Below are positions 1 through 64,000 of a DNA stretch of 64,000 nt, in pieces. Source of the DNA: Paraflavisolibacter caeni (lineage in GTDB: Bacteria > Bacteroidota > Bacteroidia > Chitinophagales > Chitinophagaceae); assembly GCF_025628885.1 (NCBI RefSeq), contig NZ_JAOTIF010000019.1, positions 1 through 64,000 on the forward strand, read 5' to 3'. A model generated the notes under the pieces. That model was given only the letters and a program-made list of their open reading frames with translations, had not been told where the DNA came from and made no database searches. The position numbers were made by a program, and so were the translations under genes. The stretch's first letter is position 1; each line of letters starts with the position of its first letter.

Positions 1-72
1 CCTAAACAGGCTGGCATACAGCCGCCTAAAACACAAAATTAAAGTAAAAATCTCTTGACTTTTAACACAGAA

Positions 73-103
73 TCTCTATAACATCTCTATAATGTCTCTA
101 TAA
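73..103 (+). repeat. three 11-bp-phased direct repeats TCTCTATAA
   Basis: The 9-mer TCTCTATAA occurs at 73-81, 84-92 and 95-103, with 2-bp spacers, giving an exact 11-bp period. One helical turn of spacing would place the copies on one DNA face. No coding frame uses it. It could be an activator or repressor array or a small tandem repeat. Confidence 0.75.
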
Positions 104-133
104 GATCACTGCAATGGGGTGGGAAAATGTTTG

Positions 134-255
134 GAATGACGAATGCATCGAATTACGATTAGGACAAAGGGAATAGAAAAGATGATAGATGATGGTTGAT
201 AGTTGGTAGAGGGGATTTAGGGATTTCGGAATTTAGGGATTTTGAGATTTGGGGA
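134..255. repeat. intergenic repeat cluster (GAATGACGAATG and GATGATAGATGATGG types)
   Basis: GAATGACGAATG lies at 134-145 and GATGATAGATGATGGTTGATAG at 181-202, followed by GGATTTAGGGATTT copies. Both short motifs recur in many gaps of this window, so this is one member of a dispersed family rather than local noise. Confidence 0.7.
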
Positions 256-480
256 CGCTGAGGTAATTAAATACCAGATTGATTGAATTGTTTTATAGGC
301 TTAGGTACGGTTTAATGTGGTGTAGGTTTGGAGTAAGTGCGGAGTAAGTAGGGAGCAGGTAGAGCGTGCGAGAAGTTTAGAAAATGCAATGGTGATTGGC
401 GGCGATGTTCTAAATTTTCACTTACCAGTTATTGGAAGAATCGGCGAAATATAACAGGGTTGTTTAAACATTTTGGGTTT

Positions 481-924
481 ATGAGGATTAGAGAAGCTGA
501 GATTTATGATATCAAACAGATACAGATTGTAAGAAATTCTGTATCAGAAAATGCTTTATCAGATCCAAAGCTGGTGAGTGATGAAGACTGTGAAGAATTT
601 ATTACGATTCGAGGAAAGGGTTGGGTTTGTGAAGTTGACCGGCAAATTGTAGGTTTTGCCATTGCTGATTTGAAGGGCAATAATATCTGGGCTTTATTTT
701 TAAGGCCAGAGTATGAAAAGAAAGGTATAGGCCGACTACTACATGACACTATGCTTGAGTGGTATTTTAGCCAAACAAAAACAAAGGTTTGGTTAGGAAC
801 AGCACCCAATACAAGAGCAGAAACTTTTTACAGGAAAAATGGGTGGACAGAAGTTGGGACACATGGAAAGTGTGAAATAAAGTTTGAAATGACTTATAAT
901 GATTGGATAAACAAAAAGGGATAG
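481..924 (+). CDS. GNAT family N-acetyltransferase
   Basis: A 147-residue protein with a complete GNAT fold pattern: an N-terminal strand and helix (RIREAEIYDIKQIQ), the central strand (IVGFAIAD, about 55-63), and the acetyl-CoA loop in PEYEKKGIGRLL (about 77-88), which fits the R/K-x-x-G-I-G signature. The C-terminal part (FYRKNGWTEVG) is the usual last GNAT motif. ATG at 481 is chosen because the upstream extension begins with TTG and adds no fold element. The substrate cannot be told; such proteins usually acetylate a small amine or a protein N-terminus. It stands alone between repeat-rich spacers. Confidence 0.88.
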   Translation: MRIREAEIYDIKQIQIVRNSVSENALSDPKLVSDEDCEEFITIRGKGWVCEVDRQIVGFAIADLKGNNIWALFLRPEYEKKGIGRLLHDTMLEWYFSQTKTKVWLGTAPNTRAETFYRKNGWTEVGTHGKCEIKFEMTYNDWINKKG

Positions 925-1109
925 TAGTTATATTGTCATTCAATAGGCGCAAAGCTGCCATCATGCTTTATCAAAAGTTGAAGAGAATAACTAACTTTCA
1001 TCTATAAACTGAAAATAAGCTTAAGGAAGTAAATAAGGGTACGTGGTCATATGCTGCCCTGCCTTTCCCAACCTCATGAAACGTTGTTTGTTATTTAACT
1101 ACTACTACC

Positions 1110-1769
1110 ATGAATAACATCGACATCAATACAACTGTTCGGAAACTATACAGTCGCATTTTTAATTGGTATCAAGAAAACGGGAGTGCTGCATTGGAGA
1201 AGGTTATTCAATCAGTCCAGTCCTGGAAAGATGGCAATGAAATTATAGCTGAATACAAATATGCGTTAGAAGAAATGCCTCGACCAGAAAATGCTACTCT
1301 TGAGGAAATATACCTGGTTGCTGATAAAGTTATAGTTGGGATTTTGGAAAGAAATTATTCTGAAAATGTTGGTGATGACCTTGTATTAGGAAACGTAGCA
1401 AGAATTATCACAGAGTTATATAAGGAGATAAAGAAGCAGGAGACGGCTGAACAATTGAAAGACAGCTTTTACACTGTTATGGATTATGATATTCAGGATG
1501 ATTTTGAATATTTTGAAAAGGCAGAAGAAGTTTACAAAAGCGTTTTGCTTGACAACGATAAAAATATTGGAGGACGGGTTGCCTTAGCTGATACAAATTG
1601 GGAGTTGCAGAAATTAAGTAATGACAACAGCCAATTATTTTTCAGAAAACCAGTAGCATTAAACTTTGAAGAAGTTGATGAAGCAAATAATTTATATCAA
1701 TTGGCTATAGATGGAAAAATTTCAATCACTAATATAACAGTAAAGACATGGCCTGGACTACAGAAATAA
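1110..1769 (+). CDS. unknown protein, first gene of a three-gene operon
   Basis: A 219-residue, acidic, mostly helical soluble protein; no signal peptide or membrane segment. I do not recognise the family. The N-terminal half looks like paired helices (KLYSRIFNWYQENGSAALEKVIQSVQ; then EYKYALEEMPRP), and the C-terminal part is rich in Asn and Asp. Its last 22 bases overlap the start of the next gene in another frame, a sign of translational coupling. A conflict or stress-related three-protein module is possible, but nothing in the sequence proves it. Confidence 0.7.
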   Translation: MNNIDINTTVRKLYSRIFNWYQENGSAALEKVIQSVQSWKDGNEIIAEYKYALEEMPRPENATLEEIYLVADKVIVGILERNYSENVGDDLVLGNVARIITELYKEIKKQETAEQLKDSFYTVMDYDIQDDFEYFEKAEEVYKSVLLDNDKNIGGRVALADTNWELQKLSNDNSQLFFRKPVALNFEEVDEANNLYQLAIDGKISITNITVKTWPGLQK

Positions 1770-2047
1770 CAATTAAAAATACGAGTCACTCAAAAGTCAG
1801 GTGCAAGGTCAAGAAGGGACAGGTTTTTGAAAATAAGAAGGTAGGGACTGGCCTACAGAATGTAGCTGCAGCAAAGGATTATATTTTCGACCTGCAGCCC
1901 AACTCAACTCAAGTCGTTCAGATTGAAGTATTATGTATTAACCAGAAATTAAAGTCACCTGAGGGCTTATTAAACATTACAAATTATGTGGTGAATAAGG
2001 AATTTCATACACAAGAGGATTTATGGTCCGTTATGAACAAAGTATAA
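1748..2047 (+). CDS. small beta-rich unknown protein
   Basis: A 99-residue protein overlapping the previous gene by 22 bases. The pattern TEITIKNTSHSKVRCKVKKGQVFE, then a Q-rich turn, then NSTQVVQIEVLCIN alternates hydrophobic residues as in a small beta-sandwich. The core K-G-Q-x-F-E ... V-V-Q-I-E-V-L-C-I-N resembles surface or adaptor Ig-like modules, but this is a weak impression. No signal peptide is present, so it is probably cytosolic. It is translationally coupled to its neighbour and followed 11 bp later by the third gene. Confidence 0.68.
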   Translation: MAWTTEITIKNTSHSKVRCKVKKGQVFENKKVGTGLQNVAAAKDYIFDLQPNSTQVVQIEVLCINQKLKSPEGLLNITNYVVNKEFHTQEDLWSVMNKV

Positions 2048-2057
2048 ACCAACAAGC

Positions 2058-2657
2058 ATGGCAGAAAATTCAATTGAGACTCTCGAAATTTATATTGATT
2101 ACGACCGATTAAAAGCACATGATGTAGCAACGTTGTTATCGAATCTGTCATTCGTTTCAACTAAAATCGCAGAAGATTATTTTTCTAGATTTGATGATTA
2201 TCAAGGAGAAGACCTTCCTACTTTGGACATTGAAGCCGTAAATACTGGTGGTTCCATCAAGTTTATTTTCGTTGAAGGATGGAAATTGAAAATCACCAAT
2301 AGTGAAGACGCTGATATTGTAGTCGGCATCCCTAAAAAACTTGGCATACCAATTCTCATTGGATACTTATTCCTATACATGGCTAACAGTTATCAAGATT
2401 TTAAAAATACACAGCTAGATAACAGACTTAAAGAAATTGAGATACAACTTAAAGAAGTTGAATTGTCAAGAGCATTATCATTCAATAATGAGACAGAGAA
2501 GCAAGATACTTTCAGGCTTGCTTCATACTATATTGACCATAAAATTCCAGAAATCAAACCTGTTCTTATTGACACTATAAAATCAGTTCTAAGAAACCCA
2601 GACTTCACATCATTCAGGGTGAACGATACAGAAATAAAAAATTCCAACAGGCCATAA
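2058..2657 (+). CDS. unknown membrane-anchored protein, third gene of operon
   Basis: A 199-residue protein. The N-terminal ~80 residues form an alpha/beta-looking domain (LEIYIDYDRLKAHDVATLL; then GGSIKFIFVEG). One membrane segment follows (IPILIGYLFLYMANSY, about 96-111) and then a charged helix likely to coil (RLKEIEIQLKEVELSR, about 122-138). The layout suggests a cytosolic sensor or partner domain tethered by one helix. Ten bases separate it from the previous stop. After the stop a hydrophobic frame continues in another register (see findings), so the present C-terminus may not be ancestral. Family not recognised. Confidence 0.7.
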   Translation: MAENSIETLEIYIDYDRLKAHDVATLLSNLSFVSTKIAEDYFSRFDDYQGEDLPTLDIEAVNTGGSIKFIFVEGWKLKITNSEDADIVVGIPKKLGIPILIGYLFLYMANSYQDFKNTQLDNRLKEIEIQLKEVELSRALSFNNETEKQDTFRLASYYIDHKIPEIKPVLIDTIKSVLRNPDFTSFRVNDTEIKNSNRP

Positions 2658-2825
2658 ACATCACAGATATTAGCTTGACTGCAGTTTCCATTATTGCATT
2701 GACAAGTGTATTCCCCAGTATAAATGGGTAGACTTTGTCAACGAGGTTTTGAATGGCAATAGTGGCAGCGCATGAATATGTGTACAGCGGCATCATCGCA
2801 ATGTGCCTTTAATTGGAGCAACTAC

Positions 2826-4745
2826 TTATACTTCGGCTTTTTTTCTTAATTCTTTGTACCAGTCTTCGTTTTCGACGCCTTTCATGGCTGGGTGTTGCAT
2901 GTAAAAGATGGGGGTGAATAGTTTTTTTTCGATGCAGTTTTTGAAATGGTAAGTTGCTTTTTCCCGATCGCCTAAGCCCCAGTAGATCATGCCAAGGTCT
3001 CCGTCCAATACAGTATCTGGCTCTTCGGCATGGCGTTGGTGGATCTTCTCAATACACTCCATTGCTTTTTCTGATTGTCCCAGCTTTGCATATGCGAATC
3101 CTAAAATATTTACTGCTTTGAGTGGGTGATTGACCAACCGGTGCACTTCTTCAAACAGATGGAGTGCTTTTTGCCAGTCGCCTTTTAAGCCATTAGCCCA
3201 GCCTTTTATTTCTATGGCTACGCGCATATGTGGACTCATTTCCAATACTTTGTCTGTCTGGCGTATGGCATCATCATAGCGATCTGCATAAAGGTAGGCT
3301 TCGCCCAGATAGATATTTAGTATAGGAGAAAGAGGGTCTAATTTTATTGCTTTTTCCATCATAGTAACGGCTTCATCCTTTTTGCCTATACCTATGTAGT
3401 AATACCAGAGCAACTGGTAGGCTTCCATGGCTGAAGGATTTAAACGAAGAGCAGTTTGCAGTTCTTCATAGGCCTTTTCCCACTTCAGTTCGTAGAAGAG
3501 GTAAAGGCAGGCTCTTGCTATATGACCTTCGGAAATAGAGTGGTCAATTTCCAGTGCTTTTCTGCTGTAATTGTCCACAATCTCGAATGCTTGGGGCGTT
3601 TTTAGTTGTCCTGAAACACCCAAATAGCCATAAATGTTTGCTATCATAGCATAAGCCTGGGCATAGTTAGGTTCGATGGCAATCGCCTGGCCGAAATATT
3701 CAATGGCTTTACGGCCGTCTGCGGGGGTCAACTTATGCCAGAAGTGCATGCCTTTGAGGTAAAGCGTATAAGCTTCCATGTTGTATGTTGGCGCTTTTAC
3801 CAGGTGGCTCTCTTTGTGGGTGGGCAATAGATTCTCTCTTAGCCTGTTTGCAATGATACTGCTGATCTCGTCCTGCACTTCAAAGATATCAGTAAGGTTG
3901 CGGTCGTAGTTTTCGCTCCAGATGTGGTAGCCATCAGCTGCATTGATCAACTGGGCTGTAATGCGTACGCGGTTGCCTGCTTTGCGCACGCTACCTTCCA
4001 GGATCTTGTCGACATTTAACCTGATGGCGATATCGCGAATGTCGTCGTTCTTTCCTTTGAAGGCAAAGACAGATGTGCGGGAGGTGACCTGCAAGCCTTC
4101 CACTTTCGTGAGGGCATTAAGGAGTTCTTCGGTTATGCCATCGCTGAAGAATTCATTGTCGGGGTCAGCGCTCATATTTACAAAAGGGAGCACGGCAAGG
4201 CGATTAACAGGAAGTTTTGTCTTGCCTTCCAATTCGTGACGGGCCGGGACCACGATGCCTGTATTTGCAATAGCGAAAATGCGAACAGGTTGTTTTACAT
4301 TCTTTAGTTCAAAATAGCCGACCTCGCGGACCAGGATGTCTTCCTGGTTTTTGATATCGTCGTATACCTTTTCTGAAACTAATATACTTCCGGGCGCTCC
4401 TAAAGATTCGATGCGGGATGCCAGGTTGACGCCATCACCATAGATGCTTTCTTCTTCCAAGATCACATCGCCAGTATGGATGCCAATACGTACATCTACT
4501 TTGGGTTCTTGCTGTAACAATTTTTGTATCTGGATGGCACAGTTTACGCCATCAATGGCGCTGTTGAATAGTGTGAGTGTGCCATCGCCATAATACTGTA
4601 GGATCTTTCCGCCGTACTGAGGTACGGAGGTATCGAGCACCTCTTTCATATGCCTGCGCTTTTGCCGGGCTAACTGTTCATTATCCTGCATCAGGGCGGT
4701 GTAGCCTGTCATATCGGCGAAGAGTATGGCTGCGAGTTGGCGCAT
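2826..4745 (-). CDS. class III nucleotidyl cyclase with TolB-like and TPR domains
   Basis: A 639-residue cytosolic protein with three parts: a class III cyclase catalytic domain (1-165), a TolB/FlgO-like N-terminal domain (about 180-305, motif LAVLPFVNMSADPDNEFFSDGITEE), and TPR repeats (about 330-630). Both metal aspartates are present (Asp11 in FADMTGYT, Asp54 in YYGDG), and so are the transition-state Asn107 and Arg111 (GVNLASR). The base-selecting Lys is Gln50, while the partner Asp104 is kept. There is no membrane helix, unlike its paralogue at 7494-9710. It probably makes a cyclic nucleotide in response to a TPR-bound partner. A long inverted repeat lies directly upstream. Confidence 0.88.
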   Translation of the reverse strand: MRQLAAILFADMTGYTALMQDNEQLARQKRRHMKEVLDTSVPQYGGKILQYYGDGTLTLFNSAIDGVNCAIQIQKLLQQEPKVDVRIGIHTGDVILEEESIYGDGVNLASRIESLGAPGSILVSEKVYDDIKNQEDILVREVGYFELKNVKQPVRIFAIANTGIVVPARHELEGKTKLPVNRLAVLPFVNMSADPDNEFFSDGITEELLNALTKVEGLQVTSRTSVFAFKGKNDDIRDIAIRLNVDKILEGSVRKAGNRVRITAQLINAADGYHIWSENYDRNLTDIFEVQDEISSIIANRLRENLLPTHKESHLVKAPTYNMEAYTLYLKGMHFWHKLTPADGRKAIEYFGQAIAIEPNYAQAYAMIANIYGYLGVSGQLKTPQAFEIVDNYSRKALEIDHSISEGHIARACLYLFYELKWEKAYEELQTALRLNPSAMEAYQLLWYYYIGIGKKDEAVTMMEKAIKLDPLSPILNIYLGEAYLYADRYDDAIRQTDKVLEMSPHMRVAIEIKGWANGLKGDWQKALHLFEEVHRLVNHPLKAVNILGFAYAKLGQSEKAMECIEKIHQRHAEEPDTVLDGDLGMIYWGLGDREKATYHFKNCIEKKLFTPIFYMQHPAMKGVENEDWYKELRKKAEV

Positions 4746-4751
4746 GCTCTA

Positions 4752-4817
4752 AAATTAGCACATTAGTTCATTAGATCATCCTTAAAAACGGGACAGGTGG
4801 TGCTAATGTGCTAATTT
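4752..4817. promoter_or_regulatory. 15-bp inverted repeat upstream of the cyclase gene
   Basis: AAATTAGCACATTAG (4752-4766) is the exact reverse complement of CTAATGTGCTAATTT (4803-4817), with a 36-base spacer. It begins 7 bp upstream of the cyclase start codon on the minus strand. It could be an operator bound by a looping dimer, an RNA hairpin in the leader, or an inserted repeat element. Confidence 0.65.
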
Positions 4818-4856
4818 GAAAATGATCGTGGCGGGTGGTATTGGCAGCGTTTTACA

Positions 4857-5153
4857 TCACATTACCTGCTTTAGAATTTCCCTGTGGCTGCTTTCAATGT
4901 GTGGTTTGAACTCTGCGTACCATTTCTGCCATTCTTCTTTGCCCATCTCCTCGGTGAGTGATTTTTCGAAGTCGGCGAGCGAATTGTAGCTTTCTTCAAA
5001 AATGAGACGATAGGAATCGCCGGTAAAGTCAGTAAGCATGCGGGCTTGTTGGTCCATTGGCATCAGCTTTCTTTTTACGGCGTCATCTACTAAGGCTTTA
5101 ACATCGCGGTAGTGACCAAATTTTAATTGGAAAATGTCGCGGATAATGTACAT
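4857..5153 (-). CDS. NIPSNAP/dimeric alpha-beta barrel-like protein
   Basis: A 98-residue soluble protein beginning MYIIRDIFQLKFGHYRDVKALV and continuing with RLIFEESYNSLADFEK. The strand-helix-strand-helix order, an F-x-x-K-x-G start and a W-x-x-W-Y near the end (EEWQKWYAEFKP) suggest a ferredoxin-like fold of the dimeric alpha-beta barrel (NIPSNAP/EthD-like) type. The biochemical role is unknown. It lies upstream of the cyclase on the same strand, with the inverted repeat between them, so it may be transcribed separately. Confidence 0.72.
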   Translation of the reverse strand: MYIIRDIFQLKFGHYRDVKALVDDAVKRKLMPMDQQARMLTDFTGDSYRLIFEESYNSLADFEKSLTEEMGKEEWQKWYAEFKPHIESSHREILKQVM

Positions 5154-5238
5154 AAACCAGGTTTTAGAGGTTAGAAATTACCTGGTACGGCGTGGGGTGT
5201 TTTGTAGGGAACGGGAAGGTAAAGTTAGGGAACGTTTT

Positions 5239-5280
5239 GAATGACGAATGGGGAAAAAAGATGGTAGATGATAGAGGGGA
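5239..5280. repeat. GAATGACGAATGGGG / GATGGTAGATGATAGAGGGGA repeat
   Basis: GAATGACGAATGGGG is at 5239-5253 and GATGGTAGATGATAGAGGGGA at 5260-5280, a frequent tandem pairing of the two short motifs. It fills the divergent gap between the NIPSNAP-like gene and gldA. Confidence 0.75.
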
Positions 5281-5389
5281 GAGTGGAGGGAGTCGGAGGG
5301 GAGAAGGGATGTTTTAAGTTAGTATTATCAAGAGGGTGGTAAGGATTTCTGGAGGAATGGCTACTTTAGCAAACCTGAAATTTAATGAA

Positions 5390-6304
5390 ATGTCTGTTGA
5401 AGTAAGAGGATTAACTAAGGTTTATGGTTCGCAGAGGGCTGTGGACAATATTTCTTTTAGTCTTGCAAAGGGTGAGATCGTTGGTTTTCTTGGACCTAAC
5501 GGAGCCGGGAAGTCTACTACGATGAAGATGATCACTGGCTACCTGGAGCCCGATGGTGGTCAAATCCATGTGAGCGGCATCGATGTGCAGCAGTCGCCAT
5601 TGGAGACAAAGAAGAGAATTGGTTATTTGCCTGAGTCGAATGCTTTGTATTATGATATGTATGTGCGGGAGTACCTTCAGTTTATAGCGGGTATTCACCA
5701 TGTGGCCGGGGCAAGGGTTCAAGTGGAGCAGGTAATTGAAACTGTTGGCCTGACACCTGAGAGCAATAAAAAAATTGGCCAGCTTTCAAAAGGTTATAAG
5801 CAACGTGTAGGTATTGCAGCTGCCCTGTTGCACAGCCCGGAGGTGTTGATCCTTGATGAGCCTACCAGCGGATTGGATCCTAATCAAATTGTAGAAATCA
5901 GACAAGTCATTAAGGAACAGGGAAAGGATAAGATCGTTCTTTTTTCTTCACACATACTGCAAGAGGTAGAAGCTATTTGCGACCGTGTTATTATCATCAA
6001 CAAGGGGAAGATCGTTGCCGACGATCAGCTTTCCAACCTCAGGAAGCGAAGCACGACCAATGTTGTGAAGGTGAGCTTCCAGGAGCCCCTGGAGGCAGAA
6101 TGGCTGAGGCGATTGCCTGATGCAAAAACTATCACTAAGGTGGATACATATACCTGGAGCATTGAAACGGATCAACCGGATGCTTTGAGGAAGGAGGTAT
6201 TAGAAATGGCGTTGCAACACAACCTGAATATCAATTCGCTGCAGAATGAGCGCCAGAGTTTGGAGGAGGTGTTTAGGTTGTTAACATCAGCAAATAATGG
6301 ATAA
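5390..6304 (+). CDS. gldA: GldA-type ABC transporter ATP-binding protein
   Basis: A 304-residue ABC ATPase. Visible are Walker A (GPNGAGKST, about 36-44), the signature LSKGYKQRVG in place of LSGGQ, Walker B (VLILDEPTSGLDP) and the switch His (FSSHILQEVE). The early text (VRGLTKVYGSQRAVDNISFSL) and YLPESNALYYDMYVREYL match gliding-motility GldA closely. GldA works with the membrane proteins GldF and GldG, which are not in this window; a separate gldA locus is usual. ATG 5390 is preferred because family members begin there; GTG 5336 or ATG 5357 are longer options with no better ribosome site. Confidence 0.85.
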   Translation: MSVEVRGLTKVYGSQRAVDNISFSLAKGEIVGFLGPNGAGKSTTMKMITGYLEPDGGQIHVSGIDVQQSPLETKKRIGYLPESNALYYDMYVREYLQFIAGIHHVAGARVQVEQVIETVGLTPESNKKIGQLSKGYKQRVGIAAALLHSPEVLILDEPTSGLDPNQIVEIRQVIKEQGKDKIVLFSSHILQEVEAICDRVIIINKGKIVADDQLSNLRKRSTTNVVKVSFQEPLEAEWLRRLPDAKTITKVDTYTWSIETDQPDALRKEVLEMALQHNLNINSLQNERQSLEEVFRLLTSANNG

Positions 6305-6555
6305 AGAGAAAGACCAGGAAAGGACAGATGCATAAAATCTAAGGGTATGTAGTTTATATTTCAGGCGACCTGTTGCTGCATTTTTTAAATTTGCAGATTG
6401 AATATTTATTTAAAAATATCGTTGTTTCATCAACAATTCCAGAGCCTAGCCTAATGGTTGGAGAAGTATGATTTTCCGCACCTAGTTAACTTGAATGACT
6501 CATTTAATGGTACTCCGTGTAAAACGAATCATTTTTTCATTTTAAACCATTTGTT

Positions 6556-6963
6556 ATGAGTACACAGGTTGCTGCCTCCAATGCGATCATTACCCGCGAA
6601 CTATTTGATGCTTTTTTACGTGGTGATATCCCTTACATTCTCAACCACCTGGATGAGAATTGCCAGTGGAATGTCATGGGCGCTCCATTACTTCCTCATG
6701 CAGGGAAGTACATAGGTAGTGGTACAGGTCTTTTCTTTACCAAACTGAATGAAGATTTTGAGTTTCCCACTTTTGAAGTACAGGACATTTACGAGGTTAA
6801 TGACACTGATGTGATCACTACTGGTCATATTGTAGCCAGGTCGATAAAGACAGGTAAGACGGCAGAGTCTCCGTTTATGATGCTGAACCGGTATAAGAAT
6901 GGTAAAGTTGTTTACTTCCAGAATTATGTTGATTCTGCAGCACTGGCGCAAACGTTAAAATAG
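6556..6963 (+). CDS. SnoaL/NTF2-like protein
   Basis: A 135-residue protein with the cone-shaped NTF2/SnoaL pattern: N-terminal helices (ITRELFDAFLRGDIPYILNHL), then LDENCQWNVMG, and a beta sheet ending in MLNRYKNGKVVYFQNYVDSAAL. The sequence around W-N-V-M-G-A-P-L-L and Y-F-Q-N-Y-V-D is typical of ketosteroid-isomerase-like SnoaL proteins. No signal peptide. The ligand is unknown. It sits 7 bp upstream of the PEBP gene and is probably co-transcribed with it. Confidence 0.82.
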   Translation: MSTQVAASNAIITRELFDAFLRGDIPYILNHLDENCQWNVMGAPLLPHAGKYIGSGTGLFFTKLNEDFEFPTFEVQDIYEVNDTDVITTGHIVARSIKTGKTAESPFMMLNRYKNGKVVYFQNYVDSAALAQTLK

Positions 6964-6970
6964 TTTTGTT

Positions 6971-7408
6971 ATGAAATTAGAGAGTAGTGACTTTAAACAT
7001 GGGGAAGCAATTCCATCGGTTTTTACCTGCCAGGGAGAGGATAGGAGCCCGTCGTTGAAAATTTCGGATGTGCCGGCAGAGGCGAAATCGTTGGTGCTGA
7101 TTTTGGATGATCCTGATGCTCCGAATGGGAGGTGGGTGCATTGGCTGGTTTGGAACATTCCACCAGAGACTGGGGGTATTGACGGAAATCATGTTCCCAA
7201 GGAAGCAGTGCAGGGGAAAAATTCATGGGGCCGAACAAGCTATGGAGGTCCATGTCCTCCTTCTGGTACTCATCGCTATTTTTTCAAATTGTATGCGTTA
7301 GACGAGATGCTTTCGCTTTCTTCTGCAGATGTGAAGGCGCTTGAGAAGGAAATGGAGCCGTACATTATTGATCAAAGTGAGTTGATGGGGACTTACAGTA
7401 AAAAGTGA
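6971..7408 (+). CDS. YbhB/YbcL-type PEBP protein
   Basis: A 145-residue phosphatidylethanolamine-binding-like protein. It has the family order SPSLKISDVPAEAKSLVLILDDPDAP, then GRWVHWLVWNIPPE, then GGPCPPSGTHRYFFKLYALD. The anion-pocket residues of the fold (D-D-P-D-A-P, H-W and G-T-H-R-Y) are all present. Bacterial members have no well-defined reaction; they are small cytosolic or periplasmic binding proteins. No signal peptide is present. Probably in one transcript with the preceding SnoaL-like gene. Confidence 0.9.
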   Translation: MKLESSDFKHGEAIPSVFTCQGEDRSPSLKISDVPAEAKSLVLILDDPDAPNGRWVHWLVWNIPPETGGIDGNHVPKEAVQGKNSWGRTSYGGPCPPSGTHRYFFKLYALDEMLSLSSADVKALEKEMEPYIIDQSELMGTYSKK

Positions 7409-7493
7409 ATTCAGAAGCCTATTTTTTGATTTTGACAGCGGATTTTTAAAAAGCTTTAAATTACATACTATTCGACTCATCTAATACTGTTCT

Positions 7494-9710
7494 ATGGATA
7501 GGGGACACCGCCATCTCGCCGCTATTCTATTTACTGATATTGTAGGCTATACCGCCATGATGCAGCATGATGAACAGCTGGCAATGGAGGCTGTAAAACG
7601 CCATAAGAAAGTATTAGAGAAAAACGTGGCCGCCAATGAAGGTCAAGTGATGGATTATTACGGAGATGGCAGTTTAAGTATTTTTCGTAGTGCTAATGAT
7701 GCGGCCAAATGTGCTTTATATGTTCAGAAAGAATTACGGATACCTCCGGAGGTGCCTTTGCGGATCGGTTTACACATTGGGGAGATCATATTTGAAGAAG
7801 GCAATCCATTTGGTACAGGTGTTAATGTTGCTTCCCGCATTCAGTCGCTGGGTATAGCCAATTCTGTTTTATTCTCCAAAGAGATCTGCGATAAAATCAA
7901 GAGCAATCCCGAATTCAAGATCGTTCCTCTTGGTGTGTTTGAGTTTAAAAATGTAGAGGAACCAATGGAAGTGTATGCCCTTTCCAATGAAGGGCTTGTG
8001 GTGCCCTCCAAGGAAGAGATGATGAAAGAAGGGAAGCTGAAGAAGGAGGTGGGCCAGGAAAAAGTAACTTCCCTGAAGAAGGTGATCCTGGTAGCTTCTA
8101 TTGCTTTGTTGGTGATTTCTTCTCTTTTTTATGTGTATGCTCGTTTTATTTATAAGCCCCCTTTTCCCAATAAGGACAATTCTTTGGCTGTTCTCTATTT
8201 TAATAATATGAGTGGCGATCCAAGGGAGGAGTATTTCAGTGATGGCATTACTGAAGAGATCATTTCAAGGCTTTCTATGATCAAAGGGCTGCGGGTGAAA
8301 AGCCGCACTTCTGTGTTGGCCTATAAAGGGAAGGCCAAGAGTGTGAAAGAGATCGCAAAAGAACTTGGTGTTAAAAATATACTGGAGGGGAGCATCAGGA
8401 AACAAGGGAACCAGTTGCGGGTTACGGCGCAATTGATCAATGCTCAAACTGATGAAAATATATGGTCGTTCAGTTATGACGAACTTCTGCAGGATATTTT
8501 CCAAGTGCAATCGGATATTGCCCACGAGATTGCATCCAAGTTCCAGATCAAGTTATCCGATGCCACATCCAAGAAGCTGGAAACGCCATCGACCACCAGC
8601 ACAGAAGCTTATGACAAGTTTTTGAAAGCGATCAGTTTATCATTTGTAGAATGGGGGTTAGGAGGACCGCAAACGAACAGGCTAAAAGCTATTGAGTTAT
8701 TAAGGGAGGCAATCAAACTTGATCCTGATTTTTCTAATGCATACTCTTTGATGAGTACCAGTTTTGCCTATTATAGTTTTGATGCTGATAATCCCAAACG
8801 CTGGCTTGACTCGGCAGAAATACTGGCGCGGAAGTCTATTACGTTGAGGCCGGACCGGGAATACGGGTACAGTGCCCTGGCTTTTGTTTTTGAAAGCAGG
8901 GGCAACCTTGATGAGGCTTTAAAATGGCTGGATAAGGTTCATGAAATTGCGCCTTATTCGGCTGCTGGCTGGGCCAGTGCTATTTACCGGAGAAAGAAAG
9001 AATATGGCAAGGCTTACGAGTGGGTGATGAATGCCATTGAATATGATCCTTCAGAACCGCAGCATTACCTGGCCAAAGGATTTATCTTTTATGATTTAGG
9101 CTTGCTGGACTCCATGAAAAATTACATTGATGTTGCCATGGGTATAAAGCCGGAGTCGATAGATATAGAAAACTCAGCCTCCAACTATTACCTGCGTACC
9201 GGCAACCTGGAGGAATACAGGCGTGTCAACCGTTATAAGATGGCCAATGATGAAAAAGAGTTTAATTACCAGATGGCCATCTTCTACCTGTTTCAAAGGG
9301 ATTTTAAGACAGCTGATTCTTTATACCAAATTTCTTCGCATCCTGATGATATGGATGCCGGCCTTGCCAAACTCAGGTTGGGGCAAACAGAGCAGGGTAA
9401 GCAGTATCTTAACAAGTCCATTGAGCGCAGGTTGCGTTTTTTGGGCTTTGATGCTGTATGGCACAACTTTGACATCTGCCGGGCTTATGCAGCGATGGGG
9501 GATATGCGCTTTGTTGAATACTGGGAAAGGGCTGTAAAAAATGGCTGGCATGATTACCTTTTTATACTGCAGGATCCCTTCTTAGACAGCGTGAGAAATA
9601 ATCCTGAGTTTATCAGGTTAAAGAGAGAAGCAGAGCAAAGGAATGAGCAGTACAAGGCAGATTTAAGAGCGGCGATAGAAGCACGGGAGGGGAGGAAAGA
9701 TGATAGATGA
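7494..9710 (+). CDS. membrane class III nucleotidyl cyclase with TolB-like and TPR domains
   Basis: A 738-residue paralogue of the protein at 2826-4745 with the same order: cyclase domain (1-170), one membrane helix (VILVASIALLVISSLFYVYA, about 197-216), TolB-like domain (about 225-355), TPR region to the end. Metal Asp15 (FTDIVGYT) and Asp58 (YYGDG), plus Asn111 and Arg115, are kept. The Lys that selects adenine is Asp54 and the partner Asp is Thr108, so the product nucleotide is uncertain. The helix puts the cyclase inside the cell and the TolB/TPR half outside the inner membrane, suggesting sensing of an envelope signal. Its last residues (RKDDR) are encoded by an intergenic-type repeat. 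Confidence 0.9.
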   Translation: MDRGHRHLAAILFTDIVGYTAMMQHDEQLAMEAVKRHKKVLEKNVAANEGQVMDYYGDGSLSIFRSANDAAKCALYVQKELRIPPEVPLRIGLHIGEIIFEEGNPFGTGVNVASRIQSLGIANSVLFSKEICDKIKSNPEFKIVPLGVFEFKNVEEPMEVYALSNEGLVVPSKEEMMKEGKLKKEVGQEKVTSLKKVILVASIALLVISSLFYVYARFIYKPPFPNKDNSLAVLYFNNMSGDPREEYFSDGITEEIISRLSMIKGLRVKSRTSVLAYKGKAKSVKEIAKELGVKNILEGSIRKQGNQLRVTAQLINAQTDENIWSFSYDELLQDIFQVQSDIAHEIASKFQIKLSDATSKKLETPSTTSTEAYDKFLKAISLSFVEWGLGGPQTNRLKAIELLREAIKLDPDFSNAYSLMSTSFAYYSFDADNPKRWLDSAEILARKSITLRPDREYGYSALAFVFESRGNLDEALKWLDKVHEIAPYSAAGWASAIYRRKKEYGKAYEWVMNAIEYDPSEPQHYLAKGFIFYDLGLLDSMKNYIDVAMGIKPESIDIENSASNYYLRTGNLEEYRRVNRYKMANDEKEFNYQMAIFYLFQRDFKTADSLYQISSHPDDMDAGLAKLRLGQTEQGKQYLNKSIERRLRFLGFDAVWHNFDICRAYAAMGDMRFVEYWERAVKNGWHDYLFILQDPFLDSVRNNPEFIRLKREAEQRNEQYKADLRAAIEAREGRKDDR

Positions 9711-9720
9711 TAGATGGTAG
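9699..9720. repeat. GATGATAGATGATAGATGG repeat at the cyclase stop
   Basis: The repeat starts inside the cyclase gene and provides its last codons and the stop TGA; a second in-frame copy follows. The same motif ends the phosphatase-like gene near 36.67 kb. Confidence 0.75.
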
Positions 9721-9764
9721 AAGGGAACTGGCTGGGTGTGAGTAGGAGTAAAAGGGGTTAATGG

Positions 9765-10694
9765 GTGAGTAGTCATCATCAAAATACAGTTGATATTGGG
9801 TTTATGGGGGATGTGATGATAGGGCGGCTGGTGAATGACAGTATCCGTCGGCATGGTTATGCTTATCCCTGGGGAAACCTGTTGCCACATCTTCATTCGA
9901 CAGACCTGAATTTCATAAACCTGGAAACTACGTTTACGACCTGCGAAGATGCTGTTTTAAAGACCTTCAATTTTAAGTCGGACCCCGATCATGTAGCAGT
10001 ATTACATGAAGCGCGTATAGATGCTGTAACTATTGCCAATAATCATATCGGAGATTTCGGGATCCAGGGTATGATGGATACCATCGAGGTGTTAGACAAA
10101 GCTGGTATTCCGCATACAGGTGCTGGCATTAATGCAGCTGAAGCATCCCGCCCGGTTTATATTTCCTGTAATGACCTTCATATTGCATTTCTTGGGTGCA
10201 CTGATAATGAACCTTCCTGGTGTGCTATGGATGATTATCCTGGTATCAATTATGTTGAGGTTGGGAATATTAATAAGATCAGAGCCCAGATTGAGTCAAT
10301 CAGGCATGATGCTGACCTGGTTATTTTATCTATTCACTGGGGGCCTAATATGCGTGAGCGGCCATCGAAAAAATTTATTGAATTCGCCCACCAGATCATA
10401 GATGCAGGAGTTGATATCATTCATGGTCATAGTGCACATATTTTTCAAGGGATTGAGCGGTACAAGGAAGGATTGATCCTTTATGATACAGGTGACTTTA
10501 TTGATGACTATATGGTTGATCCCATATTGCGTAATGATCATTCTTTTTTGTTTTTATGTACAGCTGGGGCGCACAAGGTTTATGATCTCCGCCTGATTCC
10601 TGTTGTTATTTCTGATATGCAGGTAAATGTGGCGGAAGGAGAAGACCGGGAGTGGAGTGAAGGGAGAATGAAACGAATGACGAATGACAAGTGA
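9765..10694 (+). CDS. CapA-like metallophosphatase-fold protein
   Basis: A 309-residue PGA_cap-type protein. Motifs: DIGFMGDVMIGRLV at the N-terminus, FINLETTFT, AVTIANNHIGDFG (the NNH metal motif), VILSIHWGPNM, and IIHGHSAHIFQGIE (H-G-H-x-x-H). These match the calcineurin-like fold of CapA/PgsA proteins linked to polyglutamate capsules, but no capB or capC is nearby, so capsule synthesis is not supported. GTG 9765 is the likely start since no ATG precedes the first motif. There is no signal peptide. The C-terminus (RMKRMTNDK) is encoded by a GAATGACGAATGAC repeat. Confidence 0.82.
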   Translation: MSSHHQNTVDIGFMGDVMIGRLVNDSIRRHGYAYPWGNLLPHLHSTDLNFINLETTFTTCEDAVLKTFNFKSDPDHVAVLHEARIDAVTIANNHIGDFGIQGMMDTIEVLDKAGIPHTGAGINAAEASRPVYISCNDLHIAFLGCTDNEPSWCAMDDYPGINYVEVGNINKIRAQIESIRHDADLVILSIHWGPNMRERPSKKFIEFAHQIIDAGVDIIHGHSAHIFQGIERYKEGLILYDTGDFIDDYMVDPILRNDHSFLFLCTAGAHKVYDLRLIPVVISDMQVNVAEGEDREWSEGRMKRMTNDK

Positions 10695-10710
10695 CGAATG
10701 GGAGAGGGGA
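10675..10710. repeat. GAATGACGAATGAC repeat at the capA-like stop
   Basis: GAATGACGAATGAC (10676-10689) is followed by GTGACGAATGGGAGAGGGGA. The first part encodes the last four residues (T-N-D-K) and the stop of the CapA-like protein. Confidence 0.75.
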
Positions 10711-10780
10711 TGAGCAGGGCAAAGTGGGAAAAATATTGCCTAATGGTAAGGGGAGAGAAGGAAGGAGAGTGAATAATAAT

Positions 10781-10811
10781 AAAAACAGCGGTAGAGTTTA
10801 CCGCTGTTTTT
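10781..10811. terminator. intrinsic terminator hairpin, 13-bp perfect stem
   Basis: AAAAACAGCGGTA (10781-10793) pairs perfectly with TACCGCTGTTTTT (10799-10811) around the loop GAGTT. The A-tract/T-tract symmetry allows use in both directions. It would end the transcript of the CapA-like gene. Confidence 0.88.
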
Positions 10812-11301
10812 GAATGAATGAAGCATTCTGTAATTATGTTTGAAGTATTGCTGTTTAATTAATACTTCTATTGTTATAAGCCTCTCTCTATTAATTCTAA
10901 TACCCGCTATCCTGATAAAGCCTCGTTCATTAAAAGAGCCTGACTATTGGGATATGTCCTTTAGAATATATCCAATTTTCATTGGGTATTGATGTAATTA
11001 CAGAACGCCTGCAATTAATAAGTGCCGAAAAGCTGTTTTCACCTTTAAGCTCTAAATAACCGTTTCATAGTAGTGAAAACTTCTCACTGCCTTAAGCACT
11101 TTGTTTAATGATGCCCTCCTGCTTATTCACACCAACATTGTCTAAATAATCACTGCTCAGGGCTATTTTCATAAGGTTTCGAACTTTAAAGAGCTGTACA
11201 GATTTATTATGCTAAGCCAATCTAAATACTAAAATCAACTACACCATACCATAAATAAACAATTATGCCAAAAAAATGGGGAAGCTGAACCGTTCAAACT
11301 A
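10812..11301. other. gene-poor spacer
   Basis: About 490 bases with no ORF that looks protein-like on either strand. No strong hairpin, tRNA fold or repeat copy was seen apart from the repeat beginning at 11302. It is A+T-rich and could hold a promoter or a small RNA, but nothing specific can be supported. Confidence 0.5.
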
Positions 11302-11356
11302 CGAATGGTTCGAATCCGCCAGAGGCGGACAAGTTGCGATTGATGAATGGGGAGAG
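11302..11356. repeat. composite repeat with GAATCCGCCAGAGGCGGAC hairpin
   Basis: CGAATGGTTCGAATCCGCC AGA GGCGGACAAGTT... with TCCGCC (11315-11320) pairing to GGCGGA (11324-11329), then GATTGATGAATGGGGAGAGGGG. A near-identical composite lies at 56130-56184 and a diverged one at 28191-28231. Confidence 0.8.
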
Positions 11357-11360
11357 GGGC

Positions 11361-11381
11361 ATCCTGGAAGTTTGCCAGGAT
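11361..11381. terminator. possible hairpin terminator
   Basis: ATCCTGG (11361-11367) pairs with CCAGGAT (11375-11381) over a 7-base loop, just beyond the stop of the small minus-strand gene at 11390. The following T-tract is weak on either strand, so termination strength is doubtful. Confidence 0.4.
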
Positions 11382-11389
11382 CTTTATTG

Positions 11390-11635
11390 TTAATTGGATT
11401 GGTTTGTCCAAACTTCGAGCTCTACATTATACCCGATATCGAAATACCTGATGATTCTTGTAGATTGATATTTTCCTGTTGGCTGATGATCCTTGCCATC
11501 AGAAACGATTTGGAAATAATGTTGCTCTGTTTTTACAACCTTAAAGATGTTTTCGGTATGGAGAACAGATTTATCAATGTACCGAAGTTGGTCTCCTAAA
11601 CATACGTTCTGGCCGGGATGAAGGTGTTTCCACAT
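11390..11635 (-). CDS. small unknown protein
   Basis: An 81-residue protein with balanced amino-acid use (MWKHLHPGQNVCLGDQLRYIDKS...; then FKVVKTEQHYFQIVSDGK). It looks like a small beta-rich soluble domain: P-G-Q-x-V at the start and F-x-V-V-x-T-x-x-x-Y-F-Q-I-V resemble an SH3-like or KOW-like barrel, but this is only an impression. It is chosen over the overlapping plus-strand frame because that frame starts inside the intergenic repeat. No neighbours suggest a role. Confidence 0.5.
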   Translation of the reverse strand: MWKHLHPGQNVCLGDQLRYIDKSVLHTENIFKVVKTEQHYFQIVSDGKDHQPTGKYQSTRIIRYFDIGYNVELEVWTNQSN

Positions 11636-11784
11636 AGGACTTAATTTTTAGTTAAACATCAGGGTAAACGAATTTTAGTTGAAAATATATTATTGTGTAA
11701 TTGAAAAAAAATTACATAGCGAAAAAGTTGATTAAAGCCAAAAAAACTTTATAACAGATTAGGCGATAACTCTTAAAAAGGAAG

Positions 11785-11820
11785 TGGCGCCCGGACCGAA
11801 GTTGTTGCACCGGGGCGCCA
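11785..11820 (-). terminator. G+C-rich hairpin terminator
   Basis: TGGCGCCCGG pairs with CCGGGGCGCCA (one bulged base) over a ~15-base loop. Read on the minus strand the stem is followed by a CTTCCTTTTTAAG tract. It lies 10 bp beyond the stop of the gene at 11830. Confidence 0.72.
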
Positions 11821-11829
11821 GGTAATTAT

Positions 11830-12375
11830 TTAATCTGCAGTTGCGCCTTTTTCGCCGACGAACCATTGTTCTTTATTTTTGAACAGGACGTTGAATGTTG
11901 TCAGGGAGCCGTAGATGCGTGTGATGTATTGCTGGATGTTAACTTTTTCGTCGTCAGTCAGCTTTTTATGGGCGTTGATCTGTTGTTCTAAAACACGTAG
12001 CCTGTCGCGCAGCATTACAATTTTGTGGAAGAAGGCTTCGATAGGAATGTCTTTGGGTTTGAGTGATTTATCAGCAGGTTGCAAGATCATGGTGCCGCCC
12101 TGCCAGCGATCGCCAATGGATACTACTTCATTTACACCACCCCACAAGCGTAGAATTTTTAATAAGGATTTTTCTACTTCTGAATGTGTCTCAATTTCTT
12201 CTGTAACATTTTCAGGTATGATCTCTTCGAGGTTGGTATCGTTTTTATCAATCTCCTTCACTCCATGATAGATGAAAGAGATAAGGTAAGTAGCGTAGCG
12301 AACGCCTACAATAACGCCGGGGCCATATTGTGTATGTTGCAAACGGGTGCCGATGCCTAGGTTTAGTTGATCCAT
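11830..12375 (-). CDS. unknown protein with SH3-like N-terminus
   Basis: A 181-residue soluble protein. The first ~40 residues (IGTRLQHTQYGPGVIVGVRYATYLISF) look like the small SH3-like barrel found at the C-terminus of UvrD/CarD-type proteins (H-x-x-Y-G-x-G-V-I). The rest is helical, with VEKSLLKILRLWGGVNEVVSIGDRWQGG and a charged helix RDRLRVLEQQINAHKK. I recall similar proteins as conserved Bacteroidota unknowns; no function is assigned. It has its own terminator and stands apart from the next gene by ~55 bp. Confidence 0.78.
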   Translation of the reverse strand: MDQLNLGIGTRLQHTQYGPGVIVGVRYATYLISFIYHGVKEIDKNDTNLEEIIPENVTEEIETHSEVEKSLLKILRLWGGVNEVVSIGDRWQGGTMILQPADKSLKPKDIPIEAFFHKIVMLRDRLRVLEQQINAHKKLTDDEKVNIQQYITRIYGSLTTFNVLFKNKEQWFVGEKGATAD

Positions 12376-12429
12376 AAGAATGAGTTATTAAGGTGAAGAT
12401 GTCAAATGTAAAGAGCGAATGGTGAATGG

Positions 12430-13173
12430 TTAGTGTTGGGCGGTAGCTTTTTGTTTCATGAACATCTTGTATGATTCTTTGATGTATAACTGGAAGTCGT
12501 AGTCATTGCTATAAAGGGTGAATTCGTAAGTAGGCCGGTAGAGGGCCATGAACCTGTCCAATTCTTCGTCTGCCAAGTTTGTTAACCGGCGTACCAATGC
12601 TTTATTGAATCGGTGGTCGATGGATTTATCCTGTTCCTGTTGCAGCAGGCGTTCCTGGAAGCGTAACATGCTTTTATTTTTCCGGAACTGGAATGAGCGG
12701 ATCACTTCATCCAAATTAATGCCGGCACCTGTTTGCCCGATAGAAGTCATGTTTTCGAGATTGGGCCTCCTGTAGTCGAAAACTTTCGCATAGTCGAGCC
12801 GGTTTTGTATTGAATCCTGTTTGTAGTTGCGGGGTTGGACTTTTACTTCTTTTAAAACCGTGATCGCGACCTGTAATGAAATGTCGAACTGTGTGACATC
12901 AGCGATTTTGAGTACCGGGAATTTTATAGTGGGTTTGCCGAGATAAGAAAACCAAATAGAATCTTTTTCACCAACTGAAATGGAGTAATGGCCATTGGCA
13001 TCGGTAACTGTTCCGTTTCCGCTAGTGCTCATTACCGAAACTGATATCATAGGAAAGGAGCGGCTGCTATCGTAAACGGTTCCCTGAACTTTGTATTGTG
13101 CCTGTGCCTGACTGGCGATCAATAGGATGCAAGCACAACACAAAGTTTTAATATGTTTTATGAGTTGATTCAA
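12430..13173 (-). CDS. exported protein with carboxypeptidase-regulatory-like domain
   Basis: About 247 residues. TTG at 13173 gives a clean signal peptide (HIKTLCCACILLIASQAQAQ); the ATG at 13233 adds 20 residues with no homologue-like feature, so the TTG start is preferred but not certain. The mature N-terminus (YKVQGTVYDSSRSFPMISVSV, then GTVTDANGHYSISV) is the CarboxypepD-regulatory beta-sandwich that usually fronts TonB-dependent receptors, here without a plug or barrel. The C-terminal half is charged and helical. Such stand-alone proteins are common, unassigned envelope proteins of Bacteroidota. Confidence 0.78.
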   Translation of the reverse strand: MNQLIKHIKTLCCACILLIASQAQAQYKVQGTVYDSSRSFPMISVSVMSTSGNGTVTDANGHYSISVGEKDSIWFSYLGKPTIKFPVLKIADVTQFDISLQVAITVLKEVKVQPRNYKQDSIQNRLDYAKVFDYRRPNLENMTSIGQTGAGINLDEVIRSFQFRKNKSMLRFQERLLQQEQDKSIDHRFNKALVRRLTNLADEELDRFMALYRPTYEFTLYSNDYDFQLYIKESYKMFMKQKATAQH

Positions 13174-13245
13174 AAGACACTTTGTCGGGCAAGTAACGAA
13201 ACAAAATGCAAATGCAATGTAAAATGATGGCAAATGGATTGCGCC

Positions 13246-14547
13246 TTATTCTGTTAAGGCTGCATAGACAAGGGCTTTGAATTTCTCGTGGATGTCGGCC
13301 TGGCTGTTGGGGTATTTGTTCAGGAACAATTGGGCGACAATTTTTTCTTTGGGATCGATCCAATAAGTAGAACTGAACATGCCTCCCCAGAAGAATGAGC
13401 CTGGTGAAAGCGAGGATTTGCCGCTATTGGCTTCGGAAACCACTTCAAAGCCAAGGCCGAAGTAATTTCCCGAGTGGAAAGAAATTTGTCCGATCTGGTT
13501 GGAGGTCATCATGCGTATGGCGGCTTTGCTTAGAATGCGTTTTCCATTGAGTGAGCCGCCGTTTAAAAGCATTTGCATGAATAAGGCATAATCATAGGCT
13601 GTAGAAGAAAGTCCGACGCCGCCAGAATAGTAGGAGCCATTGTGTGCAGGGTAGTCTGTATAGAAATTCCCATTTAACTTATAAACAGCAGGCGCTTTTT
13701 GTAGTTTTTTGTCTGAGTCTTTGCTTTCTGTATATAAGGTTACCAGGCGGGCTCTTTTGGATGACGGCAGATAAAAATAGGTGTCCTTCATTCCCAGCGG
13801 TTCAAAAATGCGTGTGCGGAAGAATTGGTCCAGGCTCATACCGCTGACCACTTCGATCAAATAGCCCAGAACATCTGTATTAAGGCCATAAGTCCATTGT
13901 TCTCCAGGCTGGTGAAAGAGCGGCAGGCCTGCAAGGATCTTTATTTTATTACCCAGCACCATGGTATCTGCTACACCGATGCCGCCCACTACGCCAGCTT
14001 TGGCGTAAATCGCGTTCATTTTAGGATTGCCTATTTGGGCATAACCAATGCCAGATGTGTGTGTCAGCAGCTCACGGATCGATATCTCTTTTTTAGCCGG
14101 GATGGTTGTATAGGTAGTATCCCCTTCGTTGTACTTATCCAGCACTTTAGGATTTTTGAATTCAGGGATATATTTAGAAACAGGGTCATCCAGCAGCAGT
14201 TTGCCTTGTTCGTACAGCATCATCACACCGACGGAGGTGATAGCTTTTGTTTGGGATGCTATGCGGTAGATGGCATCCTTAGCAAGGGGCGTTTTGGTTT
14301 CGAGGTCGTTGTAGCCAATGCTTTTATGGTAGATGATTTTGCCATCCTTCATAACAAGTGCTGTAGCACCAGAGATCCATTGTTTGTCAACATACTCTTG
14401 TAATACTCTGTCAATCTGCGACAATCGTTCTACGGATACTCCCATAGAGGCTGGAGAAGCCGAAGGCAGTTGCCAATCTTTAACTGAGGTTTGTGCCTGT
14501 GAAGACAGGAACAAGATCAACAAGGAAAAAGCAAGGATTTTTCTCAT
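13246..14547 (-). CDS. serine hydrolase of the class C beta-lactamase/esterase family
   Basis: A 433-residue exported enzyme with signal peptide MRKILAFSLLILFLSSQAQ. The catalytic SxxK motif is ASQTKAITSVG (Ser about 99) and the YxN motif is WTYGLNTDVLGYL. C-terminal GGMFSSTYWIDPKEKI is the family's substitute for the KTG region. Members act as esterases or D-amino peptidases more often than as true beta-lactamases; substrate unknown. The product would work in the periplasm. It is 17 bp downstream of purN on the same strand. Confidence 0.9.
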   Translation of the reverse strand: MRKILAFSLLILFLSSQAQTSVKDWQLPSASPASMGVSVERLSQIDRVLQEYVDKQWISGATALVMKDGKIIYHKSIGYNDLETKTPLAKDAIYRIASQTKAITSVGVMMLYEQGKLLLDDPVSKYIPEFKNPKVLDKYNEGDTTYTTIPAKKEISIRELLTHTSGIGYAQIGNPKMNAIYAKAGVVGGIGVADTMVLGNKIKILAGLPLFHQPGEQWTYGLNTDVLGYLIEVVSGMSLDQFFRTRIFEPLGMKDTYFYLPSSKRARLVTLYTESKDSDKKLQKAPAVYKLNGNFYTDYPAHNGSYYSGGVGLSSTAYDYALFMQMLLNGGSLNGKRILSKAAIRMMTSNQIGQISFHSGNYFGLGFEVVSEANSGKSSLSPGSFFWGGMFSSTYWIDPKEKIVAQLFLNKYPNSQADIHEKFKALVYAALTE

Positions 14548-14564
14548 TTGTTATGATTTGGTCA

Positions 14565-15143
14565 CTAAGATAGGTTAGTCAGAAGTTCTTCTATGACGAC
14601 CGGATAATGTTTGTGTTCGAGGGCGTGAATCCTTTCTGCCAGCATTTCCGGTGTATCGAAAGGGTGTACGGGGCATTGGGCCTGGAAGATGATGTCGCCA
14701 TTATCATAATGTTCGTCCACATAATGAATGGTAATGCCACTTTCTGATTCTTTGGCATTGACCACAGCTTCATGGACAAAGCTGCCATACATTCCCTTTC
14801 CGCCATATTTAGGCAGCAGGGCGGGGTGTATATTAATAATGCGATTACGGTAAGCGTCTATCAATGCCTGGGGGATTTTCCATAAGAAGCCTGCCAGAAC
14901 GATGAAGTCAATTTTTTTTTCCAGTAGTACAGGCACATAGCCATCTTCCTTAAAGAAGCGTTCTTTATCTATTAATAATGTAGGAATGTTTTCTTTTTCG
15001 GCAATCCATAATACGCCTGCTGTAGGTTTATTAGAAACGACCAGTGCGACTTCAGCAGTTCCGTTGTTGGTATGGTGGAAATGTTCAATGATCTTTTGGG
15101 CGTTACTCCCTGCTCCGGATGCAAATATTGCGATTTTTTTCAT
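14565..15143 (-). CDS. purN: phosphoribosylglycinamide formyltransferase
   Basis: A 192-residue GAR transformylase that transfers a formyl group from 10-formyl-tetrahydrofolate to GAR in purine synthesis. Seen are the phosphate loop (FASGAGSNAQKII, about 8-20), the catalytic segment INIHPALLPKYGGKGMYG (Asn and His of the active site) and the Asp-containing motif YVDEHYDNGDII. The length is normal. No other purine gene is adjacent. It shares a strand and short spacing with the downstream serine hydrolase. Cytosolic. Confidence 0.93.
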   Translation of the reverse strand: MKKIAIFASGAGSNAQKIIEHFHHTNNGTAEVALVVSNKPTAGVLWIAEKENIPTLLIDKERFFKEDGYVPVLLEKKIDFIVLAGFLWKIPQALIDAYRNRIINIHPALLPKYGGKGMYGSFVHEAVVNAKESESGITIHYVDEHYDNGDIIFQAQCPVHPFDTPEMLAERIHALEHKHYPVVIEELLTNLS

Positions 15144-15322
15144 GTGAGAATAAATGTAGAAATATTACGATTTCAAGTATGAAAATGCCTGATCAGAATA
15201 ATTTATAGACATGATTTTCATCTGACCAAATTATGACAAACTTACGAGAGGGCCAGCAGGGAAAAGGTCAAAAATCTTCTGAAATGCAGGCTGGGCTTGG
15301 GTTAAAAAAATTTTAAGAGCCG

Positions 15323-15354
15323 TTGCTTTTTGTAAAATTCCTGTCATATTTTTG
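15323..15354 (+). promoter_or_regulatory. Bacteroidota-type promoter for the act operon
   Basis: TTG (15323-15325) and TATTTTTG (15347-15354) fit the TTG-N~20-TAnnTTTG consensus used by the primary sigma factor of Bacteroidota. The start codon of actA is 41 bp beyond the -7 box. Confidence 0.5.
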
Positions 15355-15395
15355 CACCCGATTTAGGAATTTTTCCACATTTTTAGCGAAGCATT

Positions 15396-16664
15396 ATGAT
15401 TTTTTTTAAACCCAATGCTAAGAAGATTGCGCTGACGGGGATTGTTTTTCTTCTTTCATTTACGGCAGTATTAGCTCAGGATGGTAAACAGTTGTTCGCT
15501 GCAAACTGTCAAACTTGTCACTCACTTACAAAGGATCTGACGGGTCCGGCTTTAGCAGGTGTTACTGAAAGGGGGCCTTGGGGCGACCGCAAGAATTTGC
15601 ATGCCTGGGTGCATAATCCGGCAGCTTTTATGGCAAACAATGCCTATGCAAAAGGTTTGCAGGCGAAGTTTGGTTCTGTGATGCCTAGTTTTCCGCAATT
15701 GGCTGAAAAAGATATCGATGCGATCATTGACTATGTAATGACGCCTCCTGCTCAGCCTACTGGTGGTGAAGCTACCGCCGGAGGTCAAGCGGCTGCTGAG
15801 GAAGAGGCTTCGAACAAGAATGCTATCATCTTTGGTATTATTTCTATTATATTGGCTTTGATTGCCCTGATCCTGATGCAGGTAAACAGCGGACTGAAAA
15901 AGCTTTCAGATGACAAGGAAAATATTGTTCGTCCTGAGCCTGTACCATTCTACCGCAATAAGGTCTATATCGCAATGTTTGCATTGGTGTTGTTTGTAGT
16001 TGGAGGTTATTTAGTTGGAAAAGGTGCGATCAACCTGGGCCGTCAAAAAGGTTACCAGCCTGATCAACCCATTGCCTTCTCTCATAAGGTGCATGCCGGT
16101 GTGAACCAGATCAACTGTTTGTATTGCCATGGCAATGCGTGGGAGAGCAAGCATGCAGCAATTCCGTCTATGAATGTTTGTATGAACTGTCATAAGGCTA
16201 TCTCCACTTATGAGAAAGGGCCGAAGCTTTATCATCCGGACGGAGAAGAGATCAATGGTACAAATGAAATTGCGAAGTTGTATAAATATGCAAATTATAC
16301 AGCAGGACAGCCTTGGGATGCATCCAAAGCGAAACCGGTTGAGTGGGTAAAGATCCACAATCTTCCTGATCACGTTTTCTTTAGTCATGCTCAGCACGTT
16401 AATGCAGGGAAGGTTCAGTGCCAGACCTGTCATGGAAATATCCAGGAAATGGATGTTGTGAAACAGCAAGCTGAATTAAGTATGGGATGGTGTATCAACT
16501 GTCACAGAGAGACCAAGGTTAACTTCAACGATAAAGCGGATGGATCCGGTAATAAGTTTTATAGCATATACGAGAAGTTCCATAACGACCTGAAGAGTGG
16601 CAAAATGGATAGCGTGACGGTTAAGGATATCGGTGGTCTGGAATGTCAAAAGTGTCACTATTAA
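15396..16664 (+). CDS. actA: alternative complex III subunit A, multiheme cytochrome c
   Basis: A 422-residue membrane cytochrome with six CxxCH heme sites. The first (CQTCH, residues 38-42, with Met96 in SVMPSF as a likely axial ligand) lies in an N-terminal monoheme cytochrome domain after a signal peptide. Two membrane helices follow (about 143-165 and 190-210), and then a pentaheme domain (CLYCH, CMNCH, CQTCH, CINCH, CQKCH). ActA accepts electrons from ActB and passes them towards ActE and the terminal oxidase. It is the first gene of the act-cta operon. Confidence 0.93.
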   Translation: MIFFKPNAKKIALTGIVFLLSFTAVLAQDGKQLFAANCQTCHSLTKDLTGPALAGVTERGPWGDRKNLHAWVHNPAAFMANNAYAKGLQAKFGSVMPSFPQLAEKDIDAIIDYVMTPPAQPTGGEATAGGQAAAEEEASNKNAIIFGIISIILALIALILMQVNSGLKKLSDDKENIVRPEPVPFYRNKVYIAMFALVLFVVGGYLVGKGAINLGRQKGYQPDQPIAFSHKVHAGVNQINCLYCHGNAWESKHAAIPSMNVCMNCHKAISTYEKGPKLYHPDGEEINGTNEIAKLYKYANYTAGQPWDASKAKPVEWVKIHNLPDHVFFSHAQHVNAGKVQCQTCHGNIQEMDVVKQQAELSMGWCINCHRETKVNFNDKADGSGNKFYSIYEKFHNDLKSGKMDSVTVKDIGGLECQKCHY

Positions 16665-16750
16665 GCCCGGGTTTCCTGCAATGGGAAGTTTGGATGGGTA
16701 TGCATCATAGTTAAAATGTTCTTTAATAATAATTTTTGTATCTAAACACT

Positions 16751-16794
16751 TCCGGTAAACCGGAGGGTATAAAAAAGTCTCCGCTAAAGGCGGA
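16751..16794 (+). promoter_or_regulatory. two tandem small hairpins before actB
   Basis: TCCGGTAAACCGGA (16751-16764) and TCCGCTAAAGGCGGA (16780-16794) have the same plan, TCCG-N-TAAA-N-CGGA. Both lie in the 142-bp actA-actB gap and end 12 bp before the actB ATG. They may set mRNA stability or translation of actB. Confidence 0.6.
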
Positions 16795-16806
16795 TTGGGG
16801 GTACAT

Positions 16807-19800
16807 ATGAGCGATAAAAAGTATTGGCAAAGTTTCGCTGAGCTAAACGATAAGGAAAATTTTCAAAAAAGAAGTCAGGATGAATTTCTGGAGGATCTTC
16901 CTTTTGAAGATCAGGATGGAAAAGGTTGGCTTGACGCCAAGTCTCCGCGTCGTGATTTCCTTAAGTATTTAGGTTTCAGCACGGCTGCAGCGACTATTGC
17001 AAGCTGTAAACAGCCAGTAAGAAAAGCGATTCCTTACGTTAACAGGCCAGAAAATGTAGCACCAGGTGTTGCAAAGTATTATGCTACTACTTATGTGCAG
17101 TCCGGTGATGTATTGCCCATCGTAGCCAAGGTGCGTGATGGCCGTCCTATCAAGATTGAAGGAAACGATCTTTGCTCTTATACCAAAGGCGGAACTTCTG
17201 CAAGGGTACAGGCTTCTGTTCTGGACCTGTACGATACCAACCGTCTTACACATCCGAAACAAAAGACTGGTGACAAGTTCCAGGAAGTACCTACTTATGA
17301 GCAGCTGGACAAGTTGGTAACCAGTGCTTTATCTGGTTTGGGTGGTGCCCCGGTAGTTTTACTCACCGGAACAATTGTTTCTCCTTCTACCCAACAAGTT
17401 ATTTCTGAATTTTTAGGAAAATATCCAGGCAGCCGCCATGTTCAGTATGATGCAATGTCATACAGTGGTATGCTGTTGGCCAATGAAGCCTCATTTGGAA
17501 GAAGGGCTATACCTTCTTACCGTTTTGACAGGGCTAAGGTTATTGTTAGTTTGGGTGCCGACTTCCTCGGTACCTGGCTGAACCCTGTAGAATTCGGACG
17601 TGCCTATTCTTACAACCGTAAGATTGATGAGCGTAATCCTCAAATGAGCAAGCATTACCAGTTTGAGAGCTACCTGAGCCTTACTGGTTCCAATGCTGAC
17701 GAACGTTATTCACACCGTCCATCAGATACAGGTGCAGTAGCACTTGCATTGTATGCTGCTTTAGGCGGACAGGTTGCAGCTCCATCTATTGCTGATGAGA
17801 AGTTGCGCCAAGGTATACAGAAAGCTGCAGCTGATTTGAAAGCCAACAGTGGCGCCGCTTTAGTTGTATGCGGAAGCAACGATCCAAATGTTCAATTGGT
17901 AGTAAATGCCATTAACAGCGCTATCGGTAGTAATGGTTCTACTATCGATTGGGCACAACCTCTTCTTGTAAAGCAAGGTATTGATAAAGACATGGTTGAC
18001 CTGGTTGGGCAGATGAATGCCGGACAGGTAGGAGCCTTGTTGGTCTATGATGCCAATCCTGCTTATGAATACTTTGACAGTGCTGCTTTCATCAATGGTT
18101 TGAAGAAAGTGAAGCTGTCTGTTTCATTCAATGAAAAGATGGATGAAACCACGTTGTTGTGTAATTATTCTGTACCGACTCATCACTTCCTGGAAAGCTG
18201 GGGTGATGCTGAGCCCAAAGCTGGTTACATATCCTTTATGCAACCAACTATTGCTCCTTTGTTCAAAACCCGCCCATTCCAGACATCTTTATTGAAGTGG
18301 GCCGGCAGCAATACTGATTATGAAACCTACTTCCGCCAATACTGGTTAGGCCGTTTAGGTGGAGAACAAGCTTTTGATAAAGCATTGCAGGATGGGGTTT
18401 TAGAAGGAGCTGCGCCTGCAACAGTTACTTCGGGTGGGGCATCCTTCAACGGAAGCGGTATCGGTAATGCAGTCGCACAAATCAATGCCAACAAAAAAGC
18501 CGGAAAAGATGAGCTGGTTATTTATGAATCAGTGCCTCTAGGATCTGGTAAGCAAGGTGGTAACCCCTGGTTGCTGGAATTGCACGATCCTATTACCAAG
18601 GCTACGTGGGGTAACTATGCAATGATTTCCATGACAAAAGCTGAGGAATTAGGCATTGATTATAAAAGTACTGATTACGAATATTACCCAGAGAAACCTG
18701 TTATTAAGATAACACTCAACAATAAGGAAGTTTCTCTGCCTGCTCTTGTAATCCCTGGTATGAATGCGAATACAATCGCCATTGCTGTAGGGTATGGAAG
18801 AAATAAAGAGTTGGGTGTAGCTTCTTTCGGAATCGGTCAGAATGTTTATCCGTTTGCCAGATTCAATGGTACTACAGTTGAGCATTATGCTCCGGTAACC
18901 GTAGCTGGTGAAACTTTTGGAAAAGAGAAGATTGCACAAGTACAGATCCATAATTCATATGAAGGAAGGACAGAGGTAGTAAAAGAAACTACCATGGCTA
19001 CCTTTAAGAAATATCCTAAACGTTATACTGAGTTCCGGGAAGAGCTTGCAAAGGAATATGCTCCTAAAACAGGTGATTTCCGTAAAGAAGCAACGCTTTA
19101 TGGAGATCACGTTCAGCCAGGGTTGAAATGGGGCATGTCAATTGATATGAATTCCTGTATTGGTTGTGGAGCCTGCGTTGTAGCCTGTCACTTAGAAAAT
19201 AACGTACCTATTGTTGGTAAGAAGGAAGTTTTACGTGCCCATGAAATGTACTGGTTGCGTATTGACCGTTATTTTGTGAGCGATGATCAAAATCCTGATG
19301 ATCTGAAGGCTGTTGTATTCCAGCCAATGCTTTGCCAGCACTGTGATAATGCTCCTTGTGAAAACGTATGTCCAGTTGCTGCCACTATGCACAACTCTGA
19401 AGGTATCAACCAAATGGCTTATAACCGTTGTATCGGTACCCGTTATTGCGCAAACAACTGTCCATATAAAGTACGTCGTTTCAACTGGGCAGATTATACC
19501 GGAGCTGACAGCTTTAAGGACAACCAAAAGCCATTGGTTGAAGAAGGCAAGCTAGACGAAGTGGTACTGCAAATGAACGATGACCTGACCAGAATGGTGC
19601 TGAATCCTGATGTTGTTGTCCGTAGCCGTGGTGTGATGGAGAAATGTTCTTTCTGTATTCAGCGTACCCAAGAAGCTAAATTGAAAGCTAAGCTGGAAAA
19701 CAGAGTATTAGTAGATGGTGATGCGAAAACAGCTTGTATGCAAGCTTGTCCGACCAGTGCTATTATTTTCGGTAATGCGAATGATCAAAACAGCCAGGTA

Positions 19801-20010
19801 TCACAACTCCGTAAGAATAACCCAGGACGCTTGTTCTATGTAATTGAACAAATACACACGCTACCGAATGTTAGCTACCTGGCTAAGGTGAGAAATACAG
19901 ATGAGTTGCAAGAAAATGTAGAGGAACATGCAGAAGCTGAGCACGCAGGTCAAAATGCAGAGCCAGGAATTCCGAGTGAACATAAAGCTGAGGAAAAAGC
20001 AGCACATTAA
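16807..20010 (+). CDS. actB: alternative complex III subunit B, molybdopterin-like/iron-sulfur protein
   Basis: A 1067-residue fusion of a molybdopterin-oxidoreductase-like domain (about 70-720, cofactor-free in known ActB) with a ferredoxin-type domain (about 770-1000). Cysteine motifs CIGCGACVVAC, CQHCDNAPCENVCP, CIGTRYCANNCP and CSFCI...CMQACP provide four clusters. The N-terminus has a twin-arginine motif (SPRRDFLKYLGF, 46-57) followed by an IASC lipobox-like site (Cys67), so a Tat-exported lipoprotein is likely. It takes electrons from the quinol site in ActC. ATG 16807 is preferred to TTG 16795. Confidence 0.93.
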   Translation: MSDKKYWQSFAELNDKENFQKRSQDEFLEDLPFEDQDGKGWLDAKSPRRDFLKYLGFSTAAATIASCKQPVRKAIPYVNRPENVAPGVAKYYATTYVQSGDVLPIVAKVRDGRPIKIEGNDLCSYTKGGTSARVQASVLDLYDTNRLTHPKQKTGDKFQEVPTYEQLDKLVTSALSGLGGAPVVLLTGTIVSPSTQQVISEFLGKYPGSRHVQYDAMSYSGMLLANEASFGRRAIPSYRFDRAKVIVSLGADFLGTWLNPVEFGRAYSYNRKIDERNPQMSKHYQFESYLSLTGSNADERYSHRPSDTGAVALALYAALGGQVAAPSIADEKLRQGIQKAAADLKANSGAALVVCGSNDPNVQLVVNAINSAIGSNGSTIDWAQPLLVKQGIDKDMVDLVGQMNAGQVGALLVYDANPAYEYFDSAAFINGLKKVKLSVSFNEKMDETTLLCNYSVPTHHFLESWGDAEPKAGYISFMQPTIAPLFKTRPFQTSLLKWAGSNTDYETYFRQYWLGRLGGEQAFDKALQDGVLEGAAPATVTSGGASFNGSGIGNAVAQINANKKAGKDELVIYESVPLGSGKQGGNPWLLELHDPITKATWGNYAMISMTKAEELGIDYKSTDYEYYPEKPVIKITLNNKEVSLPALVIPGMNANTIAIAVGYGRNKELGVASFGIGQNVYPFARFNGTTVEHYAPVTVAGETFGKEKIAQVQIHNSYEGRTEVVKETTMATFKKYPKRYTEFREELAKEYAPKTGDFRKEATLYGDHVQPGLKWGMSIDMNSCIGCGACVVACHLENNVPIVGKKEVLRAHEMYWLRIDRYFVSDDQNPDDLKAVVFQPMLCQHCDNAPCENVCPVAATMHNSEGINQMAYNRCIGTRYCANNCPYKVRRFNWADYTGADSFKDNQKPLVEEGKLDEVVLQMNDDLTRMVLNPDVVVRSRGVMEKCSFCIQRTQEAKLKAKLENRVLVDGDAKTACMQACPTSAIIFGNANDQNSQVSQLRKNNPGRLFYVIEQIHTLPNVSYLAKVRNTDELQENVEEHAEAEHAGQNAEPGIPSEHKAEEKAAH

Positions 20011-20118
20011 TTAAAGAAGTAATTATTAATTATTGATTAGTAATTATTATAAATAAAGTAGACAGAATCAATAACGGGCTTGTTGTTTGAAGGGAGCAAG
20101 CCCCGAATATTATCACTT

Positions 20119-21561
20119 ATGGCATTACTTAAGTACGAATCGCAGGTAAGACCACCGCTTGTAGTAGGCGAAAAAAATTACCATGATGTTACAGAAGACA
20201 TCTGTACTCCAGTGGAGGCAAATCCATCCAAGTTATGGTGGATAGGCTTTTTGATTTCAGTTGCATTATTGATGTTTGGGGTGTATTCCATTTACCGTGA
20301 GGTGACCTATGGTGTAGGTCAGTGGAACCTGAACAGAACAATCGGATGGGGATGGGACATTACCAACTTCGTATGGTGGGTTGGAATTGGTCACGCCGGT
20401 ACACTGATTTCGGCCATCTTGTTGCTTTTCCGCCAAGGATGGAGAACGGGTGTGAACCGTGCGGCGGAAGCCATGACCATCTTTGCGGTAATGTGCGCCG
20501 GCCAGTTTCCTATCTGGCACATGGGTCGTGTATGGATGGCCTTCTTTGTATTGCCTTATCCAAATACACGTGGTCCGCTTTGGGTTAACTTCAACTCGCC
20601 ACTACTTTGGGACGTGTTTGCGATCTCTACTTATTTTACTGTATCCTTATTATTCTGGTATTCAGGTTTATTGCCTGACCTGGCAACTTTACGTGACCGT
20701 GCCAAGGTAAAATGGAGAAAAATGTTTTATGGGGTTACTGCATTTGGATGGACAGGTTCTACCAAGCACTGGCAAAGACATGAAGCATTATCATTGGTTT
20801 TAGCAGGTTTGTCTACTCCTCTGGTATTATCAGTACACACGATTGTATCATTTGACTTTGCCACTTCCGTAATTCCAGGCTGGCATACGACGATCTTCCC
20901 ACCTTACTTTGTTGCTGGTGCCATCTTTTCAGGATTTGCCATGGTGCAAACTTTATTACTTGTCACCAGGAAAGTGCTGGCATTAGAGGAATATATTACT
21001 ATTGAGCATATTGAGGTAATGAATAAAGTGATCGTATTGACAGGTTCTATTGTAGGTATTGCCTACCTGACAGAGTTGTTCATGGCCTGGTACTCTCATG
21101 TAAATTATGAATGGTTTGCATTTAAAGAGAACAGGGTAAATTTATTTAGTCCTTATGGATGGGCTTACTGGCTGATGATGGGTTGTAATGTAATATCCCC
21201 GCAGATCTTCTGGTTCAGGAAGATGAGGAGGAACCTGCTGGTTACATTTTTTATGTCTATCCTGGTAAATATTGGAATGTGGTTCGAACGTTTTGTAATC
21301 ATCGTTACTTCGCTGTACCGTGATTACCTACCATCTTCCTGGAGCACTTATTATAGTCCAACAATCTGGGAAGTTGGTTTTTACCTCGGAACTTTTGGAT
21401 TGTTCTTCACCTGTTACTTCTTGTTTGCAAAGTTCTTCCCTGTAATCGCAGTTGCGGAAATCAAGCACATTTTGAAGAAGAACGGGGAGAGCTATAAAGA
21501 GAAGATGGATGTTGTTGAGAAAGAATCAGTTGAGGAATTTGCACATCATCATGCACATTAA
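20119..21561 (+). CDS. actC: alternative complex III subunit C, NrfD-like quinol-binding membrane protein
   Basis: A 480-residue polytopic protein of the NrfD/PsrC family with about ten membrane helices. The short cytosolic N-terminus (MALLKYESQVRPPLVVGEK) precedes the first helix (LWWIGFLISVALLMFGVYSI). The segment NFVWWVGIGHAGTLISAIL carries the conserved His region of the quinol site. The C-terminal tail is His-rich (EEFAHHHAH). It oxidises menaquinol and hands electrons to ActB. The start at 20119 removes a TTG-initiated extension. Confidence 0.93.
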   Translation: MALLKYESQVRPPLVVGEKNYHDVTEDICTPVEANPSKLWWIGFLISVALLMFGVYSIYREVTYGVGQWNLNRTIGWGWDITNFVWWVGIGHAGTLISAILLLFRQGWRTGVNRAAEAMTIFAVMCAGQFPIWHMGRVWMAFFVLPYPNTRGPLWVNFNSPLLWDVFAISTYFTVSLLFWYSGLLPDLATLRDRAKVKWRKMFYGVTAFGWTGSTKHWQRHEALSLVLAGLSTPLVLSVHTIVSFDFATSVIPGWHTTIFPPYFVAGAIFSGFAMVQTLLLVTRKVLALEEYITIEHIEVMNKVIVLTGSIVGIAYLTELFMAWYSHVNYEWFAFKENRVNLFSPYGWAYWLMMGCNVISPQIFWFRKMRRNLLVTFFMSILVNIGMWFERFVIIVTSLYRDYLPSSWSTYYSPTIWEVGFYLGTFGLFFTCYFLFAKFFPVIAVAEIKHILKKNGESYKEKMDVVEKESVEEFAHHHAH

Positions 21562-21583
21562 TTATTAAAAAGAACTTTTTACT

Positions 21584-22174
21584 ATGGCGATAAAAAAATT
21601 TGTAGTTGGTTGTTTTTATGACGAACAAGTGCTTTTCCCTGCTGTTAAGCAGGTACGTAAAGCAGGGTATAAAATACATGATGTATACACGCCATTTCCC
21701 ATTCATGGGTTAGATGCTGCTATGGGTTTGAGGGATACCAGCCTGCATACAGCAGGATTCATTTATGGTATCACAGGAACTACGGTTGCCTTGAGTTTTA
21801 TTACCTGGGTATTTACAACTGACTGGCCAATGAATATTGGTGGTAAGCCATTCTTTGCCTTACCAGCATGGATACCTATCACATTTGAGCTGACAGTATT
21901 GTTTGCAGCAGTTGGTATGGTGTTGACCTTTTGCTACCTGTGTCAATTGGCTCCATTCGTTAAAAAGGATCACTTCCACTTAAGGGCAACGGATGATACG
22001 TTTGTAATGGCTATTGAGTGTACTGAAAAAACAAATGAAGCAGAAGCACAACAGTTTCTAGAAAGTGTGGGAGCAGTTGAGATCAACACCCAGTACAGAG
22101 AAACAGGTTGGTGGATGGGTCGTTACGACAAGGAAACCAAATTTTTCAGCGAAAAAGCAGAAGCCATTAGTTAA
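21584..22174 (+). CDS. actD: alternative complex III subunit D (DUF3341)
   Basis: A 196-residue protein with a cytosolic alpha/beta start (KKFVVGCFYDEQVLFPAVKQVRKAG), two membrane helices (about 60-80 and 97-121) and a soluble C-terminal strand-helix unit (FVMAIECTEK...AQQFLESVGAVEI). This is the standard ActD/DUF3341 plan. It is a structural subunit without cofactors. It sits 22 bp after actC, and 19 bp separate its stop from actE. Confidence 0.92.
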   Translation: MAIKKFVVGCFYDEQVLFPAVKQVRKAGYKIHDVYTPFPIHGLDAAMGLRDTSLHTAGFIYGITGTTVALSFITWVFTTDWPMNIGGKPFFALPAWIPITFELTVLFAAVGMVLTFCYLCQLAPFVKKDHFHLRATDDTFVMAIECTEKTNEAEAQQFLESVGAVEINTQYRETGWWMGRYDKETKFFSEKAEAIS

Positions 22175-22193
22175 TAGAAATCAGGTAGAAGAA

Positions 22194-22868
22194 ATGAAAA
22201 AATTATTAATAGTAACGAGCATTTTGATAGCAGGAACTGCTATGATTGGCTGTGGTGGTGCAGAAGGAAATGACCCCGGCCGTATATATGTGCCTGATAT
22301 GGCTTTTAGCCGTGCTTATGAGACTTATGGTTATAATAACATTGGCGACTATCAACATTTAAAAGACAAAGGCATTAATTATACTGCAACACCTGTTGCT
22401 GGTACAATTGCTCGGGGAGATGTGGCTGCTTATCCATACCCCGGTACTGATACAGGTTATGTTCAAGCGAAGGCTTACAGAAATCCATTAGATACAGTTA
22501 GCCTAAGTAAAGATCAAATGACAGAAGCTGAACGTATTTACCTGGTCAATTGTGCTATTTGTCATGGACCTAAACTAGATGGTAATGGTCCATTATGGAA
22601 GGATGGAAATGGTCCTTACCCTGCTGCACCAAGAAACCTGATGGATGCCTATACTAAAGCCTTGGCAGATGGCCAGATCTATCATGTTATTATGTATGGT
22701 AAAGGTCAAATGGGAAGCTATGCTTCTCAACTGAAGCCTATGCAACGTTGGATGGTCGTTAAATATATCCGTTCGAAGCAAGGACCTGCAACTGATACTG
22801 CGGCAGCAAAGGCAGCGGCAACGCCCGGTACACCATCACAAGCAGCAAGTACAACAACTTCAAAATAA
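22194..22868 (+). CDS. actE: alternative complex III subunit E, monoheme cytochrome c lipoprotein
   Basis: A 224-residue lipoprotein: signal MKKLLIVTSILIAGTAMIG, then Cys at the lipobox (MIGCGG). One heme site, CAICHGPKLDGNG, with Met in GKGQMGSYASQL as the likely sixth ligand. An Ala/Thr-rich tail follows. ActE is the exit cytochrome of the complex. ATG 22194 is chosen over an upstream frame that overlaps actD because it gives the signal peptide. Confidence 0.93.
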   Translation: MKKLLIVTSILIAGTAMIGCGGAEGNDPGRIYVPDMAFSRAYETYGYNNIGDYQHLKDKGINYTATPVAGTIARGDVAAYPYPGTDTGYVQAKAYRNPLDTVSLSKDQMTEAERIYLVNCAICHGPKLDGNGPLWKDGNGPYPAAPRNLMDAYTKALADGQIYHVIMYGKGQMGSYASQLKPMQRWMVVKYIRSKQGPATDTAAAKAAATPGTPSQAASTTTSK

Positions 22869-22902
22869 AAAAGAAGCAAAGAAACATTATAAAAAGATCG
22901 TA

Positions 22903-24129
22903 ATGGCACTTAGAGAACAATATCTAATTCCCAAAAAATACAATAATCTGTCACTTGCATTCATGGCAGTTGGATTGTTGTCTATTATTGTTTTATTTTT
23001 TACGCATGGCACAAGCAGCGACCCTCATGAGCAAACAAGGTTTTGGGCTTCACTGCTGCAAAACAGTGTTTATTTTCTGCTGGTTGTCAATGCATCTATG
23101 TTCTTTATCTGTGCTACGACATTAGCATGGGGTGGTTGGCAGATGTCATTCAGAAGAGTGACGGAAGCCATTTCAGCCTGTGTTCCTGTCATTGGTGTTA
23201 TTACCCTGGTTATTCTTCTGGCAATTGTTTTTGGAGGTAATCATGAAATTTATCACTGGACAGATGCTGAGCATGTGAAGCATGATGCAGCACTTACTTT
23301 TAAAAAGGGATTTCTGAATAAAGGCTTTTACACAGCTTGGTCTATTATAACAGTTGTTGGATGGTGGTTGTTGGGCAAAAAAATGCGCCAATTATCCACT
23401 TCTATTGACAATGATCCTTTAACCATTGAAGAAGGTAAAAGTTATATCTGGAAAAACACGGTTTGGGCAGCACTTTATATTATTTTGTTCTCACTAACTG
23501 TAATGTCATCTATTCCCTGGTTCTGGCTTATGAGTATTGATGCGCACTGGTTTTCCACCATGTATAGCTGGTACACATTTGCTTCTTCTTTTGTTGCAGG
23601 AATTGCATTAATCACAATTTATGTTGTTTTTCTAAAGAACAATGGCTACCTGGAACTAGTAACAAGAGAGCATTTGCATGACCTGGGTAAATTTCAGTTT
23701 GCCTTTTCAATTTTCTGGACTTACCTGTGGTATTCGCAATTCATGCTGATCTGGTATGCAAACATTCCTGAAGAAACTACCTATTTCGAACCCCGTTTCC
23801 AAGGTGTTTATCGTGGTATCTTCTTTTTGAACCTGATCATTAACTTTTTAGCTCCTTTATTAATATTAATGAAACGTGCATCCAAGAGGAATTATGGCAC
23901 AATTACGATGATGTCGGTATTGATTCTTTTTGGCCATTGGCTGGATTTCTACCAAATGGTTTTCCCAAGTGTTTCTAAAGAACATGTGCCTTTTATGTTA
24001 GCAGACCTGGGAATTGCATTAGGATTTGTAGGATTGATCATGTTCCTTACAGCAAGACATCTTGCCAAACATCCGTTATTTGCTAGAAATCACCCTTTCT
24101 TGAAAGAAAGTATTATTCACCATACATAA
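22903..24129 (+). CDS. actF: alternative complex III subunit F, NrfD-like membrane protein
   Basis: A 408-residue membrane protein with about ten helices, paralogous to ActC but without its full quinol site. It begins MALREQYLIPKKYNNLSLAFMAVG and has the helix pair FYTAWSIITVVGWWLLGKKM and FAFSIFWTYLWYSQFMLIWYANIP, the latter carrying the conserved WYANIPEET segment. In the known structure ActF forms a second possible proton path. The gap to ctaC is 31 bp, so ACIII and the oxidase are read as one unit. Confidence 0.92.
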   Translation: MALREQYLIPKKYNNLSLAFMAVGLLSIIVLFFTHGTSSDPHEQTRFWASLLQNSVYFLLVVNASMFFICATTLAWGGWQMSFRRVTEAISACVPVIGVITLVILLAIVFGGNHEIYHWTDAEHVKHDAALTFKKGFLNKGFYTAWSIITVVGWWLLGKKMRQLSTSIDNDPLTIEEGKSYIWKNTVWAALYIILFSLTVMSSIPWFWLMSIDAHWFSTMYSWYTFASSFVAGIALITIYVVFLKNNGYLELVTREHLHDLGKFQFAFSIFWTYLWYSQFMLIWYANIPEETTYFEPRFQGVYRGIFFLNLIINFLAPLLILMKRASKRNYGTITMMSVLILFGHWLDFYQMVFPSVSKEHVPFMLADLGIALGFVGLIMFLTARHLAKHPLFARNHPFLKESIIHHT

Positions 24130-24160
24130 AAGGAGCGGTAAACAACTTACTGAAAAGAAT

Positions 24161-25210
24161 ATGTCAAGTTTTTGGATTATAGTATGTTTGATTTTAGGCT
24201 TTATCATCACTTTTCAAATTGCTAAAGCCAGTGAGTATGTTGCTATTTTACGGGGTGAAGAAAGAACCCGTAAAGAGAACAATCGTATCAATGCCTTTAT
24301 GCTTCTTGCATTTTTGGTAGTAGGCCTTGTAGGTGTTTGGTATTGCAATGAAAAACTTAAGGGTAAAATTTTAGGTGAAGCTGCCTCAAATCATGGTGAG
24401 AAAATCGATACGATGCTCTACATTACCCTGGCCATTACCGGTGTTGTTTTCTTTATTACTCAAATATTGTTGTTCTGGTTTTCCTATAAATACCAGGAAA
24501 AATCTGACAGGAAAGCATTTTTCTTCCCACATAACAATAAGTTGGAAGTAATTTGGACTGTAGTACCTGCTATTACCTTAACCATTTTGGTAGGTTTTGG
24601 ATTGTATTACTGGTTCCAGATCACCGGGGAAGCTCCAAAACAAGCTATGGTAGTTGAAGTAACCGGAAAGCAATTTGGCTGGGAATTCCGTTATCCGGGT
24701 AAGGATAAAAAGCTGGGAAGAAAGTATTATAAAGAGATCAGTGAAGGAATAGGAAACCCATTAGGTCAAATATGGGCTGATAAAGACAATCATGATGACA
24801 TATATGTAAGTCAGGAAGCTCATATTGTAGTGAATAAACCAATAAAATTTATCATAGGTTCTAAAGATGTGATCCATGATGTTGGTTTAGCTCATTTCAG
24901 GATGAAAATGGATGCAGTGCCAGGTATACCAACCACTATGTGGTTTACTCCAAAGTTTACCACAAAAGAAATGAGAGAGAAATATGGTCCAGATTTCAAT
25001 TATGAAATTTCATGTGACCAGATGTGTGGAAAAGGCCACTTTAGTATGAGGGGCACGATAGTGGTGGAAACCCAGGAAGAGTTTGACAGATGGATATTGT
25101 CGAAGAAGCCTCAGTATTTAGCCGCTATGGAAATGCAAAAATCTGCACCGGCAGTGACGACTACTGATTCAACTTCTGTACAAACACAAGCAACGACATC
25201 AATTCAATAA
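24161..25210 (+). CDS. ctaC: cytochrome c oxidase subunit II
   Basis: A 349-residue protein with three N-terminal membrane helices (about 2-22, 45-65, 87-110) and a further one (VIWTVVPAITLTILVGFGLYYW), then a cupredoxin domain. The CuA site is complete: HDVGLAHFRMKMDAVPG provides the first His, and CDQMCGKGHFSM gives C-x3-C-x3-H-x2-M. There is no C-terminal heme domain; the Thr/Gln-rich tail is disordered. It receives electrons from ACIII cytochromes and passes them to subunit I. Confidence 0.95.
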   Translation: MSSFWIIVCLILGFIITFQIAKASEYVAILRGEERTRKENNRINAFMLLAFLVVGLVGVWYCNEKLKGKILGEAASNHGEKIDTMLYITLAITGVVFFITQILLFWFSYKYQEKSDRKAFFFPHNNKLEVIWTVVPAITLTILVGFGLYYWFQITGEAPKQAMVVEVTGKQFGWEFRYPGKDKKLGRKYYKEISEGIGNPLGQIWADKDNHDDIYVSQEAHIVVNKPIKFIIGSKDVIHDVGLAHFRMKMDAVPGIPTTMWFTPKFTTKEMREKYGPDFNYEISCDQMCGKGHFSMRGTIVVETQEEFDRWILSKKPQYLAAMEMQKSAPAVTTTDSTSVQTQATTSIQ

Positions 25211-25248
25211 AAAATTAGCTGAACCGAAGGGTTGTAAAAAATATTGAT

Positions 25249-27069
25249 ATGAACAACGAGTCAACAATTCATGTGCATGGTGCGGAAATAGAGACACATG
25301 AAATTCATCATGATGGAAATGGACATCCCCATCATAAAGAAACTTTTATAACAAAATACATTTTCAGCCAGGATCACAAAACTATCTCAAAGCAATTTTT
25401 GATTACAGGTATAATCTGGGCAATTGTGGGAGGTTTGTTTTCTGTACTTTTCAGATTGCAGTTGGGTTATCCTGGACAAAGTTTTGCTATTTTGGAAACT
25501 TTCTTTGGCAAGTGGGCTGAAGGAGGCCAAATTAAGCCAGAATTTTACTATGCATTGGTAACGATGCATGGAACTGTTATGGTGTTTTTTGTATTAACTG
25601 GTGGATTAAGTGGAACATTTGCCAACCTGCTGATTCCTCTGCAAATTGGTGCTAGAGACATGGCTTCACCCTTAATGAATATGCTATCCTACTGGTTCTT
25701 CTTTTTAGCCAGCATGATCATGTTGTCTTCCTTGTTTGTTGAAACTGGTCCTGCAAGTGGTGGTTGGACATCTTATCCACCATTGAGTGCATTAGGTCAG
25801 GCTTCAATAGGTTCAAAAATTGGTATGGATCTTTGGATCACCAGTATGGCCATGTTTGTAGTTTCTTCATTATTAGGTAATTTGAACTACATAGCTACCA
25901 TATTAAACATGCGTACAAAAGGCATGAGCATGACAAGATTGCCATTGACAATTTGGTCGCTATTTTTTACAGCTATTCTTGGTGTACTTTCTTTTCCAGT
26001 TTTATTGTCAGGTTTTATTCTTTTATTGTTTGACCGTAACCTTGGAACAAGTTTTTATTTAAGTGATATTTTTGTTAATGGACAAATATTGCCAAATGAA
26101 GGTGGAAGTCCAATATTATATGAGCACTTATTTTGGTTTTTAGGACACCCAGAGGTATATATTGTAATATTACCTGCAATGGGAATGGTATCAGAAATCC
26201 TGAGTATCAATTCCAGAAAGCCAATCTTTGGTTATATGGCAATGATCGGTTCTTTATTTGCCATTTGTATTTTAGCCTTACTTGTTTGGGCTCACCATAT
26301 GTTTGTAAGTGGTATGAATCCATTCCTTGGTTCTTTCTTCGTATTACTCACTTTATTAATCGCAATTCCATCATCGATAAAAGTATTTAACTGGCTGACA
26401 ACTATATGGAGAGGAAATATAAGGTTTACACCAGCAATGCTTTTTGCTATTGGTTTTGTTAGTTTATTTATTTCTGGTGGTTTGACTGGAATTTGGTTGG
26501 GTAATGCTACCATAGATATTCACATACATGATACAGTGTTTGTAGTTGCGCATTTCCATATCGTAATGGGTGTATCCGCTTTCTTTGGCATGTTTGCGGG
26601 TGTTTATCATTGGTTTCCTAAAATGTATGGACGTTTTATGAACAATACACTTGGTTACATACATTTTTGGATCACTTTTATAGGTGCCTACCTTATATTT
26701 TGGCCTATGCACTACGAAGGTCTCGCTGGGGTACCTCGGAGATACCTGGATAGAAGTATCTGGACTTCCTTTAACCAATTCGGTGATTTGAATAAAGTAA
26801 TCACAATTGTTACCATTGTTGTATTTGCTGTTCAATTGATGTTTGTGTTTAATTTCTTTTATTCCATCTGGAAAGGAAGAAAGGTGCGCACTTTGAATCC
26901 TTGGTCAGCTACTACGCTGGAGTGGACAACTCCAGTTAACCCAGGACATGGAAACTGGGTAGGCGAAATTCCAGAAGTTCACCGTTGGGCATATGATTAC
27001 AGTAAAGATGGTCGTGACTTTATTCCACAGACAGAGCCTGTTGGTGCGAATGAGACGACGGAACACTGA
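25249..27069 (+). CDS. ctaD: cytochrome c oxidase subunit I
   Basis: A 606-residue heme-copper oxidase core with twelve or more helices. Seen are the low-spin heme His in YALVTMHGTVMVFF, the CuB His and cross-linked Tyr in GHPEVYIVILPAMG, the His-His pair in VWAHHMFVSGM, and the final heme ligands in HDTVFVVAHFHIVMG. It reduces oxygen to water and pumps protons. The N-terminal ~45 residues are His-rich (HVHGAEIETHEIHHDGNGHPHHKE), which is unusual and may bind metal. Confidence 0.95.
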   Translation: MNNESTIHVHGAEIETHEIHHDGNGHPHHKETFITKYIFSQDHKTISKQFLITGIIWAIVGGLFSVLFRLQLGYPGQSFAILETFFGKWAEGGQIKPEFYYALVTMHGTVMVFFVLTGGLSGTFANLLIPLQIGARDMASPLMNMLSYWFFFLASMIMLSSLFVETGPASGGWTSYPPLSALGQASIGSKIGMDLWITSMAMFVVSSLLGNLNYIATILNMRTKGMSMTRLPLTIWSLFFTAILGVLSFPVLLSGFILLLFDRNLGTSFYLSDIFVNGQILPNEGGSPILYEHLFWFLGHPEVYIVILPAMGMVSEILSINSRKPIFGYMAMIGSLFAICILALLVWAHHMFVSGMNPFLGSFFVLLTLLIAIPSSIKVFNWLTTIWRGNIRFTPAMLFAIGFVSLFISGGLTGIWLGNATIDIHIHDTVFVVAHFHIVMGVSAFFGMFAGVYHWFPKMYGRFMNNTLGYIHFWITFIGAYLIFWPMHYEGLAGVPRRYLDRSIWTSFNQFGDLNKVITIVTIVVFAVQLMFVFNFFYSIWKGRKVRTLNPWSATTLEWTTPVNPGHGNWVGEIPEVHRWAYDYSKDGRDFIPQTEPVGANETTEH

Positions 27070-27072
27070 GAG

Positions 27073-27120
27073 AAATGACGAGTAATTAGAATGACGAACG
27101 ACGGATTGAAAGAGGGGAAG
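27073..27120. repeat. AATGACGAGTAATTAGAATGACGAACGACGG repeat
   Basis: Two diverged copies of the GAATGACGAATG motif, followed by GATTGAAAGAGGGGA, fill the start of the ctaD-ctaB gap. They interrupt the otherwise tight oxidase operon. Confidence 0.7.
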
Positions 27121-27187
27121 TGACTGATTGATTAGGAATAATTAATTATTGAAGTGAAATAGAATTTGATAATACGTGAGGTTGAAA

Positions 27188-28183
27188 ATGGTGGAGCAAG
27201 AATTAAGTATTTCAGAGAAAATAAAGGTGTTCAATACTGATGATTTTGGACACCGGAAATTTTCTAAGCATTATAAACAAGGAACAGTAGTGAACGAATC
27301 ATCTCAACCGGCAAATCGTGCAGAAAGAGCGGTAATGAAAGATTACCTTTTGTTGATAAAGCCATCGTTGAGTATAATGGTTGTGTTTTCGAGCATAATC
27401 TCCTACCTATTGGCACCAAAAGTGGTAGCCTTTGATTGGAAGATGGTAGTTCTTTTATTTGCGGGCGGTATGTTGGTAACAGGAAGTGCCAATGCCATTA
27501 ACCAGGTAGTGGAAAAGGAAACCGATGCTGTAATGAAAAGAACAGCAAAAAGACCTATTGCTGCGGGACGAATGAGTGTGTTGCATGGATGGGTATTTGC
27601 TATTTTATCAGGATTGGCAGGTATATTGATCCTTGGCTACTTTTTTAATTGGTTGAGTGCAGGATTGGCAGCATTCAGTTTATTTCTGTATGCTTTTATA
27701 TACACACCATTAAAAAAAGTAAGTGCAATATCTGTATTGGTTGGTGCTTTTCCTGGTGCTCTTCCTTGTTTAATTGGATGGGCTGCCGGGGATGATCAAT
27801 TGAGTCTTGGAGGATGGGTGCTATTTGCTATACAATTTTTATGGCAGTTTCCCCATTTTTGGGCTATTGCATGGGTTGCACATACTGATTACAGTACAGC
27901 AGGATTTAAACTATTGCCAAGTGATAAAGGCCCAACTAAGTTTACCGCTTTGCAAACGATCATATATTCACTTTTATTAATTCCTGTTGGTGTTATTCCG
28001 TACTATATTGAAATGAATGGCTTAATAGGGTTGATAATCGTTTCTCTGGCAAATATTTTCCTGGTAGTTCAGTGTATCAGGTTGTACAGGGATATGAGTG
28101 TTAAATCGGCAAGGCGAGTAATGTTTAGCAGTTATATTCATTTGCCTGTTGTATTATTGGCTATGTTGTTTGATAAAGTGTAA
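27188..28183 (+). CDS. ctaB: protoheme IX farnesyltransferase
   Basis: A UbiA-family heme O synthase with about nine helices. The prenyl-diphosphate motif is NAINQVVEKETDAVMKRTAKRP, read as N-x-x-x-E-x-D plus R-T-x-x-R-P; the second Asp-rich loop is VAHTDYSTAGFKLLP. It makes heme O, the precursor of heme A for the oxidase next door. ATG 27188 keeps a 49-residue hydrophilic leader that is longer than usual; ATG 27335 (MKDYLLLIKPSLS) would give the classic length and may be the real start. Confidence 0.9.
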   Translation: MVEQELSISEKIKVFNTDDFGHRKFSKHYKQGTVVNESSQPANRAERAVMKDYLLLIKPSLSIMVVFSSIISYLLAPKVVAFDWKMVVLLFAGGMLVTGSANAINQVVEKETDAVMKRTAKRPIAAGRMSVLHGWVFAILSGLAGILILGYFFNWLSAGLAAFSLFLYAFIYTPLKKVSAISVLVGAFPGALPCLIGWAAGDDQLSLGGWVLFAIQFLWQFPHFWAIAWVAHTDYSTAGFKLLPSDKGPTKFTALQTIIYSLLLIPVGVIPYYIEMNGLIGLIIVSLANIFLVVQCIRLYRDMSVKSARRVMFSSYIHLPVVLLAMLFDKV

Positions 28184-28190
28184 GGAATGA

Positions 28191-28231
28191 AGAATGATTC
28201 GAATCAGCCAGAGGCGGAAACGTGCGAATGG
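28191..28231. repeat. diverged composite hairpin repeat
   Basis: GAATGATTCGAATCAGCCAGAGGCGGAAACGTGCGAATGG is the third copy of the composite element. One stem arm has changed (CAGCC against GGCGG), so its hairpin is weakened. Confidence 0.7.
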
Positions 28232-28272
28232 CAAATAAGATTTAATGAATCAAGAAAATATAATAGAAAGAA

Positions 28273-28839
28273 ATGGTAATTGTGAGTAATCAACGAAATA
28301 ATAGAATGCATCCTCACAAATTTGCGCTTTGGGTAGCCATAGCAAGTATCATTATGATGTTTGCTGGTCTGACCAGTGCTTATATTGTGAAGAGTAAACT
28401 GGCAAATTGGGAGGTTGTAGAAATTCCAACATATTTTATTTATTCTACTGCATGCATTATCATTAGTAGTTTGACCATCCAGGGAGCATTGCGCAGCTTC
28501 AAGCAACGTAATATGAGCCAATACCGGACCTTATTGATGGTGACTTTATTCCTTGGTATATGTTTTCTGGCACTTCAATATTTGGGTTTCAGTTGGCTAT
28601 GGGAAAATGGTGTCAGGTTTAGAGGAGCAGGTGCTGGGCAATTTCTTTATATCATTGCCGGTTTGCATGCATTGCATGTTGCAGGTGGGATCATAGCTTT
28701 GATCGTTATTATATTAAGGACATTAATAGGAAGAAAAAAAGTTTATAATTCAGTAGGTTTAGAAGTGTTAAGTACCTATTGGCATTTTGTTGATGTGCTA
28801 TGGGTATATTTATTAATATTTTTCATTTGGTTAGGATAG
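28273..28839 (+). CDS. short cytochrome oxidase subunit III-like protein
   Basis: A 188-residue membrane protein with five helices matching the C-terminal five of subunit III (AIASIIMMFAGLTSAYIV; LLMVTLFLGICFLALQYLG; FLYIIAGLHALHVAGGIIALI; TYWHFVDVLWVYLLIFFIWLG). The closing W-H-F-V-D-x-x-W-V-Y motif is diagnostic. A second, longer subunit III gene follows 47 bp later. The two may be alternative or jointly used subunits. ATG 28306 (MHPHKFAL) is an alternative start. Confidence 0.88.
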   Translation: MVIVSNQRNNRMHPHKFALWVAIASIIMMFAGLTSAYIVKSKLANWEVVEIPTYFIYSTACIIISSLTIQGALRSFKQRNMSQYRTLLMVTLFLGICFLALQYLGFSWLWENGVRFRGAGAGQFLYIIAGLHALHVAGGIIALIVIILRTLIGRKKVYNSVGLEVLSTYWHFVDVLWVYLLIFFIWLG

Positions 28840-28886
28840 GATCATTTATATTGTTTTAAAAGTAATTCGTAAATCGTAAATTCTTT

Positions 28887-29762
28887 ATGGCGACAACTGC
28901 TGTAGCAATTAAAAACAACTGGTGGAGTGGAGGAAAAAGTCCGTTTAATGTAGAGTACGGAAAGCTGATGATGTGGTATTTCTTAATAAGTGATGCCTTT
29001 ACTTTTGGTGCCTTTTTAATTTCATATGGTACCATCCGCTTTTCACAAAATTATTGGCCAAACCCAAATGCAGTTTATAATGCATTTCCTGGTACAGGGC
29101 ATGCCAATTTACCATTGGCTTTCGTAAGCTTAATGACTTTTATTTTGATCTTTAGTTCTGTAACTATGGTATTGGCAGTTCATGCAGGTCATCATAACAA
29201 TAAAAAAGATGTAGTTAAATGGTTGGCCTGGACAGTTATTGGGGGATTGGCTTTCCTTGCTTGTCAAGCCTGGGAATGGACACACTTAATTACGGGTTAT
29301 CATGTAGTATTAACCGGCAATCATTTGGATGTAGTTGGAACCACCGTTACAGGAAATCCCTGGGGTGTGCATATAGATAGGGCTGCAACAATTGCCGATG
29401 CATTGAAAAATACACCACATGAAGCACTAGTGAATGTAGTACATACGCAGCATCATGATATGAGCCACCATCAATTGGCCGCAATGAGTGATGACCAACT
29501 GAGAGGGATGCTTAATTTAGCAGAGCTTCATGTTACAGAAAAAGGCCCTGTTGCTTTCGGCGGCTTCTTCTTTGGTATTACCGGCTTCCATGGCTTCCAC
29601 GTTTTCTCAGGAGTTATCATTAATAGCATTATGTTAATAATGGCTCAGAAAGATGTATTTGCTAAAAGAGGTCATTACCTGATGATAGAAAAAGCAGGTT
29701 TATATTGGCACTTTGTAGATTTAGTTTGGGTTTTTGTATTCCTTTGCTTTTATCTAATTTAA
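28887..29762 (+). CDS. ctaE: cytochrome c oxidase subunit III
   Basis: A 291-residue protein with the subunit III pattern (MWYFLISDAFTFGAFLISYG; LVSLMTFILIFSSVTMVLAV; final YWHFVDLVWVFVFLCFYLI). Between the middle helices lies a loop of about 85 residues (137-222) rich in His, including HTQHHDMSHHQ, that the short paralogue upstream lacks. Subunit III stabilises proton uptake by subunit I and has no redox cofactor. Followed by subunit IV 21 bp later. Confidence 0.92.
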   Translation: MATTAVAIKNNWWSGGKSPFNVEYGKLMMWYFLISDAFTFGAFLISYGTIRFSQNYWPNPNAVYNAFPGTGHANLPLAFVSLMTFILIFSSVTMVLAVHAGHHNNKKDVVKWLAWTVIGGLAFLACQAWEWTHLITGYHVVLTGNHLDVVGTTVTGNPWGVHIDRAATIADALKNTPHEALVNVVHTQHHDMSHHQLAAMSDDQLRGMLNLAELHVTEKGPVAFGGFFFGITGFHGFHVFSGVIINSIMLIMAQKDVFAKRGHYLMIEKAGLYWHFVDLVWVFVFLCFYLI

Positions 29763-29783
29763 TTATTCAAAAAGAATTTTGAA

Positions 29784-30212
29784 ATGGACCAACTTTCACA
29801 ATCAACGGAAATTACGTATCACCACGAGCCAGCAGAAGATACAAGCAGGATTTGGAAAACCTTTTGGATCTTACTTGGAATTACAGTTATAGAACTTGGC
29901 CTTGGCTTATTTATGTATCTCTTACCTATTCCTGCGTGGGTAGACGTATTTATTAAAGGTGTGATTGTCATATTGACTATGGCTAAAGCCTTTTATATAG
30001 TTAGTATATTTATGCACTTAGGAGATGAGATCAGGAATATGATCATGACAATAGCTCTTCCTTTATTGTTATTTATTTGGTTTATCGCTGCTTTCCTGTG
30101 GGATGGAAACGAATTTCGAACCAGTAGGAATCGTTATGATAAACATTTCCAGGAACAAACAATGAAAAGGCAGATAAGGATGGGAGACACTTCACAGCAT
30201 AGTTTTGAATGA
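29784..30212 (+). CDS. ctaF: cytochrome c oxidase subunit IV-like protein
   Basis: A 142-residue protein with three membrane helices: WKTFWILLGITVIELGLGLFMY, VFIKGVIVILTMAKAFYIVSIFMHLGDE, and IALPLLLFIWFIAAFLWDGNEF. This is the CyoD/CtaF (COX4_pro) layout. The last gene before the terminator, it closes the act-cta transcript. Its charged tail (FQEQTMKRQIRMGDTSQ) is cytosolic. Confidence 0.88.
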   Translation: MDQLSQSTEITYHHEPAEDTSRIWKTFWILLGITVIELGLGLFMYLLPIPAWVDVFIKGVIVILTMAKAFYIVSIFMHLGDEIRNMIMTIALPLLLFIWFIAAFLWDGNEFRTSRNRYDKHFQEQTMKRQIRMGDTSQHSFE

Positions 30213-30256
30213 TGTATAACTGATCATTTCTTTTATCAAAATATTTAAATGCCCTT

Positions 30257-30294
30257 CACCGTCGCAATCATAAATTTGCGGCGGTGTTTTTTTT
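30257..30294 (+). terminator. intrinsic terminator directly abutting the sco start codon
   Basis: CACCGTCGCAA (30257-30267) pairs with TTGCGGCGGTG (30276-30286; one G-T pair), followed by eight T (30287-30294). The next three bases are the sco ATG. It ends the oxidase operon or acts as an attenuator for sco. Confidence 0.85.
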
Positions 30295-31092
30295 ATGAAT
30301 AAAAAAGCTTTTTTAGGATTATTGGTTGCGGTTGCCATACCTCTTGTCAGTTACCTGATCATGAGGTCTTTGGGCAAGGACATTGGTGTCATGCCTCGCC
30401 ATTTTATTTATGATACAGTTCATTCAGTCACCAAAAATGGAAAGCTGGAAAATGATACTGTGTGGCATAAAATTCCGGATTTCTCATTTGTCAATCAGCT
30501 GCATGATACTGTAGGCTGGAAGGATATAGGTGATAAAATTGTGGTGGCAGATTTCTTTTTTACCAGGTGTCCAACAATTTGTCCGAAGTTGACCCTAAAT
30601 ATGAAACTCCTGCAGGATCATATCCGGACATCGGAAAAGGTAGGAGACCGTTTCCCACGTTTTGTTCAATTCCTTTCTTTTTCAGTTGATCCGGAGCGGG
30701 ATGATGTACCTGCATTAAAACATTGGGCTGATCGTTTTCAAATTAATCCGGAAAACTGGTGGTTACTTACAGGTAATAAAAAAGAAATCTATGACCTTTC
30801 GATTAATCATTTTAAACTTGGATTGGTTGATGGTAAAGGGATAGATACGGGTTTCTTTCATACCGATTACATGGTATTGATCGATAAAAACAGGAACATA
30901 CGTGGGTATTATCATGGATTGGATACTACTGAAGTTCAACAACTTGCAAGAGATATTGTATTGCTTTCATTAGAAAAAGACCCTAACCGAAAAGGTGTAT
31001 TTGCCGGAAAGCTAGAAATGCTTGCTGTCATCTTTTTTATTACCATTATTGGGATTGTTTTGTTGGTTTACCTTTTAAAACGTTATAAATGA
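30295..31092 (+). CDS. sco: SCO1/SenC copper chaperone
   Basis: A 265-residue membrane-anchored thioredoxin-fold protein. The N-terminal helix (KKAFLGLLVAVAIPLVSYLIM) anchors it; the copper site is CPTIC (Cys92, Cys96) plus the His in FFHTDYMVLID. A C-terminal helix (MLAVIFFITIIGIVLLVYLL) gives a second anchor, which is less common. SCO proteins deliver copper to the CuA centre of subunit II. It overlaps the next gene by 4 bp. Confidence 0.92.
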   Translation: MNKKAFLGLLVAVAIPLVSYLIMRSLGKDIGVMPRHFIYDTVHSVTKNGKLENDTVWHKIPDFSFVNQLHDTVGWKDIGDKIVVADFFFTRCPTICPKLTLNMKLLQDHIRTSEKVGDRFPRFVQFLSFSVDPERDDVPALKHWADRFQINPENWWLLTGNKKEIYDLSINHFKLGLVDGKGIDTGFFHTDYMVLIDKNRNIRGYYHGLDTTEVQQLARDIVLLSLEKDPNRKGVFAGKLEMLAVIFFITIIGIVLLVYLLKRYK

Positions 31093-31667
31093 ATATTACT
31101 ATTACGAAGAATGATACAAAAGCAAGGATAATCATATTCATTTTCTCTATAATAGTATTTTTTGCTGTTACTGCCTTAGAGAGAGTAACCCTAAATGTCC
31201 ATTTAGGCTTTGATGAACATTTGTTTGCAAAGTTGAATGCAATTATCAACTCGATAGTAGCGGTATTACTATTAGCAGGTATTGTAACGGCAAAACAGGG
31301 GATGTATAAAAGCCATCAAAAAATTATGCTTTCAGCGATGGGATTATCGGTGCTTTTCCTGGTTAGTTACATTTGCCATCATTTATTTGCAGGTTCAACT
31401 TTATATGGAGATGTAGACAAAAATGGTATTGTAAGTGCAGCAGAAAAGCTTGAAGTTGGTAATATGCGCATGGTCTATTTTTTCATATTGAGCACCCATA
31501 TTTTGCTTGCGGGTTTATCACTGCCTCTGATCTTATTTACGGCATACAGGGCACTAATCAACGAAAATGCCGTGCATCGTAAGCTGGCTAAGATCACATG
31601 GCCCATTTGGTTTTATGTAGCGTTATCAGGGCCAGTAGTTTACTTGATGATCAGCCAATATTATTGA
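31089..31667 (+). CDS. DUF420 membrane protein with an EF-hand-like loop
   Basis: A 192-residue protein with five helices. KLNAIINSIVAVLLLAGIVTAKQGMYKSHQKIM and SYICHHLF are DUF420 hallmarks; this family (CtaM-like) helps heme-copper oxidase maturation. Residues 108-119 (DVDKNGIVSAAE) match a calcium-binding EF-hand loop, D-x-D-x-N-G-x-x-x-x-x-E, placed in an extracytosolic loop. ATGA overlap with sco implies translational coupling. Confidence 0.88.
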   Translation: MNITITKNDTKARIIIFIFSIIVFFAVTALERVTLNVHLGFDEHLFAKLNAIINSIVAVLLLAGIVTAKQGMYKSHQKIMLSAMGLSVLFLVSYICHHLFAGSTLYGDVDKNGIVSAAEKLEVGNMRMVYFFILSTHILLAGLSLPLILFTAYRALINENAVHRKLAKITWPIWFYVALSGPVVYLMISQYY

Positions 31668-31700
31668 GTGACGAATGATACGGAAGACGAATTGAGAAAG

Positions 31701-31737
31701 ACAGCAAAGGTGTAGTTGAGCTACACCTTTGCTGTTA
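31701..31737. terminator. bidirectional terminator, 15-bp perfect stem
   Basis: ACAGCAAAGGTGTAG (31701-31715) pairs perfectly with CTACACCTTTGCTGT (31721-31735) over a TTGAG loop. It lies between the DUF420 gene and the convergent small gene at 31751 and can serve both. Confidence 0.85.
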
Positions 31738-31750
31738 TTAGAAGCCTGTT

Positions 31751-31954
31751 TTACCAGCCTTGTTTAGCCACTCCGGACTTTATTGCTGCTAAAGCTTTTT
31801 CTTCATTACATAAGGTGGTTAGTTTATTTCCTTTTCCATCGTGCCCCTGAACCATATAGGCACCTTTTGCTGTTTTTGTAATTACTGCATCCTGGATAGG
31901 CACGTTTTTCTCTTTGGTTTTCACGTTATAAGCTGTCAGGTTTACTTCTGCCAT
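31751..31954 (-). CDS. small conserved-looking unknown protein
   Basis: A 67-residue basic soluble protein (MAEVNLTAYNVKTKEKNVPIQDAVITKTAKGAYMVQGHDGKGNKL...). The pattern of a two-strand hairpin around GAYMVQGHDGKGNKL and the C-terminal helix EEKALAAIKSG suggests a tiny beta-beta-alpha domain of the kind seen in ribosome- or nucleic-acid-associated small proteins. Function not recognised. It has a terminator and a leader rich in A, as normal for Bacteroidota genes. Confidence 0.72.
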   Translation of the reverse strand: MAEVNLTAYNVKTKEKNVPIQDAVITKTAKGAYMVQGHDGKGNKLTTLCNEEKALAAIKSGVAKQGW

Positions 31955-32096
31955 TTTTTATTGTTTTTTATTAAAGAAAAGGGTGATTTATTATATGTTG
32001 TGGCAAATCAAAGGCCAAACTGGCAATTGGATTAATGTTCAGTTTACAAAAAGTGTACCGCGCCAGTCCTGTTGGTTTCTAACATTTCCTTAGCAC

Positions 32097-32117
32097 ACGA
32101 ACATACCTAATGTTCGT
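32097..32117. promoter_or_regulatory. palindrome ACGAACAT-N5-ATGTTCGT
   Basis: A perfect 8+5+8 inverted repeat (32097-32104 and 32110-32117), 75 bp before the start of the large HExxH protein and 142 bp upstream of the divergent small gene. The size and symmetry suit a dimeric repressor or activator site. Confidence 0.55.
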
Positions 32118-32192
32118 TTAAAGATAATGGAAAGTTTTACGTTAACTGGTGTATAATTTGCTTTATCTCCTTCAACACACAATACCAAGAAT

Positions 32193-35100
32193 ATGAGTAA
32201 GGAAATTTACCGCTTTTTACTTTTTTGGTTTGTTGTTGCTGTTGTAGACATAAATCCTGTTCATAGCCAATATTTTGGACGCAATAAGGTTAATTACAGG
32301 CGAATTGATTTTAAAGTTCTGGAGACCCCCAATTTTGAGATCTATTACTATTTGCAGAATGGAACTGTTCGCGACCGGATAGCACTACAATGCGAACAAT
32401 GGTATCAAATGCACCAAACAGTGCTGAAAGATACCTTTAAGCGGCCGAATCCGGTTATTTTTTATAATAATCATGCTGATTTTCAACAAACACGTGCCAT
32501 AGAAGGAAATATCGAAGTTGGAACCGGTGGTGTAACAGAAGCATTAAAAAGGCGGGTTATTATGCCTTTTATGGAATCGAATGCACAGACCGATCATGTG
32601 TTGGGCCATGAACTTGTACATGCTTTTCAGTATCACCTGATTTTGGATTCTCTAACTATGGATGCAATCGCCAATCTACCCCTGTGGATGGTGGAGGGCA
32701 TGGCTGAATATATGTCTATTGGTTACCAGGATGCTCATACAGCCATTTGGCTACGTAGCGCTGTTGCCGGGAACAGGATGCCGACTTTAAAGGATTTAAC
32801 GAACCATCCAGATTTATATTTCCCCTATAGGTGGGGTGAAGCTTTTTGGGCTTTTGTAGCTGGCACTTGGGGAGAGCAGATGATTAAGAGGCTATTTATG
32901 CGCACGGCGAGGGATGGTTATGAAAATGCTATCAAAGAGATTTTGGGAATTGATGCCCAGAAGTTCTCAGAAAAGTGGCAGGAAGCACTTCGGAGAGCCT
33001 ATACACCCTATCAAAGAACAACCTCTACCTATGCTTTAGGGAAGAAACTTGTTGTGAAACATGATGCCGGTGAGCTGAACATTGTACCTAGTATAAGTCC
33101 TGATGGCAGCAGGGTTGCCTTCTGGACTGAGCGGAACCTGTTTAGGCTTGATTTATATGTGGCAGATGCAGAAACTGGTGATAACCTGGAGAGGGTCACA
33201 TCTCACTCATTTACCTCACACGTAGATGAGTATAGTTCATTTGAATCCTCTGTCGCCTGGTCACCAGACAGCAGGCAACTTGCTTTTGTGGCTTTTGCCA
33301 AAGGTAGCAACCGCCTGATCATAGCGCGGGCAGATAAAGGCAGAATCATGCGCCAGATCGATATACCCGGGGTACCTGCTATAAGCAATCCGACCTGGTC
33401 GCCAGATGGGAAAAGCATTGTGGTAACGGGACTTGTTGATGGGCAAAGCGATCTTTACCTTTATCAACTGGAAAGCGGAAAGGTTATACAATTGACCAAT
33501 GACCGTTATTCTGACCTCCAGCCTTCTTATGCTCCCAACGGGAAGTGGATCGTATTTGCAACCGACAGGCTAAGTGTTGACTATAAGCCACAACAGCATT
33601 CCTACAACCATAATATTGCACTATATAACTTTGAATCTAAATCTGTTACCAATCTCGATTTCTTTCCGGGTGCCAATAACCTGAACCCGGTATTTGGGCC
33701 GGATAACCAAGAGATCTATTTCCTTTCTGACCGCGATGGTTTCCGTAACCTATACAGCTATAATATCTATGGCAAACGACTTTACAGGCTGACCAACTAT
33801 TTCACAGGAATTACCGGAGTTACGATGTTTGCACCAGCTATCAGTGCTTCCAGGCAGCAAAATAAGGTTGCGTATACCTATTACAATAACAACGCTTTTC
33901 TTATTTATACAGCTCCAATCAAGTCTTTTAATCCTGTTGCAGTTGATACAAACGCTGTAAACATGCAGGCTGCTATTCTGCCACCTTTTGCCCGTACAGG
34001 GCTAAATCTTGTGCAACGGAATCTTACTGAATCGCCTGTTGACAGATATTCAATTGAATCATTTAATCAGGTTTCATATAAACCAAGGTTTCAACTTGAT
34101 TATATAGGAAATACCGGTGTTGGTGTCACCACCGGCCTAGGCTTTGGGATCGGTCTTGTGGGAGGAATCAATGGCATGTTTAGTGATATTTTGGGTAATA
34201 ACCAGTTGTTTGGTGCTATTTCTTTAAACGGGGAACTTTATGATATTGCCGGGCAATTTGCCTATCTGAATCAAAAAAACCGGATAAACTGGGGTGTGAG
34301 TGTATCGCATACTCCTTATTTGAGCGGCGCCCAGTACCTGTTTCTTGATACTTTAGAATCACGGGGGGACGATCCGCAGCAGGTGTTGAACTCCTCAATG
34401 GATCTGTTACGCACATTTGAAGACCAGATATCAGTTTTTGCCTCACGTCCTTTTTCCCAATCCAGGCGTGTTGAGGCCGGTTTGTCTTACGCACGTTATT
34501 ATTACCGGATGGACAGGTATACTGATTATTATGATCCAACGGGCCAGATCTATATTGATAGTAAGAGGGAACGGCAGACTACACCAAAAGGTTATGGTTT
34601 TAGCCAGGGTTATATAGCCTGGGTCAGTGATAATTCAAGTTTTGGGGTTGCTTCACCACTTAGTGGGCATCGATTCCGCTTTGAAGCCGGGAAGTACCTA
34701 GGGGTAGTGAACCTTCAGAATTTATTAGCTGACTACCGGAAGTACTTTCGTTTCGCCCCGGTGACCTTAGCAACGAGGAACTTATATGTAGCCCGTTTCG
34801 GGCGTGATGCTGAGAGCGGCTTATTGCCTCCTCTGTATGTAGGCTATTCCAGCCTGGTAAGAGGATATGAAGCGCTGCAATTTGCAGATAATGGTGATAT
34901 ACATGATGATGTAACCATCAATGACCTTATAGGCAGCAGTATGTATGTAGCCAATGCCGAACTTAGGTATCCATTAACCGGACCTGAGCGATTGTCGAGC
35001 ATTAAATCGCGTTTTTTCCTTTCAGAATTAAATATGTTCACCGATGCTGGTATAGCCTGGGGTAAGAGCAATATAGTTGGTGGATTTAAGAATATTGGAT

Positions 35101-35258
35101 TTTCGAGGAATAATGCCCAGTTGATCATGAGCAGTGGTATTTCTCTGCGGATCAATTTATTTGGATATATAGTGCTTGAACCATTCTATGCCATTCCCTG
35201 GCAAAATGGCGGATTTAGCAATGGAGATATTGGATTGAATTTTATTCCCGGATGGTGA
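32193..35258 (+). CDS. exported HExxH protein with TolB-like propeller and C-terminal beta-barrel
   Basis: A 1021-residue protein in three blocks after a signal peptide. Block 1 (about 30-275) is a peptidase MA-like metalloprotease domain: HELVH (139-143) and the third ligand Glu168 in WMVEGMAEY are intact. Block 2 (about 290-590) holds PD40/TolB-like repeats (SPDGSRVAFWTE; SPDSRQLAFVA; SPDGKSIVVTG; APNGKWIVFATD). Block 3 (about 630-1021) is an outer-membrane barrel resembling BamA/TamA surface-antigen domains, ending in FIPGW. The protease and propeller would face one side of the outer membrane. Family function is unknown to me. Confidence 0.85.
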   Translation: MSKEIYRFLLFWFVVAVVDINPVHSQYFGRNKVNYRRIDFKVLETPNFEIYYYLQNGTVRDRIALQCEQWYQMHQTVLKDTFKRPNPVIFYNNHADFQQTRAIEGNIEVGTGGVTEALKRRVIMPFMESNAQTDHVLGHELVHAFQYHLILDSLTMDAIANLPLWMVEGMAEYMSIGYQDAHTAIWLRSAVAGNRMPTLKDLTNHPDLYFPYRWGEAFWAFVAGTWGEQMIKRLFMRTARDGYENAIKEILGIDAQKFSEKWQEALRRAYTPYQRTTSTYALGKKLVVKHDAGELNIVPSISPDGSRVAFWTERNLFRLDLYVADAETGDNLERVTSHSFTSHVDEYSSFESSVAWSPDSRQLAFVAFAKGSNRLIIARADKGRIMRQIDIPGVPAISNPTWSPDGKSIVVTGLVDGQSDLYLYQLESGKVIQLTNDRYSDLQPSYAPNGKWIVFATDRLSVDYKPQQHSYNHNIALYNFESKSVTNLDFFPGANNLNPVFGPDNQEIYFLSDRDGFRNLYSYNIYGKRLYRLTNYFTGITGVTMFAPAISASRQQNKVAYTYYNNNAFLIYTAPIKSFNPVAVDTNAVNMQAAILPPFARTGLNLVQRNLTESPVDRYSIESFNQVSYKPRFQLDYIGNTGVGVTTGLGFGIGLVGGINGMFSDILGNNQLFGAISLNGELYDIAGQFAYLNQKNRINWGVSVSHTPYLSGAQYLFLDTLESRGDDPQQVLNSSMDLLRTFEDQISVFASRPFSQSRRVEAGLSYARYYYRMDRYTDYYDPTGQIYIDSKRERQTTPKGYGFSQGYIAWVSDNSSFGVASPLSGHRFRFEAGKYLGVVNLQNLLADYRKYFRFAPVTLATRNLYVARFGRDAESGLLPPLYVGYSSLVRGYEALQFADNGDIHDDVTINDLIGSSMYVANAELRYPLTGPERLSSIKSRFFLSELNMFTDAGIAWGKSNIVGGFKNIGFSRNNAQLIMSSGISLRINLFGYIVLEPFYAIPWQNGGFSNGDIGLNFIPGW

Positions 35259-35306
35259 GCTTGGGTTGGCATAAGATTTTACTTATCAATCTTAAAAGAA
35301 GAGATT

Positions 35307-35522
35307 ATGGATATTGAAAGAAATGATGAAGAGGAAAATGAATTAAAAATTAGCAAACCGCCGGGTTCTGAACCAGAAAAGAAAAAGGACAAGGCCTTAA
35401 CAGAACCACATTTTACAGAGGTGGAGAATGCTCATGCATCAGGTTTGGGGTCAATGGGCAGAAGTGACGAAAAGGTAAAGGATAAGGAAAAAGGGGCAGG
35501 AGAGGGAGAAGCTGTCTATTGA
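35307..35522 (+). CDS. small highly charged unknown protein
   Basis: A 71-residue, hydrophilic, probably disordered protein dominated by Glu and Lys (MDIERNDEEENELKISKPPG; EPEKKKDKALTEPHF). It has no hydrophobic core, so it is either an intrinsically disordered small protein or a chance frame. An A+G-rich tract (AAAAGAAGAGATT) precedes ATG and could act in ribosome binding. No family recognised. Confidence 0.45.
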   Translation: MDIERNDEEENELKISKPPGSEPEKKKDKALTEPHFTEVENAHASGLGSMGRSDEKVKDKEKGAGEGEAVY

Positions 35523-35580
35523 ATGACGGATTTCGGAAGGGAACGTTAGCATTAATCGTAATTATAAAAGGAGGGTGGAT

Positions 35581-36675
35581 ATGAAACTAGCGTTGGTTGC
35601 AGTGTTGCTTTTCCTTTATAGCAAGACGGTTGGTTATGCTGTTGTTACAGAAAGAAAAGAGCGGCCTAATGAGAATAAAGTCTTTGTGATCACGTTGGAT
35701 GGTTTTCGGTGGCAGGAGTTTTTCAAAGGAGCAGATGAGGTGTTGCTGAAAGAAGCGTCTGTATCGAGCAAGATGGATTTGAAAAAGACTTTCTGGGATG
35801 ATGATGTTGCTATCAGGAGGAGAAAACTGATGCCTTTTACCTGGGATGTGATTGCTCAACAGGGGCTGCTATTGGGTAACAGAGCTTATGGAAGCAAGGT
35901 AAATGTATCAAATCTTTACGCGCTCTCTTATGCAGGGTATAATGAAATGTTCACTGGTGGTACAGACTTTACCATCTTCAGCAATAGAAAGATCAGGAAT
36001 CAGAATGTTTCCTTTTTGGAGCACATTAATAAGTTGCCACAGTTCAAAGGTAAAGTCGCAGCCATTACTTCATGGGATGTATTCCCATATATTTTCAACA
36101 AGACCAGGAGCCGCCTTTACATAGATTGTAACAGTAAGCCAGATGTATCTCATATCCCTGTTTCTATGCGTCAGCTGATGGATGATCATAGCGTGAGGGA
36201 CGGAGCGGTACGTAATGACCTTTTTACATTTGCAGCTGCGAAAGAATACATTACCAAGAATCTTCCGCGTTTGCTGCATATTGGTTTGAGTGGTACTGAC
36301 GAAGCCGCCCACCAACATAAGTATGGTGATTACCTGCAGCAGGCCCACCTGGCTGATAAGATCATTGGATGGTTGTGGCAGCTTACACAGAAGCTTCCTT
36401 ATTACCGTGATCATATTACTTTCATCATAACCACTGACCATGGCCGTGGCAGTAAGAGGTCGAACTGGAACAAACATAATTTCTGGATTAAAGGATCATC
36501 CGAAACGTGGATGGCCTTAATAGGCAATGGCGTCAAACAAATGGGAGAATACAAGGGACGTATTCAATTATATCAAAAACAAGTGGCAGGAACGATTGGG
36601 TATTTTCTTAATGTGCGTTCCTTCAATAACTATACGATGCCGTTGACTTGTTTGGGGGTGATAGATGATAGATGA
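35581..36675 (+). CDS. alkaline-phosphatase-superfamily protein
   Basis: A 364-residue exported protein (signal KLALVAVLLFLYSKTVGYAVV). The first metal motif is VFVITLDGFRWQEFF. The nucleophile region reads NLYALSYAGYNEMFTGG, where family members usually have N-x-x-S/T-F/L-P-G-Y. Later metal residues are in GLSGTDEAAHQHKYGDY and ITTDHGRGS. It would hydrolyse a phosphate or sulfate ester in the periplasm; substrate unknown. An AGGAGG site six bases before ATG 35581 decides the start. The final residues (VIDDR) come from a GATAGATGATAG repeat. Confidence 0.85.
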   Translation: MKLALVAVLLFLYSKTVGYAVVTERKERPNENKVFVITLDGFRWQEFFKGADEVLLKEASVSSKMDLKKTFWDDDVAIRRRKLMPFTWDVIAQQGLLLGNRAYGSKVNVSNLYALSYAGYNEMFTGGTDFTIFSNRKIRNQNVSFLEHINKLPQFKGKVAAITSWDVFPYIFNKTRSRLYIDCNSKPDVSHIPVSMRQLMDDHSVRDGAVRNDLFTFAAAKEYITKNLPRLLHIGLSGTDEAAHQHKYGDYLQQAHLADKIIGWLWQLTQKLPYYRDHITFIITTDHGRGSKRSNWNKHNFWIKGSSETWMALIGNGVKQMGEYKGRIQLYQKQVAGTIGYFLNVRSFNNYTMPLTCLGVIDDR

Positions 36676-36685
36676 AAGATGAAAA
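36659..36685. repeat. GATAGATGATAGATGAAAGATG repeat at a stop codon
   Basis: The repeat encodes the last I-D-D-R residues and TGA stop of the phosphatase-like gene, as in the cyclase ending at 9710. Confidence 0.7.
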
Positions 36686-36721
36686 GTTGGGTGATGATAG
36701 AAATTAGAGCGTTGAATGGAA

Positions 36722-36781
36722 AATGGGAAAAGGAATTGGAGGGGAAATGAACTCATTTCCCCTCCAATTCCTTTTCCCATT
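36722..36781. terminator. perfect 29-bp-arm hairpin between convergent genes
   Basis: Positions 36722-36750 and 36753-36781 are exact reverse complements with a two-base spacer (AC). The arms begin AATGGGAAAAGGAATTGG and end ATTCCTTTTCCCATT. It lies 47 bp after the phosphatase-like stop and 27 bp before the stop of the convergent MBL gene; TAATTTTT follows. It can terminate both transcripts but is far longer than usual terminators. Confidence 0.9.
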
Positions 36782-36807
36782 AATTTTTGGTTAGAGTAAG
36801 TGGAGCA

Positions 36808-37902
36808 TTACAGTCGTCCTAATATAGGAGCGATTGTTGCTAATGGGGAGCTTAATGTTGTTGCTGCAGCAGGAACTGCGCCTGTGAGCATTTGCAGTGA
36901 ACTGGTCAATAAAGTAGTCCCCAATTTTTTCTGGCGTCTTTTGTACAGGTAGATTCCTGCCGCGAGTAATGCCCCTGCAGCTAAAATTCTAATGAACATA
37001 CCGCCTTTTTTCTTTGGTATATAGGTAGGGCCGTCTTCATTAAATAATGCAGGCTCATTAACATAGCGTCCTGTTCCAGGCATGCCTAGCTGCCAAAATT
37101 CTCTTGCCAGTTTATGCAGACCATGGCGGGCTTCATTACCATAGAGTGCATGCCCATGACCTGTTGTTATTACATTAGGCTCAAGTGCTGCCAACGCTTT
37201 TACTGACCGGGCTGCTGATCCCCAATCAGGTGTAAAGTATTTTGGAGGGCCGCAAATCTCTCTTTTTTGAGACATTACAGAGAATATCGATTCCTGCCTG
37301 GTTGTTGCAAACGCATCTCCTGCTATCAATACGCCATCTCTTTCCCGGAACAGACTGATATGGCCCGGCGCATGCCCAGGTGTATGGATCCACTTCCATC
37401 CGGACAAACCCGGAACGGAACCATTGTCGGGGAGTTCCTGTACGCGGTCGTGGATGTCTATCGGGCCTTTGGGAAATGTAAAGGAAATAGTAGAAAACAG
37501 GCCGCCTCCTGCATTAGGATCCGGAGGAGGATAAGACGCTTTGCCTGTGAGGTAAGGCATTTCAAGTTTGTGGGCATAGACCGTTGTATTCCATTCATTG
37601 GTGAGTTGCGCCAATGAACCAACGTGGTCAAAGTGTCCATGGGTCAATACAATAGCTTTTGGTACACTATCCGGATCTGAAACTTCGCTAATCATTTTTT
37701 TTATTTTTGAGGCTGAAGATTTCAGGCCGGTATCTACCAGGATCCATGAATCTTCATCAGGATCCTGGATAAGATACATATTCACAAATATGTCTTTCAA
37801 TCGCCAAACTCCAGGTGCGACCAAGTAAACATTATTGTACAGTTCCCTTTCTCCAAATGCACTTACTTGTCTCTTATCAACTAATGCTTGGTTCATATGC
37901 AT
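36808..37902 (-). CDS. MBL-fold metallo-hydrolase with C-terminal membrane helix
   Basis: A 364-residue protein. The zinc motif is LTHGHFDHVGSL (H-x-H-x-D-H), with further ligands in IHTPGHAPGHISLF, LIAGDAF and ITTGHGHALYG. Typical glyoxalase-II-like metal site, substrate unknown. After the enzyme domain (about 1-300) there is a Lys-rich linker and one helix (MFIRILAAGALLAAGIYLY) followed by a hydrophobic tail, so the enzyme is tail-anchored with its catalytic domain in the cytosol. This tail is unusual for the family. Confidence 0.88.
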   Translation of the reverse strand: MHMNQALVDKRQVSAFGERELYNNVYLVAPGVWRLKDIFVNMYLIQDPDEDSWILVDTGLKSSASKIKKMISEVSDPDSVPKAIVLTHGHFDHVGSLAQLTNEWNTTVYAHKLEMPYLTGKASYPPPDPNAGGGLFSTISFTFPKGPIDIHDRVQELPDNGSVPGLSGWKWIHTPGHAPGHISLFRERDGVLIAGDAFATTRQESIFSVMSQKREICGPPKYFTPDWGSAARSVKALAALEPNVITTGHGHALYGNEARHGLHKLAREFWQLGMPGTGRYVNEPALFNEDGPTYIPKKKGGMFIRILAAGALLAAGIYLYKRRQKKLGTTLLTSSLQMLTGAVPAAATTLSSPLATIAPILGRL

Positions 37903-38031
37903 GTTTTAAGGTTGTGATGTAGAGACCGGCACAAATGTCATACCAGTGAGGGAGGGCGGAAAATGCCCTGGACGTGTTTCGCCTTGTTTTTAATGCGATG
38001 TTTTAATTTCTTTTACCGGGTCAATACCAGG

Positions 38032-38415
38032 TTATTCAACTGTTTTGGCATTGGCACCGATGTGAAGGGCAAAGGCAGCAAGGGCTGTATCTTTTAATAA
38101 AGCCACAAGAGCCAACTGGCGCATTTCAGCATCGCCGGCATTCATAAAATTGGGTAAATGAATGGTTAATACGAAAATGAAAAGCAATGCAGCCAAGAGA
38201 TATCCTGCTAGTCTTGCCTGTCGGTTGATGATAAAGGCAATAGCTGCCAGAATAAAAGCTATACCCACAATATAAACCCAAACGAGGCCACCTGGAATAT
38301 AGGATGGAACATATACCATCAGGTTCTTAGGGTGAAGGAAATGGTATACTCCAAAAGCAAGCATGACGAATGCTAAAATATAGATGGCAGTACGTGAAAT
38401 GGTATGCTCATACAT
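38032..38415 (-). CDS. DoxX-like membrane protein
   Basis: A 127-residue protein with four helices (AIYILAFVMLAFGVYHFLHP; GLVWVYIVGIAFILAAIAFII; LAGYLLAALLFIFVLTIHLPNF; ALLKDTALAAFALHIGA). The GVYHFLHPKNLMVYVPSYIPGG segment and H-L-P-N-F are typical of the DoxX family. The function is undefined in most bacteria. It stands alone between the MBL and NudK genes. Confidence 0.83.
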   Translation of the reverse strand: MYEHTISRTAIYILAFVMLAFGVYHFLHPKNLMVYVPSYIPGGLVWVYIVGIAFILAAIAFIINRQARLAGYLLAALLFIFVLTIHLPNFMNAGDAEMRQLALVALLKDTALAAFALHIGANAKTVE

Positions 38416-38528
38416 ATTTTGGAATTTATTACTAAGTTACGAATTTCCAAGGTATGGGCGTGGTTATATACATATAATTGCTAATAATGGTGCTGGCGGT
38501 CGATGGAAGGGAGGAGCGGAAGTTGCAG

Positions 38529-38561
38529 TTGCCGGTTACAAGGGGGGTTGGTAGCCGGCAA
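38529..38561. terminator. hairpin between doxX-like and nudK genes
   Basis: TTGCCGGTTAC (38529-38539) pairs with GTAGCCGGCAA (38551-38561), one mismatch, with a G-rich loop. It lies 12 bp beyond the nudK stop; the T-tract is missing, so it may stabilise RNA rather than terminate. Confidence 0.45.
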
Positions 38562-38572
38562 CCATAAATGGA

Positions 38573-39154
38573 TTATTTTATAATTCCGTTCAGCATAGCA
38601 TATTGCAGGAGCATGATCGTCTTGGAATCCCTGATCTTGCCTTGATGCAATTGCTGTGTTGCTTCATGAAAGGGCATTTCAATTACTGTGATATGTTCAC
38701 CTTCGTGCTGTAGTCCACCACCTTCGCCTGTTTTGTGGTGTTCTTCGTATTCGGCTATATACAGGTATAACAACTCTGTTAAGGAACCTGGTGAAGTATA
38801 AGTCTCATATACCTTTTGAACGTCTGTAACTTCATATCCTGTTTCTTCTGTGATTTCCCGCTTAATGGTATCTGCCGCATCTTCGTCTGCATCCAGCAGG
38901 CCGGCGGGAACTTCTAAAAGCATTCCTGATGGGTTGCCATTGAGGAAGGTTGGTAGTCGAAACTGTTCGGTAAGTATGATTGTTTGTTTGTCTTTGTTGT
39001 ATAATAAGGCTGCAGCTGCGTTGCCATGGCTAAATACAAGCCTGCTTTGGTTGTGCCAGGCCCCATCCTCTTTCTGCAATTCAAAGTTTATCTTCTTCAG
39101 TGTAAAGCGTTCGTTGGTTAATGTTTCTGTATCGGTGATCTTTATGTTTGCCAT
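38573..39154 (-). CDS. nudK: NUDIX hydrolase, GDP-mannose pyrophosphatase type
   Basis: A 193-residue protein. The Nudix box is GLLDADEDAADTIKREITEETGYEV (about 98-122), read as G-x5-E-x7-R-E-x2-E-E-x-G with the first Glu displaced. The start (ITDTETLTNERFTLKKINFEL), QFRLPTFLNGNPSG, YTSPGSLTELLYLYIAEY and the GKIRDSKTIMLLQY end match E. coli NudK closely. NudK cleaves GDP-mannose to GMP and mannose-1-phosphate. ATG 39154 removes a hydrophobic non-homologous leader. Cytosolic. Confidence 0.9.
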   Translation of the reverse strand: MANIKITDTETLTNERFTLKKINFELQKEDGAWHNQSRLVFSHGNAAAALLYNKDKQTIILTEQFRLPTFLNGNPSGMLLEVPAGLLDADEDAADTIKREITEETGYEVTDVQKVYETYTSPGSLTELLYLYIAEYEEHHKTGEGGGLQHEGEHITVIEMPFHEATQQLHQGKIRDSKTIMLLQYAMLNGIIK

Positions 39155-39185
39155 AATAAAAATTGTTGTGGAGTAAGTAAAGCAA

Positions 39186-40115
39186 TTAGTGTGCAGGAAG
39201 TTGGGCGTATTGATATAGTAAGCATAGAGATTTTTTATTGAGTGGATTGATATCAATTTTAAGTTCTGATGGTCCCAATTTCAAGAGTTGGTATGAATGC
39301 TGCCAATATTCTTCTTTGCTTGTTATTGCTGTATTGGTTCCGATATGGAAGCCTGTCCGGAGTGTTCTGATTTTTTTATTAATGTGTTTGTAAAGTTTCT
39401 CTTTCGCAATTGTTCTTTTTCCTCTCTGCTTTTTTTCAGGAGGCATTTCTTTGTGTTTGTTATTGAGTCTGAAGCATAATGCTCCTAGAACGACATCCAG
39501 CATCTGTATTAACAAGTGTTTTTTGGAGTCAACTTCAGCTATATCCTGTTTTCTAATTTTTAACCGGGCTAATTGGAACGGCATCGTTGTTTGAAGTCCT
39601 TTGATATATTCTTTAAAGGCTTGCCTATGCTCTAAAGTATCTGGCAGGTTGTCGAAATAAAGACGTAAATAAATTTCATGATCTGAGTTGTTACTGTGTG
39701 GCAAGCCAAAGGCATGAGTAATAAAATGACGGTATAAAATAAAGAATGTTTCTGATTTGGGTTTTTCTTTTAAGTGGTTAGCGGCATTAGTATTTGGGGT
39801 GTACATGATCCTCACCTTGGCCTTCCCTTCAGCAATGAGCCTGAAAAATGCATCCATCACGCTCATGTATTTTTCTACATAATGCTGCGATACTTTGTGC
39901 CACTTGATTTCATCAAAGAAGTGCAGCCTTCTGCAAACCTTTTGAAGATGTGTCAGCACTTCACGTAGGTGTTCACTCTTTACCAGCACACCGCCATAGA
40001 AATTAGAACAGAACTTTCCTTTACTGGTGCTTTCATCGCACCATATAAAATATTCCTTACCATTCTTCCTGGTTCGTATAGTTGCTTTACGGATGTGTTG
40101 TTTGCAGGTTAACAT
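39186..40115 (-). CDS. DUF3800 protein (RNase H-like fold)
   Basis: A 309-residue protein. Acidic residues expected of this fold are in FIWCDESTS (first Asp-Glu), FFDEIKWHKVS, and AEVDSKKHLLIQMLDVVLGA. These match DUF3800, a family of putative nucleases often found in mobile or variable regions. A Lys/Arg-rich segment (KKQRGKRTIAKEKLYKH) could bind nucleic acid. There is no partner gene that would show a defence role. The first ~12 residues may be over-extended. Confidence 0.78.
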   Translation of the reverse strand: MLTCKQHIRKATIRTRKNGKEYFIWCDESTSKGKFCSNFYGGVLVKSEHLREVLTHLQKVCRRLHFFDEIKWHKVSQHYVEKYMSVMDAFFRLIAEGKAKVRIMYTPNTNAANHLKEKPKSETFFILYRHFITHAFGLPHSNNSDHEIYLRLYFDNLPDTLEHRQAFKEYIKGLQTTMPFQLARLKIRKQDIAEVDSKKHLLIQMLDVVLGALCFRLNNKHKEMPPEKKQRGKRTIAKEKLYKHINKKIRTLRTGFHIGTNTAITSKEEYWQHSYQLLKLGPSELKIDINPLNKKSLCLLYQYAQLPAH

Positions 40116-40218
40116 TCTAATTTCAGCATACAGCTGATTTAGCGATATTTTATATCATGTTCAAGTTAATTCATTTTGTTTGAGTGTTGCTATTCAAGTT
40201 CGTTTTAAGCCCTGCAAA

Positions 40219-40244
40219 AAGCCCGGTGAGGAATCACCGGGCTT
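40219..40244 (-). terminator. terminator of the efflux operon
   Basis: AAGCCCGGTGA (40219-40229) pairs with TCACCGGGCTT (40234-40244) over GGAA; on the minus strand a TTTTT tract follows. It lies 71 bp beyond the RND permease stop. Confidence 0.88.
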
Positions 40245-40314
40245 AACTGTTTATAACCATTACCAAACTCGCGGGCATTGAGGATGCCTGCAAAGAAATT
40301 ACTAATGCTTTTAT

Positions 40315-43300
40315 TTATGATGCTACTTCTATTTCGTCTATTTCAATGTGTGTAGCGGGGGTGGGTAAGTGCTTTTTTATGCCAAACCATTTGTTTACTT
40401 TGTTCTTTGCACCTTCTACAACCACGTACACTGAAGGAACTACTACCAGTGTTAATAAGAGCGAACTGGTGAGGCCTCCGATGATCACCCATGCCATGCC
40501 ATTCTTTACTTCGGCACTGGCACCTGTTGCCAGGGCAATCGGCAGCATCCCGAAGATCATGGCAACTGTGGTCATCAGGATCGGGCGAAGACGTTCCTTG
40601 CCTGCTTCTATGAGGGCATCTTTCACTGCATAACCTTCTTCTTTCAACTGGTTGGTAAAGTCGACCAGAAGGATCGCATTCTTGGCCACAAGTCCCATCA
40701 GCATGATGAAACCGATGATAGCGAAGATGGTCATGGAGTTCATGGTTAAAGCCAGGGCCAGCAAGGCGCCGATCAGGGCCAGCGGCAGAGAGAATAATAC
40801 CACGAACGGATACACAGCACTCTCGTACAGGGCCACCATGATCAGATAGATCAATACAATGGCCAGTGCCAGGGCTAATCCCAAAGAACCGAATGAATCT
40901 TTCTGGTTTTTGGCATCCCCTTCATAATCCACTTGCACTCCGGCAGGGAGATGAACGTTGGCCAGTGATTTCTGAATTTCCGCTACAATCGTACCGGCAG
41001 GACGGCCAACAGCAGCTGAAGTTATTTTGATAGAGTTCAGGCGGTCGGTACGTTCCAATACTGACTGGCCCAAAGTTTCGCGTACTTCGGCAAAGTCTGC
41101 CAGGCGAATGTTTGCTCCTTTATTGTTACGAACTACGAGGTTCTTAACGCTTTCGATATCTTGCCGGTCGAACTTCTCCAGTAAGAGGTTGATCGCATAT
41201 TCTTCACCGTTCTCTTTGAACTTGCTTTGATCATTGCCACGGAAAGCCAATTGCACAGCGGCACCTACTTCACCTACGCTTAAACCCATATCAGACATTT
41301 TCTCTCTATCCAGCCTGATCTCAATTTCACTCTTCGGTGTTTTGGTGCTGAATTCGATGTAATCAGTTCCGGGTGTTTTTGCCACTATATTCTTTATGAG
41401 GCGAGCGGCTGTCCAGATGCTGTCCAGGTCGGTACCTTTGATGGCTATCTGGATCGGCATTTGAGCGTTACCAGTGATTGAGGTTGGTGTCACTGTTACT
41501 TTCACCCCGGGAATCTGCATCAATTCATCACGCACCTTTTGTCCCATATCATCTGTAGTAATCTTACGCTTGTGATTGTCCACCATTTTCACAGCGATCT
41601 CGGCCATGTTGGCTGATGAAGAGCTGTTACCAAGGCCGGAAGTAGAACTGGATGTCCCTACTTTGGTAAACACTTTTTCAATTTCAGGGTGGGTCATCAG
41701 GATATCCTCAGCTCTGCGTGCTGCTTTGTTGGTCTCATATAAAGGTGTTTGAGAAGCCAATTCCATTTGCACCACGAACTCACCTCGGTCGCTATTACCT
41801 ACAAAGGAAGCACCAATAAAGCCAGCGCCCACGAGGGCAAATGAACCAATGAAAAGAACGAAGGCCGAGATGAATATATAACGTTTGTGTCCTAAAGCCC
41901 AGGTCAGGATCTTTGCATACTGGTCTTTTAAATTGTCGATGATTTTTTCGAAGCCAAGGTTGAGCCTTCCCCAGAGAGATGACTTATTGAGCACCTCCAG
42001 TTTTCCAAAGCGTGAAGCCAGCAAAGGAGTGAGGGTGAAGGATACGAAAAGACTCATCAAAGTAGAGAATACCACCACCAGCGAGAACTCACGCAGGATG
42101 TTTCCAATCAGACCACCTGCCATTGCCAGAGGAACGAATACTACTACGTCTACCAGGGTAATCGCCAGGGCCGTAAAGCCAATCTCTTTACGTCCTTCCA
42201 GAGAGGCTGTGCGCTTATCCTTACCCATTTCCATATGGCGGTAAATGTTCTCCAATACCACGATACTATCATCCACCAGGATACCTACTACCAGCGAGAG
42301 GGCCATCAGTGTCATCAGGTTGAGCGAGAAGCCAAACAAGTACATCAGGATGAACGTAGGGATCATCGCAGAAGGCAGTGACACCAGGATGAAAGATGCA
42401 CTTCGTAAACTATGCAGGAAGAACAGCATTACGAAGGCAACGATCAATACCGCCAGGAACAAGTCGTGCACCACAGCATCAGCTGATGCAAGGGTATAGG
42501 TTGCCTGGTCAACGGCCACCACATAGTTGAAGTTGATACCAGCGTATTGTTTCTTTACCTCGTCCAGTTTTTTCTGAACGTCGCGGGTAACGTTTACCGT
42601 GTTGGCATCAGTTTGCTTTGAGACTTCGATACCAATACCTTCTACACTGTTGATGCGGTTGATGGTAGTGATCTCAGTTTCTGCATCTGTAACGTTGGCA
42701 ACATCTTTCAGTAATACCTTGCTACCGTCTGCGTTCTCGCGCAGGATCAGGTTGCGCAATTCATCAACCTTAGTGATCTTGGCATCCAGGCGCAGGGACA
42801 TCCTATCCTGCTTATTTTCCACGCTACCTGCCGGGTAAGAGCTATTGCTGATGGCAATTGCCTGGTTTACCTGGGCTGGTGAAATACTGTAAGCCTGCAG
42901 TTTGTCATTGTCCAGATTCACTTTGATCTCTCTTTTGGTACCACCCACCAGGTTTACATTACCTACACCTGATACACTTGAAAGCACAGGCTTGATCTTT
43001 TGATCGATAATGTCGTACAACTCTGAAGGGCTGATATTGGCCGAAGCACTCACGCGTAGCACAGGAATATCATCCATGCTGAAGCGGCTTGTAACGGGTT
43101 CGTCAGCTTCTTCGGGCAGAAGGGCTTTTATCTGGTTGATTTTCCGTTCGGCATCTCTTTGTGCATTGAGGGCATTTGCTGTTTGCTTTAACTGCACCAC
43201 TACAATAGAAGCACCTTCCCTGGAAGTAGATGTGATCTTGTCGACACCTTCAATACTACTGATGGCATCTTCCACGGGTTTTGTAATACTGGTCTGCACT

Positions 43301-43473
43301 TCCTCGCTGGAGGCACCACGGTAGGTGGTTTGCACCATGATCACCGGCACGTCCATTTTAGGAAGCAGGTTATAGTTTAGATTGTTATAGCTGATATAGC
43401 CAAACAAGAGGAGCGTCACGAAGATCGTGATGATCAGTAACGGCCGCTTTATTGATAGTTCTGTTATAGACAT
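40315..43473 (-). CDS. RND efflux transporter permease (HAE1 type)
   Basis: A 1052-residue inner-membrane pump subunit with the AcrB-like layout: N-terminal helix (RPLLIITIFVTLLLFGYISY), first periplasmic loop, helices 2-7 around 335-540, second loop, helices 8-12 to about 1020. The proton-relay Asp pair of helix 4 is in LVVGILVDDSIVVLENI, and a Lys-bearing MGLVAKNAILLVDF segment follows in helix 10. It extrudes hydrophobic compounds by proton antiport. It is the last gene of the MarR-TolC-HlyD-RND operon; substrate not known. Confidence 0.94.
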   Translation of the reverse strand: MSITELSIKRPLLIITIFVTLLLFGYISYNNLNYNLLPKMDVPVIMVQTTYRGASSEEVQTSITKPVEDAISSIEGVDKITSTSREGASIVVVQLKQTANALNAQRDAERKINQIKALLPEEADEPVTSRFSMDDIPVLRVSASANISPSELYDIIDQKIKPVLSSVSGVGNVNLVGGTKREIKVNLDNDKLQAYSISPAQVNQAIAISNSSYPAGSVENKQDRMSLRLDAKITKVDELRNLILRENADGSKVLLKDVANVTDAETEITTINRINSVEGIGIEVSKQTDANTVNVTRDVQKKLDEVKKQYAGINFNYVVAVDQATYTLASADAVVHDLFLAVLIVAFVMLFFLHSLRSASFILVSLPSAMIPTFILMYLFGFSLNLMTLMALSLVVGILVDDSIVVLENIYRHMEMGKDKRTASLEGRKEIGFTALAITLVDVVVFVPLAMAGGLIGNILREFSLVVVFSTLMSLFVSFTLTPLLASRFGKLEVLNKSSLWGRLNLGFEKIIDNLKDQYAKILTWALGHKRYIFISAFVLFIGSFALVGAGFIGASFVGNSDRGEFVVQMELASQTPLYETNKAARRAEDILMTHPEIEKVFTKVGTSSSTSGLGNSSSSANMAEIAVKMVDNHKRKITTDDMGQKVRDELMQIPGVKVTVTPTSITGNAQMPIQIAIKGTDLDSIWTAARLIKNIVAKTPGTDYIEFSTKTPKSEIEIRLDREKMSDMGLSVGEVGAAVQLAFRGNDQSKFKENGEEYAINLLLEKFDRQDIESVKNLVVRNNKGANIRLADFAEVRETLGQSVLERTDRLNSIKITSAAVGRPAGTIVAEIQKSLANVHLPAGVQVDYEGDAKNQKDSFGSLGLALALAIVLIYLIMVALYESAVYPFVVLFSLPLALIGALLALALTMNSMTIFAIIGFIMLMGLVAKNAILLVDFTNQLKEEGYAVKDALIEAGKERLRPILMTTVAMIFGMLPIALATGASAEVKNGMAWVIIGGLTSSLLLTLVVVPSVYVVVEGAKNKVNKWFGIKKHLPTPATHIEIDEIEVAS

Positions 43474-43550
43474 TTTTAGTTTGGAGTTTGGGGTGTGGAG
43501 TTATCGTAACGAGTTGAAACATTGTTCGTTTGATATTCCTTGTCCTTTGG

Positions 43551-44627
43551 TTAGTTCTTTACGATTTCGATCTTGCTATTTTCGGTCAGGTTGATCTGGC
43601 CGTTTACTACAACTACTTCGCCTTGCTGGAGACCGCCGATCACTTCAACATTTTCACCCAGTTCGCGGCCAAGCACCAGTTTTCTTTGTTCAACGCCATT
43701 GCCTTTCACTACGTAGATATATGGATTCTTCATGCCTTCTGCAAGGGCCTTTTTCGGGATCTGCAGTGCGTCGGATTGCTGGCTCAGGCCAAACATTACT
43801 TTTACGTAAGTGCCTGCTTTCAATGCCTGGCCTGCATTGGCTACTTCCACTTCTACAGGGTAGTTGTGGTTGTCGTCACCTTTAGGAGAGATGAATGATA
43901 TTTGACCTCTGAAGGTTTTGCCGGGGAATACATCGCTACTTACCACTGCCTGTTGTCCGTTCTTCAATTTGTACACATCTTTTTCGTTGACCATTACTGC
44001 AGCTTTCAGGCTATTAACACTTACTATAGAAGCGATCACAGTTCCAGGGTTTACAAACTCGCCGGCTTCCAGGTTCTTGGTAACGACAATACCACTGATA
44101 GGAGCTATGATGTTTCCATCGGATATTTGCTGGCGGATCTGGTCTATCTGGATCTTATTGTTCTCGTAGTTGTATTTAATGTCGTTGTATTTTTCTTCTG
44201 TAGTCGCATTTCCTTCCATCAACTCTTTATAGGTCTTCATGTCTTTCTCCAGTTTGGCAGAAGAAAGCTGGGTAGATTGCAGATTCAGTTCCTTCAATCT
44301 TGTGTCTATTTTACCGATTACCTGGCCTTGAGCAACATAAGAACCTTCTTCTATATTCAGGCTTTTGATCATGCCCTGTACTGCAACGGCAATGTTTGCA
44401 TCTTTAGCTGGTTGCAATACAGCAGGCAGGGTAAAGTCGCCACTTACTGAAAGGATGCGGGCTGTATCTATAGAAACCGCAATAGGTATATTAGTCCGGT
44501 CAGCAGGTTTGTTGTTTTCGTCAATTTTTTTCTTGTTGTTCATCAACTTAAAAGCGGTGAGGCTAATGATCGCTAAAATTGCAACGATGGTGATGATTCT
44601 TCCGCCGATTCCTTTTTTCTGTTTCAT
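43551..44627 (-). CDS. HlyD/AcrA-type periplasmic adaptor
   Basis: A 358-residue membrane fusion protein. An N-terminal anchor (IITIVAILAIISLTAFKLM) precedes the lipoyl half-motif (VQGMIKSLNIEEGSYVAQGQVIGKID), a short hairpin of coiled coil (about 115-165), the second lipoyl half (IIAPISGIVVTKNLEAGEFVNPG) and the beta-barrel domain. It joins the RND pump to the outer-membrane channel encoded upstream. Spacing to the pump gene is 77 bp. Confidence 0.93.
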   Translation of the reverse strand: MKQKKGIGGRIITIVAILAIISLTAFKLMNNKKKIDENNKPADRTNIPIAVSIDTARILSVSGDFTLPAVLQPAKDANIAVAVQGMIKSLNIEEGSYVAQGQVIGKIDTRLKELNLQSTQLSSAKLEKDMKTYKELMEGNATTEEKYNDIKYNYENNKIQIDQIRQQISDGNIIAPISGIVVTKNLEAGEFVNPGTVIASIVSVNSLKAAVMVNEKDVYKLKNGQQAVVSSDVFPGKTFRGQISFISPKGDDNHNYPVEVEVANAGQALKAGTYVKVMFGLSQQSDALQIPKKALAEGMKNPYIYVVKGNGVEQRKLVLGRELGENVEVIGGLQQGEVVVVNGQINLTENSKIEIVKN

Positions 44628-44652
44628 GATTTATAAGTTGGAATAGTTTTGA

Positions 44653-46002
44653 TTAAAGTGTGTTGATAAAAGTTTTTAAGGTGCCCTTTGCCCTTTCGAG
44701 CTCTATATTGGCGACATAATAGTTGATCACTGAAGTGATGTAATTGTTCTGTGCTTCTTTATATGAATAATCTGCGTTGAGTAGCTCTGTCAGTGAGGTT
44801 GTTCCTTTCTGGTATTGAAGACTGGTAGTGGTGAACACATCCTGGGCCAGTGAAAGGTTCTCTTTATTTGTTTGCGCATTGGTGTAAGAGCTTAGCAACT
44901 TTGTCTGTGCATTCTGGTATTGCATCGTCAGGTTAGTCTCACTGATCTTCAGGTTGTTCATTGCATTTTCCAGGCTTAGCTGACTTTGCTTCAACTGGCT
45001 ATTGCGACGCATACCGCTGAAGATGGGGACATTCACTTTCAGACCTACTCCAGAGAAGTCGTACCAATTGCCATAAGTTTTGCTTATGGTGCCGCCAAAC
45101 GCCTGTTGGCCGTAGCGGTAGTACATAGAAACCGTAGGCAGGTAAGACGCCTTCTTACGCTTTACATCAATGTTGTACAGTTCAATGTTTTGTTGTTGTA
45201 TTTTATAATCCAGCTTGTTGCTTGGGCTAAAGTCCTGGTTAGCCAAAGGCTGCAGGGCAGTGCTGATGTTAACTGAATCTGTAATTGTCAGCGGTGCATT
45301 CAGCGGCATGCCAATAGCGTTTTTCAACTGGTTTAAAGCCACCTGGTAGTTGGTTTGTACTACCTGCTTTTGTGATTGAATGTTCAACAGGTTTACACGC
45401 ACCCGGTCGTAGTCAATTTTCTTGGCCACACCTTTTTCATACTGCAGCTTTAAGGTTGGGAGTAATTCCTGGTATTTCTTTTCGTTCTCAGCCAGCAACT
45501 TTTCCTGCTCCTTGTAGATCATTACCTGGTAATAAGCAGTAGCTGCATTGTAAATGATGATTTCATCATTCTTTTCCTTGTTCAGGTCGGCTAACTGTGT
45601 ATTAGGCTTTGCTGCTTTGATGCCCAGGAGCATGGATTGGTCAAAAATAGTCTGTTCGGCCTGCAATGTGGCGACCGTAGTGTATTTGTTGCCAAAGCTC
45701 ACCTTGGTTTCCGAGGGACCGAAAACACCTGCCGGAATCACTGTAGTTTGCAGCTTCAGGTTGTCATCAGCAGCAAGGTTGGCATTTACCTGTGGCAGGT
45801 AGCTGGCCAGGGCTTCTTTGGCTTTATAGTCAGCTATGACCTGTTCATTTTTGAAAATATCCAGGCTGGGGTGGTTCTGTAAGGCGAACTCGAGGCTTTG
45901 CTTTAAGGAAAGCGTGTTTGTTTGCGCATTACCTGCAAAGGCGAATAGCAGGGCTGTTGTCAGCAAGTATAAAAACTTAATATTCATTCTACTTCGTATC
46001 AT
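44653..46002 (-). CDS. TolC-family outer-membrane channel
   Basis: A 449-residue exported protein (signal FLYLLTTALLFAFAGNAQ). The two tandem halves each carry long amphipathic helices, e.g. LAENEKKYQELLPTLKLQYEKGVAKKIDYDRVRVN and the repeat LSLAQDVFTTTSLQYQKGTTSLTELLNADYSY, typical of TolC/NodT proteins. It forms the exit duct of the pump. Start at 46002 or 45987 (MNIKFLY). Between it and marR is a possible regulator site. Confidence 0.92.
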   Translation of the reverse strand: MIRSRMNIKFLYLLTTALLFAFAGNAQTNTLSLKQSLEFALQNHPSLDIFKNEQVIADYKAKEALASYLPQVNANLAADDNLKLQTTVIPAGVFGPSETKVSFGNKYTTVATLQAEQTIFDQSMLLGIKAAKPNTQLADLNKEKNDEIIIYNAATAYYQVMIYKEQEKLLAENEKKYQELLPTLKLQYEKGVAKKIDYDRVRVNLLNIQSQKQVVQTNYQVALNQLKNAIGMPLNAPLTITDSVNISTALQPLANQDFSPSNKLDYKIQQQNIELYNIDVKRKKASYLPTVSMYYRYGQQAFGGTISKTYGNWYDFSGVGLKVNVPIFSGMRRNSQLKQSQLSLENAMNNLKISETNLTMQYQNAQTKLLSSYTNAQTNKENLSLAQDVFTTTSLQYQKGTTSLTELLNADYSYKEAQNNYITSVINYYVANIELERAKGTLKTFINTL

Positions 46003-46044
46003 ACTTTATATGTCTAAAAAATTAATTTGTTGATGCTGTCTATT

Positions 46045-46059
46045 GTTGATTATGTCAAC
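46045..46059. promoter_or_regulatory. possible MarR operator GTTGA-N5-TCAAC
   Basis: GTTGATTATGTCAAC is a 5+5+5 palindrome between marR and the tolC-like gene, overlapping the marR stop codon. Its GA-AT-GTCAACTA core resembles the site at 46571-46584. Confidence 0.5.
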
Positions 46060-46507
46060 TATCTGCATGAATTTTTTTACAATCTGTGGATTGTTTTATC
46101 GTGAGTAGTACCTCGCGAAAGATGTTCATTTTTTCTTCAGGAATGGATTGCGTGATCTCCTGGAAAACTTCATTCAATACTTGCATCGCTTTGTCCAGCA
46201 TTTGCTGACCGGCCTTGGTTATTACTAAAATCTTTCTCCTTCTATCCGAGTTGTCATTCACTCTCACCACCAGGTTTTTCTCTTCCAGGGCGTCCAAATG
46301 CCGCATGACAGCTGATTTATCCTTGCCTGCAAACTCAGCCAGGTCCGACTGGATGGTATCTTTTCTCTTTGATAAAATATACAGGACGCCAAACTGCTCT
46401 GTTGTAAGGTTGATGTCTTGTTCTACAATCTGTTGGTGTACTTTTTTGCAAAATTTGAAATTGACTTCTCCCAACAAGAGTGCAGTTGAATATTGTGTTT
46501 CGTTCAT
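46055..46507 (-). CDS. MarR-family transcriptional regulator
   Basis: A 150-residue winged-helix protein. The recognition region is DLAEFAGKDKSAVMRHLDALEEKNLVVRV and the wing is NDNSDRRRKILVITKAGQQML (D-x-R in the wing is the family signature). Dimer helices lie at both ends. It is the first gene of the efflux operon and is likely an autorepressor relieved by a ligand. The two palindromes flanking it support this. Confidence 0.92.
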   Translation of the reverse strand: MNETQYSTALLLGEVNFKFCKKVHQQIVEQDINLTTEQFGVLYILSKRKDTIQSDLAEFAGKDKSAVMRHLDALEEKNLVVRVNDNSDRRRKILVITKAGQQMLDKAMQVLNEVFQEITQSIPEEKMNIFREVLLTIKQSTDCKKIHADS

Positions 46508-46569
46508 CTGGGTTATCTTTTTAAATCGCCATTATTTCTAATAGCGGTACAAAGATAAAAATAAATAGG

Positions 46570-46584
46570 TGACATAGTCAACTA
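46570..46584. promoter_or_regulatory. possible MarR operator TGACATAGTCA
   Basis: TGAC-ATA-GTCA (46570-46580) followed by ACTA lies about 63 bp upstream of the marR start. GACATAGTCAACTA shares 11 of 14 bases with GATTATGTCAACTA near 46048-46061. Confidence 0.5.
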
Positions 46585-46754
46585 ATATCGGTAAAAGTAT
46601 GGTGGTGATCGGTTAACGGCAGAAAAATGAGATGAAAGGTGGTTTTTTTGAGATGAAAGGGCGGGGCAGGAGATGATAGAAGGCAGATGATTGATGATAG
46701 ATGTTAGATGACAAATGATAGAGGGAGAGTGGGAGTTGATGGGCAATTGGGGGC
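46585..46754. other. spacer with repeated GATGA motifs
   Basis: No gene is seen. The spacer contains GAGATGAAAGG twice (46629-46639, 46650-46660) and then a long GATGATAGAAGGCAGATGATTGATGATAG-type repeat (46671-46730). Confidence 0.65.
46671..46730. repeat. GATGATAGA-type repeat array
   Basis: Successive imperfect GATGATAGA, GATGATTGATGATAGATG, TTAGATGACAAATGATAGAGGGAGAG units. Longest uninterrupted run of this repeat type in the window. Confidence 0.75.
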
Positions 46755-46789
46755 ATGAAAATGCCCGGTTTATGGCCGGGCATTTTCAT
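46755..46789 (-). terminator. terminator of the LolA-like gene
   Basis: ATGAAAATGCCCGG (46755-46768) pairs perfectly with CCGGGCATTTTCAT (46776-46789), loop TTTATGG. It lies 41 bp beyond the stop of the minus-strand gene at 46831. Confidence 0.85.
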
Positions 46790-46830
46790 TTAGAAATTGT
46801 GATGTTGTATAGTTATATAAGCACAACAGC

Positions 46831-47559
46831 TTAATTAGCTGGCATTTCGAAGATCTTGGGGTCTATTTCCTTGTTTACTTCTACTTTTTTGAAGGTTGTA
46901 GCCAAGCTAAAGCCTTGTGGTAGTGCGACTTCTGTTTTATATGGCATGGTAAAGCCATAATCGGTTTTCTTATAATCCGAAAACGAAATTTCTACTTCAG
47001 CTTCCTGGCCACCCATGTTGGCTACTTTTACCACTTTGACGAGGTAATACGTATTGGCATCGATGAAGTAGGTTGTTGTATCCTGCTCTTTTGTTGACAG
47101 CTTTATTTTATAAGCATCTGCGTTGGCTACTTTTTCTTTTCCTACCAATTCTGCCTTGTTGCCATGAGCCTGGTAGTCTAATAAAGCGCCGCCAATCACC
47201 ATTTGGTCTTTGCTGGCATTAAATTGTTCTGCTGGCAGCGGTTGCGGAGCAGAGCTTCCCATCATAGGGTTGATCATCCAACCACCTTTTTCATTCATGG
47301 CATTTACGATCTTCTGGCCATTAAATTCCATTTCGCTTTTATAGCCTTTACCGTTCAGGATATAAGAGGTGATTGGGGCTTGATTTCCCATTAAATCCAC
47401 AGCACCTTCCATGTAAAGGGATTTTATCTGGCTGACCTTTTCCTTGCCACCTATAGCGGATATATGCTTGCTGATGATTTCGTCGGCTGTCTGGGCTTGA
47501 ACTAAAATCGTGCTGAACAGAGCAGTCGCTGCCAGCAAACCTGTTTTGAGAATTTTCAT
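46831..47559 (-). CDS. exported LolA-like (outer-membrane lipoprotein-sorting fold) protein
   Basis: A 242-residue protein with signal MKILKTGLLAATALFSTILVQAQ. It begins TADEIISKHISAIGGKEKVSQIKSLYMEG, the usual opening of LolA/LppX-like proteins, and continues with repeated strands (YKSEMEFNGQKIVNAMNEKGGWMINP; TTYFIDANTYYLVKV; YGFTMPYKTEV). The fold makes a half-barrel for lipids. The exact ligand is unknown. Common as single genes in Bacteroidota. Confidence 0.82.
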   Translation of the reverse strand: MKILKTGLLAATALFSTILVQAQTADEIISKHISAIGGKEKVSQIKSLYMEGAVDLMGNQAPITSYILNGKGYKSEMEFNGQKIVNAMNEKGGWMINPMMGSSAPQPLPAEQFNASKDQMVIGGALLDYQAHGNKAELVGKEKVANADAYKIKLSTKEQDTTTYFIDANTYYLVKVVKVANMGGQEAEVEISFSDYKKTDYGFTMPYKTEVALPQGFSLATTFKKVEVNKEIDPKIFEMPAN

Positions 47560-47678
47560 TGTTGTTTCATTAAGTGTGGTGATAAAACTAGGTAATTCTT
47601 CAGTTAGATGAGTTATTTATTTGATAAATGGCGGGGAAGGTGCATCCATTCGTCGCAGCATTTTCTCCGCTTGTCTCA

Positions 47679-47714
47679 TTTGGGAGGGATAAAAAGTAAG
47701 TTCAAGTAAATTTG
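47679..47714 (+). promoter_or_regulatory. TAAATTTG promoter of the TonB-type receptor gene
   Basis: TTTG (47679-47682) and TAAATTTG (47707-47714) match the Bacteroidota consensus, with a slightly long 24-bp spacer. The ATG follows 17 bp after the -7 box. Confidence 0.45.
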
Positions 47715-47730
47715 CGTCATAATTACGTTT

Positions 47731-50409
47731 ATGAAAAGGATATTGTTTTTAGTGATGGCGGCGTTTTTAACGCTTTCTCTCTACGCCCAGTTTCCGGTCG
47801 GCGTACCTGCCGGGGGAAAGACGGGCCAGAAAGCACCCAGTATTGGTCATATTTATGGAAAGATCGTTGATAGCACTGGTAAGCCAATTGCCGAGGCATC
47901 AGTGATGTTAATGCAGAATAAACTTGATACCGTTACCAAGAAAAGGAAGGAAGTGTTGCTGAAAGGAATGCTTACTAAAGGAAATGGCGATTTCAACTTT
48001 GAGGACCTGCCTATTTTTGGACAATTGAAGCTGAAGATCTCTGCGACAGGGTATGCCCCGGTAGAGCAAACTGTGGCTTTTCAAATGAAAATGCCTGCAG
48101 GGGGGCAAAGGCCTGCAAATGGCGGAACACCGGATATGTCGGCCATCAGCAGTGCGTTGAATAACGTTGATAAAGATTTGGGAAATATTACCCTTAAGAC
48201 CGATGTGCAACAACTTCAGAACGTTGTCGTCGCTTCTTCTACCGGACGGTTGAGGATGGATATTGATAAAAAAGTGTTTTCTGTAGATGCGAATATCGTT
48301 TCTGCTGGTGGTACCGCTGTGGATGTGATGAAGAATGTGCCTTCTGTGCAAGTAGATATGGATGGGAACGTTACCCTCCGTAATGCTTCTCCGCAGATCT
48401 ATGTGGACGGCAGGCCCACTACGCTTACGCTGGACCAGATCCCGGCCGACGCTATTGAAAGTGTAGAGGTGATCACCAACCCTTCAGCAAAGTACGACGC
48501 TTCAGGAGGAACTGCGGGTATCCTGAATATCGTTTTAAAGAAAAATAAGAAGACCGGCTATAATGGAAATGTACAGGCTGGTGTGGACAAGCGTGGCGGT
48601 TTGAACGGCGGTGGTAGCTTTAATCTGCGCCAAAATAAAATAAACCTTTCTCTGTCCACTTTTGGCAACCAGAACAGGAACCGGAATACCGGCAGTACCG
48701 AGATCAAAAGCCTGGCGAATTCACCTGCCTTGCTAGTTGATCAGGCTAACAAGAACCGTAATAATGGTGGTTTCCTTTTCGGGCGTCTAGGGCTCGACTA
48801 TTTTATTACCAACCGCACTACACTCTATGTAAGCGGGGTAAAGGTGCATGGCAGTTTCAAACCAGAAGACTTCCTTAAAACGGATAGTTCTTACGAAAAT
48901 GGTAACTATATCAGCTATAGCGAACGCAATGCTAACAATAACAGGGAATTCAATGCTGGTGGTCTGCAAGGCGGCTTCAAATACCTCTTCCCCAAGCAAG
49001 GTGAGGAGTTGACCGGGGATATTAATTTCTTCTCGGGCAAAAGCGAGAATAATGCGCTCTACAATACAGATATTTATAATAAGGCCGGAGGTGTGCAAAC
49101 CGGCAACATCCGCCAGCAGGTAATGGGTGATGGAACTAACCGGTTCCTGACGATGCAGGTGGATTATGTAAAACCTTTTAAAGGTTCGGCCAAGCTGGAA
49201 ACAGGTTTGCGGGCTCAATTGCGTAAAATGAGCAACCAACAGGGAAACTTCTTTTATGATGCGACTTCCGGGCAATTCATAGAGATCCCGTCCACCAGCA
49301 ATAACTACGAGAGTGATGATGATGTGTATGCGGGTTATCTTTCTTATACCAACAGTTACAAGAATTTTGGTTATAAGCTGGGACTGCGTGCAGAGAGTTC
49401 TCAATATGATGGAACATTGATTGATAAAAAGGAAACTTTCGGCAATACGTATCCGATTAGCCTGTTCCCTTCTATCTTCCTGAGCCAGAAACTGAAAAAC
49501 AACCAGGAATTACAGCTGAGCTATACCCGCAGGATCAACAGGCCATTCTTTATGCAACTGATCCCGTTCATTGATTCTACGGACCAGTTGAACTGGAGCA
49601 AGGGTAATCCCGACCTGAAGCCTGAGTTTACCAACTCGCTGGAAGCTTCTTATACTAAAACGTTAAAGGGCGGACATACTTTATTGGGGTCGGTTTATTA
49701 TAAATACTCGACTGACCTGATCACCCGCTACCTGGATACGCTGACCATTGCTGATGGTTCCAAGAGAAATGTGAATACTTATATCAATGCCAACTCGAGC
49801 CGTTCGATTGGTGCGGAGCTGACGTCGCAAAATACTATTACCAAGTGGTGGGATATGAATACCAATGTGAACATCTACAATTCCGAGATCAAGATAGATC
49901 CTGAACTGGGAGCGTCACAAGAAGCACTCTGGAGCTGGTTTGGTAAGATCAACTCCAACTTTAAGCTGCCTAAAAATTTTACTGTTCAGTTATCCGGAAC
50001 TTACCAGTCTAAAACCAACCTGCCTCCTAATAGCGGTGGTGGCGGACAGCGCGGTGGTCCTGGTGGCGGTGGCCCTGGCGGCGGAGGTCCCGGTGGTGGT
50101 TTTTCTCAAAGTGCTGCGCAGGGATATATCAAATCTACCTATGGTATCGATGCTGCTTTGAAAAAGAGTTTCCTGAAGAACAATGCCGCTTCGGTAACGT
50201 TTAGTGTGAACGACATTTTCCAGACCCGGAGGATGGATCAGTATTCTGAGAGCGATTTTTACATCCAGAACAGTCACCGTCTAGGCGACTCTCCTATGAT
50301 GCGTTTGACATTTGCGTTCCGCTTTGGTAAGATGGATGCATCATTGTTCAAAAGGAAGAATACGAAAGCGGAAGGAGAAGGCATGCAGGGAGCGATGGAT
50401 AGCATGTAG
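47731..50409 (+). CDS. TonB-dependent receptor-like outer-membrane protein
   Basis: An 892-residue protein: signal peptide, CarboxypepD-regulatory domain (about 40-120, GHIYGKIVDSTGKPIAEASVML), plug domain (about 165-270, with VDVMKNVPSVQVDMDGNVTLRNASPQIYVDGRP), and a C-terminal barrel ending MRLTFAFRFGKMD. It belongs to the outer-membrane beta-barrel family (OMP_b-brl_3) near SusC but has no SusD partner. A Gly-rich insertion (about 769-791, GGG/PGG units) lies in a late barrel loop. Substrate unknown. Confidence 0.9.
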   Translation: MKRILFLVMAAFLTLSLYAQFPVGVPAGGKTGQKAPSIGHIYGKIVDSTGKPIAEASVMLMQNKLDTVTKKRKEVLLKGMLTKGNGDFNFEDLPIFGQLKLKISATGYAPVEQTVAFQMKMPAGGQRPANGGTPDMSAISSALNNVDKDLGNITLKTDVQQLQNVVVASSTGRLRMDIDKKVFSVDANIVSAGGTAVDVMKNVPSVQVDMDGNVTLRNASPQIYVDGRPTTLTLDQIPADAIESVEVITNPSAKYDASGGTAGILNIVLKKNKKTGYNGNVQAGVDKRGGLNGGGSFNLRQNKINLSLSTFGNQNRNRNTGSTEIKSLANSPALLVDQANKNRNNGGFLFGRLGLDYFITNRTTLYVSGVKVHGSFKPEDFLKTDSSYENGNYISYSERNANNNREFNAGGLQGGFKYLFPKQGEELTGDINFFSGKSENNALYNTDIYNKAGGVQTGNIRQQVMGDGTNRFLTMQVDYVKPFKGSAKLETGLRAQLRKMSNQQGNFFYDATSGQFIEIPSTSNNYESDDDVYAGYLSYTNSYKNFGYKLGLRAESSQYDGTLIDKKETFGNTYPISLFPSIFLSQKLKNNQELQLSYTRRINRPFFMQLIPFIDSTDQLNWSKGNPDLKPEFTNSLEASYTKTLKGGHTLLGSVYYKYSTDLITRYLDTLTIADGSKRNVNTYINANSSRSIGAELTSQNTITKWWDMNTNVNIYNSEIKIDPELGASQEALWSWFGKINSNFKLPKNFTVQLSGTYQSKTNLPPNSGGGGQRGGPGGGGPGGGGPGGGFSQSAAQGYIKSTYGIDAALKKSFLKNNAASVTFSVNDIFQTRRMDQYSESDFYIQNSHRLGDSPMMRLTFAFRFGKMDASLFKRKNTKAEGEGMQGAMDSM

Positions 50410-50430
50410 AGGGGAATGATGAATGAATTG

Positions 50431-50468
50431 AATGACGAATGGGCCTTGGCCCATTCGTCATTTTTTTT
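50431..50468 (+). terminator. terminator built from a GAATGACGAATG repeat
   Basis: AATGACGAATGGGCC (50431-50445) pairs perfectly with GGCCCATTCGTCATT (50448-50462), a two-base loop, then a T-run to 50468. The left arm is exactly the dispersed repeat motif. Confidence 0.88.
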
Positions 50469-50476
50469 GACATTCA

Positions 50477-51352
50477 TCAGGTGTTGATGGGTTGTTCGAG
50501 TAAGAAGTGGTTGAGGGATTCTAAAAGGGTGTGGGGCTTCAGGGGTTTGTGGATGCATTGGTTGAAGCCAACTTCGAGGCTACGTTTGTCGGAGTCGGGA
50601 TAATAACCGGCTGTCAGGGCTATGATGGGGATTTGGGAGGCCAGTTTTTTACGCATGTAGTTTGCTGCCTGGAAACCATCAACGTGTGGCATTTGGAGGT
50701 CGAGCAGCACAAGGTCATAGTTCCTGTTTTTTTCATACAGGTCTAATGCTTCCCTGCCATCACTGGCAATATCAACCAGCATTCCTTCTTTTTTCAGCAG
50801 GTGTTCAATGATCTTCTGGTTGAGTTCGTTGTCATCGGCTACCAATATTCTTTTGCCTGCAAGCTTTTTTTCTGTGGGTTGTGCGGCTTCTGTTTTGGCT
50901 TCTTTGCGAAATTTGAGTAAGAATTTAAAAGTGGTCCCAACACCATACAAGCTGTTAATGTCTGCCTTGCCGCCGCCCTCCTCCACCACTCTGCGGGCTT
51001 TGGTCAGCTGGCGTTTATAGGTAAACAAATTGATTCCTGGTTCCTCAAGAATCTTTCCTCCATTATCGGTGACGGCAAATTCCAGTAATACTTCTTTTTC
51101 GGCTTGTAGCAGCTGTTTTACTGAGACCATGATGCTGGTCGCTCCCACGTATTCAGCAGCCGTGTTCATGAGCAGTTCCAATGTATCCAGCAAAACTTGC
51201 TTGTTGCCAATGAGTGTAAGTGGTTCTACGAGGTCATCAACTCTTTGTAGTTTTATTCGCCGGTATTTTTCATTAAAATGAAATTCGTGCAGGCATTCTT
51301 CAATTATTTGTTGAAGCTTAAAGGTTTGTTTTTCAGATGTGAACTTATTCAT
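50477..51352 (-). CDS. kinase-like ATPase fused to a response-regulator receiver
   Basis: A 291-residue protein. Residues 1-150 resemble a histidine-kinase ATPase domain (N-box-like LLDTLELLMNTAAEY, FAVTDNGGKI and GVGTTFKFLLKF), but there is no HisKA helix with a phospho-His. Residues 165-285 form a receiver: KRILVADDNELNQKII, phospho-Asp in LVLLDLQMPHVDG, Thr in ALTAG, Lys in IHKPLKP. It looks like a hybrid kinase fragment that may receive a phosphate from another kinase. The ATPase part has lost the G1 Asp-x-Gly canonical spacing only partly. Confidence 0.82.
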   Translation of the reverse strand: MNKFTSEKQTFKLQQIIEECLHEFHFNEKYRRIKLQRVDDLVEPLTLIGNKQVLLDTLELLMNTAAEYVGATSIMVSVKQLLQAEKEVLLEFAVTDNGGKILEEPGINLFTYKRQLTKARRVVEEGGGKADINSLYGVGTTFKFLLKFRKEAKTEAAQPTEKKLAGKRILVADDNELNQKIIEHLLKKEGMLVDIASDGREALDLYEKNRNYDLVLLDLQMPHVDGFQAANYMRKKLASQIPIIALTAGYYPDSDKRSLEVGFNQCIHKPLKPHTLLESLNHFLLEQPINT

Positions 51353-51758
51353 AAGCAGAACCTGGGGGTTTCATAGTTTATAATTGACATTGTTAATCAT
51401 TCATTTTCAACTATTTAAAGATTGAAAACCGGCAATTTCATGAAGCCAGAATATAGATTTTATGTCATCATGTTTTCAAGAAGTGCTTCAAAACATGACT
51501 AATTAAGGGTTCTGTCTTTCTACAGTGGACAAGCGCTCGTAGATTTTATCTACTCAAAGTAGATAAAGTTCAAATGTAATGGTTTCCTCTTATTTGTGTA
51601 GCTGTTTTGACAAGAATCATACCAACAAGTGGAATGACGAGTGAGGAAAAAGATGATAGATGATGGATGATAGAAGAGAGGTTGGGAAGGAGGGGCTGAG
51701 TGGAGGATTGAGGGATAGAGGGGTGAGGGCTATTGTCAATTGATTTAACTTCGCCGGC
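51353..51758. other. divergent spacer with hairpins and repeats upstream of polA
   Basis: No gene seen. It holds a 13-bp stem with one mismatch (TCATGTTTTCAAG 51468-51480 / CTTCAAAACATGA 51486-51498), a 9-bp stem (TTTATCTAC 51545-51553 / GTAGATAAA 51559-51567), and a GGAATGACGAGTGAGG plus GATGATAGATGATGGATGATAG repeat (51631-51673). A small RNA or regulatory leader is possible. Confidence 0.55.
51631..51730. repeat. GAATGACGAGTG and GATGATAGATGATGGATGATAG repeats
   Basis: Same two-motif pairing as at 134-210 and 5239-5280, followed by G-rich GAGGGGTGAGGG units, immediately upstream of polA. Confidence 0.75.
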
Positions 51759-54605
51759 ATGGAGAAGAAACTGTTTTTGCTGGATGCCTACGCGCTTATT
51801 TTCCGTGCGTATTACGCCCTTATCCGCAATCCGCGCATTACCTCGAAAGGAAAGAATACAAATGCCCAGTTTGGGTTTACCAATACCATTATTGAACTGA
51901 TCAACAACCAGAAGCCTACCCATATGGCTGTGTGTTTTGATACAGCGGCGCCTACTGAGCGTCATACTGACTTTACTGAATACAAAGCCCACCGCCAGGA
52001 AACGCCGGAGGATATTTCTGCGGCCGTTCCGGATATTATGAAGATCCTCAAAGGATTGAATATCCCGATCATTGCAAAGGATGGCTATGAGGCGGATGAC
52101 GTGATCGGTACCTTGAGCAAGCAGGCCGAAAAATTGGGTTACGAGGTGTATATGGTGACGCCGGATAAAGACTATGGTCAGCTGGTTTCGGATAAAGTGA
52201 AAATTTATAAACCGGGCTACCAGGGTGGTGACGTGGAGATCATGGGACCGCAGGAAGTGTGTGAAAAATGGTGTATCCAGAACGTAGAACAGGTGATCGA
52301 CATCCTGGGCCTCATGGGAGATGCCGTTGACAATATTCCAGGCATTGCCGGTGTGGGACAAAAGACTGCCTGCAAGCTATTGACTGAATATGGTACGCTG
52401 GAGGGCGTGCTGGAGCATGCTGATAAAATTAAAGGGGCACTGGGAGAGAAGATCAGGGCCGGTCGCGAAGATGCCATCCTATCTAAAAAGCTGGCGACCA
52501 TTATTACCAATGTGCCGGTGGAATTTCATGAAGAGGACTTTTTGGTGAAGGAGTGGAATAAAGACGTGCTGAGGGAGATCTTTATTGAACTGGAATTCAG
52601 GACCGTGGGCCGGAGATTGCTGGGTGAAGACTTTGCCGAACCGGCCGCTGCGCCTAAAAAAGCTGTTGCCGGTGTGCAAGCTGATTTGTTTGGATCTGCA
52701 GGAGAAGAGGCCTCACCGGGTTCTTCAGCTCAATCGGCCAAACCAGGAGATTTGGAGGAGGGTGAAATTTCGGTGGTACATCCTACCAGGAACATCCATA
52801 ATACGCCGCATGAATATGAACTCGTTGAGAGTGAAGCAGAAATGGCTGCTTTGCTGAAGGCGTTGCAAGAAAATGCGGAAATCTCTTTCGATACTGAGAC
52901 CACAGGGATCGACGCCAACAATGCCGAACTGGTAGGGTTGAGTTTTGCGGTAAAACCACAAAGTGGATGGTATGTACCGGTACCTTCTAATAAGCAGGAG
53001 GCTTTGCAATTGCTGGAGCGTTTCAGGCCTGTCTTTAGCGATCCATCCAAAACCTGGGTCGGTCATAATATCAAGTATGACCTGCTGATGTTGAAGTGGT
53101 ATGGCATGGAGCTGAAAGGAAAGCTGTTCGACACGCTGCTGGCGCACTATTTAATTGAGCCGGATGGCAAGCGCAATATGGACTGGTTGAGTGCCAAGTT
53201 CCTGGGTTATGAGCCTATCCATATTGAAGAATTGATTGGCAAGAAGGGTAAGAACCAGGGGAATATGAGGGATGTGGCGTTGGACAAGATCAAGGAGTAT
53301 GCTGTTGAGGATGCCGATGTGACGCTGCAGTTCCGGAATGTGTTCCAGCCTATGCTGAAACAAAACGAGGTGGAAACGGTATTTGAGAAAGTGGAAAGTC
53401 CGCTGGTGCCCGTGCTGGTAGATATGGAGCACGAGGGGGTGAAGATCGATGTAGACTTTTTACAGGAGTATTCCAAAGTGCTGGAAACCGAAGCAAAGGT
53501 TCATGAAGAAAAGGTGTATGAGATTGCTGATGTACGTTTCAATCTGGGTTCTCCCAAGCAATTAGGAGAAGTGTTGTTTGAAAAGCTGAAGCTGGATCCC
53601 AAAGCCAAAAAGACCAAGACCGGTCAGTATGCTACGGGTGAAGAAGTGCTGAGCAAGCTGGCTAATGAGCATCCTATTGCGGAAAATATTCTGGCTTACC
53701 GTGAGTATACGAAATTGAAATCGACCTATGTAGATGCGCTGCCGCTCCTGATCAACCAAAAGACGGGAAGGGTGCATACTACTTTTGGCCAGGCTGTAGC
53801 TGTTACGGGAAGGCTGGCGAGCAACAATCCCAACCTTCAAAATATTCCTATCAGGACTGAGCGCGGCCGTGAGATCAGGAAGGCGTTTGTCCCAAGGGAT
53901 AAGAACCACATCCTGGTGAGTGCCGACTACTCACAAATTGAGTTGCGCATCGTTGCGGCTCTTAGTGGCGATCCGGCTATGTGTGAGGCTTTCTGGCAAA
54001 ACAAGGATATTCATACGGCTACTGCAGCCAAGGTGTACAATGTGGCCGAGGAGGCTGTTACCAAAGAGATGCGCCGTAAAGCCAAGAGTGTCAACTTTGG
54101 TATTGTGTATGGACAAGGTGCTTTTGGCCTGGCGGAGAACATTAATGTAAGTCGTGCAGAAGCCAAGACCATTATTGATAATTACAAGAAAGAGTTTGCC
54201 GGCATTACCAGGTACTTGGACGATATGATCAACTTTGCCCGCGAGCATGGGTATGTGCAGACTGTGTTGGGCCGTAAGCGCTGGTTGCGTGATATCAACT
54301 CTGCCAACTTTACGGTAAGAGGATTTGCCGAGCGTAATGCTATTAATTCGCCGATACAGGGTACAGCTGCAGATATGATCAAACTGGCGATGGTGAAGGT
54401 GCACCAGGCGTTTGTGGCGCATGGTTTCCAGTCGAAGATGGTGTTGCAGGTGCATGATGAGTTGGTGTTTGATGTGGTGAAGGAAGAATTGGAAAAGGTG
54501 AAGCCGGTGATTTTGGAGTGTATGCAATCGGCGATGGAGTTGCCGAACAATGTGCCGATTTTGGCGGAAGTGGGAGAGGGAAGTAATTGGTTGGAGGCAC
54601 ATTAG
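51759..54605 (+). CDS. polA: DNA polymerase I
   Basis: A 948-residue repair and replication polymerase with all three activities. Residues 1-290: 5'-3' nuclease (LFLLDAYALIFRAYYAL; DTAAPTERHTDFTEYKAHR). Middle (about 350-530): 3'-5' proofreading exonuclease with intact Exo I (SFDTETTGID), Exo II (GHNIKYDLLML) and Exo III (YAVEDADVTL). C-terminal polymerase with motif A (SADYSQIELRI), motif B (RRKAKSVNFGIVYG) and motif C (VHDELVFDV). Normal length and no defects. A repeat-rich spacer lies upstream. Confidence 0.96.
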   Translation: MEKKLFLLDAYALIFRAYYALIRNPRITSKGKNTNAQFGFTNTIIELINNQKPTHMAVCFDTAAPTERHTDFTEYKAHRQETPEDISAAVPDIMKILKGLNIPIIAKDGYEADDVIGTLSKQAEKLGYEVYMVTPDKDYGQLVSDKVKIYKPGYQGGDVEIMGPQEVCEKWCIQNVEQVIDILGLMGDAVDNIPGIAGVGQKTACKLLTEYGTLEGVLEHADKIKGALGEKIRAGREDAILSKKLATIITNVPVEFHEEDFLVKEWNKDVLREIFIELEFRTVGRRLLGEDFAEPAAAPKKAVAGVQADLFGSAGEEASPGSSAQSAKPGDLEEGEISVVHPTRNIHNTPHEYELVESEAEMAALLKALQENAEISFDTETTGIDANNAELVGLSFAVKPQSGWYVPVPSNKQEALQLLERFRPVFSDPSKTWVGHNIKYDLLMLKWYGMELKGKLFDTLLAHYLIEPDGKRNMDWLSAKFLGYEPIHIEELIGKKGKNQGNMRDVALDKIKEYAVEDADVTLQFRNVFQPMLKQNEVETVFEKVESPLVPVLVDMEHEGVKIDVDFLQEYSKVLETEAKVHEEKVYEIADVRFNLGSPKQLGEVLFEKLKLDPKAKKTKTGQYATGEEVLSKLANEHPIAENILAYREYTKLKSTYVDALPLLINQKTGRVHTTFGQAVAVTGRLASNNPNLQNIPIRTERGREIRKAFVPRDKNHILVSADYSQIELRIVAALSGDPAMCEAFWQNKDIHTATAAKVYNVAEEAVTKEMRRKAKSVNFGIVYGQGAFGLAENINVSRAEAKTIIDNYKKEFAGITRYLDDMINFAREHGYVQTVLGRKRWLRDINSANFTVRGFAERNAINSPIQGTAADMIKLAMVKVHQAFVAHGFQSKMVLQVHDELVFDVVKEELEKVKPVILECMQSAMELPNNVPILAEVGEGSNWLEAH

Positions 54606-54640
54606 GGATTTGGGATTATTAATTAAAAAGTAAAAAGAGC

Positions 54641-55285
54641 ATGCAGCCTACGATATATTATTGTTATGATGCTTATTGCGGGTGGTGTTATGGGTTTAGC
54701 CCGGTGATGAAGAGCATTGCGGAGGAGTATAAGGACAAGATCACCTTTGATGTATTATCGGGCGGTATGATCCTGCCTGAGGAGCCTACGCATTTTGGTG
54801 CATTGGCTAATTACATTCAAACGTCTTATGAACAGGTGGAGGAAATGACGGGCGTGCAATTTGGCCAGGACTTTTTGTGGCATGTGTTCAATCCGGAGGA
54901 TACGGATTGGTTTCCTGATTCAACAAAGCCGTCTATTGCTCTTTGCATTTTCAAAGAGTATTTTCCGGGTAATGCCATACAGATGGCGTCGGACCTGCAA
55001 TATGCTTTGAACTTTGAAGGAAGAGACTTAACTGATGATGAGGCGTACAGGCATTTGTTGCACCAGTATGGTATACCTGAAGATGATTTTTATGCAAAGT
55101 TGAGGAGTGAGGAGTACAAGGAGAAGGCCCATTATGAAATGGCACTGGTGCGGCAGTTGAAAGTAACAGGGTATCCTACTGTATTGATGCAGGTGAGTGA
55201 TAGCAAGTTTTATTTGCTGGCGCAGGGGTATACAGATTATGAGACGTTGAAGAGGAGGATTGAATCTACCTCCTCCCTTCCATAA
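54641..55285 (+). CDS. DsbA-family oxidoreductase-like protein
   Basis: A 214-residue protein without signal peptide. The active site is CGWC (DAYCGWCYGFSPVMK, near residue 13), with cis-Pro in VTGYPTVLM. The DsbA insertion of helices (about 60-150) is present. This matches cytosolic FrnE/DsbA-like thiol-disulfide proteins. Its 3' end overlaps the stop of the convergent beta-lactamase gene by 20 bp. It follows polA by 35 bp and could be co-transcribed with it. Confidence 0.88.
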   Translation: MQPTIYYCYDAYCGWCYGFSPVMKSIAEEYKDKITFDVLSGGMILPEEPTHFGALANYIQTSYEQVEEMTGVQFGQDFLWHVFNPEDTDWFPDSTKPSIALCIFKEYFPGNAIQMASDLQYALNFEGRDLTDDEAYRHLLHQYGIPEDDFYAKLRSEEYKEKAHYEMALVRQLKVTGYPTVLMQVSDSKFYLLAQGYTDYETLKRRIESTSSLP

Positions 55286-56072
55286 ATCCCAACTGCTTCA
55301 AAATACCTTTCAGCATATTGATACGAATAGGGATGAGGTCGGCGTTCTTGTCGGGAGTTTCTATATTGAGTACAAAGAAATAGGGGTGTTTGTTTTCTTC
55401 GATCCAGCCAACTACCCAGCCCAGTTGGTTGCCTTTTTCTGTGAAGCCGAGGCCGGTTTTGTATGCCAGCCTGTATGCGGGCTGGTTTTCAAAAAGCATA
55501 GCACGTTTTACTATTTCCTGGTTGATCTGGTGAAATGGAAGTTGGTTGAAGTAAAGCCTTTTCACCAATCCTATTTGTTCGTCAGGCGTAATCTTCAGCG
55601 AGTTGTTCAGCCAGAAGGTATCGATGGCGCCGCCAATTTTCTTATTGCCATATGCTAATGAATCCAGCCAGAACTGCATAGTGTCCTTGCCAATGCGGCG
55701 GGCCACTTCCTGGTAGTAAGGTACGGCTGATACGCGGAAGGCTTCATACATGGTGAGGTCCTTGTTCCATTCGGGAACGCTTCTTTGTATTCCATCCCAT
55801 TTGATGACCATGGTATCGCTGCTGATGATCCCTGTTTGGAGACCGATCAATGAGTTGACGATCTTAAATGTTGAAGCGGGCAGGTAGGCGCTGTCGCGGT
55901 AGCGGTCCAGGTTGTAGACAGTGAATTTGCCGGAGGCATTGTCCATAAGGGCGAATGTGCCTGCTACCTTATTGTCATTGAAGAACTTTTCAAGGGAATT
56001 GTCAACTTTTACATTATTAGGAGTACAACTAAATAAACAACAAACAGAAAGTACGAACAGCAGATGCTTCAT
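55266..56072 (-). CDS. class D (OXA-like) beta-lactamase lipoprotein
   Basis: A 268-residue exported protein with a lipobox Cys (LSVCCLFSCTPN). Class D motifs are all present: STFK in YLPASTFKIVNSLIG, SxV in RVSAVPYYQEVARRIG, YGN in LAYGNKKIGG, and KTG in AYKTGLGFTEKG. The W-x-x-G in LGWVVGWIE is also typical. It would hydrolyse beta-lactam rings in the periplasm; actual spectrum cannot be read. No mobile element is near it, so it is probably a resident chromosomal gene. It overlaps its convergent neighbour at the 3' end. Confidence 0.92.
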   Translation of the reverse strand: MKHLLFVLSVCCLFSCTPNNVKVDNSLEKFFNDNKVAGTFALMDNASGKFTVYNLDRYRDSAYLPASTFKIVNSLIGLQTGIISSDTMVIKWDGIQRSVPEWNKDLTMYEAFRVSAVPYYQEVARRIGKDTMQFWLDSLAYGNKKIGGAIDTFWLNNSLKITPDEQIGLVKRLYFNQLPFHQINQEIVKRAMLFENQPAYRLAYKTGLGFTEKGNQLGWVVGWIEENKHPYFFVLNIETPDKNADLIPIRINMLKGILKQLGFMEGRR

Positions 56073-56129
56073 GGAAAAAATTTGCGCAAAGATAATGACC
56101 GCGGATTGGTGGGATTGATAGGATTATGG

Positions 56130-56184
56130 GAATGACGAATGATTCGAATCCGCCAAAGGCGGACAAGTTTGAATGTAGAATGGG
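56130..56184. repeat. composite repeat with GAATCCGCCAAAGGCGGAC hairpin
   Basis: GAATGACGAATGATTCGAATCCGCC AAA GGCGGACAAGTTTGAATG... GAATGGGG. Nearly identical to the copy at 11302-11356. Confidence 0.82.
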
Positions 56185-56298
56185 GAAGCATAGATATTGA
56201 GATAGTAAGAGGTTGGGATATTGTCAGTTGCTGCTGTGAGCGGTGTCATAAGATTAGTTGGGGGTTGTGGACAAATTTGTCTCTAATAAGGGACGAGT

Positions 56299-56850
56299 AT
56301 GAGACGACTTCTATTATCAGCTGTTTTCTTTTCTGTTTTAATGGGCTGTGCACAAGCCCAGGATAGTGCACGCAAAGGCTTTACTATTGGACTGGAGCAG
56401 GATGTGCTTCCTTATACTACGGGAGGCTATTTTGCTGGTTTGTGGGCAGGTAAGGGACATGTACGGGTAAGAACCATTATGGCTCAAGTGAACAAACCTG
56501 ATTTTATTGTGAAGGAAAGCTTTACCAATAACAAGGTGACGGCTTATGCTGTTTTGGGGGATTACTTCCTTAAGGAGAACTGGAAGGGCTGGTGGGCCGG
56601 TACCGGGTTGGTTTACTGGAAAAGCAGTATCCAATCGGATGCGCGGTTGCAAACTGTGCATTATGAAAACATATTGCTGAATGGAAGCCTTGGCTATAAC
56701 TGGAAAATTTACCGGAACTTTTATATAAGTCCCTGGGCTGGCATGCACCTGCGGGTTGGGGGTGATCAGAAAGTAACAGCGGATGGGAAGTCATTCGTTC
56801 CACCGCTGCTGAATCCTGAAGCGTCTGTGAAGGTAGGCTGGCATTTTTAA
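56299..56850 (+). CDS. small outer-membrane beta-barrel-like protein
   Basis: A 183-residue protein with signal MRRLLLSAVFFSVLMGCAQAQ (a Cys at the signal end could be lipidated). The mature part alternates in amphipathic strands (GFTIGLEQDVLPYTTGGYFAGLWAGKG; AYAVLGDYFLKENWKGWWAGTGLVYWKS; FYISPWAGMHLRVG) and ends with VKVGWHF, a terminal aromatic typical of outer-membrane barrels. Eight strands are likely. No specific family was recognised. No nearby partner. Confidence 0.75.
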   Translation: MRRLLLSAVFFSVLMGCAQAQDSARKGFTIGLEQDVLPYTTGGYFAGLWAGKGHVRVRTIMAQVNKPDFIVKESFTNNKVTAYAVLGDYFLKENWKGWWAGTGLVYWKSSIQSDARLQTVHYENILLNGSLGYNWKIYRNFYISPWAGMHLRVGGDQKVTADGKSFVPPLLNPEASVKVGWHF

Positions 56851-56919
56851 GAAAGGAGATTTTTAACTTTTGTTGTAACATTTTTCTTTCTTCTTTCGTC
56901 GAATGAATAAATGGGCAAC

Positions 56920-57117
56920 ATGAGACCTCAATCGACTTACAAATTGCTGTTGGCTTCTTTTCTGGTTTGTTTGGCTATAACTTGTCTTTTTGTGCTGAAC
57001 AAACAGTTGTATGCATCAGGTAAGGAGGCTTGTTGCAAAGAGGAACCAGAAGTGAAATCAGAATTGCCGTGGGAAAGCATGACATTCCAGTTTGTGGGAT
57101 CGGTGTTGTTCAAATAA
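56920..57117 (+). CDS. small single-helix membrane or exported protein
   Basis: A 65-residue protein. Residues 7-27 form one hydrophobic segment (YKLLLASFLVCLAITCLFVLN), followed by a short acidic tail with a CC pair (GKEACCKEEPEVKSELPW). Its stop is directly adjacent to the convergent umuC stop. Unknown function; it may be a small exported peptide. ATG at 56911 adds three residues. The aspect that supports it is the clear hydrophobic-then-polar pattern. Confidence 0.5.
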   Translation: MRPQSTYKLLLASFLVCLAITCLFVLNKQLYASGKEACCKEEPEVKSELPWESMTFQFVGSVLFK

Positions 57118-58395
57118 CTATTCTACTTGCCGGAGGTCGGCCCAGCGTGTGGTATAGAGGGGCGAATGAAAGCTTTGCTGCATTTTCCAGGTTTTTTTGG
57201 TGCCGGCGGAGACAAAATTCACTACATTGCCGCGCATACTGAAGTTGATATTATCCATCATTTCCATTAAAGAACGTCCAATACTTTTGCCGGGTTCAAA
57301 TAAGTTACCCTGGATCGCATCATCGGGGACAATACTGCTTAAGATCACACCTGCTTTTTTATATTTCTTTCCATTTACAAACAGGCTTTCTACCATCTGC
57401 AGTGCAGGCTTTATCAATTCATTGGTTAAGGAAGTAGGCTGAGGCAGGTTGGTGTAGGCATTAACTGTGGGGCCATGTTTGAAATTTGGTGATTCTATTT
57501 TTTCCTGGGAGACAAGGAATACACTGATCATGCAGGCTGCCCCGTTTTGCCGGCGCAGTTTTTCGGCAGCACGGGAGGTATAGGAGGCAACTGCTTCTTT
57601 TAAATGGCAGAGGTCGGTTACGGCTGTTCCGAACATGCGGGTGGTGGAGATCATCTTTTTATTCGCCAGTTCGTCCTTCATGGTGATGGTATCTTCTCCG
57701 CGCAGTTCTTTCAGTAACCGTACCCCGACTACTCCGCCCATATTTTTGCGCACCCATTCTTCCGATAAATTACGTACATCCCAGGCTGTTGTTATGCCCC
57801 ACATGTTCAGCTTGTCTGCATACTTTCTTCCAATGCCCCATACATCCGAGACCCTCGTGGTCTTCAGTGCTGCTATAATCTCTTCTTCCGGTTCCAGGAT
57901 GGTGATGCATTGGGATTGTGTTTTATTCTTCTTTGCCATTTTATTTGCCATCTTTGCCAGGGTCTTTGTAGGAGCCATGCCAATAGATACTTTAATGCCG
58001 GTCCATTTGTCGACTGTATCCCTGATCTCATTCGCCAATCTTTGCAGTTGGGTGCCTGAATAGCCATGGAGGTCCAGGAAAGCTTCGTCTACAGAATATA
58101 CTTCTACGTTTCCTTCGCCTACAAAAGTTTTCAGTACTTCCATCACCCGCCAGCTCATGTCGCCATATAAGTTATAGTTGGATGAAAAAACCTCCACCTT
58201 ATGCGCTTCAATCAGATGCTTAGCTTTAAAATAAGGTCCGGCCATGCCAATACCTATGGCTTTTGCTTCATCAGTGCGGGAAATGATGCAGCCGTCGTTG
58301 TTGCTGAGTACTACGATTGGTCTTTCGTCCAGGTCGGGACGAAAGACTTTTTCGCAGGAGCAGTAGAAAGAGTTACAGTCGACGATAGCTTTCAT
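57118..58395 (-). CDS. umuC: Y-family DNA polymerase (UmuC type)
   Basis: A 425-residue translesion polymerase. The catalytic carboxylates are in AIVDCNSFYCSCE (Asp6) and YSVDEAFLDL (Asp-Glu pair). The finger (LSNNDGCIISRTDEAKAIGIGM), thumb, and the little-finger domain follow, with a C-terminal DUF4113-type segment (LMEMMDNINFSMRGNVVNF). It copies over DNA lesions when activated by a processed UmuD partner. The UmuD-like gene lies 57 bp upstream on the same strand, an SOS-like operon. The protein is full length. Confidence 0.93.
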   Translation of the reverse strand: MKAIVDCNSFYCSCEKVFRPDLDERPIVVLSNNDGCIISRTDEAKAIGIGMAGPYFKAKHLIEAHKVEVFSSNYNLYGDMSWRVMEVLKTFVGEGNVEVYSVDEAFLDLHGYSGTQLQRLANEIRDTVDKWTGIKVSIGMAPTKTLAKMANKMAKKNKTQSQCITILEPEEEIIAALKTTRVSDVWGIGRKYADKLNMWGITTAWDVRNLSEEWVRKNMGGVVGVRLLKELRGEDTITMKDELANKKMISTTRMFGTAVTDLCHLKEAVASYTSRAAEKLRRQNGAACMISVFLVSQEKIESPNFKHGPTVNAYTNLPQPTSLTNELIKPALQMVESLFVNGKKYKKAGVILSSIVPDDAIQGNLFEPGKSIGRSLMEMMDNINFSMRGNVVNFVSAGTKKTWKMQQSFHSPLYTTRWADLRQVE

Positions 58396-58410
58396 TAGAG
58401 GGGTTTGAGG

Positions 58411-58454
58411 GAATGACGAACCTTTTGAATGACGAATTACGGATGACGAATTTT
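58411..58454. repeat. GAATGACGAA repeat trio inside the umuDC gap
   Basis: GAATGACGAACC, GAATGACGAATTAC and GGATGACGAATTTT follow one another in the 57-bp gap between the umuD-like and umuC genes. Confidence 0.75.
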
Positions 58455-58884
58455 AAACTGTGTGGATGACGTAGGTGACGACCCCCCAGATGGAGAACTG
58501 GGTGCAATTGTCTATTTCCAGGGGTGCTAACTTGTCGGTTGCAGGCAGTAATCGTACCCGGTTGTTGAACCTTTCGTAATAGCGAATTAACATTTCTCCG
58601 TTGAGTACGGCAATTACTACTTTCCCGTTCCTGGGCTCCAGGGAACGGTCGACGATCACCACATCACCGCCATGTATACCCGCACCGATCATGGCATTGC
58701 TGTTCACACGCATAAAAAATGTAGCCGGCTTGTTCCTGATGAGCTGCTCGTTCAAATCGATGCCTCTTTGCGCATAGTCGTCCGCAGCAGCGCCAAAGCC
58801 TGTTGCATTGGCTGTTTTCACATTGTGCTGGGTAAAATCTTTTGAGCCTTTGTAGTCCGCGTAATAAAATTCTTCTCCTTCCAT
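58453..58884 (-). CDS. UmuD-like protein with both catalytic residues replaced
   Basis: A 143-residue S24/LexA-fold protein. The core RVNSNAMIGAGIHGGDVVIVDRS aligns with the usual RV-x-GDSM-x-AGI-x-GD motif, but Ala64 stands where the nucleophile Ser is expected. Arg101 (GEMLIRYYE) replaces the Lys; the 37-residue spacing is exactly that of UmuD Ser60/Lys97. The cleavage-site equivalent is Thr28-Gly29. Self-cleavage would be impossible by known chemistry. The C-terminus (FSIWGVVTYVIHTV) is normal. It may be a permanently inactive partner, or be a structural adaptor for UmuC. Confidence 0.88.
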   Translation of the reverse strand: MEGEEFYYADYKGSKDFTQHNVKTANATGFGAAADDYAQRGIDLNEQLIRNKPATFFMRVNSNAMIGAGIHGGDVVIVDRSLEPRNGKVVIAVLNGEMLIRYYERFNNRVRLLPATDKLAPLEIDNCTQFSIWGVVTYVIHTV

Positions 58885-58931
58885 AACAAATTGGTTTTGT
58901 TATGCTAAATTATTTAGTATTTTTATACTAA
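58882..58931. promoter_or_regulatory. cluster of three palindromes in the divergent umuD/2H promoter
   Basis: Within 50 bp: CATAACAAA-N5-TTTGTTATG (58882-58904, spanning the umuD-like start codon), CTAAAT-T-ATTTAG (58905-58917) and TTAGTAT-TTTT-ATACTAA (58914-58931). The last is a LexA-like dyad in size. It lies between divergent damage-type genes and is the natural place for a shared operator. Confidence 0.65.
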
Positions 58932-58971
58932 TAAAATTAGGTTATCCACTTCACTTTTAAAACCAACGTTT

Positions 58972-59577
58972 ATGAATAATTTATTTCAAATGCCGGCGTA
59001 CAGGATCAATGAGTATCGAGTGGTGGTGCCATTGCCTGAGGTTTTGCAGGAAAAGATGCATCATTTACGCGTATGCATGCACGAAAAGCATGGGGTAAAG
59101 TTGCCGTTTGATCTGAAGCCAAGTCTCACCATTTTGAATTGCCATGCTTTTGAAAGAATTGAGCCCAAGTTGGTGGAACGGCTGCAAGAAGTTGCTATGA
59201 GCCACAATCCTTTCAAAGTAGAGATCAAAGATTTTTCTGCTTATCCTTCCCACACTATTTACGCCGATGTATTGACCAGGAGTCCCTTCAATGAGCTGGT
59301 CAAAAACCTCAGGAAGGCCAAATGGCTGATGAACATTCCCCAACACGAACCTTATTTTATTACAGAGCCCCACCTGATCCTGGCGCAGCGACTAAAGCCG
59401 AAAGAGTTTACCCGCATGTGGCTGGATTGTGAACACCGGCAGTTTACTGGCAGGTTTGTTGCAGATGCGATGCTGCTGTTGAAGCGCAGTCCTATTAATA
59501 AGCGGTGGACCGTGTTGCGCCGGATGGAGTTTATGAGTTTACCCATGTTTGTGAAACAAGGAGAGCTGTTTGCGTAA
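58972..59577 (+). CDS. 2'-5' RNA ligase-like (2H phosphoesterase fold) protein
   Basis: A 201-residue protein of the 2H fold. The second catalytic motif is partly kept (TEPHLILAQRL, His134), but the first reads KPSLTIL with Ser51 where KPHxT is usual. Conserved framework parts are HTIYADVLTRSPFNELVKNLRKAKWLM and TGRFVADAMLLLKRS. Intact homologues that I recall in Bacteroidota have both H-x-T motifs. The protein is therefore probably not a phosphodiesterase, but it could still bind nucleic acid. It is divergent from the umuD-like gene. Confidence 0.82.
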   Translation: MNNLFQMPAYRINEYRVVVPLPEVLQEKMHHLRVCMHEKHGVKLPFDLKPSLTILNCHAFERIEPKLVERLQEVAMSHNPFKVEIKDFSAYPSHTIYADVLTRSPFNELVKNLRKAKWLMNIPQHEPYFITEPHLILAQRLKPKEFTRMWLDCEHRQFTGRFVADAMLLLKRSPINKRWTVLRRMEFMSLPMFVKQGELFA

Positions 59578-59601
59578 GTGAACCTATTGACCATTCACCA
59601 T

Positions 59602-60315
59602 TCACGATGCCAGTTCTGCGTATTCATAGGGTTGGGTGACTTCGGGGACGTTTGTATCGGCGCCGCGGGTGGTGATGAGTTTGGAAATGGGATGGGCTTT
59701 CATGAGTGCATTGTCGCAGGGGGCGAGGAGGGATTGGATATCCTCTTTGTTCAATGCAGGGTCGAGCCAGGTGTCCCAAAGTTCATGGGGCAGTATGACG
59801 GGCATGCGTTGCTTGGTGTTGTGAATCTTTGCCATCAGTGGATTGGCATCGGTAGTAATGATGGTAAAGGTGCGCAGGAGTTCGCCGGTTTCTTTATCGG
59901 TCCAATGGGAATAAAGTCCGGCAAAGGCAAACAGCTGCAGCCCATCCAGGTGTACGAAGTGCGGGTATTTTTTCTTCCGGTATTCCATCCATTCAAAGAA
60001 ACCATCAGCTAGTACTAAACAGCGGTTCTCCTTTACATAAGTGCGGAAGGAAGGTTTTTCAAATACCGTCTCACCTTTGGCGTTCAGCGTTTGCGCTCTC
60101 AGTTTTTGTGCATCTTCTGCCGTTTTTACCCAGTGTGGGATCAGTCCCCATTGATAAGCCTGTACCTTGCGGGGCTCCTGCATGGTGATGACGGGCATTG
60201 GCGCAAATTCAAAGCCGCTAACATGGTAAACCGGCTCGAAGGGCATTTCCCATTCGGCGCGGATCATTTTCATGATCTCTTCCTGTTTCTTGGTAAGGGA
60301 GTAGTGGTAGCACAT
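59602..60315 (-). CDS. yedK: SOS response-associated peptidase fold (SRAP/YedK) protein
   Basis: A 237-residue HMCES/YedK homologue. Cys2, which crosslinks to abasic DNA, follows the initiator Met (MCYHYSL). The other active residues are Asn in LNAKGETVF, Glu in LADGFFEWME and His in IHNTKQRMPVIL. It protects single-stranded DNA at abasic sites by a covalent bond. It is convergent with the 2H-like gene and fits the damage-response cluster. All key residues are intact. Confidence 0.94.
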   Translation of the reverse strand: MCYHYSLTKKQEEIMKMIRAEWEMPFEPVYHVSGFEFAPMPVITMQEPRKVQAYQWGLIPHWVKTAEDAQKLRAQTLNAKGETVFEKPSFRTYVKENRCLVLADGFFEWMEYRKKKYPHFVHLDGLQLFAFAGLYSHWTDKETGELLRTFTIITTDANPLMAKIHNTKQRMPVILPHELWDTWLDPALNKEDIQSLLAPCDNALMKAHPISKLITTRGADTNVPEVTQPYEYAELAS

Positions 60316-60332
60316 ACATTGTAAAGGTAAAT

Positions 60333-60373
60333 GGAATGACGAATAATTCGAGTGACGAATGAAGAATGGGAAG
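60333..60373. repeat. GGAATGACGAATAATTCGAGTGACGAATG repeat
   Basis: Two direct copies of the GAATGACGAAT motif separated by AATTCGA, the same ATTCGA spacer seen in the composite hairpin copies. It lies between the divergent SRAP and radical SAM genes. Confidence 0.75.
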
Positions 60374-60463
60374 GGTGGAAATGTAAAATGCGGGTCTTGG
60401 ATTTTTAAATTTTAAATACAGTTATTAGTGCAAAGGGAATATAAGAAAGGAAGAGGGGCGCAG

Positions 60464-61501
60464 ATGAATACGAGGAATCGTTTTGAAAGGCAGGAGCGTA
60501 CAACAGAACATGTGGAGGGGATAGATGAATGGGTAGAAGCGGGTGTGACTACGCAATTCATAGATGTTCAGGCCAGGAGCATTGTTAATAAGGTGGATAG
60601 CCCGGATGTACCCATGTTTTACAGCATGAATCCATACATGGGCTGTGAACATGGTTGTATTTATTGTTATGCGCGTAATTCTTTTGAGTATTGGGGCTAT
60701 AGTGCGGGTTTGGATTTTGAAAGCAAGATACTGGTGAAGCAGAATGCACCAGAGTTGTTGCGTAAATTCCTGATGAATCCCAAATGGAAATGTGTGCCGA
60801 TCAGCATTAGTGGTAATACGGATTGTTACCAGCCCGCGGAACAAAAGTTCCGCCTGACCAGGAAGTTGCTGGAGGTCTGCAATGAATTCAACCAGCCTGT
60901 TGGCATTATCACCAAGAACGCCGCTATACTACGCGACATAGACCTGCTTAAGGATATGGCTTCAAGGCGGTTGGTTTCTGTGTTTATTTCCCTGACGACA
61001 TTGAATGAGGAATTAAGAAGGGTAATGGAGCCAAGGACCACTACGGCCTTGCAACGTTTGCGTGTTATAGAAGAATTAAGCAAGGTGGGTGTGCAGATGG
61101 GGCTCATGCTTGGTCCTATTATTCCAGGTTTGAATGAACATGAAATGCCGGCTGTGATCAAAGCAGCGGTTGAAGCAGGGGCCACTTTCTCTGGTTATAC
61201 GTTTGTGCGATTGAATGGGGCTGTAAAGGTTTTATTTCATGACTGGCTTTACAAGAATTTCCCGGACAGGGCTGATAAGGTATGGCATATGATTGAATCG
61301 GGGCATGGAGGGAAAGTGAATGACAGTCGCTGGGGAGTACGTATGAGGGGAGAGGGAAATATAGCAAAGCTGGTGGCGGATCAATATCGTGCGTATACGA
61401 AAAAGTATGGGTTGGGGAAGGAGAAGATGGCGTTGGATTGTACGAGGTTTAACCCTCCTGTCCCTAAAGGGGAGTCATGGGAACAATCTACTTTGTTTTG
61501 A
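60464..61501 (+). CDS. PA0069-type radical SAM protein
   Basis: A 345-residue radical S-adenosylmethionine enzyme. The cluster motif is MNPYMGCEHGCIYCYARN (C-x3-C-x2-C), followed by ISGNTDCYQPAEQKFRLTRKLLEV, a family-specific block also found in spore photoproduct lyase relatives. Its reaction is not known, but the SPL link suggests nucleic acid. ATG 60464, with GAAGAGG nearby, is preferred over GTG 60428. It lies next to DNA-repair genes. Confidence 0.9.
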   Translation: MNTRNRFERQERTTEHVEGIDEWVEAGVTTQFIDVQARSIVNKVDSPDVPMFYSMNPYMGCEHGCIYCYARNSFEYWGYSAGLDFESKILVKQNAPELLRKFLMNPKWKCVPISISGNTDCYQPAEQKFRLTRKLLEVCNEFNQPVGIITKNAAILRDIDLLKDMASRRLVSVFISLTTLNEELRRVMEPRTTTALQRLRVIEELSKVGVQMGLMLGPIIPGLNEHEMPAVIKAAVEAGATFSGYTFVRLNGAVKVLFHDWLYKNFPDRADKVWHMIESGHGGKVNDSRWGVRMRGEGNIAKLVADQYRAYTKKYGLGKEKMALDCTRFNPPVPKGESWEQSTLF

Positions 61502-61554
61502 ACAGGCTTAAGATATTGAATGTTTAGTTTAGAGCTTATACCTTCGCTGGTATC

Positions 61555-62145
61555 ATGAATGTATTCATCCATCCGACGGCAGTCGTTGATGAAGGGGCTC
61601 AAATTGGAATGGGAACCCGGATCTGGCATTTTACGCACCTGATGCCGGGCTGCAGACTTGGACGTAACTGCAATGTAGGACAGAATGTTTTTATTGATAA
61701 CGGTGTAACTATTGGGGATGGGGTAAAAATACAGAACAATGTGTCGGTGTATAAGGGGGTGCTTATAGAGGATGATGTGTTTTTGGGACCTTCGGCTGTG
61801 TTTACCAATGTTATTAATCCAAGAAGCTTTATTGAAAGGAAACATGAGTTCAGGCAGACGGTGGTGCGCAGGGGAGCGACCATAGGGGCTAATGCGACGA
61901 TTGTGTGCGGAGTGGAAATTGGGGCCTATGCAATGGTTGGTGCCGGGAGTGTGGTGACGAAGAATGTGTTGCCCTTTGCGCTCGTTTATGGCTGCCCGGC
62001 AGTGCAGGAGGGCTGGGTGAGCAGGGCGGGGCATCGGTTAGAGTTTGATGAGGCAGGTGAGGCTAGTTGTCCGGATTCGGGGGAGCGGTATTTGTTAAAA
62101 GAGGGGAAAGTGAGGAGAATGACAAATCATTCGAATGATGAATGA
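61555..62145 (+). CDS. hexapeptide-repeat N-acetyltransferase (WlbB/WbpD type)
   Basis: A 196-residue left-handed beta-helix transferase. Hexapeptide coils run from about 5 to 160 ([52 protein letters not shown]). The loop [37 protein letters not shown] is the family signature of UDP-2-acetamido-3-amino-glucuronate N-acetyltransferases. It would acetylate a nucleotide sugar for O-antigen or glycan synthesis, though no other sugar genes are near. The last 10 residues ([10 protein letters not shown]) are from an intergenic-type repeat. Confidence 0.88.
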
Positions 62146-62147
62146 GA
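62117..62147. repeat. GAATGACAAATCATTCGAATGATGAATGAG repeat inside the gene end
   Basis: A diverged repeat copy that encodes the C-terminal TNHSNDE and stop of the acetyltransferase. Confidence 0.7.
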
Positions 62148-62191
62148 GGTGGAGGAAAATTATTATGAGGCCGTGGAATATCAACTTTTGA

Positions 62192-62243
62192 GGAATTGAT
62201 TCCGAAAAAGTGTATACTTTTAGGGAATTGATTCCGAAAAAGT
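62192..62243 (+). repeat. 32-bp-spaced direct repeat GGAATTGATTCCGAAAAAGT
   Basis: The 20-mer occurs at 62192-62211 and 62224-62243, exactly 32 bp apart. Each copy begins with the dyad GGAATTGATTCC and is followed by a TATA-like stretch. The second copy ends 8 bp before the ATPase start codon. Confidence 0.8.
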
Positions 62244-62251
62244 ATATTTCG

Positions 62252-63388
62252 ATGATCCCAAGAACTATTGGAAAAAAGATACAGGAAAGGTTATTTAAGG
62301 GGAAAGTTATTATCATAATGGGTGCCCGGCAAACGGGGAAGACCACGTTACTTAGATCGCTTATGCTCCCTTCAGAGGATACACTCTGGCTTAACGGAGA
62401 TGAGCCGGATGTGCAGGCTGTTTTTGAAAATGCAAGTTCTGATCGTCTAAAGGCCTTTTTAGGAAATCATAGAGTGGTAGTTATTGATGAAGCGCAAAGA
62501 ATCAGCAATATTGGTGTGGGTATCAAGTTGATAAAGGATCATTATCCCAATGTTCAAGTTGTAGCAACCGGCTCTTCGTCATTTGAACTGGCTAACAAAG
62601 TAAACGAACCACTTACCGGCAGAAAATGGGAGTTCCAGTTGCATCCTTTATCGTTCCAGGAAATGGTGCAATACCACGGTCTCATTAAAGAAAAAAGGTT
62701 ATTGGAGCACCGGCTGGTATATGGTTATTATCCAGAGGTTGTAACATCTGAAGGCGATGAAAAGGCAATATTAAAAGAGCTATCTGACAGCTATCTTTAT
62801 AAAGATATTCTATTGTGGGAAGGTATTAAAAAGCCAGAAAAGCTGGTGAAGCTACTACAAGCGTTAGCCTTCCAGGTTGGCAACCAGGTATCCAATAATG
62901 AACTCTCACGCTTGACAGGATTGGACGGCAAAACGGTGGAATCTTATATCTATTTGCTGGAACAAACTTATGTAGTGTTCCGTTTATCGTCGTTTAGCCG
63001 CAACCTTCGCAACGAATTGAAAGCTTCAAAGAAAATCTACTTTTATGACAATGGGATACGCAATGCCATCATTGCCAATTTTCAGCCAGTTGGTCTTAGG
63101 GCTGATACGGGAGCTTTATGGGAGAACTTTTTAATGGCTGAGCGTTTGAAGCGTAATCATTATCATGATCATTTTGTGAACAGCTATTTCTGGCGTACCA
63201 AGGAGCAGCAAGAGATAGATTATATCGAAGAAGAAAACGGGCAATTGCTGGCAGCGGAGTTTAAATGGAGGGCTGAGACGAAAGCTAAGATTCCTGCAAC
63301 CTTTCTTAAGCATTACCCTGAAAGCCAGCAGAGCATCGTTACACCGGAAAATTTCGAGTCTTTTGTAATGGGCGAATGGGAGGAATGA
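62252..63388 (+). CDS. AAA ATPase with DUF4143 domain
   Basis: A 378-residue protein. N-terminal Walker A is GARQTGKTT (24-32), Walker B-like VVVIDEAQRI, and the sensor region VVATGSSSFELANKVNEPLTGRKWEF. The C-terminal DUF4143 domain (about 200-370) has YFYDNGIRNAIIANF and EQQEIDYIEEENGQLLAAEFKW, the latter like a PD-(D/E)xK nuclease-fold relic. Such proteins are frequent, often multi-copy, and of unknown function. ATG 62252 is chosen by homology and sits just after the direct repeat. Confidence 0.9.
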   Translation: MIPRTIGKKIQERLFKGKVIIIMGARQTGKTTLLRSLMLPSEDTLWLNGDEPDVQAVFENASSDRLKAFLGNHRVVVIDEAQRISNIGVGIKLIKDHYPNVQVVATGSSSFELANKVNEPLTGRKWEFQLHPLSFQEMVQYHGLIKEKRLLEHRLVYGYYPEVVTSEGDEKAILKELSDSYLYKDILLWEGIKKPEKLVKLLQALAFQVGNQVSNNELSRLTGLDGKTVESYIYLLEQTYVVFRLSSFSRNLRNELKASKKIYFYDNGIRNAIIANFQPVGLRADTGALWENFLMAERLKRNHYHDHFVNSYFWRTKEQQEIDYIEEENGQLLAAEFKWRAETKAKIPATFLKHYPESQQSIVTPENFESFVMGEWEE

Positions 63389-63402
63389 TTCGAATGACGA
63401 AT
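63383..63402. repeat. GAATGATTCGAATGACGAAT repeat
   Basis: AATGATTCGAATGACGAATT overlaps the ATPase stop and ends at the edge of the rtcB stop codon, the smallest of the intergenic gaps that contain the element. Confidence 0.75.
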
Positions 63403-64000
63403 TTATTCCCCCAAAATCTCCCCTTTTTTCTTTTGCCAGTTTTTGGGTTGGGCGCCGTCCATCTTTACTATTTTGGGATAGAAGAGGCCGACGGTTTCGA
63501 CCAAATGCTTCTGGGCGTTCATGACGGTGTAGATGTCCTTATAGGCTATAGGAGCCTCGTCGAGGCCACCGCCGATGAGGGTGACGCCGTGGTGGCGGAG
63601 CATTTCGTTGAGGGTGGTATGGGTAATGGTATTGAGGGCGGCGGTCCGGCTCATTTTACGGCCGGCACCATGAGAGGCTGATGACAGGGAAGCCGGTTCG
63701 CCTTTGCCGCGCACGATAAAGCCGGGTGCGGTCATAGAGCCGGGGATGATGCCCAGCATATTCTTACCGGCAGGAGTAGCACCTTTACGGTGCACGATCA
63801 CTTCGCGGCCTTCCCAGGTTTCCTTCCAGGCAAAGTTGTGGTGGTTCTCAACCATTTTCAGGGGCTTAGTGCCCAACTGGCGGGCTATCTTATCGTGGAT
63901 GATGTGGTGACAAGCTGAAGCATAATCCCCAGCCAGGTTCATCGCCATCCAGTATTCGGCACCCTCCTGTTCGGATAGGTCCAACCACGCCAGGTTAGCG
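63403..64000 (-). CDS. rtcB: RNA-splicing ligase RtcB, C-terminal part
   Basis: The 3' part of rtcB, open to the right window edge (199 codons seen; the whole family is 400-480 residues). Catalytic segments seen: NHHNFAWKETW (a metal/His site), VHRKGATPAGK, SASHGAGRKMSR (the GMP-linked His region) and VGLFYPKIVKMDG. The frame continues upstream as ANLAWLDLSEQEG, the expected text, so the gene is cut by the window, not truncated. RtcB joins 2',3'-cyclic phosphate and 5'-OH RNA ends with GTP and manganese. Confidence 0.94.
   Translation of the reverse strand, partial: ANLAWLDLSEQEGAEYWMAMNLAGDYASACHHIIHDKIARQLGTKPLKMVENHHNFAWKETWEGREVIVHRKGATPAGKNMLGIIPGSMTAPGFIVRGKGEPASLSSASHGAGRKMSRTAALNTITHTTLNEMLRHHGVTLIGGGLDEAPIAYKDIYTVMNAQKHLVETVGLFYPKIVKMDGAQPKNWQKKKGEILGE

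Follow-up and report, generated by a model that had tools for sequence, protein, structure and literature searches.

The short motifs that recur in the gaps between genes of the 64-kb window (the whole stretch of DNA analyzed) belong to a composite repeat family, consisting of 7-bp tandem units (heptads), 11-bp arrays, and a core of about 155 bp, which was found in one genome only, a Chitinophagaceae-like one, among those searched. Arrays of the heptads GAATGAC and GATGATA begin on same-strand stop codons, mostly TGA, far above chance, and the 11-bp arrays resemble landing sites of an RNA-guided IS110-type element, judging from a predicted fold. The joint reading that we favor on balance is that the heptads are intergenic satellites, mainly tolerated in the 3'-UTR, and that the 11-bp arrays are IS110-type landing sites.

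Heptad and 11-bp arrays in the window and the genome

The motif or a variant of it was present on the plus strand at all 13 positions listed in the first-pass annotation, and further copies lay at about 11338, 12417, 28185, 31666, 35521, 36657, and 50414-50441. Recurrence was thereby upheld, but not the fixed form that had been described, as GAATGACGAATG and GATGATAGATGATAG are parts of 7-bp tandem arrays whose real units are (GAATGAC)n and (GATGATA)n. Within the 64-kb window, GAATGACGAATG with ≤2 mismatches gave 32 matches against 5.9 expected (maximum of 15 in 100 shuffles), and GATGATAGATGATAGATG with ≤3 mismatches gave 15 against 0.09 expected, in every case on the plus strand. The GAGGGGA tail ascribed to the motifs was found in exact form within 120 bp downstream of 5 of the 13 listed copies and, with one mismatch, of 7 of the 13.

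Composite blocks on the plus strand occupy positions 134-255 (GAATGACGAATG, then GATGATA heptads, then GAGGGGA and GGGATTTA repeats), 5239-5300 (GAATGACGAATG, GATGGTAGATGATAG, and GAGGGGA), 11300-11358 (a TCCGCC-AGA-GGCGGA palindrome with degenerate GATTGATGAATG), and 56130-56182 (GAATGACGAATG, a TCCGCC-AAA-GGCGGA palindrome, and GAATGTAGAATG). The same strand carries GAATGACGAGTG followed by a GATGATA array at 51632-51676, a degenerate GAATGAC array at 58411-58452, and a GAATGAC array at 60334-60368, as well as degenerate GAATGGTGAATG at 12417-12428, flanked by two minus-strand genes, and a GATGATA array of 7.4 copies (TRF) at 46671-46724, also between two minus-strand genes.

The plus-strand rule held for the listed copies but not genome-wide, where GAATGACGAATG occurs 37 times on the plus and 38 times on the minus strand; inside the window, a minus-strand array of GGTGAAT heptads at 59584-59610 overlaps the end of the minus-strand gene 59602-60315. 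Motif strand and 30-kb GC skew had the same sign in 37 of 45 single-strand clusters, a count from which 3 mixed-strand clusters and clusters without a gene on either side were left out. This agreement fits a strand-oriented chromosome signal (KOPS- or Chi-like) that follows the local G-rich strand, but such a signal is very unlikely, given the 37/38 strand split, a skew that reverses over tens of kb and is confounded with gene strand, and a sequence near absent from relatives, unlike a conserved segregation signal.

The motif was neither confined to the window nor lacking in excess copies, with 75 exact copies of GAATGACGAATG in the 7.01-Mb genome against 1 for the reversed pattern and 0 to 3 copies in each of 57 relatives. 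Outside genes called by custom codon-score scripts lay 96 of 113 motif matches, and 1 of 63 clusters was in mid-gene. Period-7 matching positions numbered 225 in gaps, with 7 left after shuffling of the gaps and 0.3 in length-scaled coding DNA, and array counts in real and shuffled sequence were 30 versus 2.2 for period 7 and 33 versus 1.2 for period 11, with sharp peaks at these two periods and none at 5, 6, 10, or 12. Period-7 and period-11 arrays are located in gaps, with hardly any in genes. The initial impression that the repeats are too regular for chance was borne out by the shuffles and the reversed-pattern control, which fell far below the observed counts, and their description as dispersed, mostly in gaps, and tied to gene ends agrees with the period-7 excess in gaps and with array starts on same-strand stops. 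Low-complexity purine-rich gap sequence without special origin, in keeping with the G/A richness of the arrays and their location in gaps, is hardly credible in view of the reversed-pattern control, the sharpness of the two periods, and the coupling to stop codons.

Period 7 recurs in several relatives with different units, the real and shuffled counts of other-unit arrays being 17 and 0.2 in G015, 27 and 1.4 in G012, and 24 and 0.3 in G025; such arrays were few or absent in G003 and G034, and only few in G008. The CGAA 11-mer pattern was detected in 2 of 294 genomes, namely, its own (94 matches) and G217 (1 match).

Coupling of the heptads to stop codons

In an 863-kb sample, 28 of 62 heptad clusters started no more than 10 bp from a same-strand stop codon, against a null of about 3.1%, and so did 13 of 50 held-out exact sites (null, 3.1%), compared to 2 of 62 clusters and 0 of 50 sites at antisense stops. 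One mid-gene cluster of 63 and two mid-gene sites of 52 were excluded from these counts; the held-out set also leaves out sites closer than 40 to 52 bp to a locus edge and counts identical contexts once. Of the 62 clusters, 28 had their 5' edge at a stop and 1 had its 3' edge near a start codon, and the stop codon was TGA in 22 of the 28 coupled genes versus 145 of 660 genes overall. Away from any sense stop were 34 of the 62 clusters. The coupling is specific to the GAATGAC and GATGATA units because that of period-7 arrays of any unit was weak or absent, with 7 of 33 at 3' gene ends and 6 of 33 at 5' ends in the own genome, 1 of 17 versus 0 in G015, 7 of 25 versus 7 in G012, and 9 of 24 versus 3 in G025.

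Several plus-strand copies in the window illustrate this arrangement. The gene 7494-9710 ends inside the GATGATA array at 9692-9724, the gene 35575-36675 inside the GATGATA array at 36657-36685, and a gene with its end at 10694 inside the GAATGAC array at 10673-10700. The start of GAGTGACGAATG (31666-31677) overlaps the TGA stop of the gene 31089-31667, the first TGA of GAATGATTCGAATGACGAATT (63383-63403) is the stop of the gene 62210-63388, and the stop of the gene 61555-62145 falls at the end of the GAATGAC array at 62117-62144. GAATGAC copies at 27073-27100 lie shortly past the stop of a gene ending at 27069, with cyoE downstream, and an element of about 49 bp at 28185-28233 follows immediately 3' of the cyoE stop.

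Protein length was unchanged or nearly so in the coupled pairs tested. Comparison of protein ends covered 11 of the 28 coupled genes (44 to 91% identity) and gave an identical last residue in 8 pairs and a difference of 2 to 6 residues in 3, with orthology uncertain in three pairs, of which two (55% and 44%) are membrane proteins with many similar matches and the third has 55% identity. Other heptads were found within about 10 bp past the matching stop in 3 of the 11 relative pairs and about 45 bp on in one more. Among 80 cyoE loci from Chitinophagaceae and other Bacteroidota records, a period-7 array started within 60 bp past the stop in 6; the corresponding figure was 2 with period 8, and neither period 6 nor period 11 gave any. 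The motif at 28185 was absent, at ≤1 mismatch, from all 14 congener cyoE loci, two of which have one 2-mismatch match somewhere in the locus.

The excess of sense over antisense stops (28 versus 2 in the sample, 13 versus 0 held out), the heptads at matching stops in relatives, and the period-7 arrays past cyoE argue for a functional 3'-UTR signal, acting as all-frame backup stops, as an aid to ribosome release, or as a site where binding of a protein or an RNase to the mRNA controls its stability; translational roles have been proposed by MacGregor for the TAACTGA heptads of Beggiatoaceae, in the portion of the paper used here (PMC4679880). We regard such a signal as possible though doubtful, since 34 of 62 clusters are away from a sense stop, GAATGACGAATG is nearly missing in relatives, period-7 arrays are few in some of them, and the genes flanking the arrays have no evident common function, by listing and without statistics. 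A role at transcript ends in general, suggested in the first-pass annotation, was not borne out, as terminator-like matches were at chance level over 60 of the 64 kb; the total of promoter-like matches was also at chance, and at gathering thresholds the window had no match in Rfam. In the 60 kb covered, the only copy that itself folds into a strong hairpin with T run is the plus-strand GAATGAT/GAATGAC array at 50414-50463 between convergent genes, where 15 pairs precede the T run (50430-50463). Hairpins also lie just 3' of the copies at 10675 (10781-10811) and 11338 (11361-11381).

According to the favored reading, polymerase slippage would create and alter the heptads, and recombination or template switching may carry copies from one site to another. 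Arrays would be retained where they lie in sense on a stop codon, we propose because the unit contains TGA: with a 7-bp step every reading frame would meet a stop, so that an array could replace the native stop with the protein unchanged, and the heptads would therefore be mainly tolerated 3'-UTR satellites. A few arrays may have been recruited as terminators.

Tolerance alone offers no obvious reason for an array to start on the stop instead of elsewhere in the gap. Also at odds with the favored explanation are the 34 of 62 clusters off sense stops and the any-unit arrays without 3' preference (7 versus 6 of 33).

The 155-bp core and the IS110-type element

The core of about 155 bp is present in 40 copies of 88 to 97% identity in its own genome. 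A similarity search of 117 family genomes, including its own, gave near-full copies in its own genome only, and the relatives G102 and G125 matched the core only over its 11-bp part; a search with the core pattern gave 0 stretches in genome contigs, a set that may not include the own genome. In the alignment of the 40 copies the edges were graded and variable, with no terminal inverted repeats by eye, and the TCCGCC-NNN-GGCGGA palindrome occurred in some composites only. Because 40 near-identical copies exist, some dispersal mechanism must be at work.

The near identity of these copies, the absence of the motif (≤1 mismatch) from 14 of 14 congener cyoE loci, and the short palindromes within some composites would suit a REP/BIME or MITE-type mobile repeat with a transposase acting in trans. 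That is quite improbable, given the graded edges without visible inverted repeats, units of which neither the heptads nor the 11-mers are palindromic, and the lack of any match to the Y1 transposase family PF01797 in the genome (5 of 14 control genomes were positive). The likeness to REP elements, as first suggested, fails on the same grounds, a REP unit being a palindrome of 20 to 40 bp, and a link to RAYT was rejected for want of a Y1_Tnp match. A cargo-gene reading of the small basic proteins next to certain 11-mer arrays was dropped, as the other flanking genes appeared unrelated and, by reading, mostly housekeeping.

The 40 near-identical core copies and the scarcity of period-7 arrays in G003, G034, and G008 count against the favored explanation.

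An element of about 11 copies, IS110-type by its right end, sits inside the 11-bp arrays. In the window, its right end spans positions 1-75 on the plus strand with the CT core (74-75) as the boundary between element and target, and the target side, on the evidence of other copies and flanks, is the plus-strand array (ATCTCTATAAC)n at 72-107 (TRF period 11); a second plus-strand 11-bp array, GGAGTAAGTAC, lies at 330-355 (TRF). Eleven contig ends share window bases 1-71 exactly. The right end matches at 81% the sequence just past an ORF for an IS110-type transposase (PF02371) on contig C34 at 242.6k, and the IS110 assignment rests on this match because the interior of the 11-copy element, including transposase and donor loop, was not found in the assembly. 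All 11 left-end contig ends were preceded by TAAGGTCTC, and all 10 right ends read had AATCT then CTATAA, so that 11 of 11 left and 10 of 10 right flanks were consistent with a CT core at a fixed target.

Left-end bases 61-146 are predicted to fold with an internal loop whose two sides, AGGUCUA and GUUAUAG, carry matches to the two halves of the array target, arranged as target guides are in a bridge RNA. The candidate guides are AGGUCU (left) and UUAUAGAG (right), for the target halves AAGGTCT and CTCTATAA. The longest right-target match was 10 nt, extended 6 to 8 nt beyond the CT core, and was reached by 0 of 1,000 shuffles, in which base content only was kept. The left-target match was weak, with 6 nt inside the loop and 7 nt outside it at base 44, a length reached by 50 of 1,000 shuffles. 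In the divergent C34 copy, a 9-nt stretch upstream of the transposase gene equals its own left flank, a match without shuffle control, and the longest automatic right-flank match falls outside the hairpin. The linked transposase anticipated for the repeat family is thus represented by an IS110-type element tied to the 11-bp arrays, but one not shown to move the heptads. Through bridge-RNA guides, the 11-bp arrays may offer this element many harmless landing sites, as REP does for IS621.

A bolder alternative, in our opinion unlikely, is that each species has a heptad "word" set in sense on stops by an active process, either an RNA-binding factor acting in trans or copying machinery with recognition of gene ends, with different words at the same stops across species and with the 11-bp arrays as a co-evolved docking repeat kept with the IS110 bridge-RNA guides.

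Two topics that usually stand apart, tandem repeats at stop codons and RNA-guided IS110 transposition into tandem arrays, are linked here. Turnover of heptad sequence with recurring step and position provides a natural system for the origin of heptads and their placement at stops, and the element flanks supply a testable candidate bridge RNA with known targets.

Comparison with known systems

The STRR sequences of cyanobacteria are likewise short tandem heptads dispersed in gaps, in another lineage and with other units. The arrays described here, made of head-to-tail 7-bp units that are dispersed and intergenic, are intergenic heptameric repeats. Heptads near sense stop codons are already known in other organisms. 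In the parts of the source used here, they are in print for Xanthomonas (GGGAATC) and Nostoc (GGGGA(C/T)T), where the heptamers form G-quadruplexes and vary widely in length and sequence even among close relatives (PMC4692102). Those repeats share with ours the 7-bp tandem units, a mostly intergenic and dispersed location, and the preference for the sense strand near stops seen for GAATGAC and GATGATA arrays, but the unit differs, the TGA in or beside the array is usually the stop here, and 11-bp companion arrays with an IS110-type link are present here (PMC4692102, same parts).

The statement that no such repeat was described in this group holds in part only, as TAACTGA direct repeats have been published for marine Beggiatoaceae, Cyanobacteria, and five Bacteroidetes (PMC4679880, consulted in part). 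These are also heptads in gaps, with a patchy distribution and a stop codon in the unit, and in some Bacteroidetes they are intermixed with other heptads; in the Guaymas Maribeggiatoa they lie mostly just 5' of starts, whereas 28 of 62 clusters here have the 5' edge at a stop. The BrickBuilt MITE of Porphyromonas gingivalis, as far as the excerpt of its description goes (PMC4596501), is another intergenic repeat of Bacteroidota with a tandem minisatellite, but has 23-bp units and leader and tail inverted repeats, and no inverted ends were seen here. The bridge RNA of IS110 and IS621, from the sections of PMC11208160 available, resembles the predicted arrangement in its CT core, its target-binding loop with left and right guides, and its repeated extragenic target; the target of IS621 is a REP element, and that of the IS110-type element here would be an 11-bp tandem array.

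Extent and periodicity of the arrays

Both motifs of the family, GAATGACGAATG and GATGATAGATGATAGATG, consist of heptads repeated in tandem, (GAATGAC)n and (GATGATA)n. Within the window, GAATGACGAATG was matched 32 times at up to 2 mismatches against 5.9 expected, and GATGATAGATGATAGATG 15 times at up to 3 mismatches against 0.09 expected. A copy or near copy was present on the plus strand at all 13 places named in the first-pass annotation; the GAGGGGA tail described there was found exactly within 120 bp at 5 of them. TCCGCC-NNN-GGCGGA palindromes lie amid GAATGAC-like units at 11315 and 56149, and composites elsewhere in the genome contain comparable ones. A 32-bp unit is present in two tandem copies (62184-62247, 90% matches) where the 62210 ORF begins.

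Confinement to the window was ruled out by a scan of the whole 7.01-Mb genome (89 contigs, the window being the beginning of contig C11), with 75 exact copies of GAATGACGAATG (37 plus, 38 minus) compared to a single one of the reversed control pattern. The second motif, at up to 1 mismatch, gave 36 partly overlapping matches and none in the control. The periodicity was analyzed in an 863-kb sample (C1 1-400 kb, C12 200-520 kb, and the whole of C11, window included). Its gaps held 225 positions repeating with period 7 (shuffled gaps 7, length-scaled coding DNA 0.3) and 387 with period 11 (8 and 0.5). Counted as arrays, there were 30 and 33, compared to 2.2 and 1.2 after shuffling. Multiples of both periods were also raised, and periods 5, 6, 8, 9, 10, 12, and 13 were close to background in the same gaps. 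The units in this genome include, among others, the 7-mers GAATGAC, GATGATA, GGAGTTT, GGATTTC, and GGTGAAT, and the 11-mers CTCTATAAGGT, TTTACTATAAC, TACGGCTTAGG, TATACTTAAGG, and CGAAGGATGGT. Motif strand and 30-kb GC skew were concordant in sign for 37 of 45 clusters of the sample, a relation confounded with gene strand.

The 7-mers and 11-mers are often merged in blocks of 200-500 bp in the order heptads, a core of about 155 bp, and 11-mers. The core is noncoding, with 40 near-full copies in the genome at 88-97% identity, and in the aligned copies its conserved part grades off into the 11-mers with no sharp edge. On reading, the genes beside the blocks look for the most part unrelated and housekeeping.

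In 57 other genomes (17 congeneric), GAATGACGAATG occurs 0-3 times per genome. The near-full core was found in this genome only among the 117 family genomes searched, itself included, and the four-unit CGAA 11-mer pattern was matched 94 times in this genome and once across 293 others. Period-7 arrays of quite different units are common in some of the relatives from which 180-220 kb were sampled (G015, 17 against 0.2 shuffled; G012, 27 against 1.4; G025, 24 against 0.3), sparse in G008 (5 against 0.6) and G003 (2 against 0.3), and about at chance in G034 (2 against 1.1). Period-11 arrays were seen in G015 (5 against 0.5) and hardly in the other sampled relatives. Adjacent heptad arrays form inverted pairs, allowing possible long hairpins, 4 times in G012 and 7 times in G025 (L246-L255 and L276-L285), compared to none in the 863-kb sample. 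The earlier REP-like reading was not supported, the genome search returning no Y1 transposase. Rfam families were absent from the window at gathering thresholds.

Coupling of heptads to stop codons

Of the 63 heptad clusters in the 863-kb sample, one was mid-gene and was left out. At 28 of the remaining 62, a same-strand stop codon lies within 10 bp of, or is overlapped by, the 5' edge of the cluster, compared to 3.1% under random placement in gaps. Within 10 bp of the 3' edge, a same-strand start was found once and a convergent gene end twice (n = 62). A held-out set outside the sample (34 loci and L011-L026) contained 52 distinct exact sites, two of them mid-gene and left out; 13 of the 50 were at a same-strand stop, and none at a start or an antisense stop. 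The stop of the coupled genes was TGA in 22 of 28, compared to 145 of 660 among all called genes.

In 11 pairs with a matching protein from a relative (44-91% identity), 8 proteins ended at the same residue and 3 were off by 2-6 residues. No GAATGACGAATG follows the stops of the relatives, which were TGA in 1 of 11 compared to 8 of 11 in this genome. A different heptad lies within about 10 bp past the relative's stop in 3 pairs and about 45 bp past in a fourth, such as TGA followed by TTGGTGATTGGTGA in G012, or TAG, 9 bases, and CTATCAGCTATCAG in G008. At the cyoE locus, the motif at up to 1 mismatch was found in none of 14 congeners. The best 80 of more CyoE matches came from Chitinophagaceae and other Bacteroidota (e.g., a Puia MAG, 75%), and of these loci, an array of period 7 starts within 60 bp past cyoE in 6, of period 8 in 2, and of period 6 or 11 in none. 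Period-7 arrays of any unit at gene 3' and 5' ends numbered 7:6 in this genome, 1:0 in G015, 7:7 in G012, and 9:3 in G025. The stop-codon effect is not general to heptads; it is specific to the stop-bearing units GAATGAC and GATGATA.

A role at transcript ends, also proposed earlier, was not upheld as a general terminator function, the scans being at chance over 60 of the 64 kb, though the copy at 50414 has a 15-pair hairpin and a T run. Hairpins lie just 3' of the copies at 10675 and 11338. Most likely, the arrays are satellites that would be lengthened by slippage, spread by recombination, and tolerated in 3' UTRs because an array brings a stop codon of its own whatever the reading frame. 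Published work describes a sense-strand preference near stop codons, stop overlap included, for heptads of Xanthomonas and Nostoc (PMC4692102), and TAACTGA heptads in five Bacteroidetes, with a translational role proposed for Beggiatoaceae (PMC4679880). Among the papers listed in searches of open-licence PMC literature, none concerned heptads at stops in Chitinophagaceae, or 11-bp arrays as IS110 targets.

A probable IS110-type element in the 11-bp arrays

Eleven contig ends carry bases 1-71 of the window unchanged, and this stretch matches, at 81%, the sequence directly after an IS110-type transposase ORF (PF02371) at C34:242.6k. At the right ends, AATCT and then CTATAA were present in all 10 read, the C3 end being left out, followed by 0-4 more 11-mer units and then other DNA. 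A 136-base left end is common to 11 other contig ends (99-100% identity), preceded by TAAGGTCTC at all 11 (L217 and L218 read on the reverse strand). The two flanks thus place the element within a single unit of the 11-bp array, AAGGT-CT-CTATAAGG. PF02371 was found at 5 places in the genome and at none of the 11 insertion sites, so the interior of the element is absent from the assembly. Two more IS110-type copies (L203, C1:316.9k; L205, C4:79.1k) have flanks that by eye are not 11-bp arrays. Other contig ends in common (C11 end with C16 end, C67 end with C23 start, and C7 end with C16 start) point to further collapsed repeats in the assembly.

The predicted fold of left-end bases 61-146 has one internal loop with the sides AGGUCUA and GUUAUAG, and the remainder of the right-target match falls in the adjoining stem. 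Of 1000 shuffles made for the 11-copy element, none reached the longest right-target match (10 nt), 50 reached a 7-nt left-target match, and none reached both. Evidence for the left half is weaker, since its 7-nt match lies at base 44, outside the loop, and within the loop the match is 6 nt. In the divergent C34 copy, by eye outside any 11-bp array, AGGGTGTCT upstream of the transposase gene is identical to its own left flank. Nearby TTTTGAG is complementary to the right flank CTCAAAA, the longest automatic right match lying elsewhere in the region.

The match between array and guide was judged, like the stop coupling, from sequence statistics. Most likely, the IS110-type element exploits the 11-bp members of the repeat family. 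In its predicted layout, the internal loop of the left end resembles the target-binding loop of bridge RNA (PMC11208160).
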